From Imbricaverruca yamaguchii (taxonomy: Eukaryota; Arthropoda; Thecostraca; Neoverrucidae): a DNA stretch of 64,000 nt. The translations under genes were made by a program, and so were the position numbers. The notes below the pieces were generated by a model that saw only the letters and a list, made by a program, of their open reading frames with translations, ran no database searches and had not been told where the DNA came from. Below, piece by piece: positions 1 through 64,000 of the stretch; within the stretch, counting starts at the first letter, position 1, and every line of letters begins with the position of its first letter. The stretch spans positions 186,001 through 250,000 of the forward strand of contig JAOTOL010001215.1 in NCBI GenBank assembly GCA_034440575.1. The letters run 5' to 3'.

Positions 1-1
1 G

Positions 2-148
2 ATGGCCGTGGTCCCTGTCACGCAGGTCTCGGTGGAGAGGCTGTTTTCAGCTATGAAGCTGCTGCTGACCGACCTCAGGTCAAGGCTGAAGGAGGATATT
101 CTGGAGGCCATGCTGCTTCTCCGCTGTAACTGCGAGCGGCTGGTGTGA
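2..148 (+). pseudogene. hAT transposase C-terminal end
   Basis: An open frame enters from the left edge and ends at TGA 146-148. Its last 48 codons contain VSVERLFSAMK followed by a leucine-rich stretch, the pattern of the hAT-family dimerisation region near the C terminus of the transposase (usual form S..ERLFS...). The catalytic RNase H-like part would lie left of the window. An AATAAA at about 220 follows the stop. Whether the element is intact cannot be judged from this end alone. The hAT assignment rests on this motif and its position next to the stop. Confidence 0.72.
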
Positions 149-280
149 GCGGATCAGCCGCTGGACACATTTTTGGCAGTAACAAATATAGTGAAGGGCA
201 GGCACGTGCGAGTGTCTTTAATAAAGTGATGTCAGGAGGGCCATTTCTTCCAGCCGCTATATCTGATCATGCCTCTGACT

Positions 281-440
281 CGGTCGGTCTGTCCGTCCGT
301 CTGTCCGTCTGTCCGTCTGTCCGTCTGTCCGTCTGTCCGTCTGTCCGTCTGTCCGTCCGTCCGTCTATCCGTCTGTCCGTCTGCCCGTCTGTCCGTCTTT
401 CCCTCTGTCCGTCTGTCCGTCTGTTCGTCTGTTCTTCCGC
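281..440. repeat. CTGTCCGT tandem array
   Basis: Short tandem repeats of CTGTCCGT and close variants, about 20 copies, grade into the pure CT microsatellite that follows. Open frames on both strands here are only a by-product of the repeat. Confidence 0.9.
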
Positions 441-470
441 CTCGGTTTCTGTCTCTGTCTCTGTCTGCGT

Positions 471-685
<215 letters not shown>

Positions 686-774
686 GTGCCACCACCTGCC
701 TCTCATCTGCTCCCTCCGCAAACTACTTTTTTACTCCCTCGCTCCACTTCAATTCAACTTCTCTCTTGACCTAC

Positions 775-2115
775 ACGACGTCCTTGCAGAACCTGATGGA
801 GGAGGGATTTCCCTCTCTCAGACTCCTAGTCTTGTCCAGGATGATGGGCCGGCCAACTGCTGCTAGCGTCCCCAGCTTCTTCAGACGGAAGTCAACCGTG
901 CCACAGAGGTGCCCCATGCCCATGTTGTGGACAGGTGTGTCGTCGATGTTGCTGGCTTGCTCCTGCACGGGGTACTGGGTTGGGTAGGCCTCTTCGTCCA
1001 GGCCTTAGTCGCGCCTCTGACGGGAGAGCACGGTGCTGAAGTTGGTGAGCCTGACCAGCTCCTCCGTGTGCTCAGCCGCCACCTGGCTGACAGAGCTGAG
1101 GACGGACGGTACGTAGGTCTCCTTGACCCGGGCGAACAGCTCATCGGAGACGCCCTGGAACGCAGGCTGGGTGAACTCGAAGAAGTCGCTGGTGACGGTC
1201 TGGGCCAGGTTTCCATGGAGACTCTGGTAGAACATCTTCAGTTCGGACTGTGTGGCCCCGTTGGTGATGGTCCTGGCGTTGAACGGCTCGATTAGGTGGA
1301 TGCCAAACGTGCTGAAGGCCACGAGGACTACCTTCGGGTATGGCAGACTGAGCAGCTCCCTGACGAGGCAGGCGAAGCGGTTGCAAATCTGGGGATTCTT
1401 GATAATGAAGTCAGTGAGGTGCTTGTAGCGGAAGAGCAGGACAGGGGTCGCACGACTCAGTCAGCCGAATCGCTGGTCCTTGTACAAGACCGCTGGAACG
1501 TGATACTTCTTCAAGTAGGCGTTGAAGCGCCTGTAGTAGTTCCACATCTTGTGCGAGTACTCGGGGGCACATGCCCAGCGCTCTGCCTACTACACTCGAG
1601 TTCTTACTGTTTACTTCCATGCCGACCATGAAACCTGCCAATACGTTCTCCATCTTCATCGCCGTCTCCACCATCCTGGCCACCTTGTTCAGTGCTGTGC
1701 TAAACCCCAGAGTGGTGTGAGACCCGCAGAACAGCTGCCCTGCCGGGCCGTCCAGTCCGTACATCTCATGCAACACAATGTTGAAGCTCTTGCCATGCTG
1801 CGTGGAGTCGGTGATATGGGTATAGACGTGCTTGCATATTTCCTCCACCGATTTCCTTATCCTTGAATCCTTGTCAAATCAGCCTTCCTCGCTACCAGCC
1901 AGCTTCCACTTCCTATCAAACATTCCGTTGCCGACCTCGCCCACAGCCTTGGAAGCTGCGATAGCGTCCAGTGACTTGAATCGAAACTGCTCGTCCCTCT
2001 GCTTCCTGCTCGTACCTGGCCACGCCCTTGAATGTGAACACGTCCTGCACGGCGCCCTCGGCCGGAGTTGGATTACTGTTTTCATCTCGGGTAGGCATGG
2101 GAGATGTGTCACTCG
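775..2115 (-). pseudogene. Decayed CDS, probably transposon-borne protein
   Basis: On the minus strand several reading frames join into one protein-like sequence. A segment with EEICKHVYTHITDSTQHG and MYGLDGPAGQLFCGSHTTLG (1848-1600) is followed, after a frameshift near 1570, by PEYSHKMWNYYRRFN, then by a segment with NRFACLVRELLSLPYPK and STFGIHLIEPFNARTIT (1420-1240), and ends near 775. There are at least two frameshifts and two in-frame stops (for example TGA near 1880). I recognise the style of large uncharacterised proteins found in many copies in invertebrate genomes, but cannot name a domain. It is read as a pseudogene of a mobile element lying downstream of the Sidestep-like gene. A gene with introns is less likely because the frame changes lack splice signals. 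Confidence 0.6.
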
Positions 2116-2426
2116 CTTAGCTCATCTTACGAACCTATAAGTTACCAGCTATCGCCATGTATCCCATCAGTATCTGTGTAACAGCTCGACCGCTGGTACC
2201 GGAGCGCCGCGCCGTGTCTCCGTAGCGGCGATTTTCAGCCGGCCGCGCGGCGCTGAACACCGAAAAGTGATTTGGGCGTGGGCGGGTGTTTATTTAAAGA
2301 TAGATACAAGGTTAATATGGGAAAGTTGCTTATAATTGTCTGAAGTTTGCGCCCCTGAGTGGTCACGGCTAGTTTTTTTTTAACATCCCCCTAGCTCTTA
2401 CTTAATGGATCGATCACGTTTTGGAT

Positions 2427-2592
2427 GTATGGAGCCGGAGTCGGAGCCGGAGCCGCCGGAGCCGGTACATTTTGCCCAGAGCCGGAGCCGGAGCCGGAGC
2501 CGCCGGGACATTTCACTCTGAGCCGGAGTCGGAGTCTGAGCCGGGATACTTCCCAGGAGCCGGGGTCGGAGCCGGAGCCGTCCAAAATTTTC
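2427..2592. repeat. GGAGCC hexanucleotide array
   Basis: GGAGCC/GGAGTC hexamers repeat with interruptions over about 165 bp. The array translates as Gly-Ala or Gly-Ser repeats, which explains the open frames across it. Confidence 0.9.
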
Positions 2593-2609
2593 CCGGCTCA
2601 GCATCCCTG

Positions 2610-3305
2610 GTTGTAAGAGATTTTTCGGAAAATTTTACTTTTGTTATCCAGGACGAGATTCAGAGTTACCATTGGGATGCGGGACAATGCACCATATACC
2701 CATTCATCTCTTATTGGCGAGAGGACGATGTTACGGTCCATCAGAGCTTTTGAGTCGTCTCAAACTTGGTAAAACATAACGCGACTTCTGTTCATGCCTT
2801 TTTGAAGAAAAAAACTAATCCCGGAACTGAAGACTCGGGTCCCCAATCTGTCTAAAATTCATTACTTTTCTGATGGTTGCGCGGGACAATACAAAATCAT
2901 TTCAACTTTATTAACATCTGCCAGCACGAGACAGACTTTGGATTAAAATGTGACTGGCAGTTCTTTTCAACAGCTCATGGAAAGGGGGCGTGTGACGGCA
3001 TCGGCGGCACAATGAAACGGGCGACTGCGAGAGAAAGTCTCTGCCGTCCGCGCACACATCAGATCACGACAGCCTCAGAAGTGTACACCTTCCTGGCCGA
3101 AAAATTCCAAACATAAATGATCTCTTTGTTCGTTAGCCAAGTCGATGTCGAATCCACAGCTCATGATCTAAAGACCCGCTTCGCCAAAGCTCTGACGGTC
3201 CAGGAAACACAGTTTCTGCACTGCTTTGTGCCGGTAAATACTACCACCATGAGTGTGGCCGAACTGTCAGGCAAACAGGGGCGCCACGTCAATGTCTGCC
3301 GGTGA
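2610..3305 (+). pseudogene. Remnant of transposon-type protein (HGK..CDG motif)
   Basis: Reading frames on the plus strand join across several stops into one protein: QCTIYPFISYW near 2690, VVSNLVKHNATSVHAF near 2760, then a segment at 2877-3116 with NFINICQHETDFGLKCDW, STAHGKGACDGIGGTMKR and TTASEVYTF. The order NF.N.C.HE.DFG....W.FF.T.HGK..CDG.GGT.KR is a signature I know from a very common family of uncharacterised, multi-copy invertebrate proteins thought to be carried by DNA transposons. At least three stops or frameshifts break it, so it is a dead copy. It continues to about 3305 with weaker similarity. Confidence 0.6.
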
Positions 3306-5300
3306 AGGATGGATCAGTGTCTAGGTAGCCACTCCAGTGAAGCATACATTCATAAAACAATGCATTGCACCTGTCACTAAACCTGTCTGTATACAGACCA
3401 GTGTATGTTTTCCTATATACCCACATACACGACCGCCACAAAAATACGGTCGAGATCTACCGTTGTCCTTCCAGCCATAACGATCTGTTACTAATGACTA
3501 AATATCTGGAATGCGGACGTTTATTGGACTTGACTATTAGCGTTGCTTAAACGATTGAATATGCCACTTACTTCGAATTCAGCATCCAAAAAACTATAAT
3601 CTCCCTTCTCCCGTCAATAAATGTTAAAGGTCAGGTTTTTGCTAAAATGACACCTAGGAGGTCACCACAAGTATGTCAAGTTCATGGAAGTAAAATGCAG
3701 ATCAGATAAGGTCACCCGAGGTCATCGGAGGTTGCAAGGCTACGAGATCACGAATCAAACTGACTTCAACCCTGAGTGGCCTACAATGGGGTGCCATTGA
3801 TGACGTCATCCCTCCATACTCTGATTTTTAATACAAAATCTAGAAAAAACATATCTCTAGTTTCTTTTGCGGTCAAAGACAGCATACTACACAACAATAT
3901 AAAAATGTAAAACTAGATATTTTCCATGCGCTCGATATGATGTGTCACGTGACCTAAGGTCACGTGACAAAAAAAAAGTCAAATTTAAAAATAAAGCACT
4001 GGAACGTCATCTTTGGGCTATTACGAAGCCAGCGATGTATTCGTTTATGCAATTATGTTGATTATAACAGAAGTTATGGCCATTTAAAGTTAGCCCTGCA
4101 TCGTGACCTTCAAAAAATTCCTGAGGCTATGACACACGTGCGGTTGGCCAGATCGAAATCGGAGTGTCACCATTGGATTCGGGGCGCTCAATTACCCCTG
4201 TCCACCAATTTAAGAAGAAATCCGAGATGTGTCGGTGTTATTTTGCATCCCAGATGTGATGCGTATTGGTGGACAGCACCATCCATCTGATTGGAACATG
4301 AAAAGTAGCAGAACGTGCCTATATAAATGTTTACCCGGAATCGACCACTTTAAGTCTGAGGCTTTTGTCTCAGGCATGATACATGCAAAAAGTGACGAAA
4401 ATCGCCAAATTTCGACGGCATTAGCTCCACCATTTCCGATATGCCAATCGATAAAACTTTGGAGAAGTTGGGTACACAATGCGTCCGCTGCACGAAAAGT
4501 TGGTCAAGCATGGCTATATCAACTGGCGAGGAATGCGAGCAAGTAGGTCGCATTGACTCACAATATCCCAGCAAAAAGTTTGTTTGCATTTTTGGTATGG
4601 ATATAATGGTCTATATTCAGCAGTTTTGTGTACTTTGTTCCACACATGGCGTGAAGCTCCGATCTGGTTGACCCACACTGATTCCGCCACTGTATCGTGT
4701 TCCAGTGACCTTCGACAGAGCACAGTGGCACAGATCCCGAGTCTTCTGCCGGATTTCAAACGTATTCTATCATTGGATTATTTTTCTACGCCGAAACCTC
4801 GAAAATATTTTATATGGGTGAAGACTGATCTGCACCTCCACCTTGCTCCCCTGACATCGTGTAGAAGGTATAATATTCAACATCAGGGACCATATTATCA
4901 AGGACTGTCAAGTGCATTACTTGAGCTTTTCATTGCAATGTAATCGGGTTCGTTTGCAATTTGTTCCCGCTCAAGAGGCTGGATCCGTTTCAAACTGGTT
5001 CCGGTGCCGCAAAGACGTGTATATGACTGCACGGCGAGAGTTGACACACCTACGAGCCATTGGCATTGGCACTGGCATTGGCCATTGGCCATTGGCAAGA
5101 TCACCAATTCGATTCATGTCGAACTTTTCACATCGTACGTTCGATCACGTGCCAAACAGTTTGTACGATAGTGAGCGTCGGACGTACTATGAGCACAGTA
5201 TCCAACACCGAACATTGGAGGTCCCCTGTCCGACAACGATAATACTGAGAAAAGGCGCCAGCAGTGGCTCCATCTTGCGGCTTGTGCGGCGGCCGTCGTG
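3306..5300. other. No gene seen; AGGTCA-rich repeat-like DNA
   Basis: Only short chance frames are present. From 3640 to 3970 the DNA is dotted with AGGTCA/TGACCT hexamers and carries the palindrome listed separately. It looks like an old dispersed repeat, but no ends were found. Around 5050-5100 there are short CATTGG repeats. Confidence 0.5.
3944..3968. repeat. Perfect 12-bp palindrome with E-box and AGGTCA
   Basis: Two exact inverted arms, GTCACGTGACCT and AGGTCACGTGAC, are separated by a single A. Each arm holds a CACGTG E-box next to an AGGTCA nuclear-receptor-type half site. It may be the centre or end of a repeat rather than a regulatory site. Confidence 0.85.
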
Positions 5301-5412
5301 ACCAGACATCCACTGGCGGCCTGCATCACACCACACCCTCGTAGTTACCGGTCGGCAGGAGAGCGTCGCGTCGCAATGCACTCTGGCTGCTGTTGAGGAG
5401 ACGGGCGCGCCG

Positions 5413-5604
5413 TCACACCAGACTTTCGTGTGCGCTGGTCGCAGGCGGCGCTGGCACTATCACATCACGTGGCGACTCGGCGTCTCGGCGGCCGTGCTCC
5501 ATGGCCGCGTAAATAACGACCACTTCTGGTTCGGGACCTCGGATGACCTTGCCGGTGTGATCTGACCTGGTCAGGGTCAGCTCGGCGTATGTGACACCGT
5601 CATC
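5413..5604 (-). CDS. side-like: Terminal cytoplasmic exon of Sidestep-like gene
   Basis: The acceptor is a pyrimidine-rich tract ending TGTCTCGCAG at 5605. The frame then runs 63 codons to TGA at 5413-5415. It starts DDGVTYAELTLTR; VTYAEL fits the (I/V/L/S)xYxx(I/V/L) form of an immunoreceptor-type tyrosine motif, and VVVIYAAMEHG follows as a second tyrosine site. The exon is GC-rich compared with the surrounding DNA and ends with SAHESLV, which could be a C-terminal binding tail. It starts in phase 0, whereas the exon at 8735-8898 ends in phase 1, so a small exon must lie between. That it belongs to this gene is inferred from strand, position and the paired-tyrosine tail. Confidence 0.68.
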   Translation of the reverse strand, partial: DDGVTYAELTLTRSDHTGKVIRGPEPEVVVIYAAMEHGRRDAESPRDVIVPAPPATSAHESLV

Positions 5605-8072
5605 CTGCGAGACAGATTGTGCAAAGTTTGTCACAGGGGAGAGTTGCACAAATCGCGTATGGTAGCGAATCTACATGGTAGCGAATCAGATTTCTTCCAG
5701 GATCAGATTTGGTCGATGCGAGCCAAAGCCCGAAGTAAATGCTTCCACGATATCCTAAAACCGTCATTCCCAATCATGCTGCTTATCTCTTTTGATGTCA
5801 TAAAGTGCCCAACTCTGCTTCGGTAACATACTTCCTGTTGTTTTTTTTGCAGCCTTACACCGATAAAAGAAATAGATCTTGAAGTCTTCGTCCTAAAATT
5901 ATACTTATGTAGTTCGGCTGTAAGATGAGGATTTAGGTAAAGTGGTCGCGACAGTACTATTGTTGTCATGCCAAATAAAAAAAACAATAAGTCAGCGTTG
6001 TTACTAAGGGTTAAACCGTTGAGAACTTTGGGTAGACGATAATCGGTCGAACTACTATAACAAGTTGTAATGTTGATGCAGTGTAGAGGGAAAGCTGCTG
6101 AGAGTTAGATCGCAAGATGAGAAGTACTTGCAAGATGAGAAGTAGGTTGTCTGAAGGCACCCTCGCTATAGAGCCAAATATCAACAAGAACAAAAAGTCA
6201 GCAGTGTTGCTTATGGTTAAGACTCTGGGCAATGTGTACAGAGGACTACCAGCCGAATTAGTACTGCAAGTTGTAAAGGTGATGCTACATGAAGAGCAAG
6301 CTATTCTTGCGAACCAGGTTCAGCAGTGTAAAGTTGGCGTTGTATCCACAATGGTTGTTGCAGCTGTGTTACGTACAAAAGCGCATTCTTCACTAATGGT
6401 GGGTAACTTTTGCTAACACGCTGCCCGCAGAGACCAAATGACTGCACCCTTCATCACTTCATGTCTGTTCCAAAGCAATGCATATTTTTCAAACGAGAGG
6501 TTAGACCGACACCTGCATTCCAGTAGTCTCTGCCATGCATTGTATTGACAATATACTATATTAGACAAAATAGAGAATATTGTATTCACGAATAAATCCA
6601 GTAGTCTGCTATGACGACGCGAGTGGGATCCACAGAGATTGGGGGAAAATATATGGACTTCCTTTGGCCTTCATGGCCGCCACTTTGCATGAAACTATTG
6701 GGAAGGTTTGAAACAAAAGACCTCTGGTGAAAATGTATTTTTCATCGTGCAAATGAACACCCTGAATGAAGCTCTGTCTTGCTCCTGTCAGACGCACCTA
6801 TCAATATTTGTTGCTTTGGGTCATTGAACTGTTAGCGGATGAGAGCCAGAGCTGACCTACGTGAAAATGAATTGCCAGTTACATGACGATTCATTTGAGT
6901 GAAAATATCTGGCAGTGTTCGTGCAGCTAAGCTGGTCTCGGGAAGTTTGAAGCAGCGTACACCAGATAATGTGGTGTCATGGGGTAACTGATCCAAACAA
7001 ATTTCGCCATGAAAAGTGATCCCATGGACCAATGGTGCATGGAGGCACGGCGCCGTGGGCATTGCTTGGCGATGGTATTTCACAGCTAGGACACAACAGC
7101 GAGCCACCTAGTTGCTGCTAGCTATTACGACCAGAGCTGATGGATGGTGATGTTGCATATTCCTCGCTTAGATTGTGCCCTGGGATCAGCATAGTCAGAC
7201 GGGACAGCTATATCCAACACTGCATATTGCGTAACTTGGAATTGACTGCCAAAACACCTCCAGCGATAAATATGTGAACGCTTTAAACGGGCGACATTAT
7301 TATCCCCTTCGGTCATCATCACCGAAAATCTTCGTCTGAAGAAATTAACTGTGACACGAATAAAGAAGGAATATTTTGCAAATGATTTTTACGACGAAAA
7401 GAGCATTCCTCCCGTGAAATACTTCTTCCTCGACATATGGTGAATTTTTCATCTAATTACGGCGTTCAATCCCATCCTTCTCCATTTATCAAGTTCGTGC
7501 AAAACGTGATCTCCATCAGACATAAGATACACATATAGCACAAAAAAACAGCAGGGCACAATGCATAATAAAGCCATATATCCACCGCAGAACGCATACA
7601 TGTTAAGGCATTCGTACACGGACAGGCAGTACGCATGTGCTTGCTTGAATATTGGTGAGAAAAAAGCATGTGTGGCAGCTGAACGTGAAACAAGGCCTAA
7701 GGGAATAACAAAGCATCTTTCTGCTTACCTCATAAATGCTTTTATGCTTCGATTTAGTATATTCCAGAGCGGAAATGTTGCTTGGCTTGACGTCGTCTGT
7801 CAACCGGTTCAAAATTAGAGGCGTCTTTGCTTCTATCTCTTCTGAATCTGTGGACATGGTTTAAAAGTCTAGCATTGCCACACCTAACCGACCATCCTTC
7901 GTTGTGCTGCATTTCTTCATGCAGCTTTACACAGGCTGACGCACTCATCTGGTGTCTTACATAAGCATTTCGGTTCGGTCTTATACAAGCATCTTGGTGC
8001 CATATATAAGCGCTTAAATAAGCGCACCGCCATGCTATGATATCGGGAGAGCGGCCAGGTGAGCGGCCAGAC
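5605..8072. other. Intron-like DNA, no gene recognised
   Basis: AT-rich sequence with only short chance frames. No domain, structural RNA or tandem repeat was recognised. One or more small cytoplasmic exons of the host gene could be hidden here. Confidence 0.5.
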
Positions 8073-8122
8073 CTTTTTGCGGTCTGGACCGAGCGCGCAG
8101 CACTCCTGGCTCGACATCGTGG
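8073..8122 (-). CDS. side-like: Possible 50-nt cytoplasmic exon (weak)
   Basis: A candidate exon in a local GC-rich patch. The acceptor TTCCCTGCCACAG ends at 8123 and a weak donor, AAAAAG followed by GTCTGG, lies at 8072. It begins with two bases completing a codon and ends in phase 0, exactly what is needed to join the exon at 8735-8898 to the terminal exon. It would encode ATMSSQECCALGPDRKK. The phase fit could be chance and the donor is poor. Confidence 0.22.
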
Positions 8123-8359
8123 CTGTGGCAGGGAATTGTGGTCACAACGCTGCGTCGCACGGCACATCGACCGTTACCATACTGTAACATCATGCAATAT
8201 TGCAACATCACACTACTCACTGCACACTGCCCTGTCGAATAGCCTTGGTACACGTGTCCTGACTGTAACACGGTTTCTGTGCTTTGCTTTCTTCTTCCAC
8301 TATCCGGATTGTATATGTCTGAATTTGTATTTGGGAACTTTTCTCTTTGACAATCGCAG

Positions 8360-8712
8360 ACAACCACACCAACGTACTGCTGGACAGTCAGCCAGGTGGT
8401 GTGTGTTCCACACCAGTCACTGCTGGACAGTCAGCCAGGTGGTGTGTGTTCCACACCAGTCACTGCTGGACAGTCAGCAAGGTGGTGTGTGTTCCACACC
8501 AGTCACTGCTGGACAGTCAGCCAGGTGGTGTGGGTGCCACACCAACGTACTGCTGGACAGTCAGCCAGGTGGTGTGTGTTCCACACCAGTCACTGCTGGA
8601 CAGTCAGCCAGGTGGTGTGTTCCACACCAGTCACTGCTGGACAGTCAGCCAGGTGGTGTGGGTTCCACACCAGTCACTGCTGGACAGTCAGCCAGGTGGT
8701 GTGGGTGCCACA
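8360..8712. repeat. 43-bp minisatellite, about 8 copies
   Basis: About eight units of 43 bp (core CACTGCTGGACAGTCAGCC, then GGTGGTGTG) lie in the intron just downstream of the cytoplasmic exon. All reading frames are open through it because the unit lacks stops. The unit does not include the exon's donor. Confidence 0.93.
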
Positions 8713-8734
8713 GCCACCCCTAATTCTGTCTTAC

Positions 8735-8898
8735 CGCGACGGTTTGGCACGACGTCTGGACTTGGGTCGTCGGAATCCATGACCCTTTGTGTGGACTCGG
8801 CCGCACTCCCACCTCGAGGGCACGTGGCGTCTGCGCCGTCCTTCTCACAACATGGCCTGTCGGCTTCGGCTCGGACCGCTGACTTTCTTACTCTGGCA
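8735..8898 (-). CDS. side-like: First cytoplasmic exon of Sidestep-like gene
   Basis: The acceptor GTTTACTTCCAG ends at 8899 and the donor GCG|GTAAGA is at 8734. The first base completes the codon left open by the transmembrane exon (phase 2 into phase 2), and the exon ends in phase 1. The 54 codons begin basic (SARVRKSAVRAEADR), as expected just inside the membrane, and end DSDDPSPDVVPNRR. The acidic PDVVP stretch resembles the NPD(I/V)IP element I associate with Sidestep-family tails, though I could not check this. A GA/CT microsatellite lies just upstream of the acceptor. Confidence 0.78.
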
Positions 8899-8921
8899 CT
8901 GGAAGTAAACAGATGGTATCT

Positions 8922-8951
8922 GGTAGAGAGAGAGAGAGAGAGAGAGAGAGA
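8922..8951. repeat. (GA)n microsatellite upstream of acceptor
   Basis: A run of about 13-15 GA units (TC on the coding strand) starts about 25 bases upstream of the acceptor at 8899, so it forms part of the pyrimidine-rich region before that exon. Confidence 0.9.
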
Positions 8952-9019
8952 AAATCCGCGTCCTATAAAAGTATTGAAGAACAAGCATGATATCAGAAAT
9001 TAGGGTTGATTTCCCAGGT

Positions 9020-9161
9020 GCTGTAACTGTCGTCTGGTCACCACGTTACCGCCATGTCGTAACTGTCGTCTGGTCACAATGTTACCGCGGTGCCGTAACT
9101 GTCGTCTGGTCACAATGTTACCGCGGTGCCGTAACTGTCGTCTGGTCACAATGTTACCGCG
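9020..9161. repeat. 36-bp minisatellite, about 4 copies
   Basis: Units of 36 bp (GTAACTGTCGTCTGGTCACA, ATGTTACCGCGGTGCC) are repeated about four times. The array is split by the SINE at 9162-9345, and repeat sequence resumes at 9346. Confidence 0.92.
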
Positions 9162-9345
9162 TTTGTTGTTTGTTTATTGGTTGGTTCACGACACACTTTA
9201 TGCACATTCACGGCTAATGGCGCCGCCCACACTGTTTCGCCGGTGGGCCGCGGGATTGGGAAATGTCCTGAGTGGCGCTAGAGTCGAACCCGGGACTTTT
9301 GGTACCCATAGCCCGACACCTTAACCACTCGGCCATCCCCGCCCC
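9162..9345 (-). mobile_element. tRNA-derived SINE with 13-bp target duplication
   Basis: On the minus strand the element starts GGGGGCGGGGATGGCCGAGT and has an A box (TGGCCGAGTGGTTAAGG) and a B box (GGGTTCGACTC), the internal pol III promoter of a tRNA-like head of Leu/Ser style without a long variable arm. A tail region ends in an A-rich CCAATAAACAAACAACAAA. The 13-bp sequence CAATGTTACCGCG flanks both sides (9149-9161 and 9346-9358), so the SINE jumped into a unit of the 36-bp array. Confidence 0.88.
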
Positions 9346-9359
9346 CAATGTTACCGCGG

Positions 9360-10300
9360 TCCTGTGACTATCTTGTGGTGGCAAAATTATGCTGAATTTA
9401 CCACAATCGTTCAACGAGCATCCATCAGTTGAAGACGGCTGATGCCTGAGGAGATCGATATGACGAAACAGGCTTCACTTGAGGGAAAATTAACCACAAC
9501 AAGCGCTTTGCGCCAAACACGAGAGGAAATAAAACATTTATAAATAGTTGGGACAAATCCGCTAGAGTCCCTTCTCGTCAGAGTACACCAGTAAAACATA
9601 GCCATTCGACTGCATGATGATATTATGTGTATGTCAGTGCCTTAATGCAAGGCCTTGGCGTGTATATGATCGACCGACATTCGTCTATGTTACGAATTAT
9701 CAACCGGATATAAATTATAGTTAAACTATGAAGCTTTCGAAGGGAGAAAGGAATGGTGGAAGGATGGAACTTTGCCAATAATTATAATTCTTCTATTTTT
9801 CGGAGAAGGCGAGGTTGAGATATTCGATGACCGGAGAGTTGCAGAATCAGCCCACGTACGACCGGTGGCTGGCTAACATGACAGACAGACATTTATCAGT
9901 ATATCCAACCCAAGAACGTGCGTGTCTGTATCGAACGGACGGTCCCGCGACTGTCTATATGGGACCAAAATATTGCATTGTATGCACTGCTGAAGGTTAT
10001 CTATAGTCTTAGTGTTCACTCGTCTACCCGTGTGGTGTAGCATAAACATCCAATGCGTCATAGTGACGCACATTCTTAACCCCGCACCGTGGAGTAAAAA
10101 TTGCCAAGATAAGGCAAGGCATGGACACGGTTCGCACAAGGGAATACAGAAGCAAAAAGCAAGCAAACAAACAACAGTCTAGCTATGCTATTTTAAAATG
10201 CTTCCTCATATTCCGCTCGCGATCCCCTGATTTCAGAAGGTCTGCTAGTAGCGGGTTGACAGACTCTCCGTACGTAAAACGCCGCCGTCCCGCCTCGGTT
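9360..10300. other. Intron DNA, nothing recognised
   Basis: Intron between the transmembrane and cytoplasmic exons. Only short chance frames are present; no repeat or RNA gene was identified. Confidence 0.5.
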
Positions 10301-10307
10301 CGGCTCG

Positions 10308-10445
10308 CGGGCAGATGGAGCGACCCAGCCTGTCGTGCCTGCCTGGAGCGACAGGCGGAGTTGAGGACCACATCGCGGGCAGGTGGAGCGACCCAGCCTG
10401 TCGTGCCTGCCTGGAGCGACAGGCAGAGTTGAGGACCACCACCTG
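10308..10445. repeat. 68-bp tandem duplication
   Basis: Two near-identical units of about 68 bp (core GGAGCGACCCAGCCTGTCGT). It adjoins the donor-containing repeats of the transmembrane exon. Confidence 0.88.
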
Positions 10446-10449
10446 TTAA

Positions 10450-10640
10450 GTGTACAGGGGTGAACGACCTGCTATGGGTACGGGGCGACGGGACGTGCTG
10501 CGGTTGCTGGGATGACCCAACGCTGATTGCAGGGTTGGCCAACCTGTGGTTGGTGCAGGGATGACCAACCTGTTGCGTTGTGGGAGTGAGCTACCTGTTG
10601 TAGGTGCAGGGGTGACCAACCTGTTGCGGATACAGGCGAC
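10450..10640 (-). repeat. Donor-containing repeats after the TM exon
   Basis: On the coding strand the exon end and donor (CGCAACAG|GTTGGTC) recur with a period of about 25 bp: ACAACAG|GTAGC, CGCAACAG|GTTGG, ACCACAG|GTTGG and, further on, more divergent CAG|GT copies. The first copy is the border of the transmembrane exon itself. Several copies keep a plausible GT donor. Confidence 0.8.
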
Positions 10641-10732
10641 TGCGCCGATGGCAATGACGATGAGCGAAACCACCAGACCAATCAGCACCCCCAGGATAGG
10701 TGTCACAGAGAACTTCGGTCTGGCCGCCGCTT
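10621..10732 (-). CDS. side-like: Transmembrane exon of Sidestep-like gene
   Basis: The acceptor CGGTTGGCAG ends at 10733 and the donor CAACAG|GTTGGT is at 10620. It enters in phase 1 from the fibronectin III exon and leaves in phase 2. A short polar stretch (EAAARPKFSVTP) is followed by about 24 hydrophobic residues starting ILGVLIGLVVSLIVIAIGAV and ending before CIRN, a single-pass membrane helix with a basic inner flank. This fixes the topology: Ig and FnIII domains outside, tyrosine-motif tail inside. Both borders are duplicated in flanking repeats. Confidence 0.85.
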
Positions 10733-10784
10733 CTGCCAACCGAGCCGGGTCAGGTCAGATCAACAGTGACAGGCCACACATGCC

Positions 10785-10865
10785 ACATAATCGATCAGTA
10801 CCCCAAGGATAGGTGTCGAACTTCTGTCTAGCCTGCGCTTCTGCCAAGTGAGCCAGGTCAGGAGA
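10785..10865 (-). repeat. Partial duplicate of TM-exon start and acceptor
   Basis: 108 bp upstream (coding sense) of the transmembrane exon lies a degraded second copy of its acceptor and first half. CACTTGGCAG|AAGCGCAGGC is matched to CGGTTGGCAG|AAGCGGCGGC, followed by ACACCTATCC as in the true exon, with a small deletion. It breaks down before the hydrophobic core, so it is probably not used. Confidence 0.82.
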
Positions 10866-10944
10866 CACCAGGTCGGTAAAGACAGCATGTAGCCTGGGCT
10901 ACTATGCACATCAATATTTGTGGCAAACAAATCGCAGAAAACAA

Positions 10945-11125
10945 GATGACACGGGCAGGACCAAACTCATCACATCTTCAAGATGACACGGACAGGGCAA
11001 ACTCATCACATCTTCAAGATGACACGGACAGGGCAAACCCATCACATCTTCAAGATGACACGGACAGGGCAAACCCATCACATCTTCAAGATGACACGGA
11101 CAGGGCAAACCCATCACATCATCCA
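10945..11125. repeat. 36-bp minisatellite, 5 copies
   Basis: Five near-identical 36-bp units (CATCTTCAAGATGACACGGA, then CAGGGCAAACCCATCA) in the intron between the FnIII and TM exons. CATCTTCAAGATG is nearly palindromic. No splice site is included. Confidence 0.94.
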
Positions 11126-11330
11126 ATGCGCGTAAGTAAGGCTGGCAATAAATTGAACGAAACAGTTATTTATTTTGTGAGACCGAATCAAACTATCCTT
11201 TTTTCTGCGTGTTGTCAAGCATGCATATACTTCGTGGGCCAGCCATGTTAGACAAGGCCGCTCCCGAAAGACGACTAAGTGGCCGAACAGGAGGAACTAC
11301 ACTTCAGCTACCGACGCGTGTCGCACGTAC

Positions 11331-11639
11331 CGGCGTCCTGCGAAGTGCGCTTCTCGGGCACGTTGAGTGTGAACCCGTCCAGGGTGACTGGCTGGCTGCG
11401 GCCGCGGCCGTTGGCTGAGTACAGCTCCAGACGCAGCTGCAGGCCGGCCGGTAGCTGCGTCACCGAGAAGTCGGGGAACGGCCGCGTCACGTTACGCACC
11501 AGCCGCCGGCCGGCCACTGCGTACAGCTCGGCCACGAAGAACTGCGGCAGGCCGCCGTCGAAGCCGGCCGCACACTCCACCTCCAGCGACTCGAACGTCT
11601 GGGCGACGAGCGTGCAGTTGCGGAGCCGCTCCGGCCGAC
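11331..11639 (-). CDS. side-like: Fibronectin III exon of Sidestep-like gene
   Basis: The acceptor CCACCACCCCAG ends at 11640 and the donor GCCG|GTACGT is at 11330; 309 nt, phase 1 to phase 1. The domain begins GRPERLRNCTLVAQTFESLE and continues VECAAGFDGGLPQFFVAELY, with a late LRLELYSANGRGRSQPV. The NCTL...SL.V.C..GFDGGLPQ.F..E pattern is the distinctive FnIII domain of Sidestep proteins, located between the last Ig domain and the membrane. The exon is very GC-rich, as are the other coding exons here. The acceptor region is repeated in the intron upstream. Confidence 0.92.
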
Positions 11640-11935
11640 CTGGGGTGGTGGGAGGTCATGCAAGGTCAGTGCTCAGCAAGGTCTGGAGTGGTGCAACGGT
11701 GCGTCGGTATGCACATGTGTCGACCCGAATCGACCTGGACCTGGTCGAGGCAGGTCCTGTGGTGGTGGGAGATCACGGGAGGTTCGGTCAGGTAAGCGGT
11801 CCGCGCGGCCTGGGGTGGTTGGAGGTCAGGCCAGGTCAGTGATCTGTGGGATCTCGAGTGGTGGGAGGTCACCGTAGTCAGATTAGAGGTCAGCGGGACG
11901 TGTGTGGTGGGTGGTCAAGCTAGGTCAGCATAGCC
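11640..11935 (-). repeat. Degenerate acceptor-containing repeats before FnIII exon
   Basis: On the coding strand the acceptor region TGACCTCCCACCACCCCAG recurs as TGACCTCCAACCACCCCAG, TGATCTCCCACCACCACAG and a more decayed TGACCTCCCACCACTCGAG, spaced irregularly by about 60-115 bp. The lowest-coordinate copy is the acceptor used by the FnIII exon. Confidence 0.75.
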
Positions 11936-12054
11936 TGCGGCTTAAGATATCCAACAAAAGCTCGTTATCATGAAGTGGAAGATATCAAATTCAGTGCACC
12001 CACCTAAGCCAAAACTATGTCTCCTTAACCCGTCTTTCCGGTCAAATCCTCACA

Positions 12055-12855
12055 CCGCGTCTCGCAGGGGGGGGGGGTTGAAGACCTCCCGCTTCTAAAA
12101 TCCAAACTAAGCATCGCACAAAAACGAAAGATATGTCATCGGAAAGCGCTCGACGAGTAGGGTCCGGATCCACCAAAAAAATCAACAAAAGTGACGTCAT
12201 CAGGGGGCTAGATTTTCATGAGTTTTCACGACTTACATCGTGTTTTTGACTCTGGGGAGTTCATTTTGGGGATACATGAAAAACAACATTTATTTGACTG
12301 AGAAAAGGACAGCGAAATCGACGAGGGCTATATTTTTTGGGGCCCCCAAAAATACAAATTCCTTTTTTTTTGAAATTTCAAAATTTTCAGTTTTCAAGTT
12401 TTATTTCATTTTCCCTTTCCAATGAGTAGAGCAGACCGAGAAACGTTGTTGGAAGTCAACTCGCTCTGATAAAAAATGCTTACTTTAGCCAGAATCATGC
12501 ATTTGAACTGCAATATGGCAAATACACAAAATTTGTATGTAATCAGAAAAAAAATTAACTTGTACGTTTTGTTGCATCTGTAAAGATAAGCAAACGCTGA
12601 ACGTTTCATTAACATATCTGTATCCGTTAAAGCGTGACGACTGGTTTAACTTCTTGGACGTGACCTCACTTACCTTGACTAACTCGTTGACTCCAGATGA
12701 CCTGACCTAGAAATTTGGATCAGCATGTCAAATTGATGTGGGAAAAGGTATGCCAAATTTGCCCGAGATGCCGCGCGTCGTTCGTCTGCTATCCGGGAAA
12801 AACCTGAGGAGGGGGGGGGCGGGCGGTTGAAGACCCCCGAGACGGGACGGGTTAA
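12055..12855 (-). mobile_element. Non-autonomous repeat A, copy 1
   Basis: An element of about 0.8 kb that matches 24358-25112 and 50383-51183 in the opposite orientation. Shared blocks include AGTGACGTCA, a GAGCGCTTTCCGA-like block, and the AGGTCATCT...GAGTTAGTCAAGG region. The ends carry GTCTCG next to a G/C tract and TTGAAGACC/GGTCTTCAA, suggesting short imperfect inverted termini. No coding capacity. It lies in the intron between Ig5b and FnIII. Confidence 0.75.
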
Positions 12856-13014
12856 GCTGCGTACCGTACATAAAAGAACGCGACATCGCTGTCTAAAATG
12901 TCTTCCTGATTGGCTGCATCGTGCATTTTCCTGATCCGTGCGTGCCAGGCGTGAGGGTATGCTCATAGACGAGATACCCAGGGGCGTCAAGTGGGTGCCA
13001 GATGGTGTACTCAC

Positions 13015-13150
13015 CCACGGCCGTCACTTGGAAGGCACACGGCGCGACCATCCGACCGATATCGTTGTCGGCCTGACACAGCAGAGTTCCATAGTCCGCC
13101 GATGTCTTCGGTGTGTAATACGCGCGGCTCTCCAGGCCTCGGGAAGTGAT
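13015..13150 (-). CDS. side-like: Ig5 second-half exon of Sidestep-like gene
   Basis: The acceptor TTGTCGACAG ends at 13151 and the donor GTGG|GTGAGT is at 13014; phase 0 to phase 1. It encodes SRGLESRAYYTPKTSADYGT, then LLCQADNDIGRMVAPCAFQV. DYGTLLCQADNDIG is the Ig F-strand (D.G.L.C.A.N..G), and the PCAFQV end is typical of the last Ig domain of Sidestep proteins before the FnIII domain. An acceptor duplicate lies 76 bp upstream. Confidence 0.9.
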
Positions 13151-13250
13151 CTGTCGACAAACGTCACACATGGGATCTCGGCACGGGGTTGTGACACGTG
13201 TGGCTCTCCAGACAGCGGGAGGTGATCTGTCGACAGATGTGGTACATGCT
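13151..13250 (-). repeat. 76-bp duplication of Ig5b acceptor and exon start
   Basis: The sequence CTGTCGACAG|ATCACCTCCC with CTGGAGAGCC downstream repeats the real border TTGTCGACAG|ATCACTTCCC with CTGGAGAGCC at a 76-bp spacing. The AG is retained in the upstream copy, but it runs into a stop (TGTGTGA) before the real exon in one frame. Confidence 0.85.
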
Positions 13251-13934
13251 ATTTATGTCTTATGTCCGGCACGCATACCAAATCCCTGGTCTGACGTCTT
13301 TTAGAGAAAAATGTTTTATGCCACCTAGAAAACATTATTTCACATGCTTTTGGAATTCGATGCCGTGGTTTTAACAGCTATATTCTATTGTGTACCAAGA
13401 ATGATGTAGTCATAATTTTCCATTTCCATACAAAATTCCAAGATACTTCTAACTTTTCATGCCATCGTAGGTATCATTTATTTTTAATTGCATTATATAC
13501 TTTTTTAGAACTGTTATGGCGTTTGAAGTTCTCGGAAAATCGATCCTAGTCCTCAACCTTATCGAAGCGTACCTCCACGGAAAATGTTTATCTTAACTTG
13601 GGTGTCTAAGGTAACATGCAGTGATGCACCCGCATTGTTTGATCCGAAATAAAACACATTTGCAATGCGTCTCGAATCTTTGTATATACTTCTTGAATTC
13701 TCTCGTATTACACTCAAGAGTGTAAATAAAAATGAGTGAAGCATACTGCCACCCAAATATTATCAGTGTGCACTCAAGTTTGCCGACATTTATCTTTTAC
13801 GTCAAACCAATTTGAAGCTATTCCTGGCACGTTAGGCTCAATATAACTCATCTTATCTCCTTCATTCATTCATGCTAATATAGCTCGATTACATAATTAT
13901 TATCCTTATAAAAAATGCCACCACAGTAAGCACT

Positions 13935-14790
13935 GACGGTGCTGCAGCCCAAAGCAGCACCGCCGCGTGTCATCCTTCGTGCCCTTCTGCATGACACAGC
14001 CTCCCCCTACACAGCAGAACTCTTCGCAATTTTCTCATCATACTCCATCATTTACAGCATACAAACCGAACAAAACATCGTAGCCACTGACACAAAATCA
14101 GTATTAGAAAGCATTACACCCTTCACCAAAAACAAACACCCACCCATCCCCCAAATACCATACATTTACAAACAATTCAACGCCAGACAACGCCCACTTC
14201 TTCTGTGGATTCCAAGCTACATAAACATTCCAGGCAATGAACACGCAGACACCAAAGCCAACATAGCCACAACACTACAACAAACCACACCATGCCCACT
14301 ATCACAATCCGACTACTACCGCACAATACGCCAGGCAATCAACAAACACATTCAACAAACATGGCACACAACAATTACGCAACTACACGAAATACGCTCA
14401 AAACACGAAATCTGGCACACCAGCAACCAAAACACCAGACAAAAAGAACGCACACTAATACGATTACGCTTCGGACATACTGTACTCACGCACTCCTACC
14501 TCTGGTTATTGGCTTTACGACACATCGACCGTCGAGTCATATAGCGTCACCAATCTCTCACGCCGCTTGGTCGTGGGCGAAGAGTGGCGACAGGTGAGAC
14601 TCGAACCCACAACCTTTCGATTGTGAGACGAGCAACTTACCCCTAGGCTACTCGTCCCCGCACTTCTACCTCTTACAACAACTCCCACGATCACAATGCA
14701 CAACATGTCAACGAACACTCACAATTAAACACACCTATCTACTGTCTCAGCTGTACCTCCACTCACCTCTACAAGCCAGCTTTACTCTTC
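13935..14790 (+). pseudogene. I-type LINE fragment, RNase H and 3' end
   Basis: The frame at 13939-14544 contains SPYTAELFAI, DTKSVLES, LLLWIPSYINIPGNEHAD and LIRLRFGHTVLTHSYL. These are the RNase H parts and the C-terminal LRTGHT..T.SYLL motif of LINEs with an RNase H domain (I and related clades). The sequence breaks at 14503, where a SINE is inserted, and resumes at 14674 with LLQQLPRSQCTTCQRTLTIK, the zinc-knuckle-like CxxC end. The 5' part is missing. LINE-C at 43.5-47.4 kb has the same domain layout. Confidence 0.8.
14504..14660 (-). mobile_element. tRNA-derived SINE inside LINE RNase H fragment
   Basis: The minus strand reads GGGGACGAGTAGCCTAGGGG with a B box GGGTTCGAGTC. The T stem GTGGG/CTCAC pairs, but the anticodon stem does not close, so this is a SINE head and not a working tRNA. 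The end is GTCGTAAAGCCAATAACC. It is flanked by CACTCCTACCTCT (14491-14503) and CACTTCTACCTCT (14661-14673), a target duplication with one mismatch. Removing it rejoins the LINE reading frame. Confidence 0.86.
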
Positions 14791-15551
14791 TTCGCTTCCT
14801 CTTATTCTCACCACGTTACTCCTCATACTCGCTTATCCCCACCAAAAATAAACACAAATCAGTAACACCGCAATCGCCCAACCGGAATCAGCCGACATCT
14901 CCACGCGGTGGCAGGCTGGCCAAACACACAGACACACGCACACACTTAAGCATTATGACTAAGTTTTGTATATAGAAGTACACACTCAAAGCTGACTTGT
15001 CTCTCTGGATGATGCTCACAATTGTCGATACGACTCTTAGTGGCCTTAGGGAATTATCTGTGTAGACAACTTCTCGCTGGATTTTTTTCTTTGACATGGA
15101 GCGAACATCAAATGGTTGGATAATGCGTTTCAACATTGAGCGCATTATGTGGAAAGGCAATTTCCGTGATTTCTATCTTTCATTCATTTATTTATTTATT
15201 TATTTAACAATACATGTCCTCCACGTGCAGTGGCTGTTACGGACAGTCTGGGCTGAACTCACAGATATTTACAAAGAAAGGATAGATGTGTGGTCAATAG
15301 TGGGAGCAGATGCGCAACAAACATTCGTACAACATAATACAATATCCATATCACTTTCCGCACTGCATACACCGTACTTGCGACACGAGCTATACACGAG
15401 TGGCTTGTATAAGTGATAGGAAAGCGATGGCCTAAAGGTGACTTCGTAGTGTACACATATCCATGTTGTAAGTTTTTTGTGGGACTAGTGTTGTTCGTGG
15501 AGATACGCTAGTGCATGTTTCTTGAAGTTAGACAGCCTCGATGTTTTAGTT

Positions 15552-16199
15552 TCAGTAGGGAAGTTTGTTGTAGTGGAAGACAGACGAGTAGAGAAATCTC
15601 CTGCGGCCAGCCTCTCTGTGTATGGCTGGCAGGCGCAGATGGTCGTCTGCACGTGTGTGACGGCTTCGCAGGGTAGAGTTTGAAGTGATTTCACCGGCAA
15701 TGTGCGTAGGCTCACCCGTCAGAATGATCTTGTGGAGCAAAGTGAGACTGTGGAATAGGTACAGATCAGCTGCAGTGAGGAGACCCAACTCGTTTCGGAC
15801 ATCAGTAATATGATCAAATTTTCGGAGACCTGACACGACTCTAGTGGCGAAGTTAATGATCTTGTCTAGTCTGTGGATATTTGCTGACGACCCGTTCCCG
15901 TAAACAGATATGCAGTATCGGATATTGGATATAACTAGGCTATTGACTATAGTGAAGAGGGTGCTGGTCGGCAGATGGTGACGCAGATGGTTCAGGGCCA
16001 GAAGGAACCCAGTACACTTCTGGACAACAACAGCTACATGGGAATCCCAAGACATGTGGCGATCAAATGTTACCCCAAGGTTCTTACACGAATGTTTCTC
16101 ATCTATCACGGCGTCCCTAAAGCACACTCGTATCGGGGTAATATTGCGCAGATTTTGACGCGATCCGAGAGTAAGAAGCTGGGTTTTGGTCGGGTTCAC
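15552..16199 (-). pseudogene. LINE-A RT C-terminal region
   Basis: This 215-codon frame directly continues the RT segment after a frameshift: NPTKTQLLTLGS, CKNLGVTFDRHMSWDSHV, LVISNIRYCISVYGNGS, and the tail AAGRRRF-like region before another frameshift near 15555. Its last part is nearly identical to the frame at 42987-43170. Confidence 0.85.
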
Positions 16200-16201
16200 C
16201 T

Positions 16202-17095
16202 TCAGCCGTTATCCAGGAAGTAGTCATAGAGTTGGCTCAGGCATGTTTCCATCTGACTTATCAAATTTGGGAGATCAGATTTCCGACCGGAGATGAGGAC
16301 CTGTGTGTCGTCTGCGAACTGGGTGACATGTGCTACCGGGACGTGCAGACTGAGGTCGTTCGAAAAGATGCAATAGAGAAGTGGACCTAATGATGAGCCT
16401 TGAAAGACACCTATGTTGTTTGGGAGAAAGGAGGAGAGATGCCTGTTTCCGTGTCGATCTGAGATCCTAACAGCCTGCGTATGACCTCCCAGATATGCTT
16501 TAAACCAGTCGGTATCGATTCCATGGAGTTGAAGTTTAGTGAGCAGTTTGGTGTGGTCTATTACATCGGAACATTTACTGAGATCCAGAATGCAAAGGAG
16601 AGCTACTTCCGAACGGTCCATTGCTGCTAGTATTTCGTCCGTGACTGAGATAAGGGCGGTTTCCGTAGAGTGGCGTGGTCTGAAGCCGTGCTGAGTTTGG
16701 GCCAGTAGGTGGTTTGAGTTTAGGTAGTGATAGAGTTGTTTCTGCACCACTCTCTCAGTGATCTTGGCGATAACCGGAACCAGTGAGATGGGTCTAAAAT
16801 TAGAGGGATCCGAAGGATCTCCTGATTTGTGAATGGGAGTTACTATTGACTGTTTCCAAGTGGAGGGTATATCAGCTGTAGTCAGGCATGTGTTTATAAT
16901 GTCAAGCAGCACTTCGCCGATAAAAAAGAACAGAAATTTGATGACCTTAATACAGATCCCGTCGGGTCCGCACGCACTTGTGCTTCTCATGTTTATGACG
17001 ATATTGGCTAGCTGTTCAAGAGATATGGGTGATACTTTATAGGAGCTGGTAGAGACGCGCGATAGCCGACAACTGGGAGATGTGTGTTCAGGCAT
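16202..17095 (-). pseudogene. LINE-A reverse transcriptase segment
   Basis: A 297-codon frame with the RT blocks in order: SACGPDGICIKVIK, IPSTWKQSIVTPIHKSGD, NFRPISLVPVIAKITERVV, QHGFRPRHSTETAL, DLSKCSDVIDHTKLL, GVFQGSSLGPLLYCIFSNDL and the active-site FADDTQVL. In the first aspartate block the usual S.AFD is SKCSD, a change in a conserved spot. The frame is lost at 16204 and the thumb region continues in another frame. Confidence 0.9.
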
Positions 17096-17154
17096 GTTTG
17101 CCTGAAGTTTGACTTCTGCTGATATTTTTGGTCCGACACTAACAAAATAATGAT

Positions 17155-18711
17155 TTAGCTGCTCAGGTAGAACCTGAGGTTGTACTCTGTGAGATCCTTT
17201 TTTGTATCAATAATAGGCTTGATAGCACGCCACGCAGCTGATGGGCCTTTTTGAGCTATCTTTCCGCTAATCTCTTCCCTACAGTCAGCTCTAATAGCTG
17301 ATCGAACTTGTCGGTTAAGTATTTTGTAAGTGTTTCTATCTTGTAAGCGCAAGGCTACATTTCGCCGATGCATGAGTTGTTTGGTAGCTTCGCTAACATG
17401 TGGTGCTGTTGGGTTCCGAATTTTGATGTTTCTGAGTGGCAGGTGCTCGTCGAGGATAGGTGTCAGTAATCTCAGCAGTGTGTCCCATTTATCGGTTACT
17501 GAGATGCGACCAGTGACCTGGACCCAGTCGATCTCACCAAGGTCAAGGGTCAGTTCGGAGGTGTCCACTCGTCCGAAAGAACGTGATTTTATCACGGTGT
17601 TAATTGAGGCAGGCCTGTTTACTTTAATTGAACATGTGATAAATTTGTGGGGACTGTAGTGGCAGAAACTCACTTTGGGTCTGTCGACAGAGGTGGGTGA
17701 ATTTGTTATGATGACATCCAATAAAGAGCCTGTGGAGAATGTAGGGCGCTTCACTATCACGGTAAGTGAATAGTTTCTGACGAACTCAAGCAGGTGTGTT
17801 TTGCTGGGGCAATTTGCCGTGTCGAGAAGATTGCAATTCAGATCACCTGCGAGGTAGAAAGTGCCGGTAAAGTTCAGTGTCGCCAATTGAACCTGTCTTT
17901 CGAGCTCAGCGAAGTCAACATTTAAGGCAGGTAGACTGTTACGAGGAGGTCGATAGATTGCCGCCAGAATGAAATACCTTCCGCTTTTACCTTTGACTTT
18001 GGTCCAGAGTGATTCTAATTTGGAGCTCGAGTTTGGAAGCGTAGAAATTTTCAAAACGGTAATAGTAAGCGCTGACTTGGCGATAATCGCCACCCCACCG
18101 TAGCCACTAGAGTCAGGCCGGTCCGCACGTTTTAACTGGTAACCAGGGAAGTTAATGAGACGCGTGGGGGTGCTAGGTCGCAGCCAGGTCTCAGTCACCA
18201 CAGCTAGGTCTAGAGAGTAAGAAAGAAAGTCGTGTTGTAGCTCAAGTAGCTTAGGTTTCATAGATTGGGCATTTATGAGTCCCAGGTGCAGCTGCCCGTT
18301 GCGCTCCTGAACCGTCGCTTTGCTTGTTCCGCCCCGTGATCCCCGTCGTCTGCCACCCCTGGCGCCGCGCGTGCCCCGTCGTGTTTTCTTTGGCGTTGTC
18401 AGGGTAACGCCGACGGTCTGGTTTATCGTTCTGCAGATGCGAGGGTGGTGACTGGCGGGAGTCAAGGTCGCGTAGTTGATGGCGTCGCGTACGGGGCGGC
18501 TGCGTGCGCGTTGCTGACCGGGGGACGTGATGGCGTTGAACATTTGGACCAGGGCGATGGTTAGCAGAAACCTGATGATGTCTGTATGCATGGTAGAGCT
18601 GAAAATGGAAGACCGGTAGAGCTGAAGATGGAAGACTGGTAGAGCTGAAGATAGACGATAGGAGGTAGACGTCACTGTTGTTAGAGTCACAAGAATTCCG
18701 AGCGGCACCAA
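17155..18711 (-). pseudogene. LINE-A endonuclease-containing ORF
   Basis: A 518-codon frame. After a basic N-terminal stretch (KKTRRGTRGARGGRRRGSRG), it shows the APE endonuclease order: LGLINAQSM (N), AVVTETWL (E at the catalytic T-E-T-W motif), GYGGVAII, LAAIYRPPRNS, FYLAGDLNCNLLD (the D-N pair), LLDVIITNSP, and SFCHYSPHKFI where functional enzymes have S.H. It loses frame near 17185, before the RT domain. The start methionine is not certain; an internal ATG at about 18590 is the alternative. Confidence 0.85.
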
Positions 18712-19734
18712 GTCGTCAGTCCAATCAATTTCATCTCAGCTGCAGTGCAGGAAAGAAGACTGGGCACGGGCAGTAGCTGATGCTTGAACTATGGAGAAGG
18801 GCGCTGTTACTTCAGCACACACTCAGTTTGTAGGAGTCCAATCACTGTTGTGTAAACTTTGCGCACGTGTAGCGTATAAGTACGTCGGTTTAGATCACTA
18901 TGCCACTTTTTCTTCTTTTTATTTTTACTCGTACACTTCACTAGTTTGTTCACTTCTTCACTAGAACACTTCTTCACATGTTCACTTCTCACTCAGAGTA
19001 TCACACACCTTGCATACAAAGGCAACGAAGAGGGCGAGGGAAAGGCTGGGGGAGCGACCGAGACGCGTCAGCTCGTGGCGCCGCGCTCAGGACAACTGCG
19101 GCCTCAGCTAGGCTACTGTAATCTAACTATGAACGCGTGCGGCGAATTTTCGGAATAAAGGTCCTTGCCAGAACCACCCGTTCAGTAACATAGAAGTTAC
19201 CCATTTTGAATGTAGACTTCCGGACACCTGTTGCTACTGCTGCTGTTGTGATGACTTCTCACCATGAAGACATATGAACGAGATCGAATTCGAAATGTTC
19301 GTGTGATATTCTCGCTTACGATAAAATTTGTACCACGTCAATAAAAGAGCGCATGACTGGTTTGTGGTTTGAGTTCTTAAGCCATTGGTGTGCTTTTGTG
19401 CTATGTCTTTGGTAAACTTGATTTGAATTTGTCTCAAACTATGCAACTGTCAGCATGTAATTCGTTCCTAAGCCCCAATTTCTCACAAAAAAAAATCCCT
19501 GTAATTGATTGACTTCAAAAATAATATTTGTAGATTGATTAAAGTTACAAAGCATGCACGTTCATTTTTCATCAAACAAATTAAAACCTAGTTATTGTTC
19601 GGGTGGCTTTATGAACCACGGTTTTATTGCTAAGCAAAGTTAGTTGCGTGATGCCTAGTCCCACCACCCGATGCACGAATTCTAGTTCAACGGAATAATT
19701 TTGACCAAAAGTTTAACGTGCCGTCAATGTACCG

Positions 19735-19885
19735 ACACGGCCGCCCAGTAGCTCGTCCTCGGCCTTATCGTGCCAGCTGCCAACTGACCCTCCCAGCCTG
19801 TGCGACTCGAACCCTGTGTTGCGAGGACGGGGAGACCAGTGCAGGCCAGCCTCCAACCAACTGAGCTATCGTGGCGGCATTGGAT
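19735..19885 (-). mobile_element. tRNA-like SINE head or tRNA pseudogene
   Basis: The minus strand has a tRNA-like A box (GATAGCTCAGTTGGTTGG) and B box (GGGTTCGAGTC) about 45 bases apart, within GC-rich flanks unlike the AT-rich surroundings. The region between the boxes is longer than in a normal tRNA without a good anticodon arm, so it is taken as a SINE head or pseudogene. No clear target duplication was found. Confidence 0.6.
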
Positions 19886-20871
19886 TAGATAGCTCTTGGT
19901 GTTAATAACAAGGGCAGGGGATCATCTTATAATATGCGTTGTCCGAAAGATATACCAACACCCCTGCAATTTCGAAATTTTCCTTTTCGTTGCAATTTCC
20001 CTACAACTTTGTACGACTGTCTGAAAAAAAACGCTGTTTCACTATTGGTCCAGACAACGAAATGGTTGCAAAAATTTGAAAGACTTGCCATCGCACCAGG
20101 AATAAATATGATGTTTCTAATTTTGTGATGGATCTGTATCAACAGTTCTTCAGTTGCGTGATATTGATCCGGACAAAGTATAACTCCGCAAACGGTTTTT
20201 CTCGACAAAACTTATGTTCCCCAGTCAATTAAATAGTGTTGTTCTGCATACCATAAACATAAACAGACCGATTCGGCAATCATAAATATTTTGTACCTGT
20301 GATGGGCTTACTGCTGGGAGCTCCGTCGCTGTGGTCTTCCGATAAATGATCCTTGACACCATGCTGGTGATAGTAAAATACAACTATTTCTGCTATCCAT
20401 TACGTCCTCTCAGGATGACTTCCAGGTGAGGAGGAAGAAGTGTGGAAGTGCAAACTTTCCAATCAGCTTCGATGCCACGTCGAAACAAAGAAACAACGAA
20501 ACATTCGGATCAGAAAAGAAGTACTGAATCTGAGATTACTGAACCACCAGCCACCACGCACCGGACTGTCGAGGAAATCAAGCGGATGAGGAGTGACCCA
20601 CTGATGGTGACCACTTTTTCCATACACATACGAAGACGGTTCAGCGGGCAGAAATAGTAACGACAGAGGCCGCCACGTGGGTGATTGGCGAGAAGCGGCT
20701 GCACGGACACACAAGACGGATTTCCTGTAAAATTATATCTTCGCATGAAAATCGGCTCTTATTCGTTCTGCTCTGAAACGGCTTATCTGGAAAGTAGGAA
20801 TATAGTATATACAATATAATGTATAATATCTGGTAAGTCCATACTTACCAGACATTTTCTAAGCATCCAAA

Positions 20872-23260
20872 ATGTTTAGGACATGCCTTGAAGAGGACCT
20901 GTTCTTACACCAGTTTGAAACTGAACCTACCAGGCATGGCTTGGACCTTGTATTATCGGATTTAAGTGACTTGGTTCAAGACTTGACTGTAGGAGAAACT
21001 TTGTGAAGAAGTGACCATAACATAGTTAGATACAAGGCACATGTAGTGGGAATTATTCATGATAATTTCGTAAAGGTTCCGAATTTCAACAGAGCAGACA
21101 TTGACTGCATGAGAGCGGCTTTAAGTGCCACAAGATAGGAATAATAATTATCCAATTTAAATACCTGTGAAATGTGGGAAAACCTAAAATCTTACTTGAA
21201 GGACATTCAGATTAGACCTGTCCCCAAAAGCAAAGGCGCAAAAAAGTAGGAAAGCCAGCATGGTCTACACCAGACTTGATAAAGGCAATTAAGGCTCAGA
21301 AAGCTGCAATAAGGAAGGTTAAGGAAGCTTCAAATATCGTAAATCTAAAGGCGTATCGAAAAGCTAGCGACACAGTGAAGCAAAAAACCAGAGCAGCAAA
21401 GCGAGCAAAAGAACTGGATTGGGCTAGGAACTGTAATGGGGACTGCAAAAAGTTCTTTAGCTTCTACAAGCTGAGTAAAGTTTCTAGCACAATTGGTCCA
21501 CCACTGGAAGTAAATGGGACTATATTGGGTGAGGATAGTGAGATGGTTGAGGAGCTGAGCAAGTTTAAATCAGTGACATGACCAATCTGCCGACCGTACA
21601 CCATGGTCCAGTGACATGTGATCGGATAAATGATGTTGATTTCATCGATAGTGATGTTGTTTTCAATCATGTCAGGAAAATAAAGCAAAACAAGGCAGCA
21701 AGACCTGACGAAATTTATGCTAGGGTGTTGCAGGAAGCTGAAAAGGAACTGGCATTTCCACTTAGTATAATATTTTGTAGATCAGTTTCACAAAATGAAA
21801 TTCCAATAGATTGGAAAAGGGAAAATGTAGTTCCTACTTCCAAGAAAGGAGAAAGAGGGAACGTTGAAAACTATAGCCCAGTAAGTCACATGCGTGGTCT
21901 GCAAGGTACTCATATCAATTACCAAGTCTAGAATAGTTAGTTATCTGGAAGGAAATAGGTTGATTCAAGATACTCAACATGGGTTTAGAAAAGGGCGATT
22001 GTGTCTCACAAATCTCGTGGACCTTTTGAACTTCGCCACAGAACAATTTGATCTGGGAAATCAGGTTGATGTAGCATATCTTGACTTTAGTAAGGCCTTT
22101 GACAAGGTACCCCAGAAACGGTTAATGCTGCAGCTTCAGATCCATGGTATTGCAGGTAGCATCTGAAAATCGATAGAGTTGTGGCTTTCAAACAGACAGC
22201 AAAGAGTGATTCTAAATAGTACAAAGTCATCATGGTAAAATGCTCTTTGTGGAATCCCCCAGAGGTCAGTAATGGGGCCACTACTGTTCGTTGCATTTGT
22301 AAATAACATTGAAAGTGGCCTAAGCAGTAAGGTTTTGAAATTTTCGGATGATTTGAAGGTCTTTAGGGCAATAACAGGTCACAATGAGCATATCTCGCTG
22401 CAGAAAGACTTAGACGAACTTGTGAAGTGGTCCGAAGAATGGGAAACGAAATTTAACTTTGATAAGTGCAAAATCATGCATGTAGGTAAGCAGCATGTGC
22501 AGCCTCCATACTTGATGGGTGGCGAAGTGCTATCAGTGACTCAACAGGAGAAGGACTTAGGTGCTATTCTAAACACAAAATTAGGGGCATCAGAACAGAC
22601 CAAGGAAGCCAGGAAGAAGGCACTGAGAATGTTTGGGGAAATAAATAGCAATGTATCATACAGAAGTGAGGAAGTCATCAGGAAGCTTTACTGTGCATAT
22701 GTCAGGCCACATTTGGAATATTGCATCCAAGCTTGGTCTCCTAGCTATGAAAAAGATGGTTGGCTTTTAGAGAGTACAATACAGGGCTACAAAAAAGGTT
22801 AATGGCATAGGCAACCTGGCATATGAGGAAGGATTGAAAATATTAAATATGTTTTCACTTAGATATAGAAGGCTGGGAGGAGATCTCATCGAGGTCTTTA
22901 AATTTGTCCATGGTCTGGAGAAGGGATATCTTGGGGATATGCTTGAATTTAACAGAAATTATGCAATTAGAGGTCATCAATTCAAAATTACAGTTAACCA
23001 CAGCAGAACAATGTTAAGCCAGTCTTTCTTCACCAACAGGATTGTAGAACACTGGAACTGCTAGAAACCATTGTCAGTAGCAGCACATTGAACGTCTTTA
23101 AAAACAGCATAGACAATCATTATAAGAATAGAGGGCTTGCTTTTCAGTATTCCAGTGAGGGTTGATTGACGGATTTGGTGGCCAACTGGTTAAGTGTACA
23201 GAGTGCAACCAAGAAGGGCCCTTATGGCTCATAGTTGCACTAATCTGTTATGTCTTTATG
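20872..23260 (+). mobile_element. LINE-B, CR1-like retrotransposon, 5'-truncated
   Basis: It begins inside the endonuclease (HGLDLVLSD, then SDHNIV) and continues with a linker segment (21276-21581), RT blocks RPDEIYARVLQE, IPIDWKRENVVPTSKKG, QHGFRKGRLC, YLDFSKAFDKVP, MGPLLFVAFVNNI and FSDDLKVF (the active site is SDD instead of ADD), and then KCKIMHVG, RPHLEYCIQAWSP and NYAIRGHQFKITVNHSRT near the C terminus. The 3' UTR has CCAAGAAGGGCCC and GGCTCATAGTTGCAC, also present in fragments at 59.9-60.1 kb. It contains many frameshifts and stops and is an old inactive copy. Confidence 0.88.
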
Positions 23261-24357
23261 TCTGTGTCTTGTCAAATGGAAGTACTCTAAGCTAGGGGTG
23301 GGGCTTCCTATGCTTTTGGTGGCGCTTAGGCTTCATCATATTTGCATTGATTCCACGAACTTCTTGGTTGTTTACATGTGATCCTATATAGTGAGCGTCA
23401 CCCACAAATTTAGCAGCACTCATTGCTTTCAGGCATTTGGTGCCACCAATACTTTGAAAATGTATCCACCCATGTTCTCCGCAGAGCACATAGCTACTTA
23501 ATTACTTTCTATTATCCTATGAGCATTGACTTCGTTCTCAAGGGCCGGGATCGCAGATGCAGAGGGCGGGGGAGGGGGCAAAAAAAAGTTATTAAAAATC
23601 CAGTATCGTCCCGACGAAATGCTTTCTTTCTCCTTCCCACAACAATATATTCAGGTGTCACTGACTTCTGATGTTCTGGATGCAGAATAGGCCAGTCGGA
23701 CCTCCCTGCTCAAAAAAAGCGCATAGTGCCTCCGGATGAAATGTCAACTTACACAAGGAACATTGGCCTACATTCGTAGGGGAGAGACGTGCCCTTTTCC
23801 CAGTGCAACTATTGGAAGAATTTCACTAATTGGACCTGGCTCGGCGACGTGCCCACCTCCCGGCCCCTAAAAAAAAACTATACGAGACCGTGGCATCCCT
23901 TGGCGATTATGACACATTCATGCTCCACCACTACATACAGTACTCCATCACTACCTTCCATGCCAGGAGCCATTCTGAGCATGAACAAAAGCAGAGAGGG
24001 GTATCTAGTTTTGGGAAAGGGCGAGTCCTTTATTCATCCCTGGTGCCAACTTTTGTTCTCGACAGCTACCTTGAGCCCAGCGAGCCCGCCGGCCGCATTT
24101 GAGCACGATCTAGACCCTTGACTGACTAGCACTGTTGAATCCAGCCGACTTACAAAGGGATGACCAAATTCAGGCTCCCTTACGACAAACAGGATGGTGG
24201 TGGGATGTTCGCATAAGTTAGTTTCGACGAGTACTGCGTACAAGACAGATGTTTGTGTATATGCCTTCGTAAATCACTGACGTGGATTTGTCACTTTGTC
24301 GTCGTGCTTTGTGACAAATGCACACCTCGTTGACGACAAATGCACACCTCGCAAGTC

Positions 24358-25112
24358 TCGTACCAGGGAGGGGGTCGTTGACGACCCCCGCAAGGTTTCC
24401 CGCGGTCTGTGAAAGAACGGCGAAAATTAGCATAGCATTTCGCACATCAATTGGGCATGTTGTGTCAAAAATTTGAAGTCAGGTCATCTAGGGTCAACGA
24501 GTTAGTCAAGGTGAAATGAGGTCACCTCCGAAAAAAAGCTCAGCCAGTTGTCACGCTTTAACGGGTAAAAATATTTGAATGAACTTTCAACATTTGCTTA
24601 TCTTTCGGGATGAAACAAAATGCACGAGAGAAATTTTCCTTTTTCCGTTTTTGATTTTTTATTAGTTTTGTATTTGAGCCCTTTAGAGTTCAAATCGACG
24701 ATTCAGGCTAAAGTATGGGGGAAATTTGACTTCGAACGTTTTTCGGACCGCTCTACCCAAAACAAAAATCAAATTAAAGAAAACTTGAAAACTCAAAATT
24801 GTGAAATTTAAAAAAAATCATTTTTCGGTAGCGAAAAATGTATGGTGCTGGTCGATTTCGCTTTCCTTTTTTATTCCAAATATTTTTGATCTCTTCAAAT
24901 CTTCCTCAAAATGAACCCCCAGAGCCGCAAACATGATGCAAATCGTGAAACCTTATAGCCCCCAGTGACGTCACTTTTTTGGGATTTGTTTTGGGGGGAT
25001 GGTCGTGTCTGGCCCTACTCCTCGAGCGCTTTCGGATGATACCTATTTCGTTTTCGTGCGACGCTGAATTTAGAGATTAGAAGGGGTATCTATCACCCCC
25101 CCCCCCCACAAA
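24358..25112 (+). mobile_element. Non-autonomous repeat A, copy 2
   Basis: It matches copy 1 (inverted) and copy 3. Diagnostic blocks are GTCAGGTCATCTAGGGTCAA, AGTGACGTCACTTTTTTGGG and CTCGAGCGCTTTCGGATGA. It starts with a GGGGGTCGTTGACGACCCCC hairpin and ends with a long C tract. Non-coding. Confidence 0.75.
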
Positions 25113-26317
25113 AAAAAATCCGCGGGTTAGCTGTCCATGTCTGAGGCTTGCATTACAGCAAGATGGCTGGCGAATATCCTTCATAGTACTATGGTTATGC
25201 ACCGACCTCAGCTGGGTAGCTATTAGAAAACACTTGGGCGTGATAACAAATAACATACATGAGAGACCGAAGCGATACACTGCAAACATTTCGGTCTTCT
25301 ACGTGGTTGGGCGGTTGACCTGCACGGTGGTTCACTATACGGGGGAAAACAACACCAAACTGCACGATTTCCGCGGCGATCGATGCCGAAGTCGCTAGCG
25401 AAGCGATGCAGACGTTGAACATACACAGCTGGTACGTCACCGGTGGCTTAGTGGACCTCAGCTGGTACGCTCATTTCGTTGACTCTCGTGAACATAAACA
25501 TCACCCAACAGCGAGTGGCAGACGGTCTGCCAACACGATGAGCGGCAGTCGGCCATCGGAATCTGGAGACCGAAACTCCCTATGCCGGAATCTGAGTCAG
25601 TTCGAGGAATTGGTGGGGCCGGCCTCGTGTGCCATCTTCCAGAGCCTGACCATCGGCACGGGCCTTCTGCAGAGGCGTCCGCCGTGGGGTAGAGAGCCTG
25701 GCTACCCTCGGTGGTTAGCGGCATTCGGCAGTCACACATGCCTCCAAATCCTGCTGGTCACAAATTGTGACCGGCCTCCGCGTCACCAACGATACGACCA
25801 AGCCTGGGCTCGATTGCAGTCGGACTACATACGACTTCCGACCAAAGCCGACAAAGAGAGACGGCAGCTGCTGCAGGTAACGGAAGCCTACAGCGAGCGA
25901 CATCTCGATTGCAAAAAAGGTACCGCCAAAAAGGTGCCGGTAAAATATGAGCCACGCGCAGAGAGCGTGGTGTGTCGGACGTGCATTACATACTGACTGT
26001 ACAAGGGCGTACCAGCCCTGATGCTGCAAACCGAAATAGACGTCTATTTGCATGATCGTCATGTCGCTGATGTTGTTTGATTTGAACGTGGTGTAGAACA
26101 ATACGACCATAGTACATTTCGATGGATATTTTACCTCACGATGTTTAGAAAAGGGACAACGTACTGTTATTCGAGACAGAAAATACGTCATGATAGGAAT
26201 TAATTTTCTGTCACGTTGAAAGAAACATGCACCGCTGAAGCAATAGTCCATTACATGAGACAATTGTACCGAAGCATAGGACTGACACACATTCAGGTCG
26301 TCATGTTCTCCGTTCAT

Positions 26318-26410
26318 GTACTTGCTTGGGCAGTGCGAATACTAAAATTGGAACGACGCAGAGAAGATTAGCATGGCCCCTGCACGTGGATGACAAGCGA
26401 CGTTCTCCAT
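26318..26410 (+). ncRNA. U6 snRNA-like sequence, probably pseudogene
   Basis: The block TACTAAAATTGGAACGA, then AGAGAAGATTAGCATGGCCC and CTGC....GGATGACA follow U6 spliceosomal RNA closely along about 80 bases, starting GTACTTGCTTGGGCAG. The catalytic ACAGAGA box reads GCAGAGA, the internal stem-loop has changes (TGCACGTGGATG), and the 3' end lacks the normal terminal sequence and T run. A retroposed U6 pseudogene is most likely; a divergent working gene cannot be excluded. Confidence 0.8.
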
Positions 26411-26709
26411 TTACATACGCAACTTATAAGACGGACATACTTGTATTCTATGTAAGTATCCACACAAAGTGGGTGACTACCTACGGTCGTGTTGGCCATA
26501 ACGATGATGACACCGTCTCGCCGCTGTACAGGGCGCTTGGAATATTGTGTGTACAGCAGCGTTGTTTGACAACGGCAGATGTACGGACGGTGGACATAGG
26601 AGTACATGAGACTGGGAGGTCAAGTTCGCTGACTCAACTCAGAGTAGGATAGTCAAGAAACCTAGGTGTGGGCCTGGAGTTGATCTGAATGCAGAGAAGA
26701 CCTGCTTAC

Positions 26710-26867
26710 TTGAGAGTATGGTAGGTCGACTGTTCCCTCCAAATTGTTAAACTGCCACTTGAAGTTGACATCGTGTGGGTTGGCATCCACCTGACACGTG
26801 ACCTGCACTGGTTCGTTAGGAGCAGTGCCGTAGCGGACCTTCTGGCCGGAGACGCAGACGGGCGCAT
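26710..26867 (-). CDS. side-like: Ig5 first-half exon of Sidestep-like gene
   Basis: The acceptor CGTCCCACAG ends at 26868 and the donor TCAA|GTAAGC is at 26709; phase 1 to phase 0. With the preceding exon it reads KYAPVCVSGQKVRYGTAPNE, then PVQVTCQVDANPHDVNFKWQ and FNN. The VTC.VDA.P..V.F.W.FNN block is the B-to-C strand region of the last Ig domain in Sidestep proteins. It joins the Ig5b exon across an intron of about 13.6 kb holding LINE-A and LINE-B. Its borders show no repeat arrays, unlike most exons here. Confidence 0.9.
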
Positions 26868-27398
26868 CTGTGGGACGACGGCAGGTCATGTCAGGTCGAC
26901 CACGAACTGAGACAACATCCTTAGAACGGTGATGGAGCAAGTTAGCACACTTCCAATAGAATGTTTGCTTTACATAATATATGACAAGTAGCCTTTTGCT
27001 CATATTAAACAAGGAAAGGACAACATGCAAAAAACGTTACAACTGTCACTTCCGAATCTTCCTAGTAGGAAGCAGGTTTTGATAAAAACACAATAACATT
27101 AAACAAAACAATGCAATTTAATAACAGGTACTGAGAAACATCCTGCTTAGTTGGGGAATCAATATAACGGAAGAGTAAAATAATAACATGCACAATAATA
27201 CAAATATCCATGCAAAGCATTCATGTCTCATATCATCTGCAGTCTCATCTGAACGACATTTTATCTCCTTCCTCAGCGCACGGCGGGGGGGGGGGGGTTG
27301 TGGCCCCTAACGTTTCCAGGCGGTGTCGGGTGGCGACGTTGATTTGCAGAAGACGAGATGCCGTGATTGATGACCAGTTTTAATCGTTTGGGTCAGTA

Positions 27399-27570
27399 GC
27401 TGACCTCACAGATCAAATTTGGTGCAGATGTTTGACCAACATCGACATTTGGGTCAGTAGCTGACCTCCCAGATCACATTTGGTGCAGATGTTTAACCAA
27501 CATCGACATTGGGGTTAGTACCTGACCTCCCAGATCGAATTTGGTGCAGATGTTTAGCAAACATCCATAA
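27399..27570. repeat. 60-bp tandem repeat, 3 copies
   Basis: Three units of about 60 bp (GGTCAGTAGCTGACCTCCCA, then GATC.AATTTGGTGCAGATG) in the intron between Ig4b and Ig5a. A G tract lies just upstream near 27285-27297. Confidence 0.9.
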
Positions 27571-28399
27571 TTTGCAAGCATCATTCCCGTTTAAAACGAA
27601 CATCCGATAGTCACATGAAATATTAAACGCAGTACTCTTCAGCATTTAGAAATCATAACAATATGAAACATAGCACATTTCGATTAATATGTTCAGAGTT
27701 AGAAAAGGAAAAATTGCTGATCAGGTTTGGAGAACTTCTGTTATATTGCCCATCAACACATTCTTGTTGTTGTGTTGATTGCATTTGGAAGCAAATTCAG
27801 CTTCGGCGTCAAAATAGATCCCAATGTGATTCCGAGTTAGAAAAACGGGCATTTTAGGGCGAGTTCCGTGACCGCGAATGGTCTGAGAGAGCTCAATGCA
27901 TCTACGCCAGCTGAGATGTTCATTACCTTGCCACACTCAACATTCGCTTTTCAGCGACGATAAATACTATTGTTCACCGGTAATTGGCAGTTCCGCCCAA
28001 AATCGACCTGAAATGTTTTTTCTTATGACATCAAACACCAGTAACCTGACGCACATTTGACCATGACCATGACCATTATACCATGACGTCGGCAAAGGAC
28101 GCCTCATCAGATGTACCAGGCGACCGTGCGCTAACGCGTGCGATTGTTTCTTGGTTGCGAAAATACCCCCAGGGTGGTGGTCGCATCAAGCCACCCCCTG
28201 CACTAGCAAGGGAAAATCTGCTGTCTCATTAATGCACTCAACATGATCAGTGCACTGGTATGTACTGACTGGCTGAACATACATTCATATTTGGCACTAA
28301 GCTGGTAGGATTTTCGTCCATTAGCATCAGCAACTGTATGTACAAGATTTTGTAGCGGCTGGTGGGCGAGTAATATCTGATCCAAATAACCTGAGAGTG

Positions 28400-28585
28400 T
28401 GGTACTCACATTTAACATTGAGCTGGACATGTGATACTCACATTTGACATTGAGCTGGACATGTGATACTCACTTTTGACATTGAGCTGGACATGTGATA
28501 CTCACATTTGACATTGAGCTGGACATGCGATACTTACATTTGACATTGAGCTGGACATGTGATACTCACATTTGACATTGAGCTG
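28400..28585 (-). repeat. 32-bp donor-containing array after Ig4b
   Basis: Six units of 32 bp on the coding strand carry CAGCTCAATGTCAAAT|GTGAG, the last bases of the Ig4b exon with its donor. The highest-coordinate unit is the real exon border (28570) and five more copies follow in the intron. The GT is kept in all of them, though one copy has GTAAG and one has an altered base before it. The period is not a multiple of three. Confidence 0.92.
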
Positions 28586-28741
28586 TACGGGGCGGCTGGC
28601 CTGGTCGCCCTCCTGGTTGGAGGCCTTGCAGACGTACGCTCCGGCCGACAGCCTGCTGACGTTGCGGATCACCAGACTGCGGTCACTGAGGCTGACCCTG
28701 TCTCTGACACCCGACTGGGAGGTCGGCCGCAGCTGCACACC
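28570..28741 (-). CDS. side-like: Ig4 second-half exon of Sidestep-like gene
   Basis: The acceptor TTGTTACGCCAG ends at 28742 and the donor CAAAT|GTGAGT is at 28569; phase 0 to phase 1. It encodes GVQLRPTSQSGVRDRVSLSD and RSLVIRNVSRLSAGAYVCKA, then SNQEGDQASRPVQLNVK. L.I.NVSR..AG.Y.C.A.N.EG is the E-F strand of an I-type Ig domain, matching Ig4 in Sidestep proteins. The donor is repeated five times downstream. Confidence 0.92.
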
Positions 28742-28799
28742 CTGGCGTAACAACGGCACGCGGCGTCAATCCGCTCAATGGCGCAAACGGATTGCTCTC

Positions 28800-29830
28800 T
28801 GAGGAACGGAAGTGACATCGTTTCCGTACACTAAGGGATGGACATATCCATGCTTAATTGCCAGTGTCTTATTGTTGCCCTTTAGTGCCTCTAGACTCTC
28901 ACAGCCGTGAAGCTTAGCTATTAGCCTAGCCTCTATTAATCTACTTAACTCTTGGCCCGTTGAAGAGTCGCGGACATTACACTGGATAAATCAGGCTGCA
29001 TTGTTATCAATGAAGCCTGATGTGATTAAGCTGAAGTCCAAACTGCATAAGCAAAACAATTAAAAAAGAAAGAAAGATGATCCACTAGATGTTTTATCAC
29101 AATGCTGAAGTGAAAACGCTGTCATGCCCGACGTTCAGCGTAGTGGTAGCACCAACTCGAACAACCTATAGACGATTGCATACCAAATCATCGAGTGGAA
29201 GTTCATGAAAAGCAATAAAAACCTTGAAGTCTGCACATAGGACACAAAACAGGATACTCATATTGGACAAGGCTGCAATATTGCATAGTAGCTGGCCGGC
29301 CACCAAGGTCGGACATAATTAAGTATAAGAGAATAATGATGAACGATTTTTGCTTTCTACTGAGATACTTTCGATATAAAGGTTCAATTTTGAATGCTGG
29401 TTCGTGTTTTATGATGTATATTTCGTAGTATATCGATGAACCCGAGAACATCAGACTGAGGAAGGAAAGCACATGGTTATCGAACGCTACTAGTATGACA
29501 TAGCAAGTGGGAAGAACAACGAATCGCAATGTTTAGTATCTGAATCCACGGAAACACTATGTAAGTGATGGTGAGTTACTCAGTAGTGATGAGTATGCGC
29601 AGCGCGTGTTGTATTATTTTTTTCGCATTTGGTAGGCCTGCAACGAACTGCATTATTCCTCGGGTATAAATCGCATCCAATTTGCTCACAAATTGTATCC
29701 CTGTTTGCAATTAAACGTTGTTAGGGGACAGCTACGTCATTTCAAGCATTCTCAACGACTTAAGTGCTGTGAGCTGCGGCCGTAAATATCGTGTGGACTC
29801 GACCGAATCTATTGCTGGAGAACAGGATCC
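28800..29830. other. Intron DNA, nothing recognised
   Basis: Part of the Ig4a/Ig4b intron. Only chance frames; no tandem or known dispersed repeat was recognised. Confidence 0.5.
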
Positions 29831-29839
29831 GGAGAAGAC

Positions 29840-30220
29840 ACCGTGACAGGTCACGCGGGTCGGTGCAGGGTAGCAGGGAATTCACGCAGCAGATCACTGG
29901 TGTCGGTACAGACTACCAGGAAGGTCACGAGACAGGTGAAGCATGTTAGTACAAGGTACTAGAGAGGTCAGGCGACAGGTCTTGTCTGTCGGTACATGGT
30001 GCCAGAAAAGTCAATTGATAAGTCAAGCGTGTTAGAACAGAATACCAGAAAGGTCACGTAGCAAGTTACGCGTGTCGGTACATATTACAAGGGAAGTCAC
30101 GTGACAAACCACAAGGTTCGGTACAGAGCACTAGGGAGGTCATGTAACCAGCCACGCAGTTCGGTACAGAGCACCAGGGAGGTCACGTGACGGGGTACGC
30201 GGATCAGTCCAGAGCACTAC
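29840..30220. repeat. Degenerate ~54-bp minisatellite, about 7 copies
   Basis: Degenerate units with the core GTCGGTACAGA..ACCAGGGAGG and GTCACGTGAC, about seven copies. Old and variable, intronic. Confidence 0.8.
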
Positions 30221-31419
30221 GGAGGAGCATCGTTTGTAGTTGTTAGCCGTTGGTGAGCGCATGCATTGAAATTCATGTATAGGCACGCATGGATATTGTA
30301 TATGCAATGGACTATGCAATGGATTTGAAATCCATAAAATATGATTTTGAAGGGCACGATTGCGCTGACCATAATTCAAATATGTCTAAATGTGCCGTTT
30401 GTCATTTGATATAGGTGATATTCTATATGAACTGATACATGGGGTCCAACCTGCCTCCGTGTTGTTAATGTCTAACAGCCGACATCACCAACACGGTGGC
30501 AGGCTGGAAAAATCCCCCCACCCCCACACACACAGACATCACCAGTACTACACATGAAATGTTGTGATCAAAACTAATCAAAAGCCACACTGAAAGGACA
30601 GGTGTAATTCGGAGTGAAGATGCTTGGACTAGAAACTCTGTGACCAAGCATTATGGCTTCAAAAGCACTACGGGGTTGGTTGGGTTTGGTCAAGCCATGG
30701 TTGAGTTGGATCGGATCTCGGGTCACGTCGCTTTCCTTGAATTTACACGTTTTCGGATATACACAGGAATATACTCGCTCTATCTTCATACTCGCACATA
30801 ATTGGAAGCCCATTGTCGTCAGAATGCAAGCCTAATCGTGCTTATAATCTTAATTGGATAATCAGAATCAACTGCAAATGCGTCAATTCCACCCGCCCCC
30901 GACCATCAAGGGCTATAAAGTCAGACAACAAGTGCATAAACAACAAGGATGAAGACGAGATTCCAGGTATATTGCAGGGGCATCGTAGGCCAGATTACCG
31001 GGTTGCATTATAGTGTCATAAAGTATCCTATTAGGGAACTGGATGCTCTCCGTCACCGATGCCAAGCTTGTTTTGATGTGCATATGCTATTCTCCATCTA
31101 AAACGAATGCATAATGTCCAGTGTGGTCCACGTTGACTTCATCTGTCTTCTCACGCCACCCCCCCCCCTCCCCCATGAGGGGCAATACAAAATGGATATT
31201 TGCTCTGAAACATAAATTGTACCACTTCTCGAGTTCGTAAATTCACGTTTGACAATATAAACGCGAGCTCAATGTGGGCAAAGGACGAAAGAAGAATGAA
31301 TTGGGAAAGGCAACAGTTGCGATGTTGGAAGGAACAGTGTCTCTGAGGAAATCATATCTGACGATACGAGGCCCAGAACCCCACGTATTAGTGCAGTTCT
31401 TATGTGAGCAGCTACTGAC

Positions 31420-31550
31420 ATCGCGAAACCAGATGACGCTGTAGATCCTTGGATTGGCTTTGATGGTGCAGTCAAAGTAGGCGTCGGCTCCCTCCTTGAT
31501 GTCGTCAGGGTCGAGAGCGTATCCAAGCTGTAGAGTCACCAACGGCGCAA
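31420..31550 (-). CDS. side-like: Ig4 first-half exon of Sidestep-like gene
   Basis: The acceptor TTTGTTGCAG ends at 31551 and the donor GCGAT|GTCAGT is at 31419; phase 1 to phase 0. It reads (F)APLVTLQLGYALDPDDIKEG, then ADAYFDCTIKANPRIYSVIW and FRD. LDPDDI.EG.D.YF.C.I.ANP is the hallmark start of Ig4 in Sidestep proteins (N/LNPDDIEEGDDVYFEC type). Its acceptor is the lowest-coordinate member of a 30-bp in-frame array, and the frame stays open upstream through all copies. Confidence 0.92.
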
Positions 31551-31710
31551 CTGCAACAAACAGCCTCACTAATGGCGCAACGGCAACAAACCCAACCATT
31601 AACGGCATAACTGCAGCAAACAGCCTGACCAACGGCGCAACTGCAACAAACAACCTTTTTAACGGCGCAACTACAGCAAACACAGCCTTGTCAACAAGGG
31701 AGGTGCACTG
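31541..31710 (-). repeat. 30-bp in-frame acceptor array before Ig4a
   Basis: Five units of 30 bp (coding strand GTTTGTTGCAG|TTGCGCCG, TTGGTGAGGCT) include the acceptor of Ig4a. Of the four extra copies three keep the AG (GCAG, TGCAG, GTAG) and one has CCG. The period is ten codons and the frame is open across the array, so an upstream acceptor would add one or more AVAPLVRLFV-like decapeptides. Confidence 0.92.
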
Positions 31711-31784
31711 AAGCAGCGTTACTAACAGTAGAATTGGAACAGTAGCACTCATCGTCAAGATCCTTCGAACTGCAGCCACTGCAA

Positions 31785-32195
31785 AACAAATGTTAACCAC
31801 CCTTTTATCTGCAACAGTGGTATCACTAACACAAACACAGCAGGTTGAACACCGCTTGGTTTGCAACATTGTTATCACTTCCACAACCACAACAGGTTAA
31901 TAACCCCTTGGGCTTCAACACTGCGCTGGTATCCCTATCAAAAACACAACAGGCTAAATACCAATTGGTCTGCAACACTGGTATCACTAGCATACGTGTA
32001 ACAGGTTAGACACCCCATTTGCATCACTATGAAAAGCACGCCATGATAACCGCCATTTGGTCTGCAACAGTGGCATTACCATCACAAATACAACCGGCTA
32101 ACCACTCATTGGCCTGCAGCACTGGCATCATTATCACAAGTACAACACGTTAAACACCACTTGGCGTGCCACAGTGGCATCACTATCATAAACAA
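31785..32195. repeat. Degenerate ~50-65-bp minisatellite, about 7 copies
   Basis: Units with the core CTGCAACA.TGG.ATCAC.ATCACAA and CACAACAGGTTAA, about seven degenerate copies upstream of the Ig4a acceptor array. Confidence 0.82.
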
Positions 32196-32689
32196 TTCAA
32201 TAAGCAAAATAATGAACGGTTTTTCTGCAGATAATCGTAAACCCAGGGTGGGCCAACCTGTTTCCGCAACAGAGTTGCTGTTGTGTGTGTGACCCTAAGT
32301 ATGCGTATGCTCCGAAAACTCCATAGAAATAACATGAGGATTGTAGAAATATTTCCATAAACCAGTCATTACCATTATAAATCGTCGTTAAAGGAGGAAA
32401 ATACCACGACCCCACATCATTTTGAATGCACTTTGACACGATACCTGACGAAATAGGCTCTGTGCTACTTTTCGGAATTCAAGCTGCAGCATTTGTAAAT
32501 AAATGTGACCTTGGCGACTGGTCGGTCGCTGTTGTTCAGTATGCTGGCAATGGAAGAAATGCAGCACGTTGATGGTGGCGGAAAGTAACCTAAATATTAA
32601 AGCGATGGGGACGTTTGGGTGGGAGAACGAATGCAACATAGCCACAGCCGCTGACGCACACTGGGCGCACGAGAAATGTCTCACTACCC

Positions 32690-32840
32690 CATACGCGCAC
32701 TGGGCGAGATAGAAATGTCTGGGTGAGATAGCACTGTCTGGGTGAAAGAGCACTGTCTGGGTGGGAGAGTACTGTCTGAGGGAGTGTGCACTGTCTGAGT
32801 GAGAGATCACTGTTGGGATGAGAGAGCACTGTCCCCATTC
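32690..32840. repeat. 24-bp tandem repeat, about 6 copies
   Basis: Units of GAGAGCACTGTCTGGGTG(A/G)... lie in the Ig3b/Ig4a intron. Frames through it are by-products. Confidence 0.85.
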
Positions 32841-33043
32841 CCGGGACGTTGCAACGACTTTAGTTCTCACCATGGAGGTATATTGGACAATCGGGGCGGG
32901 ATGATGTGGAGCTGCTTACAGTGATATGGGTGAGGGGCCGGGCCTTCTCCAACATTCTAACTGTGGCCGTGCCCCCTCCCCCCCCCCCCACAGTCACGGC
33001 TGAGCTGGTTTTTTTTCTTCGCCGGTGACCATTACCCATTGAG

Positions 33044-33427
33044 CTAACGTCGGTGCTCCAATAGTCCATCGGCGACCTGTGTGTTCTCGGCTAGACACAC
33101 CAGCTGACGACAGTTGTCCCCGTACTCACATCTGACATTGAGTTGACGTCGGTCCTCCAGTAGTCCGTCGGCGACCTGTGTGTTCTCGGCTCGACACACC
33201 AGCTGACGACAGTTGTCCCCGTACTCACATCTGACATTGAGCTGACGTCGGTCCTCCAATAGTCCGTCGGTGACCTGTGTGTTCTCGGCTCGACACACCA
33301 GCTGACGACAGTTGTCCCCGTACTCACATCTGACATTGAGCTGACGTCGGTCCTCCAGTAGTCCGTCGGCGACCTGTGTGTTCTCGGCTCGACACACCAG
33401 CTGACGACAGTTGTCCCCGTACTCACA
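33044..33427 (-). repeat. 99-bp in-frame donor array after Ig3b
   Basis: Units of exactly 99 bp (33 codons) repeat the last part of the Ig3b exon together with its donor. Starts of GTACTCACATCT lie at 33122, 33221, 33320 and 33419. Each unit encodes GDNCRQLVCRAENTQ and VADGLLEDRRQLNVR followed by CEY, which spans T|GTGAGTAC. The frame is open across the array, and four equivalent GTGAGT donors are present, including the real one. The last unit (33044-33120) is truncated and ends AATGG|GTAATGG. Confidence 0.95.
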
Positions 33428-33571
33428 TCTGACATTGAGTTGACGTCGGTCCTCCAGTAGTCCGTCGGCGACCTGTGTGTTCTCGGCTCGACACACCAGC
33501 TGACGACCGTTGTCTCCGGGACGTGCTCGAAACGACAGCGTGCTGCTGGTGATGTTGGACCCGTCCGACTG
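33427..33571 (-). CDS. side-like: Ig3 second-half exon of Sidestep-like gene
   Basis: The acceptor CTCCTGTGCAG ends at 33572 and is part of a CAGCAG (NAGNAG) double site; the donor AGAT|GTGAGT is at 33426. Phase 0 to phase 1. It encodes QSDGSNITSSTLSFRARPGD and NGRQLVCRAENTQVADGLLE, then DRRQLNVR. L.C.AEN is the F strand of Ig3. It joins WWINDKQLTDDTQT of the Ig3a exon. Both borders lie in repeat arrays: donor copies downstream and about 25 acceptor-like copies upstream. Confidence 0.92.
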
Positions 33572-34880
33572 CTGCACAGGAGGGTCGGTACTGTGTCAGA
33601 CTGAAGGGTCACACCCCTCTACTGCTGCACAGTAGGGTCGGTACTGTGTCAGACTGAAGGGTCACACCCCTCTACTGCTGCACAGGAGGGTCGGTACTGT
33701 GTCAGATTGAAGGGTCACACCCATCTACTGCTGCACAGGAGGGTCGGTACTGTGTCAGATTGAAGGGTCACACCCATCTACTGCTGCACAGGAGGGTCGG
33801 TACTGTGTCAGACTGAAGGGTCACACCCCTCTACTGCTGCACATGAGGGTCGGTACTGTGTCAGACTGAATGGTCACACCCCTCTACTGCTGCACAGGAG
33901 GGTCGGTACTGTGTCAGACTGAATGGTCACACCCATCTACTGCTGCACAGGATGGTCGGTACTGTGTCAGACTAAATGGTCACACCCATCTACTGCTGCA
34001 CAGGATGGTCGGTACTGTGTCAGACTGAAGGGTCACACCCCTCTACTGGTATACAGGAGGGTCGGTACTGTGTCAGACTGAAGGGTCACACCCATCTACT
34101 GCTGCACAGGATGGTCGGTACTGTGTCAGACTAAATGGTCACACCCATCTACTGCTGCACAGGAGGGTCGGTACTGTGTCAGACTAAATGGTCACACCCA
34201 TCTACTGCTGCACAGGAGGGTCGGTACTGTGTCAGACTGAAGGGTCACACCCATCTACTGCTGCACAGGATGGTCGGTACTGTGTCAGACTAAATGGTCA
34301 CACCCATCTACTGCTGCAAATGAGGGTCGGTACTGTGTCAGACTGAAGGGTCACACCCCTCTACTGGTATACAGGATGGTCGGTACTGTGTCAGACTAAA
34401 TGGTCACACCCATCTACTGCTGCACAGGAGGGTCGGTACTGTGTCAGACTGAATGGTCACACCCATCTACTGCTGCACATGAGGGTCGGTACTGTGTCAG
34501 ACTAAATGGTCACACCCATCTACTGCCGCACATGAGGGTCGGTACTGTGTCAGACTGAAGGGTCACACCCCTCTACTGCTGCAAAGGAGGGTCGGTACTG
34601 TGTCAGACTAAATGGTCACACCCATCTACTGCTGCACAGGATGGTCGGTACTGTGTCAGACTGAATGGTCACACCCATCTACTGCTGCACAGGAGGGTCG
34701 GTACTGTGTCAGATTGAAGGGTCACACCCATCTACTGCTGCACGGGAGGGTCGGCACTGTGTCAGACTAAATGGTCACACCCATCTACTGCTGCACATGA
34801 GGGTCGGTACTGTGTCAGACTGAAGGGTCACACCCCTCTACTGGTATACAGGATGGTCGGTACTGTGTCAGACTGAAGGG
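33572..34880 (-). repeat. 53-bp acceptor-containing array, 25 copies
   Basis: Twenty-five units of 53 bp between 33583 and 34860 carry on the coding strand CCCTCCTGTGCAG|CAGTAG, the same sequence as the acceptor of Ig3b. Most copies keep the NAGNAG. Variant units have TATACCAG in place of TGCAGCAG. Two more degraded copies follow to about 35000. The array is clearly built on the exon border: the first unit includes the real acceptor and then passes into exon sequence. Confidence 0.95.
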
Positions 34881-35269
34881 TCAACGCTGTCAACTGGTAC
34901 ACAGGTGAGTCGGTAATCACTCAGACTGATAGGTCAAACCGCCTCGACTGGCGATCATACTTAAAGATCAGTCCCCCTCGACTGATGCACAGGAGAGCTG
35001 GTCAGAGTCTGCTAGACTGAAGAGTCCGCATGAAGAGCCGAAGATACGTGAGATGTGAACCCGGAGGTTGACTAACATTGAGAAGACACGCCGATGCTGC
35101 ATACTGTCTGAGCAGTCTTCACACATGCTGCATACTGTCTGAGCAGTCTTCACACATGCTGCCACATACGCACTTGAAATGTCTCTATATTGATTATTTC
35201 CCAATGAGGGGCTGAAATACCGATGACCTCACAACCAGAGATCTGCAGAGTCGATCTATGGGGGACGAG

Positions 35270-36125
35270 TGTATCAGATTGCACCCAGGCCCTTTGCAAA
35301 TGTGGACGAGCAACACAGATGTACCGAGTTCACAGTGGAGAGAGGGTGCACTGAGGAGAGAGAAAAGCTGCAGAACTGCCCTTGGAGGGGCACAGTTTCA
35401 GAGGCGAGCCCATGGGAGGAATCTTCTATAGGAAGGGGTGCTCAGGAACCAGGAAAGGGAGAAAGAAATACATAAGCACACATAGGCTCCAGTGAGCTCA
35501 GGGTACACTCAGGGTAGGAGAAAGCTGCAGAGATCCACCCAGCGGAGGAAGGTTGCAGAGGCAAACCCAGGGAGGGAATGTTGTAGAAGTGTGTCCAGAA
35601 AATCTCAAACCATGGCGGGAGAGGAGGCCAAAGACACAGGCGCGCCAGGTACTGGGGGAAATACGATGCACCCAGGAGAGAGGAAAGGTGCGTGCACAAC
35701 CAGAAGCGTGTACCTTCCAAAGCGAACACAGAGCAGATATGCTCCAAAGGTGCATCTAAGAACTTATGAACCAGAAAAGGACGATGAAATTACGTATTCG
35801 CACCGAGTCCTGGGAGAAGGAAGATGCACCCAGTAGACAGGAGGGCTACATAGGCATACTCATGGGATGATAGATACAGAGACATACCCAGGTTAGAAAT
35901 GTTGCACATGTGCATCTTCGAACTCAGTAAAAGAAAGAGAGTAAGCAGACACATTCAGAGCAAGGGGGTGGCGAGTGCACTCAGAAAAGAGGAAACCTGC
36001 AAATGTGCACTAGAAGGAGAAGTGATTTCTAAGTGTGTCCAGGAGAGAAATGCTCAAGGGGCCTCCAGGAGCCTCTCCGGAACAAGGAAACAATGGTAAA
36101 CGTTACAAAGGCACATCCAGGTACT
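35270..36125. repeat. Degenerate purine-rich minisatellite
   Basis: About 850 bp of degenerate units with cores such as AGGCACACCCAGGGAGGAG and GCAGAG, partly open in several frames, rich in G and A on the plus strand. It grades into the sharp 55-bp array that follows and looks like its older, decayed part. Confidence 0.7.
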
Positions 36126-36129
36126 GGGA

Positions 36130-36565
36130 CAAGATGTTCTCAGGTAACTTGAGATCTGCAGGGGCATACCTGGGAGGAGACACTCAAGATGTTCTCAGGT
36201 AACTTGAGATCTGCAGGGGCATACCTGGGAGGAGACACTCAAGATGTTCTCAGGTAACTTGAGATCTGCAGGGGCATACCTGGGAGGAGACACTCAAGAT
36301 GTTCTCAGGTAACTTGAGATCTGCAGGGGCATACCTGGGAGGAGACACTCAAGATGTTCTCAGGTAACTTGAGATCTGCAGGGGCATACCTGGGAGGAGA
36401 CACTCAAGATGTTCTCAGGTAACTTGAGATCTGCAGGGGCATACCTGGGAGGAGACACTCAAGATGTTCTCAGGTAACTTGAGATCTGCAGGGGCATACC
36501 TGGGAGGAGACACTCAAGATGTTCTCAGGTAACTTGAGATCTGCAGGGGCATACCTGGGAGAGAC
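36130..36565. repeat. 55-bp minisatellite, 8 near-identical copies
   Basis: Eight units of 55 bp start at 36130 and then every 55 bases to 36515 (CAAGATGTTCTCAGGTAACT, TGAGATCTGCAGGGGCATAC, CTGGGAGGAGACACT). They are almost identical, so the expansion is recent or homogenised. The unit contains CAG|GTAAC on the plus strand and CAG|GTATG on the minus strand, both donor-like. Confidence 0.96.
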
Positions 36566-36599
36566 ACTCACGTGCACTCAATCGCCTCGACTTCAAGAT

Positions 36600-39500
36600 G
36601 AGTGAGTACACGTGAGTGGTAAATGTCAGTTTTGAATCCAGAATAACCGCGAGATCGCGTGCCTGAGTACCCCAATCCATCACAAGATCTTCATTATTGG
36701 CAATACTATTCGCATGAAAGCATGCTAAGGTATAAAAAAAACTATATTATTTTTATGCATTGCCAATTTTTCCTACTTTCAGCTTTGAGTTGTCACGTCA
36801 TATAATGGGTACGGAATAAATAAGTTATTTGTGTAAAGTAAAAGACATAGAATTGTATTTAATCGCATTGGGCTTCAGGTGTCAGCCATGAGACAAGCTA
36901 ATCAAGCGGTCGATGTCCCGCTGGAATCCTAAACAGTGGTCCGAACATTCAACACAACGGTACAGCTTAACATCATAAAAGAGTGTATAATCTGTCAGCA
37001 TGGGCATTCGAATGTCAGCAGTAGAGCATATAATCAATAAAGGATCACATTTGCCTCCTTCTGGAAGATAGGACAAAACCGAAGTTCAGTCATACTGTTT
37101 GCCATTGACTATGACGTGCTGATTTCGGCTGGTAGGATAAGAACACATGCACGAAAATTAATGGTTAGCCATGTTGAAAGCATTTCGCAGTTGGAAAAGC
37201 ATGGGTTTGTGATTTAAATGCGGGTAAATGAGGAAAAATTATCGACATACATAACATCTGTTTCAGCACTACTGGGAGTTGAATTCCATTTGTGCTTCAA
37301 TAAATTGGTGAACTCGCCAATACACGATACCCGTGATAGAAAGACATGCTGGTCCACTGGTACAAATGTCGGCAGTGATAAAGCAAACAGTGATAAACGA
37401 TGTACACTAAATTTTCGGATCAAAGTGATCAAAGTGAAGCTGGCCTCTCATTCTCCAGTAATTTTCTGTCGCCTTTGTATGGACAATAATCATTTTTTCC
37501 TGCTCCCAACGTTCAGAAAAAGCAACATGATTTCAGAGAGAAGTGGCACAACCTTTCAAGTCGCACCAGTAAGCTCATGCACTCATTCCTTAAGAATACG
37601 ACCGTTAAGCCTGTCAGCCCTACATGCCTCGTCCGTGTTCAAAATAAGCAGCAGACATTCAACTTTGCCTGCCGACAAATAAAAGGGGTATAAGACTTTA
37701 ATGGTGGAGATTCCGTGAATGGTTGAACATGGAGATCTGAAATTGTGTTGCCGAAACAGCTGTTAAACCCAATTGTCGTTTCCATATCACTATTGTATGC
37801 TTATTTGAAATACCAGAGTAGGTTGAAAGATGAGATGTTGATATTAAAGATTTCAGATATGAGGAGAAACGTTTCAGCCTTGTGGTGAAATTTTGAAAAA
37901 GCGATAACATATTGACGATATATTGAATTTGCGAGTCATGTAAATACAGCTCTAACTCTACAATAAGTATTGGACCTCAGTTGCATTAAGTATATTCTAT
38001 TAAATTCGTTCTGTTTGGGCCGTAGCACATGTAGAACAGATCGGTCAGCCCATGACTGATATTTCTTGCGTAGCTTTAACTTGGGCACATAATATCAGAG
38101 ATTGCTGTACTGTCGAAATCGTAAAATATATCGGTAACTGAATTAGCGTCGTGGTTAAAAGAACGTTCAATGGAAAATAGCCCAGAGCGGCTCGCAAACC
38201 GAGGAAATCAGCCCCACGAAAGTTGGAGGCTGTGGACGGTGACATCTTGACAGAGGTGTGTATGGGTACAGTGCATGGTGCAAGAGTAACTCCAACTCCA
38301 CTAGTCGCACAGGTACGACAACCCTAGGTGGAGAATGGCACTGCCAAGTGTTGGAGGGAACACAGGCCGAGTCGATGAGTGATCGTGAATGTTATCCAAG
38401 GACTGGGACAGCAGCGTATCTCCTGGATCACAACTGAGTCAACAGTCTGCCACACGATCTCAGAAGCACTGAATATATTCCCGGCTTGCAGAAGACGTAA
38501 AAACCAGAGCAGTGTCAACATCACGCACCACGTTCGGATGCACTACGTCCATTTGACAACCCGCTTGCCAATGAGCAAAAGTGTCCGTAATTTTGGTAAA
38601 AGCCTCTGTAAATGTATGCAGAATGGAAACTTAGCTTCAGGAAGAACAAATAACGGGAACCACGCGTTAGAAAGCCTTTCCAATACCGCGGACTGTATCA
38701 GTGTAGTCGTCAAACGCAATTTGCGAGTCTACCAGTGGACCGCAATTGTTGGTGGACTACCAGACTGACTCCCTGGACAGGGGGAATTGGCGAGCAGCGG
38801 TGAGCGCCGCCGACGTGCTGCCCAGCTACAGTTGCTCTATTTCGCATCCAGCATCGGTGTCGGCCAACAAACACCGTTCCATGAGGGTTGCTGCGTAATC
38901 GCGCCGAACCTGGTGCCGTTCGCCGGATGACATTTGGGTCAGGACAGGGCACATAAGCTGCTTTGCGAGTCTGGGTACTAGATGGTACAGACGAGCATAG
39001 CAGCTTGTCTAGTCTCCGTCCTGGTGATGTAGGCGGCAAGTACCAGGAAATCGTGCGTGCTGTACAATAATCTTAGAAAGTATGATTACGTCACGTAAGC
39101 ATACACATAAGTAGGCACCACACATACAGTCGAAAGCCCATGTCCACTTCACAAGTCGCAGACACAGGCAGCCATTTTCACCAATTCCAACATAGCCAGG
39201 TATCTATCCGTTCATATTCTAACTTCCACTGACATCACCATTTCGCCTTCAACTGAGATAGGGCCGCTGGGCAAGAACTGGCGGTCGAGTGCTGCGACGT
39301 TCATCCAATGGAAGCCCGTGTTTACTCTCCGTCAACTGACTGCAGAACTGGTGAACCTGTTCTGAGAAGCTACGCTTCGGCAACTACGCAGGCCGTTGAC
39401 GATATTACGATTTAATACTGAGCTGTTGAGACTGGCGATGTAATTCCATTTGGGACGTAGCTGCTATCTGTGCACCCGAATGCAGCTTCAGGTCGCGCAT

Positions 39501-40260
39501 ACCTCTAAATATCTCCCTTCTCCACATGCGGGTGAAGTCTAGCTAGCGGGTGAAGTCAGATTTCCCTTGCGTACCATAACATGCGCGGTACGCAATTGAT
39601 TATGAGAGCTTGCACGTACTTACTTTGATGTTCCAAAGGAGAATGACCATTAAATAGGAATGGAAATCGTACAATTTCTGAGTATATACCTTGGGTCAAA
39701 ACGGTCATCCGAGGTAATGATGTAAGTTGATCTTAAAAAGGTCACGATGTGAGATGAAATTATGTGAGAGCATACAAATCATGCGATGAAAATGAGTTGG
39801 GTACTTGGACAATAATAAAGCGGGCCAACACTGCGATTTCTTAAAACTGGAACAAAGCATGCCTCCAGGAAGATGATATAGCTCGCTTACATGACGTGAA
39901 TTGGCGTATCTACTTTTCCCAGAGGGATTCCGTCAAGGATACATCACGAGCCGTACCGAATGGTGTAGCGCTGAAAGCGCTATTTCTCAGTCGTCGGGAC
40001 GAAACCACTTCGGCAGGGGTTCGGATGACTGAAGGTATGGCCATTTGGATGACGAAGGTTATAATTTCGATTGAAGAGATGCAACTTTCGATGTCCTGGA
40101 AGCCGCAGCCAACATTATCGCGTGCTATTGTGACATTGTTCACGTTCGCATGTTATGTCAATCACGTACAGGAAATCAGTCAGCTGGCGGCCACCGATAT
40201 TTACTACACATCACCACGTTTTGAACGCTAACAATATGTAAGGCTCCGATGCTCAGGGTT
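36600..40260. other. Intron DNA (Ig3a/Ig3b), nothing recognised
   Basis: Unique-looking AT-rich DNA with chance frames, among them one of 154 codons at 37218-37682 without recognisable domain. No repeat or RNA gene was identified. Confidence 0.5.
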
Positions 40261-40262
40261 CT

Positions 40263-40620
40263 GTGGGTAGGATCCAATCCACGACTCCGCTCTTCAGCTC
40301 CTGTATTCGCTACACAATCATGAGATCTGTCACGGCCGGTCGCAGCCGGACAGCGCACCGCACAGACCACCTCGCGCCATCGCGTCCTGAGTCCGACCAC
40401 CGCTCCTCCGCCAAGACGACAGAGGTCCCCACCGAATGGCCCCGGGCGCGCCACCGCAGAGGCGCACCCAGTGTAGCAGCACACGCGCGCGACACGTGGC
40501 GCCTGCTGCACCGCCGGCAGCACCCACACCGCTGCTGCTGCCCTTGTGCGAGCCTGGTCCTCATGGCGCATACCGCCGGGCACGGGCGGAGGTAGGCGCG
40601 CCACATCCCCCTTACGAATA
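40263..40620. other. GC-rich island, unassigned
   Basis: About 350 bp with CpG-rich composition like that of the coding exons, in otherwise AT-rich intron. Open frames exist on both strands (110 codons plus, up to 192 codons minus) but none shows a domain and no splice borders fit the host gene's phases. It could be an exon of an alternative or nested transcript, or a CpG-rich regulatory patch. Confidence 0.35.
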
Positions 40621-41349
40621 AGTGTCACGCATGGAATCTCTCCTTGGCTCGACATTGTGAAGATGTTATCGTTTGCATTATAGTGGGCAATGGATCCATC
40701 CAGATCATGCATCATTTCGCTGATCGGGTGCATACAATGCGAGATGCACTGCAAAACACGAGGGAATTCTTCATATGATTTGGCTGCAATTATGGAATGG
40801 TCGCGTGATAATAATAGTTTTTATGGATTCAGGGAACATATTTGTTCGTAGGAGGACGGAGAAGGATTTAAATATTGAAGAAATGGTGAAGTTTTCGACC
40901 TTTACCGTCGTAAGCAAGAATGCTACAATGTACTAAGTTTTCGCTATTCTGTTCCTTGTTATCCTCCGTCGGGGCCGTCTTCCTTCAGCCAAATTAGCTA
41001 AATTCTGCCGTCTGATGGTGAACGACATGCTATTTTATTAATGCAGGACTTGGTAAGGATGCTGAGCATTTCCACAGATGTTTACCTTTGCCTATAGCTC
41101 CTCCCTCCTCCTCTCGGAGAGAGCCTCAACTCTTTGTAGGCGGTGTTTCATGTCGAATGACTTTAGAATCGCTAACGTGGCCTCCACGTTTGAAGCAGAT
41201 TCCTACCGGAACCCAGTTTGTTGTGTCGGAGTTTTTATTTCGGCTAGCTCTTGATGGAGCTTGCACATCAAGTACCAATTCTGCTTTCCTGAAGGGACAA
41301 ACGAGAAATATTATAGCATACCTGAACCCAAAACGGTGGTGCTATAAGT

Positions 41350-41601
41350 GATCACCACTTATTTGTCACTGAGGTGGTACTACATTGACCATCTATGCAA
41401 CACCGGTGATGCTACACTGGTAATCTGCGTATTACCGGTGGTGCTACACTGACCATCCGTTTGTCACTGGCGGTGCTACACTGATCATCTGCGTAACACC
41501 GGTGGTGCTACACTGACCATCCGTTTGTCACTGGCGGTGCTACACTGATCATCTGCGTAACACCGGTGGTGCTACACTGACCGTCTGCGTGTCGTCGGTG
41601 A
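41350..41601 (-). repeat. 32-bp donor-region array after Ig3a
   Basis: About seven units of 32 bp derive from the end of the Ig3a exon and its donor (coding strand CGCAGACG|GTCAGTGTAGC). GCTACACTGA on the plus strand recurs at 41411, 41443, 41475, 41507, 41539 and 41571. Alternating units keep GGTCAGTG (a usable GT) or have GATCAGTG (GT lost). Confidence 0.9.
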
Positions 41602-41736
41602 GCTGTTTGTCGTTGATCCACCAGGTGATGTTGGCCGGCGGCCGGGACCCGAAGGTGCGGCAGACGATGTCGTAGGTCTCGCCGGCCGACAAGGAGGTCC
41701 GCGACGAACCCAGGATCTCCACGGTCAGAGGACGAA
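41582..41736 (-). CDS. side-like: Ig3 first-half exon of Sidestep-like gene
   Basis: The acceptor CTATCTTGCAG ends at 41737 and the donor AGACG|GTCAGT is at 41581; phase 1 to phase 0. With the last base of Ig2b it reads FRPLTVEILGSSRTSLSAGE, then TYDIVCRTFGSRPPANITWW and INDKQL. PLTV.ILG....SAG..YD..C...GSRPPA.ITWW is a strong Sidestep-family Ig3 signature. Donor-derived 32-bp repeats follow immediately. Confidence 0.93.
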
Positions 41737-41929
41737 CTGCAAGATAGGACAAAAATATTGCAGCAACGCCACAGATGCTTTGACTTACGTCCAACTAAGC
41801 ATATAGCATACATGTGCTAAAGTTGTGCTACAGATAAATTTCAGGTAAGCTTGCGCGTGGTCTGAGATGTGAGGGCTGATTACCACCGGGAGTTTGTGTT
41901 TCCATAGGTTGGTAATTGTGCTGCGAAAG

Positions 41930-42215
41930 CTGCTACTTTCTAGGCCACACTGCCTCTTCATTATCGGCCACACAGTCCCTTCTTTATCGGCAGCCCTGCC
42001 CCATCTACCTCGGCCATACGTTTCATTCTTTCCTGGTCACACTGTCTATTTATTCTTGGTCGCACTGGGCCCCTCCTTTCTCGACCTGACTGACTGTCCC
42101 TTCTTTCTCGGCCGCAGTGTCCCTTCTTTCTCGGCCACACAGCCCCTTCATTCTCGGTTACACTGCCCCTTCTTTCTCGGCCATACAGCCCTTTCTTTTC
42201 TCTGTCCATTACGCG
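41930..42215. repeat. 24-bp tandem repeat, about 9 copies
   Basis: Degenerate units of CCCTTCTTTCTCGGCCACACAG or similar (some 48 bp) lie in the Ig2b/Ig3a intron, close upstream of the Ig3a exon. Open frames across it are by-products. Confidence 0.88.
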
Positions 42216-42984
42216 TGACGGTGAGCTCCGCGTGTGACCGTTAAACGTGGTGATATCGTGGCTTTTCAACGGCTCACTTCAGCATTTTCCGAAATGATGC
42301 ATGCTTCAACGAGTTCAATTTGAGGTAGTGCCGGTACGTTTACAACATTGCATGGCATCAGCCGGCCGAAGTCATTGCATAACAAGCGGGCTGTCTCAGC
42401 CACCTGATGGCTATGGCTACCTGATGGCCTGATGGGCAAACAATTTGGATGTGAGCAATATCGTCCATTTCTTCGTGGGCAAGCTAAAATTGAAATTCAC
42501 CATTCAAAAATGTTTCATGCATCATTCAATCCCGCTACCATATACAGAAATGTAATATTATTGCTTGTGTATTTCAAGGAATGGTACTTAATGACTGTGG
42601 ATAGCTGAGATGCTCTATGTGATTCAGACATAATATGTGACAGATATTTCTATCTCGGGCGGGGGAGTGATTTTTTTTTAGGCGTGCCAGACCATAAACG
42701 TCATTTGCGCCACCTTTAAAGGAACATGTTACATATCTATCTATGAAAGCGAGTGTTACGATCAAGGTACAGGCAAGTGGACATTTACGTTAAGGGAATT
42801 TTATGTTATACTTTGTGCGAAGTTTTTGGGTGCTGAAGGCGGGGGCTGGGTTGGGACGTCTCCCTGATGTCTAACTGGTTTGGGTGGGGCTGGGGAGTTT
42901 TGAGAGTGTCGCGTTGATTGTGCCAGGGTGCCGGCTTTAGCCTACTCCTATCGAAGAGCACCGATGGGATTTTTACCGTGCGGA

Positions 42985-43491
42985 CAAGGAGACTGCAAAC
43001 TCTACCCTGCGAAGCCGTCACACACGTGCAGACAACCACCTGCGCCTGCCAGCCATACACAGAGAGGCTGGCCGCAGGAGATTTCTCTACTCGTCTGTCT
43101 TCCACTACAACAAACTTCCTACTGAAACAAAAACATCGAGGCTGTCTAACTTCAAGAAACACGCACTAGCGTATCTCCACGAACAACACTTGTCCCCCAA
43201 AAATAAACTTACACCATGGATATGTGTGCACTACGAAGTCACCTTTAGGCCATCGCTTTCCTATCACTTATACAAGCCACTCGTGTATAGCTCGTGTTGC
43301 AAGTACGGTGTATGCAGTGCGGAAAGTGATATGGATATTGTATTATGTTGGCGTACGAATGTTTGTTGCGCATCTGCTCCCACTATTGACCACGAATCTA
43401 TCCTTTCTTTGTAAATATCTGTGAGTTCAACCCAGACTGTCCGTAACAGCCACTGCACGTGGAGGACATGTATTGCTAAATAAATAAATAA
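42985..43491 (+). mobile_element. LINE-A 3'-end fragment
   Basis: It matches the last part of LINE-A (15715-15185) in opposite orientation. RLQTLPCEAVTHVQTTTCAC and the 3' UTR are nearly identical, and both end in TAAATAAATAA. It is a 5'-truncated insertion, the usual outcome of interrupted target-primed reverse transcription. It abuts the 3' end of LINE-C tail to tail. Confidence 0.9.
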
Positions 43492-43494
43492 GGA

Positions 43495-46400
43495 GGCAAT
43501 TGTCCACGCCTCTCACGCCGGCTGCCGCGTGTTAGTTGTTAGTAGTTGGTTAGTCTAAGCATGTCGTGCAGGGGTGTCAGTTGGGTTAGTATGCTGTTTG
43601 ACAACTTGGCTCTGCTGCGTCCGCTGTTCCTCTGGGTAGCCATTTACGTTAGGAGCCGGAAGGAAAATCGGCTCATCTACGTCCGACGGCTCTTCTGGGT
43701 AGTCGTTTTACGTTAATCTACATTTTCTTTTCTTTTTTTGTTTTTGTTTTAGTTTCTATGTTTTCCTAAAGGAAGTCGGTCCATCTACCTCCGACGGCAC
43801 CTCTAGGTAGCCCAGTATTCCTAACTGGAAAGCAAATCGGCTCATGTACGTCCGACGCCATGCTGGGATGGCTATTTACGTGTTTCCTACGAGCGTTTCA
43901 CGGTTATTTATTACAAGTTGGTGTGAACGTTGGTGGTGTGTTGCCTAGAGAGCTCCTGTTAGTTTTGTGGCATGCAGCTATTCATTGAGTTCTGCGTGTT
44001 TGTCACCGATAAGCGATGGAAGCGATAGGGTGATGCCCTCTTTCTGGCAGAAGGCCTTATGTGGTTGTCTCTGGGAGCTAAAGCCACTGCAGTCTAGTAG
44101 GATGTGGCCTATGCTTAACGTGGTATTGCAGGTGTCGCAGTGAGGTGTTGTGTGTTGGTCATCCTCTAATCGAGGCTGTGCTAGTTTTGTGCAACCGGTT
44201 CTAAGTCTAGTGAGGATGACCTCTTTTTGTCGGTGAGACTGATTTGGTGTATTCAATGTGCCTATGGTTGGTTTTATTGCGTGGGCGTGGTTGGATTTGT
44301 GCTGTGTTGAATTGTGTTGTGCCTATGTATTCTGTTGGTGTTGGCGAATGCGATGTAGGAGTGCTTTGCAGTCGTCTACCGAATATTCCACGCTGGGGTA
44401 GGGGTTCGATGCTAAGGCTTGCTTTGCGAGCCGGTCTGGTTCTTGGTTACCTGGGATGTTGGCGTGGCCCGGAATCCAGAGGAAGGAAAAGTTCATGTTT
44501 ACGTTATGGGCCACGATTTGTTGGATTCGATCAATGAAGTGATCGAATCGAAGGACAGTCGTGGGTGTTACTAATTGACTGTAGGACGGATTTGGAGTCT
44601 GAGCAAATCACTACGTTTCTGACTTTTGCTTAATGAGAATGGAAATAGCGGCCAGAATGGCCATTGCTTCAGCGGAGTAGATGGCGAAGTTACCGGTGGA
44701 CGTTTGGAAAGTCTGAGACCTGGTCCAGTGATACCGATGCGTACCTTAGCCTCGTGTTTCGACCCATCCGTGAATACGAGTGATTTGTTATCGTTGTCAT
44801 CGGCGAACTTGTAAAAGAGGCCTAGCATCTCCGCCGATGTGATAGTGGCGTTCTTCTACGAGAGCAAGTACTCGACCCTTGGTTGACTAAAAGTCCAGAA
44901 TGGCCTAGTGGGCGGTCGAGGTGCAGTGGATGGCGTTGTGAGGTTAATATCTGAGAGAGCCGTGGAAATTTGAATGCTATATGGTGGACGTTTGCGCGCA
45001 AATCGGCTCTTGTCGTATCTGTCAGGCATGAAGCAGCGCTGTGCCGGATGATTTTGAATGGATTTGATTTTGATGTGGTAGCGGCACAGCTGTTGTGTCC
45101 TCATGTGGTAGAGTGATGGTGTGTTTGAGTCTACTAGAAGGCTAGCTATCGGTGTAGCGCTAAGGGCGCCTGTGGCTGCTCTGATGCAGCGGTTTTGGAT
45201 GACTTCTAATTTTTGGCTCTGATTTTCTGAAATTGTGGAACAAAATGATGCTGTTGTATTTTATGATGTGTCGTGTGATTGATGTGTACAGTCTCAGAAG
45301 TGTTTTCCTGTCTCCGCCCCAGTCTGTGCCTGCGAGTGCACGTATTCTGTTGACGCGCTTCGCTTCGTGATGTCGGTGATATGGGTGTTGAAACTGAGTT
45401 TTTCGTCTAAATGAACTGGAAAAGGAACTTGAAAGGAACTATTAGGAACTTGAAACTTTTCACCTGCTCGATGGCTTTGCCATCGATTTTAAGTAACGTT
45501 TTCGGTGTGGGACGGAAACGACTATAAGTGACCGTGGCCGATTTATCTGCGGACAGGGCGAAGCCCCAAGTTTTGCACCACTTTGTAGTGTGGTCTAAAC
45601 CTGCTTGAATTTTTGTTTAGCTTTAAAGAAGCATTGTGATGTCCAAATTGCTATGTCGTCCGCGAAAAGTGAGTATTGAAGTGAAGTGTCCCCGTGGTCG
45701 GCAAATATGTCGTTGATCATGATGATGAAAAGGCTCGGTGAAGGCACGCTCCCCTGAGCCAGGCCCTGCTCCTGAGTTGTGGTGTTTGATGTGACACTGC
45801 CGCATCGGACCCTAAGAGTCCTATCTCTGAGGAAGCTGAGAATGAAGTGTGCCACGTCTCCGCGTAGGCCTATCTTATGGAGTTTGTGTGTCAGTGCTGA
45901 CTTGTGTACTCGGTCGAATGCGGCAGTGATGTCTAGGTAGGCAGCTATTGTTGTGCGTTTAATGTATAGTCCACTTTTGATGTCATGCACCAACCCAATG
46001 AGATTGTCTGTAGTTGATTGTTACCGTTGGAAGCCGCATTGAAATTCGTCGAGCTGGTCGCTGTGTTCCAGAAATTTCCTTAATCGTGTGTTGACCATGC
46101 GTTCGACCAACTTGCTAGCACAACTAGTAAGTGGGATGGGTCTATACCCTTTTTGGGATGGAGTGATCTTTGTGCGGCTTTGGTAATGGTATGACTACGC
46201 TCTCCCGCCTGGATGTGGGAAACGCGTCGCTTTGGTACAGTTTATTTTATGGCCGCTAGTAGATAGGTTAGGGAGTTTTTGCTAAGACGGTTAAGAAACT
46301 GGTAATGGATGTCGTCCGGCCCAACTGACGTGTTTCCACACTTGCTGAGGGCAAGTTGTAATTCGTGCATAGTGAATGACTGTCTGTAGATTTCTCTATT

Positions 46401-47401
46401 GTTAGAGCTAAAATTTGCTTTGGAGGCAAGGGCGTCCAGGACGCTTACTATAGTGATGTCATAGTTACTGTTGCCGGACACGCTGGCATAGTGTAGTTTA
46501 AAGTGGTCTACTACTTGTGGGTCAGTGATGTGCTGTTCATTCACCGCCAGCTGGGGGAAGGGGCCTGGTGGTGGGAGTTTCAGGTTGAAGCGCTTCATCA
46601 GGTCCCAGATTCTGCCGGTAGGTGTGAACCTATTGAATTGCGAGGCAAAAGACTGCCAAGAGTTTTGGCGTGCTGCTCGAATTGTGTACCGGCAGTGTAT
46701 TTTTTTAGATCGTCTGCATGCTGATAGGTGTGCTTCACACAAGCATCTTTTGAATTGTTTGTGGGCACGGCGCCGTGCGGCGATTGCCTTTTGACAGTCC
46801 GGGGTCCACCATGGCGTAGATGCTTTTTCCTAGGTTTGTTACTTTTTGGGACTGAGTCTTGTGCTCCTGAGCTGATGGCCCAAAGGGTTGTCTCTATCTT
46901 ACTGGTATGTGAAAGTGCTAGGTTGAGATCCCCCTGTTCTTCGAATTTAGCCCAGTCCGCTCTTTTCAACATCCAAGATTGTCTGAATAGCTAAGTGGGG
47001 TGGATAGCGTCCGTGCTGAGCCTAATTGTGATCTGATAGTGGTCGATCAGCCCGGGAACGTCTGAAACTGACCAGTCAAATAGTGAGCTAAATCGTGGGG
47101 TGCAGCACGTTAAGTCTATGCAAGTGTCCGATCCTAATAAGGTCGGGTTGTGGAGGGTGGCGGCCCCGGTGTTAAGAAGTACTAAGTTGTGGTCCGAAAT
47201 AAACTGGAGAATTCTGTGCCCTCTAGTGTTTGTATGGTACGCTTCCCCATGAGGGAATTTGTATCGTAAGGACTCTGGACACAAATATCGATATTTTAAT
47301 ATTATCGAACTCGTAGGTTTGATGGACAGTGCACACGCATTATGTATTCTCACTGAACTCGAAAGCATTGGCGAAGCCAGGGCTTCATGAACTCCGGGCA
47401 T
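43495..47401 (-). mobile_element. LINE-C, I-type LINE with RNase H, inactive
   Basis: In order from high coordinates: the end of an endonuclease (AYHTNTRGHRILQFISDHNL, then SDTCIDLTCC), a linker, RT blocks (46742-45595: NTSVGPDDIHYQFL, AAYLDITAAFDRVHKSALTH, QGLAQGSVPSPSLFIIMIND, YSLFADDIAIW), RNase H (44828-44323: SLVFTDGS, FSFLWIPGHANIPGNQEPD), and the C-terminal LTRLRTGCTKL with a CDTC...H knuckle (44256-43978). The 3' UTR holds three copies of an AAATCGGCTCAT..ACGTCCGACG unit (43620-43900). RT followed by RNase H places it with the I/Ingi/R1-type LINEs. Frames are broken repeatedly. Confidence 0.88.
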
Positions 47402-48517
47402 TTCAGACGAGCAAATAGTGATTCATCTTCTAAGTGGGAGGAAACCCACTTTCAGCACGGGGAACATTTCTTTAAAAAATGTTATATCCTCATCACCAGC
47501 TCTCATGCATGAACCATCAACTCAAGTGAGAATGAGCTACATTTTGACGATGGCATATTTATCCAGCAAGGGGCTAGAGACCTACCACTAAGAGGCCTCG
47601 AGACCTTTCACCGAGAGGCGCCGAGCCCAGTGATGACACCCGTTCTTGAAACTAGCCTCATCTCTTCAGTATCCTGACTGACCACGTCCACTTGGGTTGC
47701 TTTTTAATCCGTGTATATCCTTTTTCACGGGTGAAGGGTCTCTCAGTACTGTAGAAATTCGGTCCTCCCATACACACATATCAAGGTGTTTCGTTCAGGG
47801 TGGTTTGTATTTTCTTGATTGTATTGTCAGTGAGACACAAACTGATATGGTTAGCACTCACCTGGACCATTTTCATGCCAATCCTGCTGTAATTTTTCCA
47901 TCAACCACCATTCATGTCTCTTTTGACTTAATTGACTATCAGGGGCGGATTCATTAATTGTCATGTGGAACACTTACCTGCAGTGACGCCACTTTTTCGG
48001 AGGGGCGTCACTGTGAAAGTACTTGAGGAGCGCCTCTGGCTGAAAAAAAAATCGTGAGGGGTGCACTCAAGCCTTTCCACATGGGCGTTTTTTTTTTCGG
48101 CCGGAGTGACGCCACCTACTATGCGGAGGTGACATACGCCCTTAGTGCCCCCTGCACCTGACCCTGGTGTCCGTATGCTTCTTTCTTTACGTCATTTTTT
48201 ACACGGGCAAAGGCGAAGGCTGAAAATGTGGGAGAACTAGTAAAGGGTATATCCGCATTGTAATTTTTCGTGCCCGCCATCCAGACAAACCTTTAAGTAA
48301 TCTGGTGTTAATGATGACTCGGAGCCCATCCAAAGTTAATGGTGCATGATACGTTTTTTCTGCAATCCTAACTGTGCCATCATTCTTCGGTTCTGAATAA
48401 AGACTGGCGAAATCAGAAAGCACCTTAGCCCACACCGCATGTACGTCAATGAAGTGGGCTGTTTTTGCATATTATACTGGGTTTGGGTATGTTATCCATT
48501 ACAGCATATTAAAACGC

Positions 48518-49460
48518 GCACGTCCGGGGGGCAGATATCTGCCCCCTGTGATTGTTCCTAATTTGACGCCAAACTAATCGGGTTAGCAAGTCAGAATCTC
48601 GCATGGCTGCCCATTGGTCTTTTCCACATATCCTCATACATTTTTAATCCTGGGTCATCTCAGATCAGGTCACCAGGTCAGGCGAAGTGACTCAACATCC
48701 ATCGGAATTCTAGATTGCATAACTTCCACAATAATTGGGCGATTGATTTCAAACTTATACCACGTCATGATCTCATCAGGGACCATCGTATATATCTCGG
48801 GTTTTTTTCGTAGCATTGAGGTCGGGTCGCGGCTATGACTTCCCCTTTATCGGGCTATGGTACAATATACAAATGTTTCCTAGTTACATATTTGCTCTCG
48901 GGATGACCTCACAACGGTTGTGGCGTGTAGTTCGAAGCTATGCTCAATGTCCCCGCTGAATTTTTCCTCAGTGACCTCACCAAAGACATCTGAGGTCACC
49001 TGAGGTCACTAGCACATTTCTGCGCATTATATCGCACTGCATTGAGCTAGAAAGCTGAAATTACCGTCATTGTGCTTGTATCGCCAAGACGTGTCGATTG
49101 ATACATGCCCTCCCTAGGCTACTTCATAACCTTGACCTGAGGTCATAGTTTCGGAGTAAGAAGTATTCCTGCTTCAAACCGCGTAATGTCGATAGCACAG
49201 TTCAAGGACTGTCGAATAGCGTTCGCCGTTTGTTTCTATCTGTTACAGGTGCTGAGATATGTGTCAATATCTGAGAGTCCCACCCGATCTGGTCGAATTT
49301 GACCTATGATCACCCAGTGGCCTGAATATTGACCTGAACGAAAAAACGACAGACCTTCGATAGAGCTTGTCACCAGCTATCCACCGCCGTTTTCCGTTTA
49401 TCGCTAGCTGGCAAAGTTCTAGAGATCTTTGGGGCAGACATCTGCCTCCCGGACATGCGA
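48518..49460. mobile_element. DNA-type element B with palindromic inverted ends
   Basis: The left end reads CGCACGTCCGGGGGGCAGAT, ATCTGCCCCC; the right end, read inward on the other strand, is CGCATGTCCGGGAGGCAGAT, GTCTGCCCC. The inverted match covers about 28 bp, and each end is itself near-palindromic around GCAGATATCTGC. The interior has many AGGTCA hexamers and no coding capacity. It fits a MITE-like non-autonomous DNA transposon. A target duplication was not settled. Confidence 0.68.
49143..49214 (+). repeat. 72-bp perfect direct repeat, left copy
   Basis: The 72 bases starting TCATAGTTTCGGAGTAAG and ending CAAGGACTGTCG are identical to 49491-49562. The left copy is inside element B and the right copy is just outside its right inverted end. 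Confidence 0.93.
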
Positions 49461-49490
49461 AGTTGGCGCGGACCGCCGGACGCGCGAGTG

Positions 49491-49562
49491 TCATAGTTTC
49501 GGAGTAAGAAGTATTCCTGCTTCAAACCGCGTAATGTCGATAGCACAGTTCAAGGACTGTCG
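49491..49562 (+). repeat. 72-bp perfect direct repeat, right copy
   Basis: Identical partner of 49143-49214, 348 bp away. Full identity points to a recent event or an assembly duplication. Confidence 0.93.
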
Positions 49563-49814
49563 GTCTACTTTCAATCAACGAACGAACAGAGCCAATTCCA
49601 GCTCAGATCTACTTTCAATCAACTAGACATACTCCTCGCGACTGGTGTAATTTTCAGGCGATTAGGTTTCGCGGCACATACACCCTGCCCTGACTTGTTG
49701 GAAAGCCGATTCCCTATTCCAGTGCGATTTGCTCGCTGCACGAGCATCACTGGGTCGGTAATGGCCCCACACATGACTTGCCGCATGGTGTGAGCAGCCT
49801 ACACTGCAACACAA

Positions 49815-50128
49815 TGATATCGTCTCCTGTGGCCGCCTGTCACGTAATCACATCTCCGGTGGCCGCCTCTCACTTAATCACATCTCCTCCGCTGGCTGCC
49901 TCTGATGTAATCACATCTCCGGTGGCCGCCTCTGATGTAATCATATCTCCTCCGGTGGCCACCTCTGACGTAATCATATCGCCTTCGATGGCCGCCTCTC
50001 GCGTAATCACATCTCCGGTGGTAGCCTCTGACGTAATCACATCTCCGGTGGTAGCCTCTGACGTAATCATATCTCCTCCGGTGGCCGCCTGTTAAGTAAT
50101 CACATCGCCTCCGGTGGCAGCCTCTCAC
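49815..50128. repeat. 30-bp minisatellite, about 11 copies
   Basis: Units of 27-33 bp (GTAATCACATCTCCGGTGGC, CGCCTCTGAC), about eleven copies. They translate as ASDVITSPVA repeats without stops. It lies in the Ig2b/Ig3a intron and has no splice-site similarity to a known exon border here. Confidence 0.93.
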
Positions 50129-50382
50129 GAAATTGAAATACATCCAGCCAATAATCTTCTTATGCAAAGCGCCCGACAGCAAGCTTCACCGAAATGACTC
50201 AAGCCGCTTGTTCCCTGGACAGATTGATGGACCGCTACTGAACAATACTGTAACTGCAATGCTATCGGAATCCGCACAGGAGAGGAGAGGCGCGCATTTC
50301 GCAATATTCCGCCCAAATAGTGTGCTGCCAGGGAGTCGCCGCCTGGACGTACCCTCGGCTCTGGTTACGTTCACACTGAAAT

Positions 50383-51183
50383 TAAGTCTCGGGGGTATCT
50401 TACCCTCCCAAGGTCTTCCGCGGATAGTAAATAACGGCGCACGGCAGAGTGCAGAAATTTGGCACAACTTTTTTCCAGATAAATTTGGCATGTTGTGTGA
50501 AAATGTTGACGTCAGGTCATCTACGGTTAACAAGTCTAGTTCAACTGAGATCACCTCCAAAAAAGGTGAACCAGTCATCATGCTTAAATGGATACAGATA
50601 CGTGAATGAAACTTTCAGCGTTCATTTATCTTTAGGGATGTAGCAAAAGTCATTGAGGAACGTTTGATGTTTTTCGTTTTGATGATGTATTAATTGTGCA
50701 TGTATGCCCATTAGGGATAAAAACGGAGATTCTTGCTAAAGTAAACATTCTTATGGGGGCAAGTTGACTTAGAACAATGTTTCGCGGCCCGCTATACCCA
50801 TTAGACAAATAAGGATTCAAGAAACTTGAAAAATTAACATGCTGAAAATTTCGAAAAGAAATTCCTTGATTTTTGGGTTGTCAAAAATGTTGGGGCCATG
50901 ACCAATTCCGCGTTCCTTTTCAGATTCTAATTAATTTTTGTTTTGAAAATATTTCCACAAAATGAACTTCGGAGAACCAAAAAAATGGTCGTCAGTCGTG
51001 ATCACGTTGACCCCCTAGTGACGTCACTTTATGAGGTGATGCAATTTTATGGGCGGCTTCGGGCCTTACTCGTTGAGCGCTTTCCGACGACACCGATGAC
51101 GACACGTTTTCGAGCAACACATTGTTCTGACATTAGTAGGGTGTATAATAGGACCCCCTCCCCAATACGGGGTGCGAGGATCT
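50383..51183 (+). mobile_element. Non-autonomous repeat A, copy 3
   Basis: It starts GTCTCGGGGGTATCTTACCC and ends near GGACCCCCTCCCC. It shares GTCAGGTCATCTACGGTTAA, AGTGACGTCACTTT and GAGCGCTTTCCGACGA with copies 1 and 2. Non-coding. Confidence 0.75.
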
Positions 51184-51479
51184 GACCGGAAATACGGCCG
51201 AATTAATGCCTGCTAACCCCACGCTCCACTAATGCCCACACCAACAAATACAGCTTTAACATATGGTACGACAGGGGAGGCTTTGGAAAGGTGTTCGGGA
51301 TCAGCTGAAGAAGATGCCGCACGATCTTTAAGTCCCCTCATCGCTAACGCGTAATCGATCAGCCCTATAAACACAGAAGCCTCTTGATATTTTGGTTGAA
51401 TTGAATTCGAGGGGGTTAATTGTTCGCAATGTTGCAATTAGAGAGTATACTTTCCACCCTGTTGCGATAAAGCCGGATA

Positions 51480-51664
51480 ATAACGTTACACACCACTCAT
51501 AGCTGGTGTTGACCCTGTCATCGTTGACGGTCGGCCGCGTTAATGTAATGGCGACGTTACACGATGACGTAACATATCACTCAGTTGATGTCGAGTGCGA
51601 TGTTGACAGCAAACAGTGTTAGCACATACATCGAAGTCGCACGATGACGTCACACATCACTCAC
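51480..51664 (-). repeat. Decayed duplicates of Ig2b donor region
   Basis: Two older copies of the Ig2b exon end follow the exon. On the plus strand CATCACTCACAGTTGATGTCG (the real border at 51665) recurs as TATCACTCAGTTGATGTCGA near 51575 and, more degraded, as CCACTCATAGCTGGTGTTGA near 51495, with GTTGACGGTCGGCCG matching exon GTTGACGGCCGGC. Both copies have lost the GT. Confidence 0.75.
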
Positions 51665-51868
51665 AGTTGATGTCGAGTGTGACGTCGTTGACGGCCGGCA
51701 GACTGACGTTGGTGTTGGCCGCCGAGCAGATGAGCCGGCTGTGCAGGTCGTGTCGGGTCAGCGGCGGCAGCTGCAGCACGTTGCTCACCTGACCTCGGCC
51801 GGCCGGCCGGTCAGAGTCGTCCAGAAGCCGCTCGCCACGGAACCACGTGACACGCGGACGGGGCCGAC
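51665..51868 (-). CDS. side-like: Ig2 second-half exon of Sidestep-like gene
   Basis: The acceptor GTGACCGCCAG ends at 51869 and the donor CAACT|GTGAGT is at 51664; phase 1 to phase 1. It reads GRPRPRVTWFRGERLLDDSD, then VSNVLQLPPLTRHDLHSRLI and CSAANTNVSLPAVNDVTLDI. GRPRP.VTW....LLD and L..L.R.DLH.RL.C.A.NTN...P are the conserved second half of Ig2 in Sidestep proteins. The ORF is GC-rich with a strong CG third-position preference. Confidence 0.93.
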
Positions 51869-52416
51869 CTGGCGGTCACGTGGTCTTGTTACAAAACAGC
51901 CTGTCACTTAGACTGGGCGGCCCTAGACGTGACCTGTTGCTATACATCACATCACACGCGCACTGGCTTGACATGGAGATAAAGTAGTGTTGTCAAAAAG
52001 CTGCGCCATACCCAGATCAATCAACACCAGAGGTGACCTGTTGCTATCCCCTGACTCCACGGGACGTGTGTACGAGGTTTCCCTGCAAGTGACGGGTAGA
52101 TGCCCTGCGGTATTCGCGGATGTTTCACATGAGACGCCACGGCTCTTCATATCCATCAAAGCGACAGCGGCGATCTCTGACGATGGGCAGATTATACCGG
52201 CGAACCGCTGCCATCAATAATCCTGTGGCGGATGCTTCCTGAGCCCCTCCCGTGGTTTATGTGGGTCGTGTGGTTCATGCAGGTATCAGAGCTCCTGGCT
52301 ATATTTTGCGGAGCTTTCTTCATACAAAATATGGAACACCGTACTCCACATCCACCTTATGGCGCACCACGACTTCTGCTGTTTTGATCTGACTGGGTGA
52401 TCGGACACCAACCAAA

Positions 52417-52525
52417 CAAATAAGAATTCAAGAAAATTGAAAAATCAACATTCTGAAAATTTCCAAAAGAAATTGTTGATTTTTGTGTTGTCAAAAATGT
52501 TGAGGCCATGACCAATTTCGTGACT
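52417..52525 (+). mobile_element. Partial copy of repeat A
   Basis: About 110 bp matches the interior of repeat A copy 3 (50805-50915): ACAAATAAG.ATTCAAGAAA and TCAAAAATGTTG.GGCCATGACC are shared. Truncated at both ends. Confidence 0.8.
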
Positions 52526-52544
52526 GATTCCCTGAATAATATAT

Positions 52545-52622
52545 ATATTTATATATGTATACATATATATACATATATAACTATATACATATATGAATAT
52601 ATATGTATATATAGATACTTAC

Positions 52623-52695
<73 letters not shown>

Positions 52696-52700
52696 TATAT
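52545..52700. repeat. (TA)n microsatellite
   Basis: TATATA-rich DNA, pure TA from about 52626 to 52688, with impure ATACATATAT units on both sides. Confidence 0.95.
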
Positions 52701-53499
52701 AATGAAGTGACCGAAATCTGAGGAGCATCGGAAAAGTGTACATGTAAGGGATGTTCGTCTCCCGAATTAAATTTTGGCTACGCCGCTAGAAGTCGACAAA
52801 CAGCGATGAAATTTAATTCGCACGCTGAAGTGTAGACATCAATTGTAATGATAGGATCAGGATTAAAATTGAGCATTTGCCCATGGCGTCCGAAGGAAGA
52901 AGCTGGAATGCCAAATGCCCCCCCCTCCCATCGCCCACTGAAATATTTAGCATGGAGACGACGATACCAAAGCAAAATACACGTTGCATTAACGTGGCAA
53001 AATTTGCCCGCTGTCGCTTGATTCGAGACAGCATGCTTTCAGTCCTGCCATCATCGCAATGAATCACGTTGGCCACGGCACTTGTCGATATAAATGTAAG
53101 TTCATATGTATGATTATAACGCTGTCGTTCGAAAATGTTTTCCAACAATTTTAATCACCTTATTTCACTTCTCTCATACTTGTGAATGATAGGTCTTTGA
53201 GGGAATTGATAGCACGCTTTTCTGAGTAAAACTACGGTAAATCACTATTAATACTGCTGCTACAATGAAATTTAGCTTCGGAATTCATGGTGTGCTACTA
53301 GTTTGTCGTAGGTCTTTCTTTAAGCACAAATGGCGATGTATGCGGACAATACAGCGCTGTATGGAGAAACAAGCATTGTTCTTTATATATATCTTAGAAG
53401 CAATGTGATACATATTTTCCTGCTTAAGAAGGAGCAAAAGTTGAGTTATTTCATTTCATGCAACGCATTTTGAAGATATATGGAATATCTTCAAATTGT

Positions 53500-54330
53500 T
53501 GCGAGCTTATACTTGTGGCACGTACAAGAAAAACTTGAATTAGTTGTATTTCAGCATGGCGCCGCAGTCGGACAGAGTGGGCAATCTGAAGATTTTGGCG
53601 CCGTAGCTGAGGACTTTGGCGTCGTAGCAGATCTACTATTTGGCGCCCTGAGAGGAATGGTTATGTTGTCCAATTCAGCTTTTGCTTTGTTCCTGGAAAT
53701 ATAAGGTAAGACATATGGATAACTTTACATAATTAATAGGCTTAAACTCACGCATCATTTTGTATACAGTTAACGTGCTTGCCGTGCATTTTGTCTTCTC
53801 AGGGACGTACCATACAATGCGGGATAGGAGTCATATCATCCTAAGTCATATATTGAAGTTAATCATGAAATGATGTGTATTTGTACTGTTAGGAAACTAC
53901 TCAGTAATAAAATTACTTTCGCTGTTTGTAATGTGATGTTCTATTATACAGCATGATCTATGCGAAGTTGCAGCTTTTAATGATGCATTTGCAAAAAATC
54001 AAAATTTGGATTTGATGCCAGCACGATCCATGGAAGTTCACGCACAGCGCCACTTTGTCCATACAGCGCCATTTTCATTATAAAATGTCTTATTATGTCA
54101 GTTCAAGTCGCCTTTGGGTGCACGGTAGCTTGGCATTATGTATATGTCATGAGCATGACGTTTGACCCTGCGATTGACCCCACACACCACATTCACTTCG
54201 GTTTTTTAAAGCAAAATTAAAATTAGTCCACTTTGGGCGCCAACATATGTGCCAAATCTTGGTGGACTTTGCCCTGGGGGCAAATGTCCGGGTATGGCGC
54301 CATAAATCTGGTTTGAGGGCCAAATAGTCC
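53500..54330. other. Intron DNA with scattered GGCGCC motifs
   Basis: AT-rich intron with several GGCGCC hexamers and short repeats such as AGTCCACTTTGG.CGCCAA (54225 and 54330). No gene seen. Confidence 0.45.
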
Positions 54331-54370
54331 ACTTTGGACGCCAATGCCAGTGACGAGGTGCTCGGATCGG

Positions 54371-54795
54371 AGGGCAGGATCTCTGCGGGCAGAGTCAGCT
54401 GCGGGAACACCAGACTCTGGCCGCATTACCCGCCACAAGCCGTCGGCGCGCATCAGAGGTGGGATCTCTGCGGGCAGAGTCAGCTGCGGGAACACCAGAC
54501 TCTGGCCGCATCACCCGCCACAAGCCGTCGGCGCGCATCAGAGGTGGGATCCCGGGGGGAAGAGGCGGCGGGGGGAACACAAGCCTCTGGCCCCACCCCC
54601 CCCAAAACCCCGGGGATCAGAGGTGGGATCTCTGCGGGCAGAGTCAGCTGCGGGAACACCAGACTCTGGCCGCATCACCCGCCACAAGCCGTCGGCGCGC
54701 ATCAGAGGTGGGATCTCTGCGGGCAGAGTCAGCTGCGGGAACACCAGACTCTGGCCGCATCACCCGCCACAAGCCGTCGGCGCGCATCAGAGGTG
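54371..54795. repeat. 85-bp minisatellite, 5 copies, one corrupted
   Basis: Units of 85 bp start at 54376, 54461, 54546, 54625 and 54710 (GGGATCTCTGCGGGCAGAGT, CAGCTGCGGGAACACCAGAC). Four are near-identical. The third (54546-54624, 79 bp) follows the same outline but is full of homopolymer G and C runs. On the coding strand each unit has a CTCTGCCCGCAG acceptor-like site, but no Sidestep exon is needed here because Ig2a joins Ig2b directly. Confidence 0.93.
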
Positions 54796-55581
54796 CGTAT
54801 GGAGAGGGAGACGGTGAGTGAGTACTGTGTTGCAACTGGTCGTCGTAGTGTCATGCTCTTGTCGATGATGACTCGTATGATTGCACGCATAATCATTATT
54901 TGCTCTCTTCGAATACGCCAACATCGATGGCAGGCACCGTGACAATTTGTGCCACAGGATCACCTTTGGATCCAGGTCCCGATACCGTCGGGTTCTCGTT
55001 AGTTAGACTTGTGCAAACATTTCATGAACACGTGATGCATGGCTAATGTCGATTTAAGCGGGCCTGGTGTCTCAGGGGCACGATATTGGGCGGTGGGTTC
55101 GACACTGCAAAACTTGTTAGCGTTATCTATACAGCTATGCGTGCTCAGTATTTCGTTACCGGATTTGGATCACTGAAATAGACATGTAGATGTTGTATGA
55201 TATTGATTGCCGAAAGGAACCATAATTATCGGGTTAGATTATGCTAAATGTTATTCCTAAGAACGTCATTGAAGCTGCTCGATTCGTTTTCCGGCTTCCT
55301 GGAACTGAAACAAATTGTGGCCAGGTCCACAGGTCGGCGCGATGGTCTCTGCCAACTATCTTGCAAAGCAAATATCTAGCAACACTCACCTTCCTGGCAG
55401 AATCAAACGACCGAATTACCTCCTTGAGACAGCTTGGGGACCCACACTTCTGGGTGAGTGACCAAACGGCTACCAACTCGCCTCCCTTCACGTCTTGAAT
55501 AGACTCACCACCCGCCCCTCTGGAAGAGTCAACTATCTCGGTGCTCACTTCTCTGCGAAGGACAGGTTAACCGGAGCTTAC

Positions 55582-55689
55582 CCCCTTGGACGAGACAGGT
55601 GAGTTCCAGGGGCTCGTCCTCGAACAGGGGGCCGAATCTGCCCGACACCGGTCTGTTGTTGTGGATAATGATTGGTCGGTCCGGCGGAA
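55582..55689 (-). CDS. side-like: Ig2 first-half exon of Sidestep-like gene
   Basis: The acceptor GTACGTTTCAG ends at 55690 and the donor AGGGG|GTAAGC is at 55581; phase 1 to phase 1. With the last base of the Ig1 exon it reads IPPDRPIIIHNNRPVSGRFG, then PLFEDEPLELTCLVQGG. PP..P.I.......G..GP..E...L.L.C.V.GG followed by RPRP.VTW is the Sidestep Ig2 arrangement. The exon is only 108 nt. A 41-bp intronic minisatellite lies 160 bp upstream but does not include the acceptor. Confidence 0.92.
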
Positions 55690-55846
55690 CTGAAACGTAC
55701 GCCGGGGTTACAGCTACGCTGTGCGCCACATTCTCAGTCATGTCATGGCCTGGCGACTGGAACTGGTCGACGATACTATGCGATACAAGTCGACCAAGCG
55801 GGACGGAAGCCGTCGACGTCGTGCGACTGTTGGCTGTTCGTGGCAA

Positions 55847-56011
55847 CTGGAAACAGGATCATGATCTCGCCCATTAGCATACATCAACCGGAAACAGGAC
55901 CATCTTATCGCCCTTTAGCATGCATCAACTGGAAACGGGGCCGTGTTATAGCCCATTGCCATACATCAGCTGGACACAGGTCTGTGCTCTCGCTCATTAG
56001 CATACATCAAC
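55847..56011. repeat. 41-bp minisatellite, 4 copies
   Basis: Units of 41 bp start at 55847, 55888, 55929 and 55970 (CTGGAAACAGGATC, then TCGCCCATTAGCATACATCA). On the coding strand each has TGCTAATGGGC, which resembles a branch-point sequence. Confidence 0.9.
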
Positions 56012-56799
56012 TAGAAAGACTTAAGTGACACTTTGTGAGAGCTCATTTAGTGGAAATCGCACCTGCTTCACCTTTCTAAAGAACGGACATGACATGAACA
56101 GGACATACGGAGTAGTTTAAGTGCACAACAATCTGAAAACTACAGCAAGAGGGAAGCATCATCACTAACCAAACTGGCTGCTGCACTGCTCCGACTAAGT
56201 GATGTGTTAGCCGGAAATCACAGAACATTCCTATCGTGCATTTCCACGATTCAAGACAACTTTTCCTGTTGTTCCCATGCCCACTGCCACATCGTGAGGA
56301 AATAGTATCTATCATGGTCTGGTAAACACGCCATTCAGGATTTTGGTGATGACCGTCGTGAAAATGACGACCTCACGACAATGTATCAGAAGCTACGGCC
56401 TCTTGCTGAACCACTCAGTAGGCTTCACTGTCAATTACGCGGTTAGTAATTAAACGTGCACACTGGGGAGAGGGAAGGCCAGGTCGCGTGGCTTGGGCGG
56501 TAAACATGTGAAGTGGACAGACGGACAACTGAAAATACACCATCGTCAGGCTTCGAAGGCTTCGAAGAAAAAAAACACGCTCTGAAGTAAATTATCTCTG
56601 ACGGTGTATCAATAAACGTATTTATTCTGATCCATAATACACGATTCTATTTTTGTTTCAAGGCAAATTAAGCATTCTAGAAACCTTCGCTGGTCAATTT
56701 ACCAAGGATGACGAAATAGCCGAATCCACCTGGGATCCATTAACGAATAGATATGTACATGTTTATTTTCCAATACAACAGCGTCTACCTCTCTCATGG

Positions 56800-57031
56800 G
56801 CTGAACTGTGAGATAGACTCTTCTGTGGGAGAGACTGTGAGGTAGACTCTCCCGTGAGTGGAACTGTGAGGTAGACTCTCCCTTGAGTGGGACTGCGAGG
56901 TAAACTCTCCATTGAGTGGGACTGTTAGGTAGACTAGCGAGTGGGAGGGTAACTCACTAGTGACTGTGAGGTAGATCCTCTCATTGCGGGTGGGACTGTG
57001 AGGTAGACTAGCGGGTGGGAGTGTAACTCAC
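56800..57031 (-). repeat. 29/74-bp donor-region repeats after Ig1
   Basis: Repeats made from the end of the Ig1 exon and its donor. The exon end GGATCTACCTCACAGTCACCA|GTGAGT is copied once 74 bp downstream as GGATCTACCTCACAGTCACTA|GTGAGT, with a usable GT. A further 29-bp array (GTGAGGTAGACTCTCCC on the plus strand, about 5 copies) derives from the CTACCTCACAGTCCCAC part. Confidence 0.88.
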
Positions 57032-57240
57032 TGGTGACTGTGAGGTAGATCCTCTCGTTGCGGGTGGGACTGTGCCGGAAGTCGACTCGACACCGGTACA
57101 GACCCTGGTCCTGTGGTAGTGCACTGCCCAGCCGCAGTGACGGCCGGTCCGTGTGTGTCAAGAAGATAGCACGTGCGCCCTTAGCCGCGCCGAGTCCAAC
57201 CGCAATGTCGGAGAACGACTTTCCGCCCCGAGCGTCAAAG
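57032..57240 (-). CDS. side-like: Ig1 second-part exon of Sidestep-like gene
   Basis: The acceptor CTCTCCCTACCAG ends at 57241 and the donor CACCA|GTGAGT is at 57031; it starts with the last base of a codon and ends in phase 1. It encodes FDARGGKSFSDIAVGLGAAK and GARAIFLTHTDRPSLRLGSA, then LPQDQGLYRCRVDFRHSPTR and NERIYLTVT. D.G.YRCRVDF..SPTRN....LTV is the most diagnostic motif of the Sidestep family (end of the V-type Ig1). The first Ig1 part with its cysteine and the signal peptide are upstream and not found in the remaining 6.7 kb. Confidence 0.92.
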
Positions 57241-57420
57241 CTGGTAGGGAGAGTACACGTTAGGCTGTAGAAAGCCAATCCCTTCAGTGCTCGTCGGGGC
57301 GCGCAGCAGAATACACACTGTACTGGGGAGAGGGAGATGAAGGTCTAAATATTGTTAATTCCTCAAAATTGATCTCTCCTCACAATTCCTTGCGATTGCA
57401 TTGCTGTTCAACGAAAGGTA

Positions 57421-57850
57421 AGTCATGAAAAGTAATTCAAGTGTTTCTTGTAAAAGTAATTTAACACGCGCCCTGGAGGGCCTCTGAAACTTACGCGCAC
57501 TGGAGGGGGACGGATTCCGCCCCCTAAGATCTCGGCTCCCAGTACGGCAAGAGCAACGAAATTCGCAGGGTGGATGGGCACGATAGTTAACTCTATTGTG
57601 TGCAAATTTCGTGACCTTAGGTCAATATCTTCAAGGTCAAATGAGGTCAGAATATCAAAATTTGCTAGTTTTGCGTGGCCTGTCTTGTCATTGTTATGGT
57701 TCGTTGTGATTGTGTTTAAATGCTCCAAAATTTTCATTAATGATGCTTTGGACATTACTAATGATGCAATACATATGCTAGATCCGCCATTTAACCTCAG
57801 GTCACCTATATAGGAGCACTTTATCAGGTCATTACCTGCTCCAGTTACCG
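57421..57850. other. AGGTCA-rich repeat-like DNA
   Basis: A non-coding stretch with several AGGTCA/TGACCT hexamers and a GC-rich start (CCCTGGAGGG...CTGGAGGGGGA). It resembles element B in style, but no matching second copy or inverted ends could be settled. Confidence 0.4.
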
Positions 57851-59460
57851 GAACCCGGCTGCCCACCTGACTGCTCCGTTGGGCTGCTCTCACAATCGGA
57901 TTCGCAAAGAAAGGAGTGAAATACATGAATGAAGTATAGAAACGCTTAAGCACACAATGACAAATAGTGGATTTCCGGATGTGCAGGGAGTAACATGCAA
58001 AGTGGCATCAATCGCATGACAGTCATTTCCATTTATGACAACATTCCAGCAGTGTCTTAGAATTACTTTTTCAGTACCTGTGCAGATGAAAAACAAAATT
58101 ACTCTGAGATAGTGAAAGATCAAAAACGCTTAATAGATGCATCATGATGAAAACCCAGATTGCGTCATCGTACTAATAAAGTAAACACATGGCCAGAGTA
58201 GGAAACATAATCATACAAATTTTGGCAAATTGTATGTTGCGTCCACTCTTCCTGAACCACATTGTTGAGGTCAGTACCTTCACATGCTTCTCATTTTGCC
58301 TCTCTCTCTCTCTTTATTGAGTTCATGAATGTAGTACGGTGCTTGAAATGAAACGGGCAATTTCATTGTTTGCTACTTCTTCACATTAATCTCCCCACAC
58401 ATGGCGGAAGGATATCAGTACACCGCCCTATCAAAGACCTACATTGTATGTTATACTTGGACGTGTTTGTTTCACCTGTGCATGCCGGGTGCTTGATGGC
58501 TGTGGTTCTCCTCAATGTGTATGATGGCAGACCGTGTTGCATGCAAAGGTACAAAGGTAAATGCGAAGTAATTGACTGTTCCATCCCTTGGAGAAGATAA
58601 ATGTTGTGCATCTAGGACCTGCCACTTAAACCTGCATGTACAACATGGAAGCTGGCCTCATCCAAATGCCATGAGCTGCATGTGGGTGTATTTGATTGGT
58701 TGGCATTATGCTACAGGTACCATCCACCTTGGCCACTGCCTCGCTGACCAGTCCTCATCATGCAGTCCTGATCACGAAGCCTACATCCCTGGGTGGCGGT
58801 GCCGACCTATGCAATCCAGATAAATGTCATCATACCTGTGACCTGTCACGTCCTCAAATGCTGAACCAGTGCCCGCAGAATGACCGTATCAAAGTGTCTG
58901 TGTCTGACAGCACTTTCAAATCATCTGCCTACATATTTCTAAGTCTGCTTTTCGGCTGTAACTGGAGCGTAATTACGGCAATGTCACTAGTACTGACACT
59001 GCTTTTGTTTTGCCTTTTGTGATGTGTTTATGTCCTTAGTCATTTGGTCTCAAGGGAGCATCTGGTGAATTCTGGTGAAGGCCACGCAGCAACTCGATGA
59101 AACAGCTGGACTTTGTAAATAAATAAAACAACACACCATCAACATTTAATATAAGAGTGAAATGAGGCATCTGAATAGTCAGCACCGACGCCATCAACGG
59201 AAGCACTAACGAAGCCAATAACAACTTTTAATTGTGCATGGCTGAACTTCGAAGCGATATGATCGCGAGTGTGACTGGAAATGTGGATAGTTTCTACGAA
59301 TACCAGTCAACAGCGAAACCAAAATCGTACTATCTCACGGAGATAATTATTTCGCATATCCCCAATGAGGCTTGGATTCAACAGAAGCAATAACAAAATT
59401 TTAGGCTAAGGCCACGTTTTAAATAGTGGAGCTTGATCCCCTATAGCTATGGAAAAAGTT
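57851..59460. other. No gene recognised
   Basis: Frames of up to 108 codons overlap on both strands without domains. It is probably intron of the host gene, in which the first Ig1 part was searched for and not found. Confidence 0.4.
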
Positions 59461-59463
59461 GGT

Positions 59464-60180
59464 AATATTTAGAGAGTGCAAAACAGGATTAGTAAGTTGA
59501 GCAAGATTAAAAAGACAAGACAAGCAGCATACGAGACAAGATTAAAAAAGATATGAATGAGTGTACACTTAGATGCAGAAAAATAAGGGGAGGTCTCATC
59601 AAGGTATTTTAAATTATGCATGGTCAGCAACAGATACATCTCTAGGATAATGCAAATTATGCAATTAGTTATTAGAGATCACCAATTCAAAATCAAAGTT
59701 AATCATATCAGGATAAAGGCAAGACAGTCCTCCTTTACTAGCAGGGTAGTTAACATTGGAACCAGCTACCACTTACAATTGGCATTATCAGTATGCAGAG
59801 CAGTCTAAAAAAATACCGTAGACTGGTATCAGAAGTAGAAAATAATTTCCTTTCATTATTTCATAGATAATTAATTGACAAATGTTGTGGACAACTAGTT
59901 CTTAATGTCCACAAAGTGTAACCAAGATGGCACCTATCAAGGCCATAAGGAACATTTTTTATGTGGGGGGGGGGGGAAGGCAGCAGTATGTTCCATGAGA
60001 TTTAAATGTTTTCTACTGGGGGAAATGAAAAGATGCCAGATATTTCCCACCAGCTTCAAAGTTGGAGGGGGGGGGGGAACTGCCCTGTTTCTATGCCATT
60101 GGCCCATGTGGCTCATAGTTGCATTATCTTTCACGTTTCTTTAGCTACTTATTTTAGCTACTTCTTTGGTAAATTCATAG
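59464..60180 (+). mobile_element. CR1-like LINE 3' fragment
   Basis: Short broken frames (59480-59800) parallel the end of LINE-B: GGLIKVF, YAIRDHQFKIKVNHIR and QSSFTSRVVNIGT line up with GGDLIEVF, YAIRGHQFKITVNHSR and QSFFTNRIVEHWN. The following UTR has ACCAAGATGGCACC and TGGCTCATAGTTGCA, as in LINE-B. It is 5'-truncated and decayed, with two G runs. Confidence 0.75.
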
Positions 60181-62900
60181 CTTCTTTTAAACTTGTCCTC
60201 ATGCTAATATAATTGGGTGCTGGATCCATAATTCCTGCCCTGTCCACACCTTGCAACATGTTAAGTCTCCTCCCCTGTAGGGATATTCAGCATCACATAA
60301 TCCAGTGTTAAATATGGTCGGATACAGGAATTTACAGGGTGTGTGTGGCTGAGCTGTGGGGCTGGTGGAGGCTAAAGATGTGCTGGGGTGGCACTAACTT
60401 CCATTTCTAGGAATCGGGGACCAAAAGGGAGGGGTGCACCCCGACCTCCCGGATGGGTGGCACTTCAACAATAGGGGATGAAAAGAAGGCCAGAGGGGTA
60501 GCATTCGAGCAGATGACGTGACGTTCCCCTTCGGGCATGGCAGGCGGCCCATTCTTCCTCCTTAGACCCAATACCGTCTCTCCCCTGTGATATCTATGTC
60601 AGCCTCATTCAGCTCTGAATTTTCCCCTTCCCAACAAAGCAGAACAAACTTAGAATCCACTCGCCCTACCTTGATCATATGCTTTCCTTTGAACAGCATA
60701 CGCAGATCTGGCACTGATATATCACCAATGTAGATTGAGATATCCATCATCTACATTGTACCACACATTTGTGCAACGTAGGCGGAGGGGGCTTGAGGTT
60801 AACTCAGCTCAATGCAGTACACATAGAACTCGCGCTGCACCGTGTACACGTATATGACAAATGCAAGGCTATGAAAACAATTGAATGTAAACAAAATTCA
60901 GCGCAGCGATGTTTTGCGCTTTCGTGACAAATTATAGTGCCACAGGACACAATGCACACTTCGCAATTTATTTTTATTTAACCTGCACGGCTGGGAGGCT
61001 ATTATACTGGAAAGGACTTGGAACAATATAAAGAATACCATGAAAAAAAAACTAGGATCAAATATTTCCACTACAAGGGAGAACTATGCCATTCAGTTTG
61101 TTACCTGTGACGAAGGAAAAAGCCAGTGAGCTATCGACAAATGACAATTGAAAAACACCATGATTTTCATTTAAATGTACACATGTCGAGTATTTTGTGT
61201 GCTGCAATCAGAAAATGCCCTTGATATAATTATATTTTTGTTCACTTATAGTATTCCCTTGCCACATCGCCAAGGAACTGGTCTCCATTTGCAGCATACG
61301 TTCCAGGCATCCACACGTCAGGAGCTCTTGCGTTGTAAAAAATATGGCACGTAATTAAAATCTTCGGAAGTGGTTTTGTGCAAATTTTCACGCACTAAAA
61401 TATACTGAGAGTTGAGAAAACCCAGTTGTTGTGCGATTTATTCGTAGCACTTCCATATATCAAGCCCCGCGTTTACCTGGATTTTTCATCCTTCAGACTG
61501 GCCGAAAAAGCCCACAGATGAACGTATGAATAATTCCTTATACGCGCGCGGCAGAGCGCTATTGTCCTTTTATAATGTGTAGAAAATGATGAGACGTTCA
61601 AATATTTGCTTTTATTTTTGTTTTATCCATCATGGTCGCCAGTATTCATCCACAAATTCACCTGTATTTTCGTGTTTTTCATCCTCCTGGAATGTGCCAG
61701 CCTTAGGATGAAATTATTGATCCCATGTTCTTGATAAACAATGTTTGCTAATATTTGCAGCATTTGTAAAATTTATTAATGTAAGGTTAAAATAAATGAA
61801 GAAACAATTCCAACTTTATTTCTCTGTTTATATCTGAAGAGAATCTTACATTAATATCGGAACATTTTATCAATTTTTCTTCAAAATACATGCCTACAAT
61901 TGTGACGCACACAAGACTTCGAAAAACAAACCTGAGCCCTCGTGAGTCCCTGAATAGGATCGAGGTTTGGGTATTTCTGTATTTATTAACGTGGATTTGT
62001 ATGCCTGCATTCTTTGCCTGTAATCAGTGCTGAGATACTACACAGCCATGATACTCAACGTTGTTAAGGGTTCAGCTCATGGGTCGATCCAGCCAGCACG
62101 TTGTCATTCAGCTTGGATTGTGTAAGATTTAATAAATCGCTAATGCAAAATACCTGATTTGTATGGTTTAGGTGCAAGCTCTAGTTGAAAACAATACTTG
62201 TTCTCCAAGTAAAATGTTCCCTGTTTTTTCTGAAGAGCTTGAGTAAAGGAAAATTTTAGTTCAAATCAGGCTATCTATGCTGGTGATGCCACATCCCCTT
62301 GCTCCAAATCCCTCCTGCTTTAGCTGACAAGTACTTGGGTTTGGCCAATGTCATGATTCAGCCCTTAAGTGTGTCAGCTCAGCCGAATTTCTGGTTATGC
62401 TACAGCTTCACATGTTTTTTTTAAGATGCATGGTATGAGTTTGTATTTCATGGATTCATGCATATTCATAGATTGCTGCACTTACGTTCATCATGCTGTA
62501 TAATCCTCTGCATTGTAAGGATACACTGTGAACTTCAGGCCTAGCTTCATGAAGATCAGAAAAGAAAAGAAGACAATAATTTTCAGCCTGCCAGGAACAT
62601 CTTCACTACAGGTCCATTAGGGTTTGTAATGATATGCATTTGTCTCAAAGCCCATTCTATATTCACCTGAGAGTTTTGATATTGATACCTGCTGGAAAAA
62701 CAAAGGACAAGGATGAAAACATTGCAAACATGCACTTTATTTCCATCACAACAACCACCATCTGTGTTTGTATCACAGATGTGTGTCCATCTGTGTCATC
62801 TTTCATCACCAAGGATGAAAACATAAAACTTCCATTACCTGTGACTTTCCATGCAAAATGGTGATTTTTTTCACTGCATTCTAGTTGACCAAGTTTGGTT
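60181..62900. other. AT-rich DNA, no gene recognised
   Basis: Mostly AT-rich with only short frames. Around 60440-60520 a broken frame has DGWHFNNRGM, faintly like the end of esterase-type ORF1 domains of some LINEs, but too little to call. Confidence 0.4.
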
Positions 62901-62924
62901 CCATTAGCCTGTCATGATGACCTC

Positions 62925-62975
62925 GGCGACCTAACATGACTTTTAAATTACATAGCATAACAATATGCATCAAAC
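62925..62975 (+). repeat. Direct repeat, left copy
   Basis: GACCTCGGCGACCTAACATG, with GCATAACAATATGCATCAAA downstream, recurs at 63285-63343 with a few changes. The pair flanks about 300 bp that includes TTCGGCCGATTTTC. Confidence 0.75.
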
Positions 62976-63284
62976 AAGTCGCTTAGTGTTGTCAAGAACA
63001 CTTCCCTTTTGCCAATATACGAGAAGGGTATCACCGCCGATTTCTCTGATCTGGCGTTGCGATTTTTTAAAAACTTTAACGGACCATAACATACAAACTT
63101 TTCGGCCGATTTTCATTTTTCGTGCTTTACCCAATGCGCCGGTCATTTCTAAGCAGGTACGGAAAAATGGCGCATATCGGCCGGTACAGCATGGAGTCGT
63201 GTACGAAAAATCGGAAGGGTTGGCGGATTTCGCCCTCCACCCCTCCAGGGTGTATGCTAACCTGTCATGAACTTGAACTGACTT

Positions 63285-63343
63285 GACCTCGGTGACCTGA
63301 CATGACTTTAAAACAATGTAGCATAACAATATACATCAAACAA
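63285..63343 (+). repeat. Direct repeat, right copy
   Basis: Partner of the copy at 62925-62975 (GACCTCGGTGACCTGACATG, GCATAACAATATACATCAAA). It is followed by an ACAAGTGTTGATGTTTGATG inverted stretch. Confidence 0.75.
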
Positions 63344-64000
63344 GTGTTGATGTTTGATGTATATAAATACTTTACTCAACTATTCTGCAAAAGCAGAGAA
63401 AACAAAATTGGGGGAGGGTCTGCAAGTTATGCTTTGAAATCACTCAATGCAAAACAGCTTTATCTATTTAATTTTGTTGCTGCTGAAGCTGAAGTTGTTT
63501 TTCTCCAAATATAATTGAATAATAAACAAAGTATTTTGATATGCCAGATGTATCGTGCACCTGGTCATAATGCACAATTTTTGTCTGAATTTGAAGAGTG
63601 TCTTACAACAATAAACAAACTGAACATGCCTACGTACATCATTGGATATCTAAACGCTGACCTTTTTTCAATTCCAAACAACCACTTTGCTAACTCATTT
63701 TTCATGTCTATATCCTCTCATGGTTTTCTTCCCCTAATATCAAAGGCTACTCGTGTATATGATACATCATGCACACTAATTGACAATATTTTCTGTTATG
63801 ATGTGTCAAAAATAAAAGAAACTGGCATCAATAAATCTGATTTCTCTAATCACTTCTCTATTTTTGCAACATCACAATTTTCAGTTCCAAAACCAATCAC
63901 TACAAAGAGAACAAGAACTACCTCTGACTTTAATCAAATTGACAGTTTAAGGGATCATCTAACCAATGAACTTGAGGGGATTTTTGATGAAAATGATCCT
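63302..64000 (+). pseudogene. LINE-D endonuclease, runs off the window
   Basis: One frame runs through 63302-64000 with a single in-frame TAA at 63512. From about 63390 it follows the APE endonuclease of non-LTR elements: KIGGGSASYALKSLNAKQ, then after the stop QMYRAPGHNAQFLSEFEECL, PTYIIGYLNADLFS (where GDFN.D is usual; the catalytic D is changed to Y), TRVYDTSCTLIDNIF and KSDFSNHFSIF (SDH usual). The stop and two altered active-site residues indicate an inactive copy. RT would follow to the right. It has a much more AT-rich codon use than LINE-A. Confidence 0.82.

Follow-up and report, generated by a model that had tools for sequence, protein, structure and literature searches.

The window, 64,000 nucleotides of barnacle DNA, holds a gene for which eleven exons were placed on the minus strand, namely Ig1 (57032-57322), Ig2a (55582-55689), Ig2b (51665-51868), Ig3a (41582-41736), Ig3b (33427-33571), Ig4a (31420-31550), Ig4b (28570-28741), Ig5a (26710-26867), Ig5b (13015-13150), FnIII (11331-11639) and TM (10621-10732). 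Under the predicted splicing the reading frame is kept open, without a stop, across all ten exon joins, and the borders predicted from DNA are therefore mutually consistent. A likely last coding exon (5413-5604, minus strand), encoding a tail with VTYAEL, was placed by hand outside the coordinates of an earlier sequence-only reading, and no Tandem Repeats Finder array was found at its border.

The gene product is a cell-surface recognition protein of the barnacle. Its best protein matches are other barnacle proteins (48-73% identity), the closest being 'nephrin-like' proteins of Amphibalanus and Pollicipes, followed by insect proteins such as sidestep IV; the top match outside the barnacles is a beetle sidestep IV (43% over 96%). 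An amphioxus source, suggested at first by repeats of a kind known from lancelets, was rejected on these barnacle matches; a search for the GFP family also gave no match, which carries little weight because the control genomes gave none either. The first domain matches the solved Sidestep IV chain 9nq2 (E = 4.3e-12), the ectodomain is homologous to the Sidestep family along its length, and no tested feature separates the gene from Sidestep. Other solved immunoglobulin proteins (titin, SYG-2 and Roundabout) outscore the Sidestep IV chain over several domains, as expected from shared domains. The membrane segment of the TM exon was called by eye, and FnIII is the name given by the sequence-only reading; that exon region aligns with the homologues, and fn3 is absent from the eight Pfam families matched.

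Repeats across the exon borders of the gene

Seven of the 22 borders are covered by arrays detected with Tandem Repeats Finder (period of at least 15), all read on the minus strand. The Ig1 donor lies inside an array of 29- and 74-base units (56803-57093), the 74-base unit as cut containing 37 exon bases. The remaining donor arrays are those of Ig3a (41373-41590; 32-base unit, 6.8 copies), Ig3b (33037-33518; 99-base unit, 4.9 copies), Ig4b (28398-28585; 32-base unit, 5.9 copies, with GT kept in all five extra copies) and TM (10528-10626; 26-base unit, 3.8 copies). The Ig3b donor unit equals 33 codons and its frame is open throughout. Two acceptors are covered, that of Ig3b by an array (33568-34940; 53-base unit, 25.9 copies), which reaches only about four exon bases, and that of Ig4a (31536-31682; 30-base unit, 4.9 copies). 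The seven covered borders compare with 2.1 expected from rotation (P = 0.031) and 2.3 from random placement (P = 0.013).

A gapped search with a 50-base query centred on each border, in which a copy had to span the border and score at least 38, found copies at eleven of the 22 borders. These were six donors (Ig1, Ig2b, Ig3a, Ig3b, Ig4b and TM) and five acceptors (Ig3b, Ig4a, Ig5b, FnIII and TM), with units of 26-108 bases. At the same threshold no border-spanning copy was found at the other eleven borders, among them those of Ig2a and Ig5a. Since 8.0% of random intron positions pass this search, 1.8 of 22 borders were expected (binomial P = 2.6e-7); when the threshold was raised to 60, the strictest setting, four of 22 passed (P = 0.034). 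All these P values describe this gene and are no genome-wide test, because the window was selected for this pattern. An ungapped search (at least 31 of 40) found copies at seven of 22 borders, compared with 7.4% of random positions, and missed Ig2b, FnIII, the Ig3b acceptor and the TM donor.

The claim that repeats including the border accompany nine of the eleven exons was thus borne out, as each of the eleven borders named carries a copy in the gapped search and no others do; the unit lengths given for Ig1, Ig3a, Ig3b, Ig4a, Ig4b, Ig5b and both TM borders were likewise recovered. Four of the eleven are single old duplications and not arrays. They comprise the Ig2b donor (one decayed duplication of 46 aligned bases with a 2-base gap at the GT), the Ig5b acceptor (76 bases upstream), the FnIII acceptor (one diverged copy upstream) and the TM acceptor (108 bases upstream).

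In a comparison of 17 arrays and duplications, the units showed no sequence relationship apart from about 23 bases of exon tail and donor common to those of the Ig3b and Ig4b donors. The proposal that each array arose separately from its own border is supported. Extension of an exon into a nearby array, by which the border would have moved and not seeded the repeat, appears less likely for this gene, since several units have exon parts (the LNVR/LNVK ends, LTVT, and the starts of Ig5b and TM) that can be aligned with the coding sequences of a beetle and of other barnacles.

Array ends and GC content in a wider sample

Border arrays were also observed in other genes of the genome, at about one in seven of the immunoglobulin exon borders sampled. 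The wider sample consisted of 94 other exons with 188 borders (108 immunoglobulin, 80 kinase), inferred from splice-site scores near domain edges. The first I-set sample comprised 20 stretches with 34 of the 150 hits listed, of which six lie in open frames of more than 220 residues, where the edges are possibly not those of exons, and one contains a stop. The second added 20 hits picked manually from further down the list, and the kinase sample comprised 40 of 136 matches, chosen for a partial domain free of stops in a frame no longer than about 225 residues. A qualifying kinase row (C221:9419-9697) and an I-set row (C1190:721019-721267), at the least, were left out by oversight. The borders are not fully independent because paralogous exons occur in both sets. 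For all sets, the GC-matched and gapped-copy nulls were drawn from the 20 large immunoglobulin stretches.

Arrays make up 28.6% of non-exon DNA in the 20 I-set stretches, 13.4% in the 40 kinase exon stretches and 12.6% in this gene. They are GC-rich: away from exons the GC content is 61% in arrays and 51% in non-array intron, and the density of array ends climbs from 0.5-0.6 per kb where tiles have less than 42% GC to 3.4 per kb where they exceed 66%. GC content itself declines around the sampled exons: it is 63-67% inside them, 59-65% over the adjoining 60 bases and 50-51% at a distance of 200-500 bases. Arrays seldom extend far into exons: of 68 domain edges, 3% were covered at 40 bases inside and 28% at 60 bases outside.

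Plain overlap with shuffled arrays, the check proposed for borders as seeds of duplication, did not exceed chance in this sample. Arrays cross 16 of the 108 immunoglobulin borders, compared with 20.4 expected (14.4 + 5.9), and two of the 80 kinase borders, compared with 7.1. One account that this result suits is pure chance, in which a genome filled with arrays has some land on borders with zero enrichment, the sampled total being 18 crossings at 188 borders against 14.4 + 5.9 + 7.1 from unconstrained shuffles. It also suits the gapped border copies, which fall below random intron positions for immunoglobulin (20/108 vs 26.5, or 41.5 GC-matched) and kinase exons (4/80 vs 19.6, or 27.6 GC-matched). 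However, an unconstrained shuffle allows arrays to swallow exons and counts the insides of long arrays. Plain overlap was judged insufficient as the sole test of seeding because borders are confined to the end regions of arrays, a restriction that intron positions do not share, and both overlap and array ends are therefore given. When random arrays were barred from consuming the exon, the 16 immunoglobulin crossings compared with 3.1 expected (1.6 + 1.44), the two kinase crossings with 1.5 and the seven of 22 in this gene with 0.43. Array ends, a better mark of where an array starts, are in excess at immunoglobulin borders even after GC matching, and plain overlap in this gene, although it was chosen for the pattern, is seven of 22 against 2.45 from shuffled arrays (P = 0.022). 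We consider pure chance very unlikely.

Within 30 bases of the 108 immunoglobulin borders we found 24 exon-facing array ends against 9.0 GC-matched (2.7-fold, P = 2.6e-5). Measured against positions 100-450 bases away the pile-up is 6.3-fold (bootstrap 95% interval 3.6-10.9), GC matching thus reducing it from 6.3-fold to 2.7-fold. The kinase borders show no clear excess (7 vs 6.0 GC-matched), in a comparison that is soft because it takes its GC-matched rate from the introns of the immunoglobulin loci, which are richer in arrays; on their own baseline, before GC matching, the pile-up is 2.9-fold (interval 1.0-7.4). The proposal that exon borders seed tandem duplication in this genome therefore holds in part: array ends concentrate at immunoglobulin edges and the arrays recur in other genes, but seeding in all gene classes is not supported.

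These figures bear on the view, taken by the sequence-only reading, that exon borders are genuine hotspots for such duplication; a transcription- or replication-linked lesion of the junction would be repaired by local duplication and so seed an array. The immunoglobulin pile-up, with and without GC matching, is what such a hotspot would give, and the kinase pile-up before matching points the same way, but the 80 kinase borders lose any clear excess once GC is matched, plain overlap is not above the shuffles and gapped border copies are rarer than at random intron positions. Paralogues give a similarly divided picture. Eight homologous borders in the wider sample have a border-crossing array in at least one paralogue, and at seven of them the array is present in one paralogue only, which argues against a hotspot. 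The eighth, in L017 and L024, has an array in both, with units of 31 and 34 bases whose intron parts differ, so that apparently independent arrays arose at the same donor. In a Pollicipes gene model (P0003) the Ig3b exon end is likewise repeated in tandem, as a copy of 29 residues, a further point in favour. On balance we consider a true hotspot rather unlikely.

Splice signals in the copies and origin of the arrays

Extra copies usually retain the splice signal. GT was kept in 15 of 19 extra donor copies and AG in 24 of 30 extra acceptor copies, in total 39 of 49 at eight borders; Ig2b and FnIII were left out of this count and the TM acceptor yielded no copies, probably owing to an indel. At these eight borders no consistent difference was found between the splice-site cores and the rest of the unit, the core being more conserved than either the exon or the intron part at three and less conserved than either at one.

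The suggestion that extra splice sites are useful fared poorly on this evidence. Selection might keep the copies because they serve as backup sites where introns are long or allow the protein to vary where its immunoglobulin domains end, and the higher share of borders crossed in immunoglobulin than in kinase exons (Fisher P = 0.005), the open frame of the Ig3b donor unit and the Pollicipes gene model are all in keeping with that. Yet the cores are not consistently conserved, multiples of three are not favoured among the unit lengths (9 of 28, counted by hand), and a repeat of the Ig3b exon-end type was found in only two of the 120 homologous proteins listed, the Pollicipes evidence being a gene model. 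We therefore consider selection very unlikely to be the cause.

It is rather probable, in our judgement, that the barnacle arrays are minisatellites of the type called mirages in lancelets, and that they are a by-product of constant repeat birth in GC-rich DNA combined with tolerance. Tandem duplications would form constantly, preferentially in GC-rich DNA, and then expand. Because GC content is high in exons and just beside them, many founding duplications would cross an exon edge. A founder over one edge would be tolerated because the exon and its splice site stay intact at one end while the extra copies run into the intron; a founder inside the exon would not be. The outcome would be arrays that appear to be anchored on splice sites. 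We infer that the copies are neutral, with duplication and tolerance as the cause.

GC content leaves the 2.7-fold immunoglobulin excess as an unexplained remainder. Together with the excess in this gene and the softness of the kinase comparison, it suggests a possible further factor besides GC and tolerance. One proposal, which we rate as unlikely, is that in barnacles tandem duplications arise again and again, as a conserved trait and beyond the effect of GC, at the exon ends of immunoglobulin-type recognition genes, and that some repeats enter the protein, as in the Pollicipes model. If so, splice borders would be a continuing supply of length variants in cell-recognition proteins and of new introns.

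The border arrays of this genome provide numerous natural replicates of the opening step in a model of intron birth, duplication across a splice border, and they turn seeding into a question that can be tested by counting, with paralogue pairs that have or lack an array at the same border. They also call for caution in annotation, as intronic copies of exon ends are easily called exons, which the Pollicipes model may exemplify.

Comparison with known border repeats

The border arrays are not without precedent, as the mirages of amphioxus have the same structure. Although the sequence-only reading knew of no published description, the reports on mirages describe border repeats in lancelet genes for Adh3, the globins BflGb6 and BflGb9, troponin C and PGBD5 (PMC3087553, PMC3902484). 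According to these accounts, minisatellite units of about 10-160 bases lie over the exon-intron border, at donor or acceptor, with splice signals in many copies (PMC3087553, PMC3902484). The barnacle units likewise include the border, affect both 5' and 3' borders, vary in length between loci and keep GT or AG in most extra copies. The mirages come from a cephalochordate and not an arthropod, a difference in place of description that is no part of the structure. In the globin and PGBD5 cases as reported, one or two borders per gene are affected (PMC3087553, PMC3902484), whereas a single barnacle gene has copies at eleven of 22. The reports back normal splicing of the mirages by RT-PCR (PMC3087553, PMC3902484), and the barnacle counterpart is an open frame across predicted joins. 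Instability of copy number between alleles or in the soma is a mirage trait, and the paralogue differences seen in one barnacle assembly are not the same thing. Mirages, described in these reports from a handful of lancelet genes, have been suggested to give rise to new introns (PMC3087553, PMC3902484).

Human segmental duplications offer a second comparison. Minisatellites at their exon-intron boundaries are reported with units averaging 30 bases and four copies; they differ between paralogues and are reported to create new introns, the account covering recent segmental duplicates with 27 intron modifications after inspection (PMC2812944). As to changes of the transcript, the barnacle observation is the tandem copy of the Ig3b exon end predicted in the Pollicipes gene model. 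Barnacle arrays likewise differ between paralogues, at seven of the eight homologous borders of the wider sample. The human boundary repeats, on that account, create introns, whereas the barnacle arrays are known from DNA.

The host gene and its border copies

The window belongs to an assembly of 767 Mb in 1430 contigs. All ten joins of the eleven predicted exons on the minus strand, from Ig1 to the membrane segment, were found to lie in one open frame, with a joined product of 639 residues. In a protein search, this product matches 'nephrin-like' proteins of the barnacles Amphibalanus amphitrite (66% over 96% for the best of them) and Pollicipes pollicipes (65% over 89%, and a second one at 73% over 69%). 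Insect proteins rank after those of barnacles, the first being beetle sidestep IV (43% over 96%). Solved Sidestep IV and VI chains match the first domain of the product, and titin, SYG-2 and other immunoglobulin proteins match longer stretches of it. We read the source as a barnacle, probably a species other than A. amphitrite and P. pollicipes, and place the host gene in the Sidestep family.

A tail exon near 5413-5604 of the window (minus strand) seems to continue the coding region past the part of the gene covered by the sequence-only reading. This exon encodes VTYAEL and then VIYAAM, an ITIM-like tyrosine motif. A two-pattern scan of 120 homologues detected motifs of this form in 19, including three of the four top-ranking barnacle matches along with several insect and tick proteins. 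Retrotransposon remains occupy introns at 15552-18735 (minus), 21216-23064 (plus) and 44000-47400 (minus); nine frames of the window were scanned, with reverse transcriptase matches for three of them and an endonuclease match for one. At 283-682 and 1005-1878, a long TC run follows about 19 copies of the 8-base repeat GTCTGTCC, and two minus-strand open frames near these repeats matched no Pfam family.

The sequence-only reading had listed nine exons with tandem copies of their own exon-intron borders, and a gapped search recovered a border-spanning copy at exactly those 11 of the 22 borders; an ungapped search found seven. In Ig4b, for example, the exon tail and donor CAGCTCAATGTCAAAT|GTGAGTATC recur every 32 bases into the intron. 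Arrays with a period of at least 15 cover seven of the 22 borders. Both the gapped copies (8.0% at intron positions drawn at random from this gene, binomial P = 2.6e-7) and the plain overlap (2.45 borders expected, P = 0.022) exceed chance, with P values that are valid for this gene only as the window was chosen because of its pattern.

Arrays at borders elsewhere in the genome

Exons were picked from other loci regardless of repeats to give two sets, 54 I-set immunoglobulin exons with 108 borders (loci L009-L028 and L069-L088) and 40 kinase exons with 80 borders (L029-L068). The coverage of borders by arrays and the start of arrays at borders were kept as separate questions. Border-crossing arrays are present in both sets, at 16 of the 108 immunoglobulin borders and two of the 80 kinase borders. 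Clear examples occur at a donor in L017, at donors and an acceptor in L021, at an acceptor in L015 (122-base unit including 94 exon bases) and at a donor in the kinase locus L060 (90-base unit).

These crossings are not above the expectation from freely scattered arrays, either for immunoglobulin exons (11 + 5 observed, 14.4 + 5.9 expected) or for kinases (2 observed, 7.1 expected). Gapped border copies were likewise found at 20 of 108 immunoglobulin borders, compared with 26.5 for random and 41.5 for GC-matched intron positions, and at four of 80 kinase borders, compared with 19.6 and 27.6. By this overlap test, close to the one suggested with it, the proposal that borders act as seeds of tandem duplication fails outside the window gene, whose own plain overlap exceeds chance.

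An array that overlaps a living exon can do so with no more than part of its last unit, and exon-facing array ends are therefore the fitting count. If scattered arrays may not consume exon, the expected crossings fall to 1.6 + 1.44 for the immunoglobulin set, 1.5 for the kinase set and 0.43 for the window gene, where seven were observed. Within 30 bases either side of immunoglobulin borders, array ends reach 3.7 per kb; at distances above 100 bases, their density is about 0.5-0.65 per kb. The excess is 6.3-fold (40 loci resampled; 95% interval 3.6-10.9). The ratio at kinase borders is 2.9 (1.0-7.4), with the ends lying mostly just outside the acceptor. The window gene has five ends within 30 bases of borders, with 0.9 expected from its own tiles or 1.5 from those of the immunoglobulin set.

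Much of this excess is explained by GC content. Away from exons, GC content is 61% in arrays and 51% in the rest of the intron, and the density of array ends climbs from 0.5-0.6 per kb in tiles below 42% GC to 3.4 in tiles above 66%; immunoglobulin borders average 65.5%. When each border was paired with intron tiles of equal GC, 24 ends were observed at immunoglobulin borders against 9.0 expected (P = 2.6e-5), and seven at kinase borders against 6.0, an expectation that may be too high because the tiles were taken from the more array-rich immunoglobulin loci. These counts leave a 2.7-fold excess at immunoglobulin exons and no clear one at kinases. Borders themselves may still have a true effect, at least in immunoglobulin genes.

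Minisatellites make up 28.6% (10-kb stretches) and 24.7% (1.2-kb stretches) of the non-exon DNA near immunoglobulin exons in L009-L028 and L069-L088, about twice the share around kinase exons (13.4%) and in the window gene (12.6%).

Age of the arrays and fate of the extra copies

Paralogous exons are present within the sampled sets. Several sampled exons are paired at 82-94% nucleotide identity on different contigs (L009/L010, L015/L023, L017/L024, L018/L021, L034/L035, L056/L059 and L063/L067), a pattern like that left by duplication on a large scale or by haplotypes of very high divergence. We inspected 18 paralogue pairs by hand, omitting two as their inferred borders were not homologous; one exon of the L018/L021 pair has inferred donors about 21 bases apart. 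At eight homologous borders (exons 82-90% identical), one or both paralogues carry a border-crossing array; at seven of these it occurs in one paralogue only. At the eighth, in L017/L024, both carry arrays, with units of 31 and 34 bases that share the exon part and differ in the intron part. The simplest reading is that the arrays postdate the paralogues, with loss in one paralogue as a possible alternative. In one P. pollicipes 'nephrin-like' protein, the Ig3b exon end is repeated in tandem as a 29-residue copy (about residues 230-288), where the window has a 99-base array. Either this protein is a real variant or its annotation mistook an intronic copy for exon; any such repeat was found in two among the 120 listed homologues, this protein included.

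The GT is kept in 15 of 19 extra donor copies and the AG in 24 of 30 extra acceptor copies. As a description and not a test, the six-base core is kept better than both the exon and intron parts of the unit at three of eight borders (Ig1, Ig4b and Ig5b), worse than both at one (Ig3b acceptor: 0.91 for the core, 1.0 and 0.93 for the two parts), and equally well or to an intermediate degree at four. Unit length is a multiple of three in nine of 28 hand-counted border arrays or duplications (10 from the window, 18 from the samples), in line with chance. Both observations are compatible with neutrality of the copies.

Origin of border arrays and comparison with mirages

The phenomenon is real and well observed. 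Most likely, repeats would be born in GC-rich DNA and those duplications that straddle one exon edge would be tolerated. The words tandem and minisatellite are absent from the main text of two barnacle genome papers (PMC8270832, PMC8917513), passages of which mention repeats that are novel, diverged or simple. No report of border arrays in barnacles or other arthropods was found among titles or abstract openings, a weak test of absence. As far as the literature search went, they are new for this animal group and belong to a type that already has a name in lancelets. Minisatellites at exon-intron boundaries are also described, in part of PMC2812944, for human genes in segmental duplications. 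The barnacle arrays have the same structure as the mirages of lancelets, which sections of PMC3087553 describe in globin genes, citing Adh3 and other loci, and suggest to create introns; a passage of PMC3902484 adds a PGBD5 mirage and cites troponin C.
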